A stretch of 33,551 nucleotides of DNA from an uncultured Bacteroidales bacterium (GTDB lineage: Bacteria; Bacteroidota; Bacteroidia; Bacteroidales; Muribaculaceae). The notes beneath the pieces are model-generated. The model made no database searches, was not told the DNA's origin, and was given only the letters and a program-made list of their open reading frames with translations. Where the stretch lies: the NCBI GenBank assembly GCA_902792435.1, contig CADAZN010000038.1:1-33551 (forward strand), given 5' to 3'. The position numbers and the translations under genes are program-made. Positions 1 through 33,551 of the stretch are shown here, one piece after another (positions within the stretch are counted from its first letter, which is position 1; each line of letters opens with the position of its first letter).

Positions 1-1013
1 ATCATTACGTTTGGATTATCAACTGTAACCCAAGACAGAGTATTGCTTCCTTCGAAGGCATGCTCGCCAATTGTAGTGGTATTATTTGTGTGCAACCCCT
101 CGATGGCAGTACCCACAAACCCATAATCAGGTATGCGCACTATGGACGATGGCAATTGGTCATAGTTGTAGGTATTGCTATTTGTCCAGTTATTGACCTG
201 CTTGAGCGATGAGCAACCCTGCAGCAACGGCATATTCGCAAGTGAAGCGTGATTATACATCATCAGCGTGTCAAGTTTTGTAAACCCATTGAAAACATCG
301 TCGACGCAGTACTTCACCGTTGCGCCGTCGATGGTAACGGGGACTGTCATACGGGTTTTATTGTTTTTGACGCCAACATATCCTGTGATTTGACAATCAG
401 TCCCGCTTCCGCTCATGGTCCAGCCTTTCTGTGCTGAGCTGGTGTGCATGTAGATGTAATCGCTTTCTGAGCCGCATCCCTTGTTGAGGTCGCATGGTGT
501 TGAACCGCCATTCTCTCCTACAGCACCACTTGCGGTGGAATTGAAAGAGATTGATTTTATGGCTGTTGAGCGATAGTTTTCATTGTCGTCGGTAGCAACG
601 TAAAGGTGTATGTAGGCACCTCCAGCGTTGCAGTTGAGGTCGCCCTTACTACTCTCAAAATCACTTCCGCCTACGTATTCCACAAGGTAATAGGTGCGAC
701 CATTGTGTGTGACTTCGTCGGGTGTTGAGCTGCTTGTTGATGTTCTGATATAGAAATCGGTAGCGAAATGGCCAGCATCATTGATTTGGTTGCTTCCTTT
801 AGTGTAGAGCAAAAAGATGTAGTCACTGCCTGTGCCACATCCCTTGTTAAGATCATAGTCGACCAGAATCCAGCCGTCGGCAATAAGCTCCGACTTCAGA
901 TAGTTTGTTTCGCTTTTTGTGCCTCCAATCAGCACCAGGCCGTCGACAAATTCTTCGGCGCAAACGCTTGTTGTGGCAAGCAGTGCCACAAGAATAAGTA
1001 AAATCTTTTTCAT
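1..1013 (-). CDS. BspA-like LRR surface protein, partial (3' end outside window)
   Basis: The frame is open from an ATG at 1013 to the left edge, giving about 337 residues with no stop. It starts with a signal peptide (MKKILLILVALLATTSVCAE). Residues about 22-195 carry three copies of a motif of the form DLNxGCGxxSDYIYxxY (the middle copy is DLNCNAGGAYIHLY), followed by leucine-rich-repeat-like text typical of BspA/LRR_5 proteins (DVFNGFTKLDTLMM, YGFVGTAIEGLHTNN, EHAFEGSNTLSWVTV). It is a clear paralogue of the next gene (1263-3194) and shares its promoter and upstream sequence. By analogy the missing C-terminus should hold more LRRs and a dockerin. BspA-like proteins are exported adhesins or ligand binders. 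The threefold motif resembles beta-prism (MABP-type) repeats, but that assignment is from motif memory only. Confidence 0.85.
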   Translation of the reverse strand, partial: MKKILLILVALLATTSVCAEEFVDGLVLIGGTKSETNYLKSELIADGWILVDYDLNKGCGTGSDYIFLLYTKGSNQINDAGHFATDFYIRTSTSSSTPDEVTHNGRTYYLVEYVGGSDFESSKGDLNCNAGGAYIHLYVATDDNENYRSTAIKSISFNSTASGAVGENGGSTPCDLNKGCGSESDYIYMHTSSAQKGWTMSGSGTDCQITGYVGVKNNKTRMTVPVTIDGATVKYCVDDVFNGFTKLDTLMMYNHASLANMPLLQGCSSLKQVNNWTNSNTYNYDQLPSSIVRIPDYGFVGTAIEGLHTNNTTTIGEHAFEGSNTLSWVTVDNPNVM

Positions 1014-1057
1014 GAGTGCATAATTTAGGGTTGTTAGTCAATCACTTATTTTGGTTG

Positions 1058-1089
1058 CGAATATAAACATTTTATTGCAAAAATGCAAA
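1058..1089 (-). promoter_or_regulatory. Bacteroidota-type promoter of the 1-1013 gene
   Basis: On the minus strand there is TTTG (1089-1086), a 20-base spacer, then TATATTCG (1065-1058), close to the Bacteroidota consensus TTTG-N20-TAnnTTTG. It lies about 45 bases upstream of the ATG at 1013 and is repeated exactly upstream of the next gene. Confidence 0.6.
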
Positions 1090-1149
1090 CATTTTAAAGG
1101 AAAAATTGCAATATTTAAAAAGAATACAAGGGAACAAGAAAACAAGGGG

Positions 1150-1195
1150 ACAAGAAAAAACAAGCGTGGGAGAATTGTCCTTGATTCCCCCACGC
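1150..1195 (-). terminator. Terminator of the BspA-like gene 1263-3194
   Basis: The inverted repeat GCGTGGG (1164-1170) / CCCACGC (1189-1195) is followed on the minus strand by the T-rich run TTGTTTTTTCTTG. It lies about 70 bases after the stop codon. Confidence 0.75.
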
Positions 1196-1262
1196 GGCAT
1201 TGTGAATTATTCATTAAAGAACACGTCAGCCCAACTATGAACTGTAAACTGTGAACTATGAA

Positions 1263-3194
1263 CTATTTCTTATTTCCCAGCAGGATATTGTATATCACTG
1301 TGATGTCAACAGTTGTGATGAAACCGTCACCGTCCACATCGCTGGTGGCTATGAAGGTCTCATCGCCGTTAAGCAGGTAGTTGTAGATACAGGTCACATC
1401 GGCAGTGGTCACTGCGCCATCGCAGTTCACGTCGCCAGGGACGTTAACAATAATCTCCTCCCAACCGGCATATAGCGTCATGTCGCCAGGAACTGCGGTG
1501 TTGAAATCCCACTGGTTGGTGCAAGCGGCATCGGTGTACCAGCCTGTGAAGTTGTAGCCATCGGCTACCAGAGGTTCGGGTTCATCCACCTTATCAAGGT
1601 TGCTCCACTGAATAGTCTTTGGATCGGGAGTTGAACCATGGCCATTGTTGTTGAAAATAACCATGCAGTGCCAGTGCTCAGTGAGGTTAGAAGTTCCGCC
1701 CTTCCACCAAGCGTCCTTAGTCACAGCGTCCCATTGCTGTTGGTTTCCGTCAAACCAAATGTTTCTCAAATTATAGCATCCATAGAAGGCCTCTTTGCCT
1801 ATAGAATGAAGAGTGGGTTCGAGATAAACATTATTAAGACCAAGACAATTCTCAAATTCATGCAGCCCGATTGAGTAAACATGCTCCAAAGTAATAGTTT
1901 TCATTGACTTTCCAAATCGTTTGGTAGCGATAATCTGCTTGTCGGGATAAGATTCCCACCAGTCGCCATATGAAGAAATTTTCAGGTTTGAATTAATCAG
2001 CTCCCAGTATAGCATATTATGGCTTGCTTCATTTGTTCCACCACACCAGCCGCAAGACCATGATGTGCCATTTTTAATAATCAAGTTTGGTGAATATATG
2101 TACATCAATGGATTCCAGTCTTCGATAGAACCTGGATAAGATACTTGGCAGTTTGAACTGATGTTTTCGAAAGCAGAATTTTCGATTAGGACGGGTGATG
2201 TGTTGAATGTGACAGATGACAGATTGTTACAGCCACTGAATGCATTAATTTTGACACTGGTAACAGCATCTAATGTTATTTCGTTAATTGCAGTGCCAGC
2301 GAAAGCAGAACTCGAAATGGTTTTCATGGATGGTGGTGTCAGGTAATCAGTATTTGAAGTTCTGACATTGTAAAAATTTGAGCAGCCTTGCATCGACGGC
2401 ATTTCATCAATGATTGTCTCACCAAAGAATTTTATAGTTTCAAGGTTTGAGAACCCATTAAACACTGGTCCAGAGAAGCCAATCACCGTGGCCCCATCGA
2501 TGAAAACGGGCGCTACAATGTTGGTTATAAGAGACTTTGGACCTTCAAATCCCTTGATATAGCATTGGTCGCCTGCATAGTTCGTTGTGTATATCCATCC
2601 AGGAGCTCTTTCGGCGTGCATATAGATGTAGTCACTGCCTGAGCCACAGCCGGTGTTGAGGTCATAGCCTGTGGTTCCCTCCATAGTAGTCACTCCACCG
2701 TCGGCTGTAGTGTTGAAGGATATTGATTTAACAGTGCCGTAGTCACGGCCTTGGGAGGGATAATCTTTAGTGTAGTAGAGATGGATGGTGGCGCTACCCG
2801 AGCCGCAATGGCTGTTCAGGTCACCCTTGGTGCCCTTGAAATATTCACCGCCATCGAAAGGCACTAGGTAACAGATGCGGCCATCTGTGTTAACGATATG
2901 GTCAGGAGCGGTGTCATCGTAGGTCCTAATCACAAATTTGGTGATGAAAGCACCAGAGCTAACTGTGGACTCATCAGCCTTCTTATAAAGCATGTAGATG
3001 TAATCGCTGCCCGATCCACAGCCAGAATTCAGGTCCTGGTCGATGACCGTCCAGCCCAGATTGGAATAAGTGCTCTTCAGCATGTTTACCTCGTTCAATG
3101 TGCCGCCAATTACCATCACGTCGGTGATGTACTCCTCGGCCCATACAGTAGTGGTAGCAAGCAAAGCCACCAGTAATAGTAAAATCTTTTTCAT
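1263..3194 (-). CDS. BspA-like LRR protein with InlB-type repeat and dockerin
   Basis: 643 residues. There is a signal peptide at 1-19. Three motif copies, DLNSGCGSGSDYIYMLY (54-70), DLNSHCGSGSATIHLYY (125-141) and DLNTGCGSGSDYIYMH (178-193), form an N-terminal threefold repeat reminiscent of a beta-prism. LRR_5/BspA-like repeats follow at about 215-500 (SSSAFAGTAINEITL, GKEAFYGCYNLRNIWF). A Listeria-Bacteroides repeat (InlB B-repeat/Flg_new) lies at about 511-578, with NGYNFTGWYTD-like text. The C-terminus is a type I dockerin at about 586-641 with two calcium loops (DVNCDGAVTTAD and DVDGDGFITTVD). The expected role is an exported surface adhesin or scaffold-bound ligand binder; the ligand is unknown. 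It has its own promoter (3243-3274) and terminator (1150-1195), so it is probably monocistronic. Confidence 0.9.
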   Translation of the reverse strand: MKKILLLLVALLATTTVWAEEYITDVMVIGGTLNEVNMLKSTYSNLGWTVIDQDLNSGCGSGSDYIYMLYKKADESTVSSGAFITKFVIRTYDDTAPDHIVNTDGRICYLVPFDGGEYFKGTKGDLNSHCGSGSATIHLYYTKDYPSQGRDYGTVKSISFNTTADGGVTTMEGTTGYDLNTGCGSGSDYIYMHAERAPGWIYTTNYAGDQCYIKGFEGPKSLITNIVAPVFIDGATVIGFSGPVFNGFSNLETIKFFGETIIDEMPSMQGCSNFYNVRTSNTDYLTPPSMKTISSSAFAGTAINEITLDAVTSVKINAFSGCNNLSSVTFNTSPVLIENSAFENISSNCQVSYPGSIEDWNPLMYIYSPNLIIKNGTSWSCGWCGGTNEASHNMLYWELINSNLKISSYGDWWESYPDKQIIATKRFGKSMKTITLEHVYSIGLHEFENCLGLNNVYLEPTLHSIGKEAFYGCYNLRNIWFDGNQQQWDAVTKDAWWKGGTSNLTEHWHCMVIFNNNGHGSTPDPKTIQWSNLDKVDEPEPLVADGYNFTGWYTDAACTNQWDFNTAVPGDMTLYAGWEEIIVNVPGDVNCDGAVTTADVTCIYNYLLNGDETFIATSDVDGDGFITTVDITVIYNILLGNKK

Positions 3195-3242
3195 AAGTGT
3201 TTGGGTTTAATGGGTTATTATTAATATCATTCATTTTGGTTG

Positions 3243-3274
3243 CGAATATAAACAATTTATTGCAAAAATGCAAA
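3243..3274 (-). promoter_or_regulatory. Promoter of the BspA-like gene 1263-3194
   Basis: Minus-strand TTTG (3274-3271), a 20-base spacer and TATATTCG (3250-3243), about 50 bases upstream of the ATG at 3194. It is identical to the promoter at 1058-1089. Confidence 0.6.
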
Positions 3275-3344
3275 CATTTTAAAGAAAAAATCGCAATATT
3301 TAAAAAGAATACAAGGGAACAAGAAAACAAGGGGACAAGAAGAC

Positions 3345-3388
3345 GAGACAAAACAAGCGTGGGAGAATTGTCCTTAATTCCCCCACGC
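3345..3388 (-). terminator. Terminator of the C10 peptidase gene 3442-6276
   Basis: The inverted repeat GCGTGGG (3357-3363) / CCCACGC (3382-3388) is followed on the minus strand by TTGTTTTGTCTC. The T-tract is interrupted and so weaker than in the first copy. Confidence 0.6.
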
Positions 3389-3441
3389 AGCATTATGCAT
3401 TAAAGAACGCGTCAGCCCAACTATGAACTGTAAACTATGAA

Positions 3442-6276
3442 CTATTTCTTGTTACCGAGCAGGATGTTGTAGATTGCAGTAATATCGACGGTTGTGATGA
3501 AACCGTCGCCGTCCACATCGCTGGTGGCGATGAAGGTTTCATCACCGTTAAGCAGGTAGTTGTAGATGGCGGTGATGTCGATGGTTGTCACCTCGCCGTC
3601 TCCGTTAACGTCGCCATACACTCCACCGGCAAGGGTGGTAACCTCCATCTTGTTGGACCACTCGCCATGAATGTTGCCCCTCACGGCACGCACGTCAAAG
3701 AGGTAGGTGGTGGCGGGCTGCAATCCAGTGACGGCATAACTAAGGCCGGTAATGCCCGAGATAATCCTTTCGTCAAGGTCTCTGGTCGAGGATTTGGGTA
3801 TCACGCGCAGTGTGTAGCTTGTGGCGCTCGGGCACTGAGTCCAGTTGGCGGTGAATCCGTCGGCCTTCACCTCGGTTGCCGCTGTGGCTATAGGTGTCTC
3901 AAGGGCATTGAGCGGAGTCTTGAAGCCTATCTCATAGAGCTTGGAGAAGTCGTTGAAGATTGCCACCTTATAAATGACGCTCGGGTCGAGAGGGTCCGAT
4001 GCCAGCACCTCTGCGGTGTTGGTAGTGGTGTTTTGCTTGGTCTGAATAGCGGTTTCGCTTGGGGTGACGGTGCCGTCGTCATTGAGGGTGCACTCATAGA
4101 TGTACATCTTCAACGGATAGGTCGAGTTGCTGCGGTTCACTGCCAGCTGCTTAACTTGCGAGCAGTTGGTCACAAAGAACGTTTGGCAATCCTCGCTCCA
4201 GTCGGCAAATTGTCCCTCGCCGGCAAAATAGCTTGCGCTGCCGGGGAACACGTCGATGGCTGTCCATGTTGCTGAGCCAGTCCTCACAGTGCCCGCATTG
4301 GTGAACCAGTTCTGTGTGGCGTCGGCCTTTATCACGCCATAGTTAGAAACGGTTAGCCAAGCGCATTCTTGGCTTTCATACTCGGTATATCTGTAGAGAT
4401 TACGAATGTCGCTGGTGTTCCATCCTGCCTCATCGATGGTCTCATATTTTGAGATGTCGAGATATGGGTCACTTGCGGTGTTGCCTTCGTTGGCTTTTCC
4501 GCTGAGCTCAACTGTCACGCTCTCGGCACCATTGCTGCTAAGCACCAATGAGCCCGAGAATCGGCCCTCGACCGATGGCTGGAACGTGACAGCCACCTCA
4601 ACTGGGGTGTCGAGATTGACGCTGCTTTGAGGAATTGTCGTTGGCGAAACTATGAACACGCCGTTGTTGTCGTTGAGTGTCAATGTCACGTCGCTAGTGA
4701 GATATACGCCCTTGAGGCTGATTGTCTTGGTGATGGGGCGCTTGAGCGATGTGGTATAGTCGAGTGAAGTGGGCTCTACCATGAGGGTGGGCACATGTGG
4801 CCGTGCCACACCTGTGATGGGTACAACCACCGTCTCTACATCCTCGTCGGCACATGAGAGGGTGAGGGTCGCGCTGGTCGAGCCAGCCTGGGTGGGAGCA
4901 TAGGTGACAACCACGTCAACACCGCTTGCTGCCTCTTCGGCAGTGATGGTGGTGTGACTCACGCTGTAGGCATTATCGCCGCTGAACGCAACGTTGATGT
5001 TGCTCTCGATGTTGTGGGCTTTAATTCGCACCGCTTGGGTGTAGGTCTCGCCGGCAAAGCCCTGGAAGTCGACAGTAGAGGGCGTTGCCCTGATAATGCC
5101 TACCGAAGGCTGAACACCGATAATCATTATCTGATTCAGGTTGAAGTTGGCGCCTGTGTCATCGATAAAGGCATTCAAGGCACACCAGGCGTTGCCCTCA
5201 CCGCTCCAACCGAAGTTGACGTGATACTTGTTGGTGCTAGAGTCATAGCCGTCGACGTTGAAGGCGTGGCCACCAGCAGTGCCGGCAGTGCCAAGATAAA
5301 CTATAGGTCGTCCTTCTATTATCTCCTCTTGAATGAGAGCTGCCCAGCTGGCGTCGTTGAAATTTTCCTTTTGAACCATGCGAGTGGTTGCCTCATCGTA
5401 GCCAAAGCCTATGAACATATCGGCAATAATCTGGGCGTTGGCGGTGTAGATGCCGCTGCCTCCTGCCTCGGGAGTGCCATACTTCATGTGCTCGGCCTGA
5501 CCTACATAGCGCATCAGCGTGGCAACAGCATTGGCTTGAGCGGTAGTGTAGCCAGTGGCGTGAGAGCTGGTGTAGTCGTCAATCATGTTGTCCCAGTCAA
5601 AGGTTACAGCTGGCAAGGCAGGATAGGTGTAGTTCACGCTGGTCCATGTGCCTATTTCAAGAACTCCATCATAGGCAGGAACGGGACCAACCTGCTCAAC
5701 TGGATACTTCCAGTAGTAGAGAACCATCGATGCCGAGGTGGCTGGGCAACCGGTGTAGCACATATAGTTTGTGCCGTTGTAGTTAAACTTGCATTGGTTC
5801 CAGTAAGGCGCCTCTTGATCCCAAAGGGCCGTGAGCAGTGGACCAATGGTTGTCTCATTTGCTTTTGGCGACTTGTGGGTCGTGAGCTTGTTGACCTTGG
5901 CTTCGGGGTGAGCGAGCAGCCAGTCGAGCTGCACCTTGTAGCCGTCGAGCCACGCCTGCATGTTGGCGGGAATGCGGTCGAGGTTTAGAGGCTTGTCGCC
6001 ATAGGCGAGGATTTCCTCGGCGCGGTCGTCGCCCGACACGATGACATAGGATGTCTCGGTGTTGAAGATGTAATACACAGGAGCCTTGGCGGTCTCGCCC
6101 ATCTCGGTCTTGATAAGTGTGACATCGGCAGCTCCAGGTGCCATAATCTTGCCGGCATACACTTTTTGAGCAAGGTATTGCTCGGCCTTAGTCTTAGCTG
6201 TTAATACATCAACAGGTGCTGCCATCAGCTGCAACGCAACTGCCATGACAGTGAGTAGTGATAATAGCTTTTTCAT
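3442..6276 (-). CDS. C10 (streptopain-like) cysteine peptidase with dockerin
   Basis: 944 residues from the ATG at 6276. An upstream in-frame extension to 6414 is rejected because it would bury the signal peptide MKKLLSLLTVMAVALQLMAA and overlap the promoter. A C10 propeptide spans about 21-125 (YYIFNTETSYVIVSGDDRAE). The catalytic domain at about 140-390 has the nucleophile Cys177 in CYTGCPATSAS, His337 in GGHAFNVDGYD and Trp357 in VNFGWSGE. Two Ig-like repeats (about 400-490 and 495-595), the TIDEAG module (about 599-789), an uninterrupted FN3 domain (about 790-885) and a dockerin (about 887-944) follow. It is a secreted zymogen whose propeptide is presumably removed by proteolysis, as in SpeB. 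It is the only chassis protein here whose FN3 has no inserted domain. The peptidase family is certain; the substrate is unknown. Confidence 0.93.
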   Translation of the reverse strand: MKKLLSLLTVMAVALQLMAAPVDVLTAKTKAEQYLAQKVYAGKIMAPGAADVTLIKTEMGETAKAPVYYIFNTETSYVIVSGDDRAEEILAYGDKPLNLDRIPANMQAWLDGYKVQLDWLLAHPEAKVNKLTTHKSPKANETTIGPLLTALWDQEAPYWNQCKFNYNGTNYMCYTGCPATSASMVLYYWKYPVEQVGPVPAYDGVLEIGTWTSVNYTYPALPAVTFDWDNMIDDYTSSHATGYTTAQANAVATLMRYVGQAEHMKYGTPEAGGSGIYTANAQIIADMFIGFGYDEATTRMVQKENFNDASWAALIQEEIIEGRPIVYLGTAGTAGGHAFNVDGYDSSTNKYHVNFGWSGEGNAWCALNAFIDDTGANFNLNQIMIIGVQPSVGIIRATPSTVDFQGFAGETYTQAVRIKAHNIESNINVAFSGDNAYSVSHTTITAEEAASGVDVVVTYAPTQAGSTSATLTLSCADEDVETVVVPITGVARPHVPTLMVEPTSLDYTTSLKRPITKTISLKGVYLTSDVTLTLNDNNGVFIVSPTTIPQSSVNLDTPVEVAVTFQPSVEGRFSGSLVLSSNGAESVTVELSGKANEGNTASDPYLDISKYETIDEAGWNTSDIRNLYRYTEYESQECAWLTVSNYGVIKADATQNWFTNAGTVRTGSATWTAIDVFPGSASYFAGEGQFADWSEDCQTFFVTNCSQVKQLAVNRSNSTYPLKMYIYECTLNDDGTVTPSETAIQTKQNTTTNTAEVLASDPLDPSVIYKVAIFNDFSKLYEIGFKTPLNALETPIATAATEVKADGFTANWTQCPSATSYTLRVIPKSSTRDLDERIISGITGLSYAVTGLQPATTYLFDVRAVRGNIHGEWSNKMEVTTLAGGVYGDVNGDGEVTTIDITAIYNYLLNGDETFIATSDVDGDGFITTVDITAIYNILLGNKK

Positions 6277-6363
6277 TGATGTTTTTATAGTATAGTTTGT
6301 TAAGATAATTTCTAATTTGTAGGGACGAGGACTACCTCGTCCGCAGTCTGAATAAATAGCCTT

Positions 6364-6394
6364 CAAAAATACAAAAAAATTATTATTATGCCAA
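6364..6394 (-). promoter_or_regulatory. Promoter of the C10 gene 3442-6276
   Basis: On the minus strand TTG (6394-6392), a 20-base spacer and TATTTTTG (6371-6364) are followed directly by AAGGCTATTTAT. This downstream sequence is shared with the other C10 promoters. The leader is about 85 bases. Confidence 0.6.
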
Positions 6395-6474
6395 TTTTTT
6401 CGACAATCATTCAACGAATACTCATTTTTATTTACTATTTCACTGCTTTATTCATATATAATTAATTTTTTTAT

Positions 6475-6482
6475 TAACTTTG
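6475..6482 (+). promoter_or_regulatory. Probable -7 element of the first DUF285 gene
   Basis: TAACTTTG fits TAnnTTTG and lies 47 bases before the ATG at 6530. The -33 position (TTCA) is weak. The base run after it (AAGCG) resembles that of the minus-strand peptidase promoters. Confidence 0.5.
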
Positions 6483-6529
6483 AAGCGATAAAATAGAATC
6501 AAGCTTAATAACTCAAAAACGACATACTT

Positions 6530-7993
6530 ATGAAACGATTATTTCTTCTCTTAGTGACAATGACGGCGTGCGTCGCTGCGTGGGCGGCCGAACCTTATGT
6601 GGTATATACCCCAGATAACACCACACTCACCTTTTATTACGGCACGAAACCCAGTGGGGCTTATGGTTTGAATGACGGGCAGTCTTTGACAGAATGGTAC
6701 GATATTGGCCCCTATGTAACGCGAGTGGTTTTCGACCCATCATTTGCGCAGGCCCGCCCCACCAGTACCGCTTACTGGTTTTCTGAGATGTATAAGCTCA
6801 CAACTATTATTGGTATAGATTATCTCAACACCAGCGAGGTGGAATATATGTCTTATATGTTCTCCAACTGCAAAAAACTAACGAACTTGGACTTGAGGGG
6901 ATTCAACACATCGAAAGTAACTATCTTTCAGCTCATGTTCAACTATTGCACTAATCTCACCTCTTTAGATTTGAGCAGTTTCAACACATCAAAAACGTTG
7001 ACTATGTTTAAAATGTTTTATGGATGTTCTAATCTCACCACCATCTTTGTGAGTAACAATTGGACTACACAAGCTTTATTTCCTTCTTATTCGAGTGACG
7101 TTTTCACGGACTGTACTAAACTCGTTGGCGGTGCAGGCACCACCTATGATCCCAACCATGTTGACTTTAATTATGCCCACATCGACGGTGGTCCCAGCAA
7201 TCCAGGCTACTTGACTAGCGCAACTAGCATAACTTACGACCTGTGGGTTAACGGAGTGCAGGTGACTGGTGCCAATTGCAACAATCTCAGCAGCATTGAA
7301 GGTGTGAGCGGCACTGTAACCTACAATCCATCGTCCAAGACTCTCACACTTGATAATGCCAGGCTGAGCTGTGGCGAGACAAGCAATGGAGCCTGCATAA
7401 GAAGTAGCATCGACGGACTGACCATTAATGTGAAGGGCACAAGTAGCATCTTAGTAACGCCATCTGGCACCAATATGAATGGGATGGTGCTGTCAAACAC
7501 CACGATAACAGGCACCGATACACTTGGCGTGCAAGGAAGGAAATCAGGCATCACGATAGTTAGTGGCAAAACCCTCACGGTTAACAATCTACATTGCTTG
7601 ATAGCCCGAGGCTCCTATGGCATTTATGCATCGAGCCCTACCAATACTCGACTGGTGATGAAGGGTAGCGGAACTAATGTTATTGCAACTGGCGGTTCGG
7701 GTGCGATACGCAACATGGAAGAATTGGTTTTGGAGGACGGGTTGAGAATCACCGAACCCGTTGGAGGGTATTTTGCGGGTGGAATCCTGTATGATGCCAG
7801 CGGCAATGTGGCGACTCGAGCTACCATCAGCGGCATGCTTGGCGATGTGAACGGTGACGGCACAGTGACAGCGGCCGACATTACAGCACTCTATGATGTC
7901 CTGCTCAACAATGACTACAGCCACGTTGTCAACGGTGACCAAACTGGCGACAACATCATCACCGCCGCCGACGTGACTGCATTGTTGCATTAG
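6530..7993 (+). CDS. DUF285 (BspA-like) repeat protein with truncated dockerin
   Basis: 487 residues with the signal peptide MKRLFLLLVTMTACVAAWAA. Residues about 60-230 hold 26-residue DUF285 repeats with the pattern LTSLDLSSFNTS..MF..C. A beta-rich section beginning YDLWVNGVQVTGAN (about 236-430) follows; it resembles the beta-helical carbohydrate-binding-like region found in many gut Bacteroidota proteins. The C-terminal dockerin (about 437-487) has loops DVNGDGTVTAAD and DQTGDNIITAAD but stops at ADVTALLH, so the last helix is shortened. It is a likely exported surface protein. It shares start region, signal peptide and dockerin with the next gene at 56 bases' distance, so the two are tandem duplicates and possibly co-transcribed. 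Confidence 0.88.
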   Translation: MKRLFLLLVTMTACVAAWAAEPYVVYTPDNTTLTFYYGTKPSGAYGLNDGQSLTEWYDIGPYVTRVVFDPSFAQARPTSTAYWFSEMYKLTTIIGIDYLNTSEVEYMSYMFSNCKKLTNLDLRGFNTSKVTIFQLMFNYCTNLTSLDLSSFNTSKTLTMFKMFYGCSNLTTIFVSNNWTTQALFPSYSSDVFTDCTKLVGGAGTTYDPNHVDFNYAHIDGGPSNPGYLTSATSITYDLWVNGVQVTGANCNNLSSIEGVSGTVTYNPSSKTLTLDNARLSCGETSNGACIRSSIDGLTINVKGTSSILVTPSGTNMNGMVLSNTTITGTDTLGVQGRKSGITIVSGKTLTVNNLHCLIARGSYGIYASSPTNTRLVMKGSGTNVIATGGSGAIRNMEELVLEDGLRITEPVGGYFAGGILYDASGNVATRATISGMLGDVNGDGTVTAADITALYDVLLNNDYSHVVNGDQTGDNIITAADVTALLH

Positions 7994-8049
7994 ATAGTGT
8001 TTTATTAAAGACAATTGCTCTCGAATATTAACTCAAAAACGATATACTT

Positions 8050-9741
8050 ATGAAACGATTACTTTTTCTTTTAGTGACAATGACGGCGTGCATCGCTGCA
8101 TGGGCAGCCGAAGGCTATGCGGTTTACACCCAAAGCAACCACACCCTCACCTTCTACTACGGCACAAAACCCAGTGGGGCTTTTGGCCTGAATAGTGGCA
8201 TCAACTATCCAGAATGGTACAATTACGGCACCTATGCCGCTGTAGAGCGAGTGGTCTTTGATCCATCGTTTGCCCAAGCACGCCCCACCACTACCGCTTA
8301 CTGGTTTTACGAAATGGAAAACCTCACCACCATCACCGGATTGAACTGCCTCAATACCAGCGAAGTAACAAATATGCTTGGAATGTTCTGGGGTTGCAAA
8401 TACCTCACCTCACTTGATTTGAGTAGCTTCAACACGGCAAATGTGACCGACATGAGGTTTATGTTTAATAAATGCGAAAATCTGACCTCACTTGATGTGA
8501 GTAGCTTCAATACTGCAAATGTGATTAATATGTTGGCAATGTTCTGGGATTGCAAAAACCTCACCTCACTTGATGTGAGCAGCTTTAACACTTCAAATGT
8601 TACCGACATGAGTGCTATGTTCGAAAACTGTGGCAAACTTACCTCACTTGATGTGAGTAGCTTCAACACGGCAAATGTGACCGACATGAGGTTTATGTTT
8701 AATAAATGCGAAAATCTGACCTCACTTGATTTGAGTAGCTTCAACACAGCAAATGTGACCAACATGAAAAACATGTTCGAGAATTGTGATGAACTTAAAA
8801 CAATTACCGTGGGCAGCACTTGGAGCACAGAGGCAGTAACCAGCTCAACAGATATGTTCACTAATTGTTTCAAAATCGAGGGTGGTGCAGGAACCACCTT
8901 TAGTTCAAGTTACACCGATGCCTCTTATGCCCATATCGACGGCGGCCCCAGCAATCCAGGCTACCTCACGGGTGCAACCTACGATTTGTGGATTAATGGA
9001 GTGCAGGTCACCTGCGCTAACCAGAACGGCGTTACCGGTCCTGGCATCAGTGGCTCGGTAACCTACGACGCCAGCATCAACACCCTGACGCTCAACAACG
9101 CCACTATCGACCGGAGGGGGCTCTCGGTGTGCGCCATCGAAAATGCCTATGGTGGCCCTACCAACCTAAAAATTAAACTTGTGGGCGACAACAAGATTCT
9201 TGCTAACACAAATAACATTGCCATAAACGCAAAAGAATCGCAGGGCTTTACACTTTATGGCTCAGGTTCGCTCCATTGTGGTGGTGCCCTCTACCTTGAT
9301 GCACGCGACCACTTGACAAACGATGCCACAGTGTCCTACATCAAGGATTGCTCGGTTTATTTTGATAATATTTTGTCTGAAGATTATGAAGAGTGCCTTA
9401 CCATCAACAATGCCGATGTGACTACCGAATACTTAGATGTTGGCAGTGACCACAACGGTTACAAAGGTCTGAATCTCGTCAACTGCTATGTGGCATCACC
9501 CGCCAATGGTGTCGTGGGCAATGGTGGATGCATCATGGTTAATGGCGATTACTGGGATGGTCATGTCGAAATCAAGCGCTCGGGCGTTCCTGGTGACGTG
9601 AACGGCGACGGCACAGTGACAGCGGCCGACATCACAGCACTCTATGATGTCCTGCTCAACAATGACTACAGCCACGTTGTCAACGGTGACCAAACTGGCG
9701 ACAACATCATCACCGCCGCCGACGTGACTGCAAATGCATAA
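8050..9741 (+). CDS. DUF285 repeat protein with truncated dockerin, tandem paralogue
   Basis: 563 residues, signal peptide MKRLLFLLVTMTACIAAWAA. It has more DUF285 repeats than its neighbour: about five 26-residue units between residues 100 and 260 (LTSLDVSSFNTANVTDM..MF..C). It then has the same YDLWINGVQVT beta-rich section and a dockerin (about 515-563). The dockerin's two loops match those of the upstream gene almost base for base, but the protein ends ADVTANA, six codons short of a normal second helix. The identical upstream sequence (ACTCAAAAACGA.ATACTTATG) supports tandem duplication. The role is inferred to be surface binding; no enzymatic motif is visible. Confidence 0.88.
   Translation: MKRLLFLLVTMTACIAAWAAEGYAVYTQSNHTLTFYYGTKPSGAFGLNSGINYPEWYNYGTYAAVERVVFDPSFAQARPTTTAYWFYEMENLTTITGLNCLNTSEVTNMLGMFWGCKYLTSLDLSSFNTANVTDMRFMFNKCENLTSLDVSSFNTANVINMLAMFWDCKNLTSLDVSSFNTSNVTDMSAMFENCGKLTSLDVSSFNTANVTDMRFMFNKCENLTSLDLSSFNTANVTNMKNMFENCDELKTITVGSTWSTEAVTSSTDMFTNCFKIEGGAGTTFSSSYTDASYAHIDGGPSNPGYLTGATYDLWINGVQVTCANQNGVTGPGISGSVTYDASINTLTLNNATIDRRGLSVCAIENAYGGPTNLKIKLVGDNKILANTNNIAINAKESQGFTLYGSGSLHCGGALYLDARDHLTNDATVSYIKDCSVYFDNILSEDYEECLTINNADVTTEYLDVGSDHNGYKGLNLVNCYVASPANGVVGNGGCIMVNGDYWDGHVEIKRSGVPGDVNGDGTVTAADITALYDVLLNNDYSHVVNGDQTGDNIITAADVTANA
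8411..8800 (+). repeat. 78-bp tandem coding repeats (DUF285)
   Basis: Units recur every 78 bases in frame. The copy at 8420-8496 is identical over 77 bases to 8654-8730, exactly three periods away, while the units in between differ. This points to recent internal recombination. Confidence 0.85.
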
Positions 9742-9758
9742 TTGTTTGTGGAAGACAA

Positions 9759-9793
9759 TTAAGGACAAGACAATAATTTTGCCTTGTCCTTAA
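9759..9793. terminator. Shared hairpin between convergent genes
   Basis: An 11-bp perfect inverted repeat, TTAAGGACAAG (9759-9769) / CTTGTCCTTAA (9783-9793), lies between the plus-strand gene ending at 9741 and the minus-strand gene ending at 9820. Neither side has a long T-run, so terminator function rests on stem strength and position. Confidence 0.6.
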
Positions 9794-9819
9794 TAGTATT
9801 TATATTTATCTAAAGGGCG

Positions 9820-12800
9820 TTAATTGCCAAGCAGGATGTTGTAGATGATGGTGATGTCAACGGTTGTGATTTCACCGTCGCCATCCACGTCGCTGGTGGC
9901 GAGGTAGGTCTCGTCACCATTGAGCAGGTAGTTATAGATGGCGGTGATGTCGATGGTTGTCACCTCTCCGTCGCCATTCACGTCGCCATAGATGCCACCT
10001 GCAAGGGTGGTGACAGTGATTAAGTTGGACCACTGGCTCTCCTTAGCTCCGAACACTGCCTTCACATCGTAGAAATAGGTCGTGCCAGGATCAAGGTCAA
10101 GAACCTTGTAGCTGTTGGTTGTGATGCCAGTAAATATCACTCCGTCAAAGTCAATCGACCTTGTAGCTCCAGCACGCTCACCATCGATGATGTGGATGCT
10201 TGTAAGCACTACGCGCTTGCCATTGGCCGTTGTCTCAAACTTAATCTTCTGGCCAGCGGCAGCGTTGCAGTCAAGCACTACAGTGTAGGTTGCCTCGTTG
10301 TTGTCGGGAAGAGTCACTGTCTCACTTGCGTTGCCGCAAGAAACCTTGAGGTTGCAGTTGGTGTCGTTGTTGAAGGCCTTGGCTTTGAAGGTGACAGTGA
10401 CCTTGTTGTCGGTCAATGTGAGTCCAGGAGAAGTCAAAGTTCCTAACGAGGAGCCTGTGCCCAAGCGCGCACCGCCAACAGCCTCATAGACCTTAGAGCC
10501 TGTCCACCCCTCATTGTCCATATAGTTGTCGAGGGTGTTGCCTATATCAATAGAGCCAGCCTTGGTGAAGCCTGCGAAGCTTTCGGTGAGAATGTCGTAG
10601 TTCTTGGGCACAACGCGCAGGTTGTAACTGTCGGCGCCCTCGCATGGCATCCAATTGGCGACAAAGCTGTTATTGGCAATCTCGGTGGCGGCAACAGCCA
10701 CAGGCACGGGATAACTTGAGAGCGGAGTCTTGAAACCTATCTCATAAAGGTAAGAGTAGTCGTTGTAGATGTGAACCATGTAAATCTTGGATGCATTGAG
10801 CTCGCTCGAAGTTATTACCTCGGTGGTATTGTAAACCGAACTTTGCTTGGTGTCGATAGGCGTGGTTCCAGCGGTTACCGAGCCATCGGCATTGAGTGTG
10901 CACTCATAGATGCGCATAATCAATGGATAAGTAGAGCTGCGGTTGTAGGCATACTGCTTCACTTGAGTGCAGTTGGTCACATAGAAATACTGGTTGAGGC
11001 CATTCCAGTCGCAGGCATAGCTGGTCTTTGAGCCAAAATAGCTATCGTCGCCCAGGAAAATGTCGGTAGCATTCCATGAAGTGCTATAAGATTCACTGAT
11101 GTTGTTGTCGAACCATTCCTGCGTTGAGTTTGCCATCATAACGCCATAGTTTGAAACGGTGAGCCAAGCGCAGTCTTGGTCCTCACGCTCGGTGTATCGA
11201 TACAGATTCTGGATGTCGCTCGTGCTCCAGCCGGCCTCATCGATTGTCTCATACTTGCTGAGGTTAAGATATGGATCACTTGCGGTGCCTCCATCAACAA
11301 TCTGACCCATGAGTTGAACGGTTTTGCTCTCAGCACCATTGCTGGTAAAGGTGAGTGCTGCGTTGTATTCACCCACGGTAGCCGAGTTGAAAGTAACAGT
11401 TACAGTAACAGGGGTGTGGGCATCGGTGCTGCTTTGAGATATGCTCAATGGCGACACAGTGAAAGCTCCATTCGGGTCGTTGAGCGACACCGTCACGTCG
11501 TTGGTCAAGAACGCGCCAATGAGGTTGATGGTTTTGGTCACTGGCGACGATGCAATAGTAGCAAACGTCAGGGTGTCGGGCTCAACAAGCAGAGTTGCCA
11601 CACGGGGTAGAGCCTCTCCGGTAATTGGCACTGTAACTGTCTCCGCATCATCGTCGGCGCAGCTCAAGGTAAGGGTTGCCTCGCTGTTGCCTGCCTGGGT
11701 TGGGGCATAGGTTACGGTCACATCAAAGCCGCTCGCCGCTTGCTGGGGAGTGATGGTGGTAGCGTTAATGCTATAACATTCGGAACCAGTCAAAGCTACG
11801 TTTATATTACTCTCGATGTTGACGGCATTGACTTTCACAACCTCGGTGTAGGTCTCCCCATCAAAGCCTTTGAAGGCTACCTCTCCGGGGTTGGCAATGA
11901 TTCGGCCCACGGGTGGCTGAATGCCGAGCACCATGCGTTGATTGTCGCTGAAGGTGTAGCCACGGGCTGAGAAAGCGTTCATGGCATACCAGCTGTTGCC
12001 GTTTCCGCTCCAGCCAAAATTCACGTGATACTTGTTGAGACCGGAGTCATAGCCGTCGACGTTGAAGGCATGGCCTCCAGCGCCGCCAATGTCAACGCCA
12101 CAGTACACCACAGGACGATGATTTATCATCTCCTCTTGCACCATCTGTGCCCATTGCTCTTCGCTATAGTCGCTCTTTTTCACAAAGCGGCAAATGGAAG
12201 CGTCATAGCCGAAGGCAATGTACATGTCGGCGATAACCTGGGTGTCGCTGGTGAAGATGCCACTGCCCTCGGTGCCATACATCATGTGTTCCTTTTGGCC
12301 CACGTAGCGCATGAGCGTTGCGACAGCTGCCGCCTGCTCGGGGGTATAGCCAGTGGCCATGGGGCTGGTGTAGTCGTCAATCATGTTGTCCCAGTCAAAT
12401 GTGACAGCTGGCAAGGCAGGGTAGGAAAAGCTAACGCTGTTATACTCGCTAATGTCGAGAGTGCTGGTGTAGGAAGGGATTGGGCCCACTGGTGTGGTGG
12501 GGTATTTCCAGTAATACAGCACCATCGATGCCGAGGTGGCAGCACAACCGGTATAGCACTCATAGGTGGTGCCATTGTAGGTGAAATGACACTGGTCGTT
12601 GTAGGGCGTTCCTTGGTGCCAAAGGGCTGTCAACAATGGCCCTATGGGATAATTGCCTTTGAGCATAGGCGACTTGATGGCCGTGGGCTTGTCGACCTTC
12701 TCATCGGGGTGGGTGAGCAGCCAGTCGAGCTGATGCTTGTAGTTGTCGAGCCATGCCTGCATGTTCTTGGGCATTCCCTCAAGTTTCAGGGGTCTGTCGC

Positions 12801-13077
12801 CCACAGCGAGGATTTCCTCGGCGCGGTCGTCGCCCGACACAATCACAAACGAGGTTGCTGTGTTGAAGATGTAATACACAGGAGTTACGGCATTGTCGCC
12901 CATCTCGGTCTTGATGAGCTTGGCATCGGTGGCTCCAGGGGCCATGAATTTACCTGCATACACCTTGTCGGCAAGGTACTGCTGGGCTTTCATCTTAGCT
13001 GTTGAGACATCAACAGGCGCTGCCATTAGTTGCACTGCAACCATGATGACAGTCATGATGGATAGGAGTTTTCTCAT
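9820..13077 (-). CDS. C10 cysteine peptidase with domain-inserted FN3 and dockerin
   Basis: 1085 residues. Signal peptide MRKLLSIMTVIMVAVQLMAA and propeptide about 21-125. The catalytic domain has Cys178 (ECYTGCAATSAS), His336 (GGHAFNVDGYD) and Trp356 (VNFGWSG). Two Ig-like repeats span about 395-595 and the TIDEAG module about 597-787. The FN3 domain is split: its first strands (FVANWMPCEGADSYNLRVVP, about 800-826) are separated from its last strands (TNSYKVLDLDPGTTYFYDV, about 976-1026) by an inserted beta-rich domain at about 827-975 (bases about 10153-10599). The dockerin is at about 1030-1085. It is a secreted protease zymogen with a presumed binding domain carried on the FN3. It has its own promoter and is convergent with the DUF285 pair. 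The catalytic assignment is firm; the inserted domain's ligand is unknown. Confidence 0.93.
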   Translation of the reverse strand: MRKLLSIMTVIMVAVQLMAAPVDVSTAKMKAQQYLADKVYAGKFMAPGATDAKLIKTEMGDNAVTPVYYIFNTATSFVIVSGDDRAEEILAVGDRPLKLEGMPKNMQAWLDNYKHQLDWLLTHPDEKVDKPTAIKSPMLKGNYPIGPLLTALWHQGTPYNDQCHFTYNGTTYECYTGCAATSASMVLYYWKYPTTPVGPIPSYTSTLDISEYNSVSFSYPALPAVTFDWDNMIDDYTSPMATGYTPEQAAAVATLMRYVGQKEHMMYGTEGSGIFTSDTQVIADMYIAFGYDASICRFVKKSDYSEEQWAQMVQEEMINHRPVVYCGVDIGGAGGHAFNVDGYDSGLNKYHVNFGWSGNGNSWYAMNAFSARGYTFSDNQRMVLGIQPPVGRIIANPGEVAFKGFDGETYTEVVKVNAVNIESNINVALTGSECYSINATTITPQQAASGFDVTVTYAPTQAGNSEATLTLSCADDDAETVTVPITGEALPRVATLLVEPDTLTFATIASSPVTKTINLIGAFLTNDVTVSLNDPNGAFTVSPLSISQSSTDAHTPVTVTVTFNSATVGEYNAALTFTSNGAESKTVQLMGQIVDGGTASDPYLNLSKYETIDEAGWSTSDIQNLYRYTEREDQDCAWLTVSNYGVMMANSTQEWFDNNISESYSTSWNATDIFLGDDSYFGSKTSYACDWNGLNQYFYVTNCTQVKQYAYNRSSTYPLIMRIYECTLNADGSVTAGTTPIDTKQSSVYNTTEVITSSELNASKIYMVHIYNDYSYLYEIGFKTPLSSYPVPVAVAATEIANNSFVANWMPCEGADSYNLRVVPKNYDILTESFAGFTKAGSIDIGNTLDNYMDNEGWTGSKVYEAVGGARLGTGSSLGTLTSPGLTLTDNKVTVTFKAKAFNNDTNCNLKVSCGNASETVTLPDNNEATYTVVLDCNAAAGQKIKFETTANGKRVVLTSIHIIDGERAGATRSIDFDGVIFTGITTNSYKVLDLDPGTTYFYDVKAVFGAKESQWSNLITVTTLAGGIYGDVNGDGEVTTIDITAIYNYLLNGDETYLATSDVDGDGEITTVDITIIYNILLGN

Positions 13078-13165
13078 TGAAGAATTATTTAGTATAGTTG
13101 TGTTTTAAATAGCCTATGATTAGTAATCACACAATATCAATCATTGTGTTTTGAAAAATAGCCTT

Positions 13166-13196
13166 CAAAGTTACATAAAAATAATTATTATTCCAA
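13166..13196 (-). promoter_or_regulatory. Promoter of the C10 gene 9820-13077
   Basis: Minus strand TTG (13196-13194), N20, TAACTTTG (13173-13166), followed by AAGGCTATTTTTC. The leader is about 89 bases. Confidence 0.65.
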
Positions 13197-13235
13197 TTAA
13201 TGGCTATTTTTTCAACGAATGGTAATAGATTGGTG

Positions 13236-13277
13236 CACAAAAACAATGAAAGCGCCCTCGGTTGAGCGCTTCCATTG
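13236..13277 (-). terminator. Terminator of the broken C10 gene
   Basis: A 12-bp stem with one mismatch pairs 13244-13255 with 13266-13277 (core AAGCGC/GCGCTT) and is followed on the minus strand by TTTTTGTGC. It lies directly after the stop at 13299. Confidence 0.75.
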
Positions 13278-13298
13278 AATTGTGTGTTTATTGTGGTG

Positions 13299-15785
13299 TT
13301 ATTTCTTGCTACCAAGCAGGATGTTGTAGATTACGGTGATGTCGACAGTTGTAATCTCGCCGTCACCATCCACATCGCTGGTGGCGATATAGGTCTCGTC
13401 GCCGTTGAGCAGGTAGTTGTAGAGGCATGTGATGTCGATGGTGGTTACTTCACCGTCGCAGTTCACGTCGCCAACAATACCGCCACCCAGTGTGGTAACC
13501 GAAATCAGGTTAGACCACTTGCTCTGCTTAGCACCAAACACAGCCTTCACGTCATAGAGATAGGTTGTGGCTGGATCAAGGCCGGTAACCTTATAGCTGT
13601 TGGTAGTGATGCCAGTGAATGTCACACCGTCGACGTCAATCGACTTGCCGGCGTGCTCGCCATCGATGACGTGAATGCTGGTAAGAATCACGCGCTTGCC
13701 ATTGGCAACGGTCTCAAACTTAACCTTCTGTCCAGCACCTGGAGTGCAGTCAAGCACTACAGTGAAGGTTTCTTCGTTGTTATTGGCCAAAGTGACTGTC
13801 TCACTTGCGTTGCCGCAAGAAACCTTGAAGTTGCAATTGGTGTCGTTGTTGAATGCCTTAGCCTTGAAGGTTACAGTAACCTTGTTGTCGGTCAATGTGA
13901 GGTCAGGAGATGTCAAGGTACCAACCGAAGAACCTGTACCAAAACGAATGCCGCCAATGTTCTCATAGAGCTTAGAGCCTGTCCAGCCGGCATTGTCCAT
14001 GTAGTTGTCAAGAGTGTTGCCTATATCCATAGAGCCAGCCTTAGTGCACTTAGCGAATCCCTCGGTGAGGATGTCGTAGTTCTTAGGAGCAACACGCAGG
14101 ATGTAGCTGTCGGCGCCCTCGCACAGGTTCCAGTTGGCCACGAAGCTGTTGGCAGTGATATCGGTTGCGGCATTTGCCACAGGAGTCTCATATTGATTGA
14201 GTGGAGTCTTGAAGCCAATCTCCAGGAGGTCGGGATAAGAGCCGCCACCAGTCAGTTGCACCTTATAAATCTTTGATTCATCGAGTTCAGCCGAAGTGAT
14301 AATTCCGTCGCTGCCTGTATTAGTATCAACTGCACTACTTGAAGGAGTGACAGTGCCATTGGCATTGAGCGAGCACTCATAGATTGCCAAGCTTGCCGAT
14401 GAACTGCCCCAGCTGCCGCCCTTAACAAGGGCTTTGACTTGTGTACAGTTGGTTACAAAGAATGCTTGATTTCCGCTTCCATAAACCGAGTAAGCCTGGT
14501 TGCTGCCAAAGTAAGCACTTTGTCCTTGGAACACGTCGCTTGCGTTCCATGAGTTGCTATATTGTGAGAGCGATGTACTAGCCAACCAGTTCTGGCTTTC
14601 ATCAGCCTTTTGTGCACCGTAGTTAGAGACAGTGAGCCAAGCGCACTCTTGCTCTTCATACTCGGTGTACTTGTAGATAGTGCTCATGCCATCCACAGTG
14701 GCTCCAGCCTCGTCGATAGTCTCATAGTTGGCGATGTTGAGGAATGGGTCGGCAGCGGTGCCACCATCACGTGCTATAGCAGTGAGGTTTACAGTCTTGC
14801 TCTCGGCACCCTCGCTGGCAAATGTGATTGAGCCAGTGAAGCTGCCCTCTGTTGCCGAGCTAAACGATACAACAACATTTACAGGAGTGTTGACATCGGT
14901 GCTGCTTTGTGAAATCACAGTAGGCGAAACCGAGAACACACCCTTGGTGTCGTTAAGTGTTACGGTAACGTCGCTGGTAATGAAGGCACCTGTAACAGTG
15001 ATAGTCTTTGTCACGGTCTTATCAAGTGTCGCAGCGAAGTCGAGGCTCGAGGGCTCAACGAGAAGGGTAGGAACGCGTGGCTGTGCCACACCGGTGATGG
15101 GCACGGTAACGGTCTCCACTTCCTCGTCGGCGCACGAGAGGGTGATAGTTGCACTGGTATTGCCAGCCTGGGTGGGAGCGTAGGTAACTACTACGTCAAC
15201 ACCATTGGCAGCCTCAGTTGGAGTGATGGTTGTGTGGCTGATGCTGTAAACATTGTCACCGCTCAGGGCGATTTCAACATTGTTCTCGATGTTACGGGCC
15301 TGAACTCTCACGGTCTGGGTATAAGTCTCGCCGGCAAAGCCGTTGAAGTTTACCTCCGAAGGATTGGTCTTAATCATGCCCATTGGGGGCTGGATGCCGA
15401 TAACCATCTGCTGGTCGCTGTTGAAGGTGTAACCACCGCCATCCGAGAAGGCGTTCATCGCGCACCAGTTGTTACCGTCGCCGCTCCAACCAAAGTTGAT
15501 GTGATATTTGTTAAGGCTAGAGTCATATCCGTCAACATTGAATGCATGGCCGCCAGCACTTGGATCTACCGCCATGTATACTACAGGACGACCCTCGGCC
15601 ATCTCGGTTTGAAGCAGATTGGCCCAGTTTGCATCACTGTAACTTGACTTGTGCACTAGGCGAGTGGTGGCCTCATCATAGCCGAAGAGAATGAACATGT
15701 CGGCAACATTCTGTGCCTCGGTTGTGTAGATTCCGCTACCATTAACGCCATACATCATGTGCTCGGCCTGACCCACGTAGCGCAT
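13299..15785 (-). CDS. 3' fragment of the broken C10 gene (His half to dockerin)
   Basis: The frame is open from the break near 15821; the first ATG is at 15785. It encodes 828 residues: the second half of the C10 domain (GGHAFNVDGYD, INFGWSGDGN), two Ig-like repeats, the TIDEAG module, an FN3 split by the same inserted domain as in 9820-13077, and a dockerin (DVNCDGEVTTID, DVDGDGEITTVD). It has no signal peptide, so if translated alone it would stay in the cytoplasm and lack the nucleophile. Confidence 0.7.
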   Translation of the reverse strand: MRYVGQAEHMMYGVNGSGIYTTEAQNVADMFILFGYDEATTRLVHKSSYSDANWANLLQTEMAEGRPVVYMAVDPSAGGHAFNVDGYDSSLNKYHINFGWSGDGNNWCAMNAFSDGGGYTFNSDQQMVIGIQPPMGMIKTNPSEVNFNGFAGETYTQTVRVQARNIENNVEIALSGDNVYSISHTTITPTEAANGVDVVVTYAPTQAGNTSATITLSCADEEVETVTVPITGVAQPRVPTLLVEPSSLDFAATLDKTVTKTITVTGAFITSDVTVTLNDTKGVFSVSPTVISQSSTDVNTPVNVVVSFSSATEGSFTGSITFASEGAESKTVNLTAIARDGGTAADPFLNIANYETIDEAGATVDGMSTIYKYTEYEEQECAWLTVSNYGAQKADESQNWLASTSLSQYSNSWNASDVFQGQSAYFGSNQAYSVYGSGNQAFFVTNCTQVKALVKGGSWGSSSASLAIYECSLNANGTVTPSSSAVDTNTGSDGIITSAELDESKIYKVQLTGGGSYPDLLEIGFKTPLNQYETPVANAATDITANSFVANWNLCEGADSYILRVAPKNYDILTEGFAKCTKAGSMDIGNTLDNYMDNAGWTGSKLYENIGGIRFGTGSSVGTLTSPDLTLTDNKVTVTFKAKAFNNDTNCNFKVSCGNASETVTLANNNEETFTVVLDCTPGAGQKVKFETVANGKRVILTSIHVIDGEHAGKSIDVDGVTFTGITTNSYKVTGLDPATTYLYDVKAVFGAKQSKWSNLISVTTLGGGIVGDVNCDGEVTTIDITCLYNYLLNGDETYIATSDVDGDGEITTVDITVIYNILLGSKK

Positions 15786-15793
15786 CAGGGTAG

Positions 15794-16507
15794 CTACTGC
15801 CGAACCCTCGGCTGTGGTGTAAAAGTGGTGGCTGGAAGAGATGGATAGGTGAAGTCCACCTCGTTGCCCCAGTAACCGCCACCAATGTCAAGCGTAGAGG
15901 AATAAGCGGGAAGAGGACCTACCTGCTCGGTGGGGTATTTCCAGAAGTAAAGCACCATCGATGCCGAAGTGGCGGGACAACCAGTCACGCAAGTATAGGT
16001 AGTGCCACTATATGTAAACTTACACAGGTTGTTGTAGGGTGCGGCCTGGTCCCAGAGGGCTGTCATCAATGGACCTGTGACAGATTTTTCAAGGGCACTA
16101 GACTTGAAGGTAGTGGTTTTCTCAACCTTAGCATCGGGGTGAGTGAGAAGCCAGTCGAGCTGTTCCTTGTAACCGTCGAGCCACACCTGCATGTTCTTTG
16201 GAATGCGTTCAAGCAAGAGGGGTTTGTCGCCCACAGCGAGGATTTCCTCGGCACGGTCGTCACCCGAAACGATAACGAAGGTGGAAGCTGTGTTGAAAAT
16301 GTAATACACAGGAGTTTGTGCTTTCTCGCCCATCTCGGTCTTGATGAGCTTGGCTTGAGTGGCCGCAGGGGCCATGTACTTGCCGGCATACACCTTTTGC
16401 GCAAGGTACTGCTCGGCCTTTGTTTTCGCTGTTGAAACATCAACAGGTGCTGCCATTAGCTGCAATGCAACCGCCATGACAGTCATTAGAGATAAAAGTT
16501 TTCTCAT
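15794..16507 (-). CDS. 5' fragment of the broken C10 gene (propeptide and Cys half)
   Basis: 237 residues from the ATG at 16507. A TTG two codons upstream is less likely because MRKLLS is the family's standard start. It holds the signal peptide, the whole propeptide and the catalytic-Cys segment (TCVTGCPATSAS, Cys177), then eight out-of-frame residues. It could still be exported as a free propeptide-like product. Propeptides of this family are known to inhibit their peptidases, so a residual inhibitor role is possible but speculative. Confidence 0.7.
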   Translation of the reverse strand: MRKLLSLMTVMAVALQLMAAPVDVSTAKTKAEQYLAQKVYAGKYMAPAATQAKLIKTEMGEKAQTPVYYIFNTASTFVIVSGDDRAEEILAVGDKPLLLERIPKNMQVWLDGYKEQLDWLLTHPDAKVEKTTTFKSSALEKSVTGPLMTALWDQAAPYNNLCKFTYSGTTYTCVTGCPATSASMVLYFWKYPTEQVGPLPAYSSTLDIGGGYWGNEVDFTYPSLPATTFTPQPRVRQ

Positions 16508-16608
16508 TGTCAATAAATGGTTTTGTTATTGAATAATTGTGTATTTTAGTAGTGACTACTGTTTTTGATTATTTTCTCACAAAACAATCGTGCTTTACAA
16601 AAAGCCGT

Positions 16609-16639
16609 CAAAGTTACATTTTTTTATTGATTTATACAA
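16609..16639 (-). promoter_or_regulatory. Promoter of the broken C10 gene
   Basis: Minus strand TTG (16639-16637), N20, TAACTTTG (16616-16609), followed by ACGGCTTTTTG. It is intact although the gene is broken. It lies in the 306-base divergent intergenic region 16508-16813, which otherwise shows only AT-rich sequence and the forward promoter. Confidence 0.65.
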
Positions 16640-16779
16640 TAATAAGGTGTAAAAATTCGCGCATTATCCACATCTGTCCCATTATTATACACAAAAACAT
16701 CTAAAACGACCTGTCTACTTAGAATCTAGAAAAGTGGTAAAAATATTTAGAATAATAGCATAAATACTATTTTTTTGTT

Positions 16780-16787
16780 TACCTTTG
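16780..16787 (+). promoter_or_regulatory. Probable -7 element of the Ntn hydrolase gene
   Basis: TACCTTTG fits TAnnTTTG and lies 26 bases before the ATG at 16814. No good -33 element is visible at the expected distance. Confidence 0.5.
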
Positions 16788-16813
16788 CCTATTAAAATAA
16801 ATGATTTTACGCC

Positions 16814-18205
<1,392 letters not shown>

Positions 18206-18240
18206 ACAATATCTAAACACAACATGAATCCGTATAACCT

Positions 18241-18271
18241 GCGGAAGTGGTCAAAAAAACGAAACTTCCGC
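18241..18271 (+). terminator. Inverted repeat after the Ntn hydrolase gene, possible terminator
   Basis: GCGGAAGT (18241-18248) and ACTTCCGC (18264-18271) form an 8-bp perfect stem 36 bases after the stop. There is no T-run after it, so intrinsic termination is uncertain. Confidence 0.4.
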
Positions 18272-18428
18272 TGATTATAAGTTGTTTGTGCCTAAATTTG
18301 ATTTGTTTTCTTTAACTATTTAGGGGGGTGGTTAAGAAATGTTAAGAATCTAAATAGTTGTGCAGTATTTTGTGTTATTTTGTGTTTATTTGTAAAAATA
18401 TCTCCATAAATTACTAATTATTATTGTC

Positions 18429-19967
18429 ATGAAAAAAATATTACTTTCTCTCATTGCCTTATTACCGTGTGTGGCTTTGTTCACATCTTGTGAAGATGAT
18501 ATTGGCAAGCGCCAAGCAGTCTTCACCGCCACAATGCCAGCCGATGACTTGTCATCCACACGGCCTGGCAGCATAATAAATGGCGTGCCAGCGGCTGATG
18601 GTTTCAATCTGAATGCCCAGTGGAAAGAGGGCGACAAGATACAGATTTTTGTCCGTCAAGACGGAAAAGTGTATCAGGCTGAGAGCCCGTCCACTGTTTC
18701 TGACATAAGCAGCGATGGCAAGACTTGTTCTTTTGAGATTGTGTTGCCAAAGTCGGTCAACCGTGATAAGGACTACGAGATTATAGGCGTGACTGGGGTG
18801 GAAGCCTGTATCGATGGAGACGATATTATCGCCACTTGCGCCCTCACGCGATTGGGCATTGACAGCAACGACGCACCGTTGCTGCCAATGTGGTTCACAA
18901 CCAAGAAGGGCAGCAACCAAGCAAAGTTCCGTCACCTGTGCGCCTACGAGGTTCTCTATGTGTATAACAGTTCTGAGTCAAGTATCACGTTTAAGCACAG
19001 AGGATTTGAGGTGATGACTCCCTGGTACAAGTACAGCGATAAAATCTCGCTTACTGGCAATTATATTTCGGCTGTTCAAGGTGATCAAACTGATGCCGAG
19101 AGCAGTGTAATCACTATACCTGCCAGCATGACGGGCACGATAGTGTCATGGTATATTCCTGCCGATAATAAAATTGGTGGCACATCCGAAGCCACAATCA
19201 ACAATGCGAAGCTAAAAGCCGTTGTCAATGGTACAGCTGTAACCACAATCGACGCATTGAGTTCAGCAAAAACTCTAGTGCGTGGCAATGCCTATTATAT
19301 GGAAGCCAATTGGGATGGCTCGACGCTGTATTTCTCTAATGAGTTCTGCCCCGATGGAAACCATCCGCATGCGATTGACCTTGGCCTTCCATCGGGAACA
19401 AAGTGGGCATGCTGCAATGTTGGAACCAATACCCCTGCAGGATGTGGAGACTATTTTGCCTGGGGCGAAACCGCTCCCAAGTCGGCATATACAAAATACA
19501 GCTACAAGTGGTTCATCGGTGGTGACAACCATAATATCTCAAAATACTGCGGTAGCAGTGATTACGGCACTGTCGACGGTAGAATCGAACTCGAATTGGA
19601 AGATGATGCCGCCTACGTGAACTGGGGCACGCAGTGGCGAATGCCATCTTTGACTCAGCTTTACGAATTGTTTAACAACTGCACAAGTGAGTGGACAATA
19701 GTAAATGGCATGGGTGGATATCTTTTCAAGAGCAAAACAAACGACAAGGCGATTTTCTTTCCTGCTGTCGGTTGGGTCTATAATGGGATTCAGGGATTAG
19801 GAGAAGATGGCGAGTATTGGTTACGCACTTATTCTTATGATTATTGGCCTCACCAAGCTCATATCCTGGGCTTCCGTAATGGTGATAGTCTTACGAGTAT
19901 GCTTACGGCTGCATATTATGCCCGACAATATGGTGCAAACGTTCGTGCAGTGTATGTTGGACAATAA
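18429..19967 (+). CDS. Fimbrillin-like surface lipoprotein with Fib_succ_major-type C-terminal domain
   Basis: 512 residues. The lipoprotein signal has a lipobox LFTSC with the acylated Cys21, followed by EDD, an acidic run like the Bacteroidota lipoprotein export signal, so surface exposure is likely. Residues about 30-300 resemble fimbrillin-family/Mfa-like proteins (FTATMPADDLSSTRP, WKEGDKIQIFVRQDG). Residues about 312-512 have the AIDLGLPSGTKWACCNVG, GDYFAWGETAPKSAYTKY and WLRTYSYDYW motifs of the Fibrobacter succinogenes major paralogous domain, ending NVRAVYVGQ. It is probably a surface adhesin. The next gene starts 34 bases downstream on the same strand with no terminator between them, so the two are probably one operon. 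A decayed relative of its C-terminus lies at about 20768-20900. Confidence 0.8.
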   Translation: MKKILLSLIALLPCVALFTSCEDDIGKRQAVFTATMPADDLSSTRPGSIINGVPAADGFNLNAQWKEGDKIQIFVRQDGKVYQAESPSTVSDISSDGKTCSFEIVLPKSVNRDKDYEIIGVTGVEACIDGDDIIATCALTRLGIDSNDAPLLPMWFTTKKGSNQAKFRHLCAYEVLYVYNSSESSITFKHRGFEVMTPWYKYSDKISLTGNYISAVQGDQTDAESSVITIPASMTGTIVSWYIPADNKIGGTSEATINNAKLKAVVNGTAVTTIDALSSAKTLVRGNAYYMEANWDGSTLYFSNEFCPDGNHPHAIDLGLPSGTKWACCNVGTNTPAGCGDYFAWGETAPKSAYTKYSYKWFIGGDNHNISKYCGSSDYGTVDGRIELELEDDAAYVNWGTQWRMPSLTQLYELFNNCTSEWTIVNGMGGYLFKSKTNDKAIFFPAVGWVYNGIQGLGEDGEYWLRTYSYDYWPHQAHILGFRNGDSLTSMLTAAYYARQYGANVRAVYVGQ

Positions 19968-20001
19968 TTAGATTATTTATTAACAGATTAATAATTGAGT
20001 T

Positions 20002-20661
20002 ATGAAAAAGATAATCTCCATTTTCTTAATTGGTGCATTTGCGCTGTGCGGTGCACCACGAATATTTGCGCAATATTTTGATTCAAAGCGCGAAAACTAT
20101 CCAGTGCAAGTTGTGGAGGAAGAACCCAATAACGAGTTGGCATTGGGATATGGCGCACCCATTAACACGTCAAAATATTTTGACCTCCTGAGTGTGTTAT
20201 ATTACAGCGAATACAATAAGAGGAGCATCGCCGGACCTATATCCATCGAGTATTTCCACTACGTTACCCCCACGATAGGGATTGGAGCAGTAGCTGTTTA
20301 CAATCTCAGTGGCATTACTTATTACTATGGCGATGACACAAACTCTGAGAAAGTGATCTCCGCCACAAGCAACATCAGCTGGATTACTCTATTGCCTGCA
20401 ATTAAGTTTAGATGGCTAAGAAAGGAGCATGTGGGTATCTATTCAAAACTCAGCTTTGGCGCCACCTACGGTGTGGAAGTCATAACGAAGAAACTCCCTT
20501 CTGAGGTGGTGAAGATCAAGAAGCATTGCTATGCCTTATTCCCCAATTTCCATGCGTCGCTGGTGGGAGTGGAGGCTGGCAGTAGAAATATTCGAGCCTT
20601 TGCCGAACTGGGCTTCGGTGAGCAGGGAATAATTAACGGCGGGGTGAGATACAGGTTCTAA
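20002..20661 (+). CDS. Small outer-membrane beta-barrel protein
   Basis: 219 residues. Signal peptide MKKIISIFLIGAFALCGAPRIFA, then alternating hydrophobic/polar strands rich in Tyr and Gly (LGYGAPINTSKYFDLLSVLYY, IGAVAVYNLSGITYYYG, GIYSKLSFGATYGVEV). It ends GGVRYRF, and a terminal Phe is the usual outer-membrane insertion signal. The length suits an eight-stranded barrel. No specific family is recognised. It lies directly downstream of the surface lipoprotein gene and ahead of a strong terminator, so it may help that lipoprotein's display or be an unrelated porin-like protein. Confidence 0.7.
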   Translation: MKKIISIFLIGAFALCGAPRIFAQYFDSKRENYPVQVVEEEPNNELALGYGAPINTSKYFDLLSVLYYSEYNKRSIAGPISIEYFHYVTPTIGIGAVAVYNLSGITYYYGDDTNSEKVISATSNISWITLLPAIKFRWLRKEHVGIYSKLSFGATYGVEVITKKLPSEVVKIKKHCYALFPNFHASLVGVEAGSRNIRAFAELGFGEQGIINGGVRYRF

Positions 20662-20767
20662 GTTGCAGACTGAGTTATATCAAACAACTTTCACAACATA
20701 TTAACAACACAAACAACAATAAAAAGCTGTGAATGTTGCAGCCTTGTTGTTCTGATTGTTTTATTTA

Positions 20768-20900
20768 AATTGTTTCTTCCCTGCCGATGGTTATTTTACC
20801 GTGAGTGGCTTTTCTTTATGGTGAAATGGGTTGGCTTAGAGTAAGCACTTTCGGTCGACATTTCGGTAGTACTGTCCGTGCTGTGTATGTTGAACAATAG
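20768..20900 (+). pseudogene. Decayed C-terminal remnant of a Fib_succ_major-type domain
   Basis: In one frame 20774-20821 reads FFPADGYFTVSGFSLW, matching IFFPAVGWVYNG in the lipoprotein at 18429. In the next frame 20817-20900 reads YGEMGWLRVSTFGRHFGSTVRAVYVEQ (27 residues in two parts: YGEMGWLRVS and TFGRHFGSTVRAVYVEQ) and a stop, matching GEDGEYWLRT and ARQYGANVRAVYVGQ. So a frameshift and an internal deletion separate the two matches, and no start is present. It is a relic of a paralogue or of a recombined 3' end. Confidence 0.65.
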
Positions 20901-20951
20901 TAGATTCATCAAAGAGACGACCTATTGAAGACAATACCACAATATAAAAAC

Positions 20952-20984
20952 ACCGCAAGAAAAAGAACTCTTGCGGTATTTTTT
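20952..20984 (+). terminator. Rho-independent terminator after the lipoprotein/barrel operon
   Basis: ACCGCAAGA (20952-20960) and TCTTGCGGT (20969-20977) form a 9-bp stem followed by ATTTTTT. It lies about 290 bases after the barrel gene and just past the decayed remnant, so it probably belonged to the lost gene and now ends the operon. Confidence 0.85.
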
Positions 20985-21152
20985 AATGTTGTCTCGCCAC
21001 CCCACCATCCACTACCTTTGCGCACCCACGTACCTTAATTATTTATCACCACCATGAAAACCAGAAAGTTGTTTTATTTGTTATCAAGTTGTTCTCGTTG
21101 TTTGATTCAACCGAGCCAATGGGGATGTCTTTGCCTGAAAAAAGTTGACTCA
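20985..21152. other. Intergenic stretch with no supported gene
   Basis: Overlapping short frames exist on both strands, but none has a credible domain, promoter or start. I see nothing functional here beyond its position between the terminator and the repeat arrays. Confidence 0.6.
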
Positions 21153-21279
21153 CTGTCCCATTTGTCCCACGCGCCCCATCTGCCCCATCTGCCCCACGCG
21201 CCCCCACCGAACCAACTGAACCAACCGATTCCACTGATTCCACCGATTCCAGCGATTCCACTGATTCCAGCGATTCCAT
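21153..21279. repeat. 9-bp periodic degenerate repeat array A
   Basis: Fourteen consecutive units, thirteen of exactly 9 bases and one of 10, drift in sequence while keeping the period: (T/C)TG(T/C)CCCA(T/C), then CGAACCAAC/TGAACCAAC, then CGATTCCAC/CGATTCCAG, ending CGATTCCATGC. Translated, it gives only tripeptide low-complexity strings on both strands, so it is treated as non-coding. Confidence 0.85.
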
Positions 21280-21292
21280 GCACAGCGACATC

Positions 21293-21383
21293 TTAGCGCG
21301 CCAGCGCAAAAATAAATTTTAGTGCCGTAGGCACCACACTACCAATCTTAGCCCGAAGGGCAACAATCTTTAGCGCGCAGCGC
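21293..21383. repeat. Four TTA-prefixed mini-hairpins
   Basis: Each unit is TTA followed by a short perfect stem and a tiny loop: GCGC-GCCA-GCGC (21296-21307), GTGCC-GTA-GGCAC (21322-21334), GCCC-GAA-GGGC (21351-21361) and GCGC-GCA-GCGC (21373-21383). The stems differ in sequence but stay paired. Three of the four loops are GNA. Spacing is 22-29 bases start to start. The pattern resembles REP elements, where a conserved tetranucleotide precedes a hairpin. Confidence 0.75.
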
Positions 21384-21454
21384 GGCCCCACCGAACCCAC
21401 TGAACCAACCGAACCAACCGAACCAACCGAACCAGCTGAACCAACCGATTCCAT
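21384..21454. repeat. 9-bp periodic degenerate repeat array B
   Basis: Starts GGCCCCAC, then CGAACCCAC, TGAACCAAC, CGAACCAAC twice, CGAACCAGC, TGAACCAAC and CGATTCCAT, all at a 9-base step. It repeats the order of motif types seen in array A and ends in the same CGATTCCAT unit, so A and B look like copies flanking the hairpin cluster. Confidence 0.85.
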
Positions 21455-21490
21455 ACAAAAAATTAAAGCGCTTCAATGAGCGCTTTAATT
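21455..21490 (-). terminator. Terminator of the dockerin gene 21518-23203
   Basis: An 11-bp perfect stem, AATTAAAGCGC (21461-21471) / GCGCTTTAATT (21480-21490), reads on the minus strand into AATTTTTTG. Confidence 0.85.
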
Positions 21491-21517
21491 AAACCATATG
21501 ATAACTAAGAGCAATTC

Positions 21518-23203
21518 TTATTTTGCTCCGAGCAGGGTGTTATAAACAACTGTGATGTCAACTGTGGTTATCACGCCGTCGCCATCTTGGTCGCCATAAG
21601 TCATACCCTCGGTATCGCCATTGAGGAGGTAGTTGTAGAGGATTGTGATATCAACTGTGTTAACCTCGCCGTCGCCGTTCACGTCGCCAACAACGGGATT
21701 AACGCTTGGGTCATCGTCATCCTCGAGGAACACGGGCCATGGTGAAAGAGAGTAGTCGATTCTGTTAGACCATTCACTCTCAAGGCCACCAAAGTAAACA
21801 GATTTCACATCATATGACCAGTAGTCATAACCATTGAAGTGTGTGATGCCATCAACATTGGTGGTGAAAGAGAATGTGTTGTCGGTGATTTTGCTAACGT
21901 AAGTAGTGTCTTCGTCCCACGCCGGAGTCACATACTTGGAACCCTCGCTGTAATCGCCATAATAAAGCTTGAAATCGGTCATGATTACGCGATGATCTTC
22001 CTCTTCGCCTCCATCATTTGGATTATACCAATAAGTGTTCTTGAATGTGAAGAATGCCTGGTTGTTGTCTAAGTAGTCGGGGAATGGTCTTTCAATCATA
22101 AAAGTGTAAAACTTCTCCTCGCCCGAAATCTCAAAGGCTTGAGTATATTGTCCCATCGACACCAGCAACTCGCCACTTTCTACACCTGCAGCAGGTTTTG
22201 CCTTGAACTTAAGGGTGTATTTCCTGAGGTGTCCTGGAATTCTGATGCCCTCAATTGGAGTCACAACCGAACCATTATTCTTAATCAAGATACCACCATC
22301 AGCACCCTCGATGTCAACACCAGTCCAACCGGCATTGTCGGTGTAAGCATCAAGCAGCTCGTAATTGTTAAGGGCTAAGCCATCGGTGAAATTAGAGAAT
22401 TTCTCGCGATAAATCAAGCCTTTCAATGGGGCTGGATAAGTGCGCAGAGTATAGTTCTTGGCACCTGGACAAGCGCTCCACGACATTGTAACATGTTCCA
22501 CTTCTATTTCGGTGGCGTCGTAAGCTACAGGAGGAACAACCTCTCCATCAAACTCGCCTGGAGTCTTGAATGCTATCTCATAGAGATAAGAGTAAGAGTT
22601 AGAAATCACAATCTTGTAAATCTTCTCGGGGTCGAGCTCATTAGAGGTCATCACCTCGGCACCAATATTTTGGTTAGTCAAGGTTTCGATAGGTGTAGTT
22701 CCTTCGGTGATTGTGCCGTCGGGATTCTGTTCACACTCATAAATCTCCATCTTGAAGATATAGTAAGAAGCGTTACTGCGATGATAAGCATATTGCTTGA
22801 CTTGTGTACAGAAAGTCACGTAGAAAGTCTGTGTCTTTGTGGGCTGCTTGTATTTTACCGAATAAGCAGCGTTGTCGCCAAAGTAAGCGCTTGGGCCGGG
22901 GAAGATGTCGGTAGCGGTCCACGCGTTGGTGTACTGCGTGTCAGTGTCGGCATCGGTCATGGTGTTCTCAAACCAGTTTTGAGTAGCGTCGGTCTTCATC
23001 ACACCATAGTTTGACACTGTGAGCCAATAGCCACTGCCCTGCTGGGTGTACTGGTAAATGCTCTGCATGCCATCTACAGTGGCGCCAGCCTCGTCGATGG
23101 TGGCATACTTAGTGATGTTAAGATAGGGGTCACTAGCAGTGCCAACGGCCATCAATGGCAGCGCAACCACCATGACGGTCAATAGGGATAATAACTTCTT
23201 CAT
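21518..23203 (-). CDS. Peptidase-less TIDEAG/FN3/dockerin protein
   Basis: 561 residues from the ATG at 23203. An in-frame extension to 23293 is rejected because it precedes the signal peptide MKKLLSLLTVMVVALPLMA and overlaps the promoter. The mature protein begins straight at the TIDEAG module (about 21-216: GTASDPYLNITKYATIDEAG, GYWLTVSNYGVMKTD, YVTFCTQVKQYAYHRSN). Next is an FN3 domain split by an inserted domain (insert about 257-425), then an acidic linker (EDDDDP) and a dockerin (about 504-560; DVNGDGEVNTVD, DQDGDGVITTVD). It is a paralogue of 23403-25166. No catalytic motif is visible. It looks like a peptidase chassis without its head, so a binding or competing role is inferred. The module itself is not one I can name. 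Confidence 0.85.
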   Translation of the reverse strand: MKKLLSLLTVMVVALPLMAVGTASDPYLNITKYATIDEAGATVDGMQSIYQYTQQGSGYWLTVSNYGVMKTDATQNWFENTMTDADTDTQYTNAWTATDIFPGPSAYFGDNAAYSVKYKQPTKTQTFYVTFCTQVKQYAYHRSNASYYIFKMEIYECEQNPDGTITEGTTPIETLTNQNIGAEVMTSNELDPEKIYKIVISNSYSYLYEIAFKTPGEFDGEVVPPVAYDATEIEVEHVTMSWSACPGAKNYTLRTYPAPLKGLIYREKFSNFTDGLALNNYELLDAYTDNAGWTGVDIEGADGGILIKNNGSVVTPIEGIRIPGHLRKYTLKFKAKPAAGVESGELLVSMGQYTQAFEISGEEKFYTFMIERPFPDYLDNNQAFFTFKNTYWYNPNDGGEEEDHRVIMTDFKLYYGDYSEGSKYVTPAWDEDTTYVSKITDNTFSFTTNVDGITHFNGYDYWSYDVKSVYFGGLESEWSNRIDYSLSPWPVFLEDDDDPSVNPVVGDVNGDGEVNTVDITILYNYLLNGDTEGMTYGDQDGDGVITTVDITVVYNTLLGAK

Positions 23204-23262
23204 AAAAGTGGGAATTTGAATTGTTAATATAGTTGTTTTATGTTTTTCATTTAAAAATCCGT

Positions 23263-23294
23263 CAAAGATAACAATAATTATGGTAATATGCAAA
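23263..23294 (-). promoter_or_regulatory. Promoter of the dockerin gene 21518-23203
   Basis: Minus strand TTTG (23294-23291), N20, TATCTTTG (23270-23263), followed by ACGGATTTTT. The spacer starts CATATTACCATA, as in the next gene's promoter. Confidence 0.7.
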
Positions 23295-23340
23295 AAAGAT
23301 GAATTTTTTCACGTAATTCGCTTTAAAAAAGATAAGTAAA

Positions 23341-23375
23341 TGTAAAAATGGGTGCGCCAGAATTCCGGCGCACCC
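23341..23375 (-). terminator. Terminator of the dockerin gene 23403-25166
   Basis: A 9-bp stem, GGGTGCGCC (23350-23358) / GGCGCACCC (23367-23375), is followed on the minus strand by ATTTTTACA. Confidence 0.8.
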
Positions 23376-23402
23376 ACTCTATGTGTTGTTCAGTGTTTTT
23401 AG

Positions 23403-25166
23403 TTATTGTTGCACTCCGAGCAAGGCGTTATATACCACTGTGATATCGACTGTAGTAATGGAACCGTCTTTGTTCTGGTCGCCGTTAACCATGCCCTCGG
23501 TTTCTCCATTGAGGAGGTAGTTGTAGAGGATAGTGATATCCACTGTGTTGACCTCGCCGTCGCCGTTCACGTCGCCAGCAATACCCACAGGATCGTCGTC
23601 GTCGACATCCTCAAGGAAATCGGGCCATGGCGTTAACCAGATAGGAATCTGGTTAGACCATTCGCTCTTGATGCCACCATAATATACTGCCTGAACATCA
23701 TAGTAATAGTAGGCGTAGTCCATGATTCCAATAGACATATCAATTTGTTCATTGCCTTCCTCATTTATATACTTGCCAAACCTGAAGCTGGTGCTGTCGC
23801 TTGGAATGTTGTTGACAAAAGTGGTGTCACCACTCCAGGCAGGAACGATGTACTTGGGAGAATTCACGTTCTGTGGCTCGCTGTAATCGCCGAAGTAAAC
23901 CTTGAAATCGGTTATAACAACGCGGTTGTTGCCTGGCTCATAGGTCGTGTTCTGGAATAAACCGCCTATAAACAAACGTGAAAAATAGTCGGGATATTCC
24001 CTGTCTACTACAACTGTGTACCATTTCTCCTCAGGGCCTAAATCTACATTGAGATTTGTGTTGCCGTTGGCGAAAAGGAGCTTGCAGTTGGTGTCACCAT
24101 CGTAGGCTTTTGCCTTGAATTTAATTGTGAATTTCTTCACGAAGCGATAGATACTCACATCAGCCTCCGAACCCGAGAAAGTAAGTTGGCCTCCATTGTT
24201 GATCACGATTCCGCCATCGGCACCTTGCAGGCCGTAACCCGACCAACCATTGTGGTCGGGATAGCCGTCTAAATCTTGAAAGTCAACGCTGTCGGCTTCA
24301 AATACATCATTAGCGGTGATATTGGAGAATTTGTCTCGGAAGATAAGACCCTCGGGCTGAATTGGATAAACCCTCAAATTGTAACTCTTGACGCCTGGGC
24401 AAGCGCTCCAATGGCAAGTGAAGGCCTCACAAAGAATATTGCTGGTGTCATAAACTTGATGATAGGTTAAATCAGTTACGTCATAAGCTACAGGAGCAGT
24501 TATCTCGCCATCAAACGCACCTGGAGTCTTGAAACCTATCTCATAGAGATAAGAATAAGAGTTAGAGATTACCACCTTATAAATCTTCTCGGGGTCGAGC
24601 TCACTCGAGGTCATCACCTCGGCACCGATAGTTTGGTTAGTCACGGTCTCGATGGGAGTGGTTCCTTCGGTGAGTGTGCCGTCGGCGTTCTGCTCGCACT
24701 CAAAAATCTCCATTTTCAAAACATAGTAATTTGAGTTGCTGCGATGGTAGGCATATTGCTTGACTTGGGTGCAGAAAGTCACATAGAAGGTCTGTGTCTT
24801 TGTGGGCTGCTTGTATTTTACCGAATAGGCAGCGTTGTCGCCAAAGTAGGCGCTTGGACCGGGGAAGATGTCGGTAGCGGTCCACGCGTTAGTGTACTGG
24901 GAGCCGGTGTCGCCATCGGTCGTGGTGCTCTCAAACCAGTTCTGTGCCGCATCGGTCTTCATCACGCCATAGTTTGACACTGTGAGCCAATAGCCGCCAC
25001 CATCTTGGGTGTACTTGTAAATGCTCTGCATGCCATCTACAGTGGCGCCAGCCTGATCTATAGTGGCATAATTGGTTATGTTAAGATAGGGGTCATTGGC
25101 AGTGCCCGCAGCCATCAATGGCAGTGCAACCGCCATGACAATTAAAAGGGATAATAATTTCTTCAT
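23403..25166 (-). CDS. Peptidase-less TIDEAG/FN3/dockerin protein, tandem paralogue
   Basis: 587 residues, signal peptide MKKLLSLLIVMAVALPLMA, then directly the TIDEAG module (NITNYATIDQAGATVDGM, GYWLTVSNYGVMKTD). A split FN3 follows, with an insert of about 150 residues containing KFTIKFKAKAYDGDTNCKLL, which is related to the FKAKAFNNDTNC insert of the C10 and S8 proteins. An acidic linker (EDVDDDDP) and a dockerin (DVNGDGEVNTVD, DQNKDGSITTVD) end it. It shares long stretches with 21518-23203, so it is a tandem duplicate, but the insert regions have diverged more than the TIDEAG and dockerin parts. It has its own promoter and terminator. The function is probably binding rather than catalysis. 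Confidence 0.85.
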   Translation of the reverse strand: MKKLLSLLIVMAVALPLMAAGTANDPYLNITNYATIDQAGATVDGMQSIYKYTQDGGGYWLTVSNYGVMKTDAAQNWFESTTTDGDTGSQYTNAWTATDIFPGPSAYFGDNAAYSVKYKQPTKTQTFYVTFCTQVKQYAYHRSNSNYYVLKMEIFECEQNADGTLTEGTTPIETVTNQTIGAEVMTSSELDPEKIYKVVISNSYSYLYEIGFKTPGAFDGEITAPVAYDVTDLTYHQVYDTSNILCEAFTCHWSACPGVKSYNLRVYPIQPEGLIFRDKFSNITANDVFEADSVDFQDLDGYPDHNGWSGYGLQGADGGIVINNGGQLTFSGSEADVSIYRFVKKFTIKFKAKAYDGDTNCKLLFANGNTNLNVDLGPEEKWYTVVVDREYPDYFSRLFIGGLFQNTTYEPGNNRVVITDFKVYFGDYSEPQNVNSPKYIVPAWSGDTTFVNNIPSDSTSFRFGKYINEEGNEQIDMSIGIMDYAYYYYDVQAVYYGGIKSEWSNQIPIWLTPWPDFLEDVDDDDPVGIAGDVNGDGEVNTVDITILYNYLLNGETEGMVNGDQNKDGSITTVDITVVYNALLGVQQ

Positions 25167-25227
25167 AATAGAGAGAATTTGAAATATTAATTAGTTATTT
25201 ATTTTTCGGTATTATACAAATAGCCGT

Positions 25228-25259
25228 CAAAGTTACCAAAAAATATGGTAATATGCAAA
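25228..25259 (-). promoter_or_regulatory. Promoter of the dockerin gene 23403-25166
   Basis: Minus strand TTTG (25259-25256), N20, TAACTTTG (25235-25228), followed by ACGGCTATTTG. This is the best match in the window to the Bacteroidota consensus. Confidence 0.75.
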
Positions 25260-25304
25260 AAAGAAGGATTTTTTTACAAGAATCTCTTTAAAAACCTTAG
25301 TTTA

Positions 25305-25348
25305 AGACAAAAGCAAAGAGCCGCCCCAAGACTCTGGAGCGGCTCTTT
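25305..25348 (-). terminator. Terminator of the C10 gene 25367-28717
   Basis: A 10-bp stem, AAAGAGCCGC (25315-25324) / GCGGCTCTTT (25339-25348), is followed on the minus strand by GCTTTTGTCTT. Confidence 0.8.
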
Positions 25349-25366
25349 TATATCGCTAAGAAATTC

Positions 25367-28300
25367 TTATTTCTTCTTAGCACCGAGTATCGTGTTATAA
25401 ACAACAGTAACATCGACTGAGGTAATGGCACCGTCGCCGTCTTGGTCGCCGTTGACCATGCCCTCGGTCTCACCGTTGAGGAGGTAGTTGTAGAGGATAG
25501 TGATATCCACTGTGTTAACCTCGCCATCGGCGTTCACGTCGCCAGCAAGGCCGCCGCCAAGTGTAGTGAAGATGGTCGATGCGGTCCAATTGGTGAGAAT
25601 CGATTCATACTTGCCTTGAACCTGTACCTCGTAGGTGGTGTTAGGTGTCAGTCCTGCGAGGGTGTAAGGACTGGTGACGCCATTAACATAGTTCCACTCT
25701 GCTGCCTGCTTGGTGGTGAGAGTGATGGCATCGATGAACATGAAGTCTTTGTCGGTGCAGTTATAGTGACGGAAGGCAATATAACCAGTTTTACCTTTAT
25801 AACTGCTCAAATCAATAGATACTTCAGTCCATTCGGTTGTGTTGGGCGAAAGCATGTCATCGGTAACTGGCACAAAATCACTCACATTTTTACCAGTGGT
25901 AGAAACATAGATGCGATAATTCTCTTGATAATTATTGCCATCGTCCATTATGTAATATTTGAGAGTTCCACCAAGGTCTGCAATTTGAGGACTGATTAAC
26001 CATTGGTCGGGAGTGACAGCACCCACTGAGTTGCTTATCCAGCTTCTTGACATCACAACATAAGAACCGTCTTTGGCGGTAAATTGTCCGCTGAAGTTGC
26101 TGGTTAAATCAACTGTCTGCCAGTTGTAAGAGTCGCCATCGGTGTTTATGAGAGTCCAATTTCCAAGTCCGTTCTCAAAATTCTCAGAGAATGCAACTTC
26201 TTGCTCACCTGCCTCTGCATCATACTCTCTCCAACGCAAGTTCCAGCCATCATTGTTCTCACCTGGAGTCCAAGTAATGTTGGCGGTAGTGGTTGAAGGA
26301 TCGGCCTCCACGTTGATAGGTATCGCGGGAAGCGTCACGTTGAGGTCGGTCTTGAAGCCAATCTCATAGAGGCGAGAATAGTCGTTGTAGATTCTCACCT
26401 TGTAGATCTTGCTTGGATCCAAAGCGCCCGAAGAGAGCACCTCGGCTTGATTGGTGGTCTGGCTTTGCTTGTTGACAACAGCTGTAGTTCCAACGGTGAG
26501 TGTGCCGTCGGCATTGAGGGTGCACTCATAGATTTGCATCTTCAATGGGTAAGGATTGCCCGAATTGTAAGAAGATTGGATGTTGTAAGAAAGCTGACTT
26601 ACCTCACTACAGTTGGTCACATAGAAGTTTTGCCAAGCCTCGTTCCAGTTGCAGTAATAGGCTGTGCCAGTAAAGTAATTGCTGCTGCCCAGGAAGATGC
26701 CGGTTGCATTCCAAGTCTCGTTGCCCGACTTGGCTGTGCCCTCAAAGTCAAACCAGTTCTGGTTGGCGTCAACCTTTTGTGCGCCATAGTAAGAGAGTGT
26801 GAGCCAAGCGCAAGCGTCACTTGGATACTCGGTGTAGCTGTAAATCTTTGACATACCGCTCACTGTGGCACCTGCCTCACCAATTGTGTTATACTTGGCG
26901 ATGTTCAGGTAAGAGTCGCTAGCGTTGCCGCCCTCGGCAGCCGAGGCGGTGAGTTGAACGGTCTTGCTCTCGGCACCATTGCTGGCCAGCACGAGTGAGC
27001 CGGTGAAGTTGCCCTCGTTGGCCGAGTTGAACGAAACGGTAACAGGCACACCATTGGCTGCGTTGGCAGCGGTGATGGTGGTTGGAGTTACGCTGAACAC
27101 ACCATTGTTGTCGTTCAGAGTAACAGTAATGTTATTTGTCAAGAACAGACCAGTAACGTTGATGGTCTTAGTCACTGTTGACGACAAGTTTGCCGACATG
27201 CTAACCGAAGTTGGATCAACATTGATAGTTGGAATCTTGGCTTGGGCAGTACCAGTAACATTCACAGTCACATTGTCGGCACCACTGCTGGCGAGAGTAA
27301 TGGTTGCGTTAGCATTGCCTGCACTGGTGGGCTTATAGGTTACTGTAACCTGAACACCATTGGCTGCATTGGCAGCGGTGATGCTTGTGGGAGATACAGT
27401 AATATTGTTCGAACCTTGCTTGGTGATGGTGATGTTGCCCTCAAGGTTGTAACCAGTAACGGTGAAGGTCTTGGTGTAGGTATCGCCCACATAGCCCTCA
27501 AATGCGAGGCTTGCAGGATCAACGGTGATTTGTGGACCAAGGGCTCCTGCGGGAGGAGCAATACCGATAATCATAGCTTCACCATAGTTGAATGTGTAAG
27601 AGCCTCCACCCTGTCCGGTAGAGTTATTGCCAGTGGTGAAGTTGTGCAGAGTGCAGTAGCCATTGTCTTCGCCACTCCAACCCCAGTTTACATAATATTT
27701 ACCGCTTGTGTCGCATCCAAACACGTTGAAAGCATGACCTCCAGCACTTGGGTCCGAAGCGAGATACTCGATGGGACGGCCGGCATGCAACTCGGCAAGC
27801 ATCCAGGTGTTCCACTGAGAATCGGTATAGTTCTGGTTGTAACCTGCATATCCTGAGGTGAGGGTGAGCAGCTGAGCATCGGTGTAACCAAAGGTGTGGC
27901 AAGCCTCGAGAATGTCGGGGTCGTAGGCACCACTACCGCTGGTAGTGTACTGCATGTTGCAAGCTTGACCCACATAGCGCATCAGCCATGACACGGCTTC
28001 AGCCTGGGTAGAGTTGTAGCTGTAGTTGGTGGGACCGGTGTACTCATCGAGCATATTAGCCCAGTCGGCAGCCTTTTCACTCAGGGCAGGGGCAGTGACA
28101 CCGCCACTTACCGATACTTTGGGTAACGCCGGATAGGTAGCAGGCCATTTAAAGATATAGAAGCACATACTCAGTGAGGTTGCTGGGCAGCCAGTGTAGG
28201 TGTGAGTGCTTCCACTGGTGGGGGTATGGTTCCAGTAAGGTTCGCCCTGATCCCAATTGGCGTTGGTCAGTGGAGCAACAGCTGTTGTTGCTTTAGGAGT

Positions 28301-28717
28301 GTAGCCGTTGGGCTTCAGTGTGCCAGCCTTGAGGCCGTCAATCTGATATTTGTACTTGTTGAGCAACCACTGCATTGCGGGGGGGATGTCGTTGATGTCG
28401 ATGGTTCCTTCCTCGCCATACATCAGGATCTCGGGAGCTAGGTCATCGCCCGACACCACTACATAGGCTTTGTCGGAGTTGAAGATGTAGTAGTCGGTTG
28501 CTTCGGGTTTTGCTACCGACGCCTCGGCCTTGACGAGCTTTAGGTTGCTGGTGGCAGCTGCTCTCAAGCGGCCGTTGGCAACTTGCTTGGCAAGGAATGA
28601 CGTTGCTGCATTCTTGGCGGTAGCCAGGTCAACGTCGGCTGCCTGCAACTGTGTCGACATGCACAGCACGAGTGCTAATGCCGACAACATTTTTAGTCGA
28701 TTAAATAGTTGTTTCAT
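25367..28717 (-). CDS. C10 cysteine peptidase with FN3-inserted cleaved-adhesin domain and dockerin
   Basis: 1116 residues, signal peptide ending CMSTQLQAA. The C10 propeptide is at about 28-130. The catalytic domain has Cys177 (YTGCPATSLSM), His328 (GGHAFNVFGCD) and Trp347 (VNWGWSGE), closer to SpeB in its NWGWSG motif than the other C10 copies. Ig-like repeats span about 395-595 and the TIDEAG module about 598-790 (here NTIGEAG). The FN3 (about 797-1050) is interrupted by a jelly-roll domain at about 840-1000: SENFENGLGNWTLINTDGD, DQWLISPQI and IAFRHYNCTDKDFMFID are the marks of the cleaved-adhesin/choice-of-anchor J family known from gingipains. The dockerin is at about 1057-1112 and is of the same subtype as the two upstream peptidase-less proteins. 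It is a secreted protease zymogen and the most divergent of the four C10 genes. Confidence 0.92.
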   Translation of the reverse strand: MKQLFNRLKMLSALALVLCMSTQLQAADVDLATAKNAATSFLAKQVANGRLRAAATSNLKLVKAEASVAKPEATDYYIFNSDKAYVVVSGDDLAPEILMYGEEGTIDINDIPPAMQWLLNKYKYQIDGLKAGTLKPNGYTPKATTAVAPLTNANWDQGEPYWNHTPTSGSTHTYTGCPATSLSMCFYIFKWPATYPALPKVSVSGGVTAPALSEKAADWANMLDEYTGPTNYSYNSTQAEAVSWLMRYVGQACNMQYTTSGSGAYDPDILEACHTFGYTDAQLLTLTSGYAGYNQNYTDSQWNTWMLAELHAGRPIEYLASDPSAGGHAFNVFGCDTSGKYYVNWGWSGEDNGYCTLHNFTTGNNSTGQGGGSYTFNYGEAMIIGIAPPAGALGPQITVDPASLAFEGYVGDTYTKTFTVTGYNLEGNITITKQGSNNITVSPTSITAANAANGVQVTVTYKPTSAGNANATITLASSGADNVTVNVTGTAQAKIPTINVDPTSVSMSANLSSTVTKTINVTGLFLTNNITVTLNDNNGVFSVTPTTITAANAANGVPVTVSFNSANEGNFTGSLVLASNGAESKTVQLTASAAEGGNASDSYLNIAKYNTIGEAGATVSGMSKIYSYTEYPSDACAWLTLSYYGAQKVDANQNWFDFEGTAKSGNETWNATGIFLGSSNYFTGTAYYCNWNEAWQNFYVTNCSEVSQLSYNIQSSYNSGNPYPLKMQIYECTLNADGTLTVGTTAVVNKQSQTTNQAEVLSSGALDPSKIYKVRIYNDYSRLYEIGFKTDLNVTLPAIPINVEADPSTTTANITWTPGENNDGWNLRWREYDAEAGEQEVAFSENFENGLGNWTLINTDGDSYNWQTVDLTSNFSGQFTAKDGSYVVMSRSWISNSVGAVTPDQWLISPQIADLGGTLKYYIMDDGNNYQENYRIYVSTTGKNVSDFVPVTDDMLSPNTTEWTEVSIDLSSYKGKTGYIAFRHYNCTDKDFMFIDAITLTTKQAAEWNYVNGVTSPYTLAGLTPNTTYEVQVQGKYESILTNWTASTIFTTLGGGLAGDVNADGEVNTVDITILYNYLLNGETEGMVNGDQDGDGAITSVDVTVVYNTILGAKKK

Positions 28718-28788
28718 TTTGCTTAGAGTTTAGTTAATTATAATAGTTGTTTCAAACAATTAATTCCTATTAGTTTTTATAAAACCCA

Positions 28789-28796
28789 CAAAGGTA
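28789..28796 (-). promoter_or_regulatory. -7 element of the C10 gene 25367-28717
   Basis: Minus-strand TACCTTTG, followed by TGGGTTTTATA, 72 bases before the ATG. The -33 position is TATT, so it is weaker than its neighbours'. The same TTTGTGGG start follows the S8 gene's element. Confidence 0.55.
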
Positions 28797-28849
28797 ATAA
28801 AAAAGTTTTTTAATTCAATAAAATTCCTTGAAATTTTAATGATTATCCA

Positions 28850-28888
28850 TGAATAATAAACAAAAGCGCCTCCAGGCAGGAAGCGCTT
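28850..28888 (-). terminator. Terminator of the S8 protease gene
   Basis: AAGCGC (28864-28869) and GCGCTT (28883-28888) flank a loop with further partial pairing. The minus strand continues TTTTGTTTATT. It lies about 30 bases after the stop. Confidence 0.7.
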
Positions 28889-28915
28889 CTGTTGAATGAT
28901 ATCACACTGATAGTC

Positions 28916-31900
28916 TTACTTCTTCTTTGAAGCGAGCAGGATGTTGTAGATTACTGTGATGTCAACTGTGGTGACTTGTCCGTCGCCATCTACGTCGCTG
29001 GTGGCAAGGTAGGTCTCGTCGCCGTTGAGCAGATAGTTGTAGAGGCAAGTGATGTCAACAGTAGTAACCTCTCCGTCGCAGTTCACATCGCCAACGATGC
29101 CACCAGCAAGGGTGGTAACCATAATCTTGTTAGACCAGTTACTTGACTTAGGACCAAATACTGCCTTCACGTCATAGAAGTAGGTAGTGGCTGGGTCAAG
29201 GCCAGTAACGTTGTAGCTGTTGGTTGTGATGCCAGTGATTGTAATGCCATCAAGGTCGATTGACTTGGCAGCGCCAGCATGCTCGCCATCGATGATGTGG
29301 ATGCTGGTGAGTATCACACGCTTGCTATTGGCGGTGGTCTCAAATTTAATCTGCTGGTTGGCTGCAGCGTTGCAGTCAAGCACTACAGTGTAAGTTTCCT
29401 CGGTGCTGCTGGCAACTGTAACAGTCTCACTTGCATTGCCACAAGAAACCTTGAGGTTGCAGTTAGTGTCGTTATTGAAGGCCTTAGCCTTGAACTGAAC
29501 TGCTACCTTGTTTTCGGTCAATGTGAGTCCAGGAGAGGTGAGAGTGCCAACCGAAGAGCCTGTGCCTAAACGAATGCCGCCGATATTCTCATAAAGCTTA
29601 GAGCCTGTCCAACCTGCATTGTCCATGTACTGATCAAGAGTTGAACTTAAATCAGTAGAGCCTGCCTTGGTGAACTTCGAGAATCCCTCGGTGAGGATGT
29701 CGTAGTTCTTAGGAATGATGCGCAGGGTGTAGCTGTCGGCGCCATCGCATGGATTCCAGTTGGCGGTGAAGGTAGTAGCGCCAATGTTGGTTGCTGCGGT
29801 AGCTATTGGAGCTGGGAGTCCGTTGATAGGAGTCTTGAATCCAATCTCATAAAGCTTAGAATAGTCGTTGAAGATAGCAATCTTGTAAACCTTCTCTGGG
29901 TCGAGAGGATCAGAAGAAATAACCTCCTTGCTAGTGGTAGTGTTCTGCTTGGTTTGAACTGCAGTGTTGCTAGCAGTGATAGTGCCGTCGGCATTAACAG
30001 TACACTCATAGATGTACATCTTCAATGGATAAGAAGTGTTGCTGCGGTTCTCAGCAAACTGCTTAACCTGAGAGCAGTTGGTAACGTAGAATGTCTGGTA
30101 ATCCTCGTTCCAGTCGGTGTAGTAAGCATTGCTGTTGCCAAAGTAGGGTGAGCTGCCCAAGAATACATCGGTAGCGCCCCATGACTCAGTGCCGGTCTTT
30201 TCGGTGCCTGCGATGGTGAACCAGTTCTGGGTGGCGTCGCTCTTGAGAGCACCATAGTTAGAAACGGTGAGCCAAGCGCACTCGTCGTCTTCATACTCGG
30301 TGTAATTGTAGATAGTGGTCATGCCACTCACGTTAGCGCCAGCCTCGTCGATAGTCTCATACTTAGCGATGTCGAGATATGGATCGGCAGCAGTGCCCTT
30401 GTCGGTGGCCTTAGCAGTGAGTTGAACTGTCTTGGTCACAGCGCCATTGCTGGTGAGGGTGAGCGATGCGGTGTATTCGCCCTCTTCGGCCGAAGTGAAG
30501 GTCACGTTCACGTTAACTGGAGTGTCGATGCCAGTGTTGCTTGCCGAAATGGTAGTAGGAGATACTGTGAACTTGTTGTTCTGGTCGGTGAGGGTAACGG
30601 TGATGTCGTTAGTGAGGAACAGGCCGTTAACCTTCACAGTCTTGGTAATTGGAGTAGACAGCTTAGCGTTGAAGTTAAGAGTCTCGGGATCGGTAAGGAT
30701 GGTTGGAACACGTGGCTGAGCCACACCAGTGATGGTCACGGTCTGTGTCTCGGCCTCTGCACTTGTGAGAGTCAGTGTTGCATTGGTCTCGCCAGCTGCG
30801 GTAGGAGCGTAAGTAACGGTTACGTTAACGCCACTGTAAGCATCCTCAGGGCTGATAGTGGTAGGAGTTACGCTATAAATGTTTGAACCGCTCTTAGCGA
30901 TATTGATGGGCTGAGTGAGGTTATAACCCTTAACTAAGATAGTCTCGGTATAAGTCTCGCCTGCATATCCCTGGAAGTTTACATTGTCGGGCTTAGCAAC
31001 GATGGTTGGACCTTGATGCTGGAGGATGTACTCGATACCGTCAAGGGCGTTGATGATACCATGTCCACGAGACATTACAGGGCTAGAAGCACTAGCGGGA
31101 TAAGCTGTTGCAGTCTCAGCAATCACTTCCTTCACGCGGTCAACGTCGAGAGTTGGGTCGGCCTGCAGATACAGGGCTACCACACCAGCGGCGCAAGGAG
31201 TTGCCATTGATGTTCCACTCATCTGTCCCCAATTGTAGGTCTGGCCGTTGTAGGTCGTTGACCAAGAGACTGACTGGTAAGAATCATAGCCATTAACCGA
31301 CGAAATCACATAGTGTCCAGGAGCGGTGATGAATGGCTGGTTAACGCCGTTGAAGTCGGTACCATAGCTTGAGAAGTAAGCCACATCGCCTTGGCCGTAG
31401 CCATCGCTAGAGCGTGATGCCTGAGCACCCACACTGATGACCTGAGGACATGTCATGTCGTCGCACATAGAGCCCTCGTAGGTTCCTGGGGTGATGGTGT
31501 AGCCACTCACGCTGCCCGACGATGAGCTAAGTGTGCTGTACCAGCAGTCGGTATAAACGTTGATAGTGTTGCCAGCTTGGCCTTTGATAACATAGGTTGC
31601 TGCCGACTCGCTACTCTCGATATACAGGTTGTAGCGGTTGTTGAAGGCATCCACGCCACCCGAAACAGTGACGTTGCCAAAGCTACCGCTGGTCATCCAG
31701 TCGCTCTGTGAGCTGCCGATGATAACCTTGATTTGAAGCTCATCGCTAGTGCTGTTCCAGATGTCGCAAGCACCGGTAGCCGATCCCCACCAGCTGCCCG
31801 AAACGTTGTTGGTGACAGCCATGTAGTCGCTGGCGCTTGAGAGGGTTTTGTGAGCGTGACCGATGATGTCGGCCTCGTTACCTGCGGCAAGCAGAATCAC

Positions 31901-32830
31901 TGCGCCGTAGGTGTTGGCAACCTCGCTATAGGCACGGCTGATGATGCTGGTGCCGTCGTGAGGACCAATGTCGCTACCCAAGCTGATGCTGATTACACAG
32001 GGCTTGCCAAGTTGCTGAGCATACCAACCAATGTACTTGGCTGAGCTCATAATGGCATTGTCGGTAAGTGAAGAACCGCAACCTGCGAGAATCAGGTCGG
32101 CCTCGGGAGCCATACCAGAATAGTTGCCTACATGCGAACCAGCAGCGATACCCGAGGTGTGAGTACCATGGCTCTCGCCATTGTCGTCGCAAGTAAGGTT
32201 GGCAATCTGGCTTGGGGTAGTGTACTGATAACCCATGAGCTGAACACCGTCGATAGTAGCCTTGGTGCCGCCATTAGCGCTTGTTGCATTAGGCATGTAA
32301 ACCGCTTTCACGCGGGTGTTGCCATTCTCATCAAGAAAAGCGCGGTGGTTGAATTGGATACCGTCGTCGATAAGACCAACAACCACACCTTGTCCGGTAT
32401 AGCCTTGTGGAAGGCCATAGTTGGTGCCGTCCCATGCCTTGTCGGCGTTAACGATGCCTTTGGCTACGTCGGTGAGCAGTCGTGCGTTGCGTGCAACACC
32501 CACTTGCTTAACGCCTTTAAGACGTGCTACGCTTTCTATTTTGCTTACAGGAATGCTGGCAGTGACAAAGTCGCTGAACTTACCAGTAACTTTCACTCCG
32601 TTAGCCTCGAGTTCGGCTATCGAAGATCCATTGAGGGTGATGAAGCATTCAACATACTCCACACCATTAAGGGTTTTGGGCATGGCAAGAACCGACTTGC
32701 CATCAGGAGCCTGAGCCACGGCATTGGCACGCTGCTGCAGGAACACTCGTGTTGGGGCACTTAGCTTATCGCTAGCTAGCATAGCCAACGACACACTTGC
32801 CGCCATCAGGATTAGCAGTAATTTTTTCAT
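28916..32830 (-). CDS. Subtilisin-family (S8) serine protease on the TIDEAG/FN3/dockerin chassis
   Basis: 1304 residues, signal peptide MKKLLLILMAASVSLAMLAS. A propeptide-like region at about 25-120 includes YVECFITLNG and VARLKGVKQVGV, an I9-like ending. The S8 domain spans about 125-610 with the full triad: Asp155 in VVVGLIDDGIQ, His221 in ESHGTHTSGIAAG, Ser541 in GQMSGTSMATP, plus oxyanion Asn318 in AAGNEAD. An extra beta-rich section at about 340-450 sits between the Asn and Ser motifs. Two Ig-like repeats (about 610-805), the TIDEAG module (about 811-1001), an FN3 split by the same insert as in 9820-13077 (insert about 1043-1190), and a dockerin (about 1246-1300) follow. The C-terminal half is highly similar to the C10 proteins although the catalytic head is unrelated, which shows domain swapping. 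It is a secreted endoprotease that could also activate the C10 zymogens; that link is speculative. Confidence 0.94.
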   Translation of the reverse strand: MKKLLLILMAASVSLAMLASDKLSAPTRVFLQQRANAVAQAPDGKSVLAMPKTLNGVEYVECFITLNGSSIAELEANGVKVTGKFSDFVTASIPVSKIESVARLKGVKQVGVARNARLLTDVAKGIVNADKAWDGTNYGLPQGYTGQGVVVGLIDDGIQFNHRAFLDENGNTRVKAVYMPNATSANGGTKATIDGVQLMGYQYTTPSQIANLTCDDNGESHGTHTSGIAAGSHVGNYSGMAPEADLILAGCGSSLTDNAIMSSAKYIGWYAQQLGKPCVISISLGSDIGPHDGTSIISRAYSEVANTYGAVILLAAGNEADIIGHAHKTLSSASDYMAVTNNVSGSWWGSATGACDIWNSTSDELQIKVIIGSSQSDWMTSGSFGNVTVSGGVDAFNNRYNLYIESSESAATYVIKGQAGNTINVYTDCWYSTLSSSSGSVSGYTITPGTYEGSMCDDMTCPQVISVGAQASRSSDGYGQGDVAYFSSYGTDFNGVNQPFITAPGHYVISSVNGYDSYQSVSWSTTYNGQTYNWGQMSGTSMATPCAAGVVALYLQADPTLDVDRVKEVIAETATAYPASASSPVMSRGHGIINALDGIEYILQHQGPTIVAKPDNVNFQGYAGETYTETILVKGYNLTQPINIAKSGSNIYSVTPTTISPEDAYSGVNVTVTYAPTAAGETNATLTLTSAEAETQTVTITGVAQPRVPTILTDPETLNFNAKLSTPITKTVKVNGLFLTNDITVTLTDQNNKFTVSPTTISASNTGIDTPVNVNVTFTSAEEGEYTASLTLTSNGAVTKTVQLTAKATDKGTAADPYLDIAKYETIDEAGANVSGMTTIYNYTEYEDDECAWLTVSNYGALKSDATQNWFTIAGTEKTGTESWGATDVFLGSSPYFGNSNAYYTDWNEDYQTFYVTNCSQVKQFAENRSNTSYPLKMYIYECTVNADGTITASNTAVQTKQNTTTSKEVISSDPLDPEKVYKIAIFNDYSKLYEIGFKTPINGLPAPIATAATNIGATTFTANWNPCDGADSYTLRIIPKNYDILTEGFSKFTKAGSTDLSSTLDQYMDNAGWTGSKLYENIGGIRLGTGSSVGTLTSPGLTLTENKVAVQFKAKAFNNDTNCNLKVSCGNASETVTVASSTEETYTVVLDCNAAANQQIKFETTANSKRVILTSIHIIDGEHAGAAKSIDLDGITITGITTNSYNVTGLDPATTYFYDVKAVFGPKSSNWSNKIMVTTLAGGIVGDVNCDGEVTTVDITCLYNYLLNGDETYLATSDVDGDGQVTTVDITVIYNILLASKKK

Positions 32831-32883
32831 GTGAATTTAGTTGTTAATATAAATAATAGGTGTATTAATGTCTAAAAAGCCCA

Positions 32884-32891
32884 CAAAGATA
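32884..32891 (-). promoter_or_regulatory. -7 element of the S8 protease gene
   Basis: Minus-strand TATCTTTG, followed by TGGGCTTTTTAG, 54 bases before the ATG at 32830. The -33 position is TATT. Confidence 0.55.
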
Positions 32892-32969
32892 CTAAATATA
32901 ATATAAAAATGAATATTTTTTTGATTTAAAAATTTAGAACTACATAAAAAAACAATTTATAAATTAGAT

Positions 32970-33011
32970 TCAAAATGAAAATGGGTCGAGAAACAATCGC
33001 TTCTCGACCCA
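32970..33011 (-). terminator. Terminator of the gene at the right edge
   Basis: An 11-bp stem, TGGGTCGAGAA (32982-32992) / TTCTCGACCCA (33001-33011), reads on the minus strand into TTTTCATTTTG. Confidence 0.85.
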
Positions 33012-33044
33012 CTCTAAAATGTGGTATGTTAATAATTTAAGGTG

Positions 33045-33551
33045 TTATTTAATAATAACCTTTTTGCCGTTGTTGATGTAGATGCCAGGAGCGCTTGGCA
33101 TGCCGTTGAACTTCACGCCCTGGAGGTTGTACCAGTTGTTGTCCTGCTTGTCGGTAGCAACAGTCTCGATAGCGTTGGGCTCAGACTCAGTAACTTTCAA
33201 GACATAAGATTTAGCCGCCTTATCAAGCTGGCTTACAAAAATCTCAAGGTCATAAGTACCAGCATTTTCCATGCACCAGCATTTTCCATGCGGAAGTTTG
33301 CACCGTCAACGAGATTTACTGGAATGCCCATTAAGTCGCTGTTGAGCAGGAAGTAGCCAACATCGTTGGCATCCACACCACCAAGCCATGTCCAGCTGCC
33401 GTCCTCATTAGGAACAATAACCTTGAACTCTGCGCCAGCCTCAAGCTCTACGCTAGATGCGGTAAGAACGCCATCAACATCCTCAAATGCGATGCGGCCA
33501 CCCTCTTCGGTCTGGTTCCAGTCGTTGAAAGTACCAACCAAGTAAGCCTCG
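33045..33551 (-). pseudogene. CBM/SusE-like protein with T9SS-type tail, partial and frameshifted
   Basis: The gene enters from the right edge in the frame EAYLVGTFNDWNQTEEGG. GTFNDW is typical of starch/glycogen-binding E-set domains (CBM48/CBM20-like or SusE/F-like). The frame runs to GANFRMENAG and then into AWKMLVLMTLRFL and a stop at 33233. The proper continuation, MENAGTYDLEIFVSQLDKAA, is in another frame and ends NWYNLQGVKFNG..PGIYINNGKKVIIK, a type IX secretion-like tail. The cause is a perfect 17-bp tandem duplication at 33258-33291; removing one copy restores one frame. As read, the product loses its C-terminal sorting tail. It may be a real null allele, a reversible variant or an assembly error. 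Confidence 0.8.
33258..33291. repeat. 17-bp perfect tandem duplication causing a frameshift
   Basis: ACCAGCATTTTCCATGC occurs at 33258-33274 and again at 33275-33291 with no gap. Seventeen bases is not a multiple of three, so the second copy changes the reading frame. Confidence 0.95.

What the first reader, a model, noticed from the sequence alone, without database searches (positions are those of the whole stretch)
3442..32830. Common chassis with exchangeable catalytic heads: a possible undescribed modular extracellular system
Seen: seven genes share a C-terminal chassis (TIDEAG module, FN3, dockerin, and in five of them two Ig-like repeats). The head is C10 in four (one broken), S8 in one and absent in two. 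C10 and S8 are unrelated folds, so the chassis has been joined to different enzymes. Known: dockerins bind cohesins to assemble enzyme complexes. Inference: the locus encodes a protease complex with catalytic and non-catalytic subunits attached to an unidentified cohesin-like partner.
Basis: partly seen in the sequence, partly recalled or inferred. Interest (0 to 1): 0.8.

Follow-up and report, generated by a model that had tools for sequence, protein, structure and literature searches.

The report
Dockerin-tagged proteases with interchangeable parts
An uncultured gut bacterium carries a cluster of secreted proteases that share one body, swap their cutting heads, and end in a plug (dockerin) that in other bacteria clips enzymes onto a scaffold; its genome has about a hundred such plugged proteins and a few candidate sockets, but binding is untested.

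Summary
Seven minus-strand genes share TIDEAG, an FN3-type domain and a C-terminal dockerin; five also have two Ig-like repeats; heads are C10 (four, one broken), S8 (one), none (two). Corrections: in six of seven the FN3 region is interrupted by a jelly-roll; three LRR genes in the window also end in dockerins; elsewhere the genome has an M6 head and a fifth C10 on the chassis. Exchange is real: on a TIDEAG tree heads change 15 times and tails 10 times. Among 61 relatives with complete ends, 44 end in a dockerin and 17 in a tail resembling a type IX secretion (T9SS) sorting domain, none in both. The locus is not a self-contained complex: the genome has 101 dockerin ORFs, 72 with the dockerin at the extreme C-terminus, and 7 of 7 sampled genomes of the genus are dockerin-rich. 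The missing partner has candidates: cohesin-like repeats in seven proteins, three with a T9SS-like tail. I think dockerins hold these proteases on surface-anchored cohesin-like proteins, as proposed for Ruminococcus albus and 'Ca. Stygibacter'. Binding was not tested, and one genome has 31 dockerins without a detected cohesin. New variant of a known kind.

The parts
3442..6276 (-). C10 protease: I69 propeptide, C10 head, two Ig-like repeats, TIDEAG (3916-4482), unsplit FN3, dockerin (3457-3618)
   Evidence: Pfam C10 4.5e-44, I69 2.9e-18, fn3 5e-8, Dockerin_1 2e-12; dockerin place; Cys177/His337
9820..13077 (-). C10 protease: head, two Ig-like repeats, TIDEAG (10726-11289), FN3 split by a jelly-roll, dockerin (9829-9990)
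   Evidence: C10 1.4e-46, Dockerin_1 3.8e-13; inserted part matches NF052644 over residues 847-968, far below its cut-off
15794..16513 (-). Broken C10 gene, N-terminal piece: signal-like start, I69 propeptide, start of C10 with the catalytic-type Cys
   Evidence: I69 2.5e-19, C10 6.5e-10; frame differs from the next piece
13299..15785 (-). Broken C10 gene, C-terminal piece: rest of C10 with the His, Ig-like repeats, TIDEAG (14205-14762), split FN3, dockerin (13314-13472)
   Evidence: C10 7.1e-22 (profile 91-193), Dockerin_1 5.1e-12
21518..23203 (-). Headless chassis protein: signal-like start, TIDEAG (22562-23143), split FN3-like part (alignment only), dockerin (21530-21688)
   Evidence: Dockerin_1 1.1e-11 is the only Pfam match; aligned
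23403..25166 (-). Headless chassis protein: signal-like start, TIDEAG (24525-25106), split FN3-like part (alignment only), dockerin (23418-23579)
   Evidence: Dockerin_1 3.5e-12 is the only Pfam match; 86.9% DNA identity to the other headless gene over 688 nt
25367..28717 (-). C10 protease whose FN3-like part holds a Cleaved_Adhesin / choice-of-anchor-J jelly-roll; TIDEAG (26348-26929), dockerin (25385-25546)
   Evidence: C10 1.2e-40, Cleaved_Adhesin 1.7e-25, Dockerin_1 1.5e-10; choice_anch_J 1.7e-29
28916..32830 (-). S8 subtilase on the same chassis: TIDEAG (29831-30397), FN3 (about 29102-29821) with nested jelly-roll (about 29285-29710), dockerin (28934-29092)
   Evidence: S8 1.7e-30, Dockerin_1 3.1e-11; AlphaFold2 model and structure comparison
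1263..3194 (-). BspA-type LRR protein with List_Bact_rpt and a C-terminal dockerin (1278-1439); same tag, no TIDEAG
   Evidence: LRR_5 2.8e-20, Dockerin_1 9.2e-11
6530..7993 (+). DUF285/PARCEL LRR protein with a C-terminal dockerin (7838-7984) that lacks the last helix
   Evidence: DUF285 1.4e-15, Dockerin_1 2e-5; DNA read
8050..9741 (+). DUF285/PARCEL LRR protein with a C-terminal dockerin (9589-9729) that lacks the last helix
   Evidence: DUF285 2e-39, Dockerin_1 1.7e-4 (22.1 bits, cut-off 22.9); DNA read

Best explanation
A family of secreted proteases built from exchangeable modules in an uncultured Bacteroidales genus. A head (C10 cysteine, S8 serine or M6 metallopeptidase, or none) sits on Ig-like spacers, a CBM/MAM-like jelly-roll (TIDEAG) and an FN3 domain that usually carries a second jelly-roll in a loop. 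The jelly-rolls probably bind substrate or glycans (inferred). The last module is a localisation tag: a dockerin, or a tail resembling a T9SS sorting domain. The dockerin most likely plugs into cohesin-like repeats, some on proteins that themselves carry a T9SS-like tail and would sit on the cell surface, some on a six-repeat scaffold-like protein with its own dockerin. With about 100 dockerin ORFs and 15 detected cohesin-like repeats in the genome, this would work more like R. albus surface anchoring than like a large cellulosome. Shown: architecture, repeated exchange of heads and tails, genome-wide dockerin set, cohesin-like repeats, SprA_N and PorV family matches. Inferred: that the two bind each other, that the assembly is on the surface, and how the dockerin proteins cross the outer membrane.
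Against: No binding was tested. Sequence support for the cohesin-like repeats is modest: PF00963 reaches its cut-off in 3 of 7 genus genomes. G001 has 31 dockerins and no A4 or PF00963 match (85% complete). Dockerins without cohesins are reported in other Bacteroidales (PMC10266427, passages). The genome-level association is partly circular: 27 of 35 repeat-bearing ORFs examined hold a dockerin in the same ORF, so the pair may be intramolecular, and related genomes are not independent. Fifteen of 101 dockerins sit behind the signal peptide, not at the C-terminus. None of 15 T9SS-like tails tested reaches TIGR04183's cut-off of 23 bits: seven score 17.1-22.3, eight do not match. The enzymes have no recognised outer-membrane export signal.
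Confidence: 0.5

Rival explanations
1. The C-terminal dockerin is itself the export or anchoring signal. In this genus it has taken over the job of the T9SS sorting domain on these proteins, recognised by a receptor of the secretion machinery rather than by cohesins.
For: Dockerin and T9SS-like tail occupy the same terminal position on one chassis, never together (0 of 61), and the tail changed about 10 times. 72 of 101 own dockerins lie within 11 aa of the stop. Genus genomes have 5-15 PF18962 matches each (E up to 0.01) but at least 49 dockerins each. G001 has 31 dockerins without detected cohesins.
Against: 15 dockerins are N-terminal. Five own proteins outside this chassis carry a dockerin and a T9SS-like tail together: C13 873 aa (PF18962 at its cut-off), C19 669 and 675 aa and C1 581 aa (below TIGR04183's cut-off), C22 1421 aa (tail by eye, no model match). 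So the two are not simple alternatives. The paired calcium loops of a binding dockerin are kept.
Confidence: 0.2
2. The dockerin is a calcium-stabilised terminal cap, or pairs only within its own polypeptide; the proteases act singly and no assembly exists.
For: Dockerin and cohesin-like domain lie in one ORF in 27 of 35 cases against 4 of 46 other ORFs of 200 aa or more in the same fetched stretches. 19 of 43 dockerin-positive genomes have no detected cohesin-like repeat.
Against: No cohesin or A4-type domain was found in the window proteases (Pfam; the A4 search of the own genome gives no place on C38), so there is nothing known to pair with internally. A mere cap would not be expected to be swapped for a T9SS-like tail at the same place or to be expanded in one genus.
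Confidence: 0.2
3. Ordinary tandem duplication and gene conversion of surface proteases, with no functional meaning in the shared C-terminus.
For: Window genes are 72-87% identical in stretches; one copy is broken.
Against: Exchange joins three unrelated peptidase types and two unrelated tails in many MAGs; two dockerin Asp columns are invariant in the 68-row alignment of own C-terminal-dockerin proteins.
Confidence: 0.1

Closest known systems
Cellulosome-like complex inferred in 'Ca. Stygibacter' (Cloacimonadota), PMC8542988 (passages read)
   Same: Signal-peptide enzymes with C-terminal dockerins, including an S8/S53 and a gingipain-like peptidase; cohesin protein inferred to be surface-attached by a CTD.
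   Different: There one 3755-aa scaffoldin with CBM2/CBM3; here several cohesin-like proteins, C10/S8/M6 heads on one shuffled chassis, 101 dockerin ORFs, tail swapped with a T9SS-like tail.
Dockerin-rich Bacteroidetes bins of the camel rumen, PMC6071333 (passages read)
   Same: Bins 49, 58 and 136 called Bacteroidetes and dockerin-rich (bin 49: 11 dockerins, 0 cohesins); bin 136 also listed among bins with two to four tandem cohesins; multiple dockerins in one protein noted.
   Different: Read there as lignocellulose degradation; the passages name no shared chassis, protease heads or tail exchange. Whether bin 136 is kin to this genus was not tested.
Dockerin-rich, cohesin-poor Ruminococcus albus, as described in PMC6118326 (passages read)
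   Same: Many dockerins and few cohesins; a single cohesin likely anchors isolated enzymes on the surface rather than building a cellulosome.
   Different: A Clostridiales with polysaccharide enzymes; here proteases and LRR proteins in a Bacteroidales with T9SS genes.
Mucinolysome of Limousia, PMC12997984 (passages read)
   Same: Gut bacterium, scaffoldins, dockerin-bearing peptidases among dockerin-bearing CAZymes.
   Different: Gram-positive, multi-cohesin scaffoldins, sortase motif on one scaffoldin, mucin GHs dominate.
C10 proteases of S24-7 Bacteroidales with T9SS tail, PMC4936053 (passages read)
   Same: Streptopain (C10) and M6 peptidases in related Bacteroidales; T9SS present.
   Different: A streptopain homolog is listed there among T9SS-tail proteins; here the window C10 genes end in a dockerin instead.
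Gingipain-type adhesin modules (recalled)
   Same: Cleaved_Adhesin jelly-roll in a secreted cysteine protease (25367-28717).
   Different: C10, not C25; jelly-roll nested in an FN3-like domain; dockerin at the end.

Membership tests
Peptidase family C10 | C10 domain with catalytic Cys and His, I69-type propeptide | tested here: met
   Three intact genes: PF01640 1e-40 to 1e-46, I69, Cys and His at C10 motif places (motif recalled). In the broken gene the two residues lie on separate frames.
Peptidase family S8 | Subtilase domain with Asp/His/Ser triad | tested here: met
   PF00082 1.7e-30; Asp155, His221, Ser541; motifs recalled
Dockerin type I | Two calcium-binding loops with helices | tested here: met
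   PF00404 over cut-off in the seven chassis genes; two loops in each. In the two plus-strand LRR genes the strict pattern finds one loop and the last helix is cut short.
Cellulosome / cohesin-dockerin assembly | Dockerin proteins and cohesin-bearing proteins in the same genome | tested here: met
   101 dockerin ORFs; PF00963 over cut-off in two proteins; 15 repeats by profile A4
Cellulosome / cohesin-dockerin assembly | Dockerin binds cohesin with high affinity | not testable with these tools
   No complex prediction or binding assay available
Cellulosome / cohesin-dockerin assembly | Scaffoldin with several cohesins plus an anchor or CBM | tested here: inconclusive
   C1 918 aa has six cohesin-like repeats and its own dockerin, no other credible NCBIfam domain (Pfam seen only as totals); own proteins with a T9SS-like tail carry one repeat each and score below TIGR04183's cut-off
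Cellulosome / cohesin-dockerin assembly | The dockerin enzymes of this locus attack plant cell walls | tested here: not met
   Of ten dockerin genes in the window, five have C10 or S8 heads (one broken), two have none, three are LRR proteins
T9SS substrate (type A) | C-terminal sorting domain TIGR04183/PF18962 | tested here: not met
   No match in the window chassis genes by Pfam or NCBIfam (the broken gene's pieces were not given); all seven end in a dockerin with 2-5 aa to the stop

The most novel reading that the evidence does not exclude
Piggyback export: dockerin-tagged proteases lack their own outer-membrane export signal and reach the surface by docking, in the periplasm, onto cohesin-like carriers that bear a T9SS-type tail, so one T9SS carrier family delivers a whole dockerin-tagged secretome. 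Swapping dockerin for a T9SS tail on the same chassis would then be a switch between indirect and direct export.
Probability: 0.2. Interest if true: 0.85.

Novelty: new variant of a known kind. Interest (0 to 1): 0.6.

Why it matters
A rumen Bacteroidetes genome paper found no cohesins or dockerins and called that consistent with other Bacteroidetes genomes (PMC5831590, passages); here one Bacteroidales genus carries dockerins by the dozen in 7 of 7 sampled genomes. If the dockerins work, this is a Gram-negative protease and LRR display system running beside T9SS, and the dockerin/T9SS-like-tail swap on one chassis gives a natural experiment for asking how enzymes reach and stay on the Bacteroidales surface.

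Full report
WHAT IS THERE. The window is a whole contig (C38, 33551 bases) of a 2.96 Mb, 56-contig genome, 93% complete. Seven minus-strand genes share a C-terminal chassis: TIDEAG module, FN3-type domain, dockerin; the four C10 genes and the S8 gene also have two Ig-like repeats. Heads are C10 in four (one broken into two frames), S8 in one, none in two. Added here: by alignment the FN3 region is interrupted in six of seven genes. In 25367-28717 the insert is a Cleaved_Adhesin domain; in the S8 gene and in 9820-13077 it matches part of NF052644 far below its cut-off (the broken gene was not given); in the headless genes it has no model match. Three LRR genes in the window also end in dockerins.

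EXCHANGE IS REAL. A scan of named genomes with the TIDEAG alignment found 98 relatives, kept the best 80 and gave 68 loci, all from Bacteroidota MAGs by title, many from rumen or omasum. Heads: S8 31 and C10 29 by blastp to the window heads, M6 4 by Pfam, none 3, one 5'-cut. Two further chassis genes in the own genome, on contigs C52 and C53, have a C10 and an M6 head by Pfam, and both are cut by the contig end in the same repeated stretch. On a careful maximum-likelihood tree of 72 TIDEAG modules (7 window, 65 of 68 loci; L036, L048, L070 left out) heads need 15 changes (least possible 3; at least 8 for S8 and 10 for C10 on supported branches). Within the window S8 and C10 genes share 81% DNA identity over 835 nt of chassis though their heads are unrelated, and about 155 nt at the dockerin of 25367-28717 is 84-87% identical to the headless genes, with no other match between them at that threshold.

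TWO TAILS. Of 68 relatives, 7 are cut, go off frame or stop early (L036, L048, L049, L054, L056, L067, L070); of the 61 with complete ends 44 end in a dockerin and 17 in another tail, none in both. The 17 look like T9SS sorting tails by eye; of nine tested with NCBIfam four score 17.1-22.3 bits against TIGR04183 (cut-off 23) and five do not match. Dockerin/other tail is 18/12 for S8, 22/2 for C10, 1/2 for M6, 3/0 for headless, 0/1 for L029. One contig (CACYVC010000007.1) carries both kinds (L016 and L028 against L030 and L062). On the tree the tail changes 10 times, 7 forced by supported branches.

GENOME AND GENUS. The own genome has 103 Dockerin_1 matches (99 over cut-off) in 101 ORFs. In 72 of 101 the dockerin match ends within 11 aa of the stop; 62 of these 72 have a signal-like start by a simple script; 15 dockerins sit right behind the signal peptide, 14 elsewhere. 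Pfam on 68 of the 72 (those of 150 aa or more; the 25 commonest of 45 families seen): LRR_5 in 10, C10 in 8, CotH in 7, CBM26 in 4, S8 in 3, alpha-amylase in 3, M6 in 2. In 119 genomes of the family, 7 of 7 of the own genus reach the 49-match scoring ceiling of that call, G001 of another genus has 31, 35 have 1-9, 76 have none. TIDEAG occurs in 2 of 295 genomes of the order at E 1e-10.

CANDIDATE SOCKETS. PF00963 is over its cut-off in two own proteins. A profile of ten repeats (A4) matches solved cellulosomal cohesins (6kgc E 2.3e-4, 5n5p E 9.5e-4) and finds 15 repeats in 7 own ORFs, ten of them its own rows: six in a 918-aa protein that ends in its own dockerin, two in a 428-aa and three in a 1135-aa protein likewise, and one each in ORFs of 581, 669, 675 and 1626 aa. 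The 669, 675 and 581 aa proteins run dockerin, cohesin-like domain, then a T9SS-like tail (19.2-20.9 bits, cut-off 23). Proteins of this design were seen in 7 of 7 genus genomes (tails outside the own genome by eye). SprA_N and PorV matches are present.

AGAINST. In 119 genomes dockerins and A4 repeats go together (24 of 30 against 19 of 89; Fisher p 1.5e-8; without the own genus 17 of 23 against 19 of 89, p 4e-6), but related genomes are not independent and 27 of 35 A4 ORFs examined hold a dockerin themselves. G001 has 31 dockerins, no A4 and no PF00963 match. PF00963 itself is over cut-off in 3 of 7 genus genomes. Dockerins were found in Bacteroides, Alistipes and Bacteroidales single-cell genomes of a cockroach study whose only cohesin was in a Christensenellales (PMC10266427, passages). 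Nothing here shows binding.

MECHANISM AND VERDICT. I favour calcium-dependent docking of these proteases onto a small set of surface-held cohesin-like proteins (0.5), because the two domain types co-occur, the calcium loops are kept, and the dockerin stands where a T9SS-like tail stands in relatives. The strongest rivals are that the dockerin is itself an export or anchoring signal (0.2) or only a cap or internal partner (0.2). Against the literature: 'Ca. Stygibacter' already offers dockerin peptidases with a CTD-attached scaffoldin (PMC8542988, passages); R. albus offers many dockerins and few cohesins (PMC6118326, passages); rumen Bacteroidetes bins with dockerins, one of them also listed with tandem cohesins, were reported (PMC6071333, passages). 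Hence new variant of a known kind, interest 0.6.

Noticed in passing
6530-7993 and 8050-9741 (+): Two DUF285/PARCEL LRR genes end in dockerins whose last helix is cut short (...TALLH...TANA), unlike the chassis genes.
   Followed up: partly
L138:1-4263 (own contig C22): A subtilase-like protein with an internal dockerin match and a T9SS-like tail (by eye) lies directly upstream of the 1135-aa three-cohesin protein.
   Followed up: partly
L132 (own contig C7, 74-90 kb): Six dockerin ORFs lie close together, a second dockerin cluster outside the window.
   Followed up: no
L136 and L153 (contigs C52, C53), last bases: Two chassis genes (C10 and M6 heads) are cut in an identical repeated stretch, probably an assembly fork.
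   Followed up: partly
21153-21471: Arrays of 9- and 27-bp tandem repeats in the gap downstream of the headless gene 21518-23203.
   Followed up: no
1065-1158 and 3250-3341: Two similar blocks of short tandem repeats (22- and 16-bp units), one on each side of the 1263-3194 gene.
   Followed up: no
16814-18205 (+): Protein with a sub-threshold linear amide C-N hydrolase match (CBAH) and a 6-bp tandem repeat at 18070-18109.
   Followed up: no
L179-L182 (genomes G042, G068, G099): Small proteins of 219-231 aa made of a signal-like start, one cohesin-like domain and a T9SS-like tail (tail by eye; two tested, no NCBIfam match).
   Followed up: partly
own genome, 15 ORFs: Dockerins placed right behind the signal peptide instead of at the C-terminus.
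   Followed up: no
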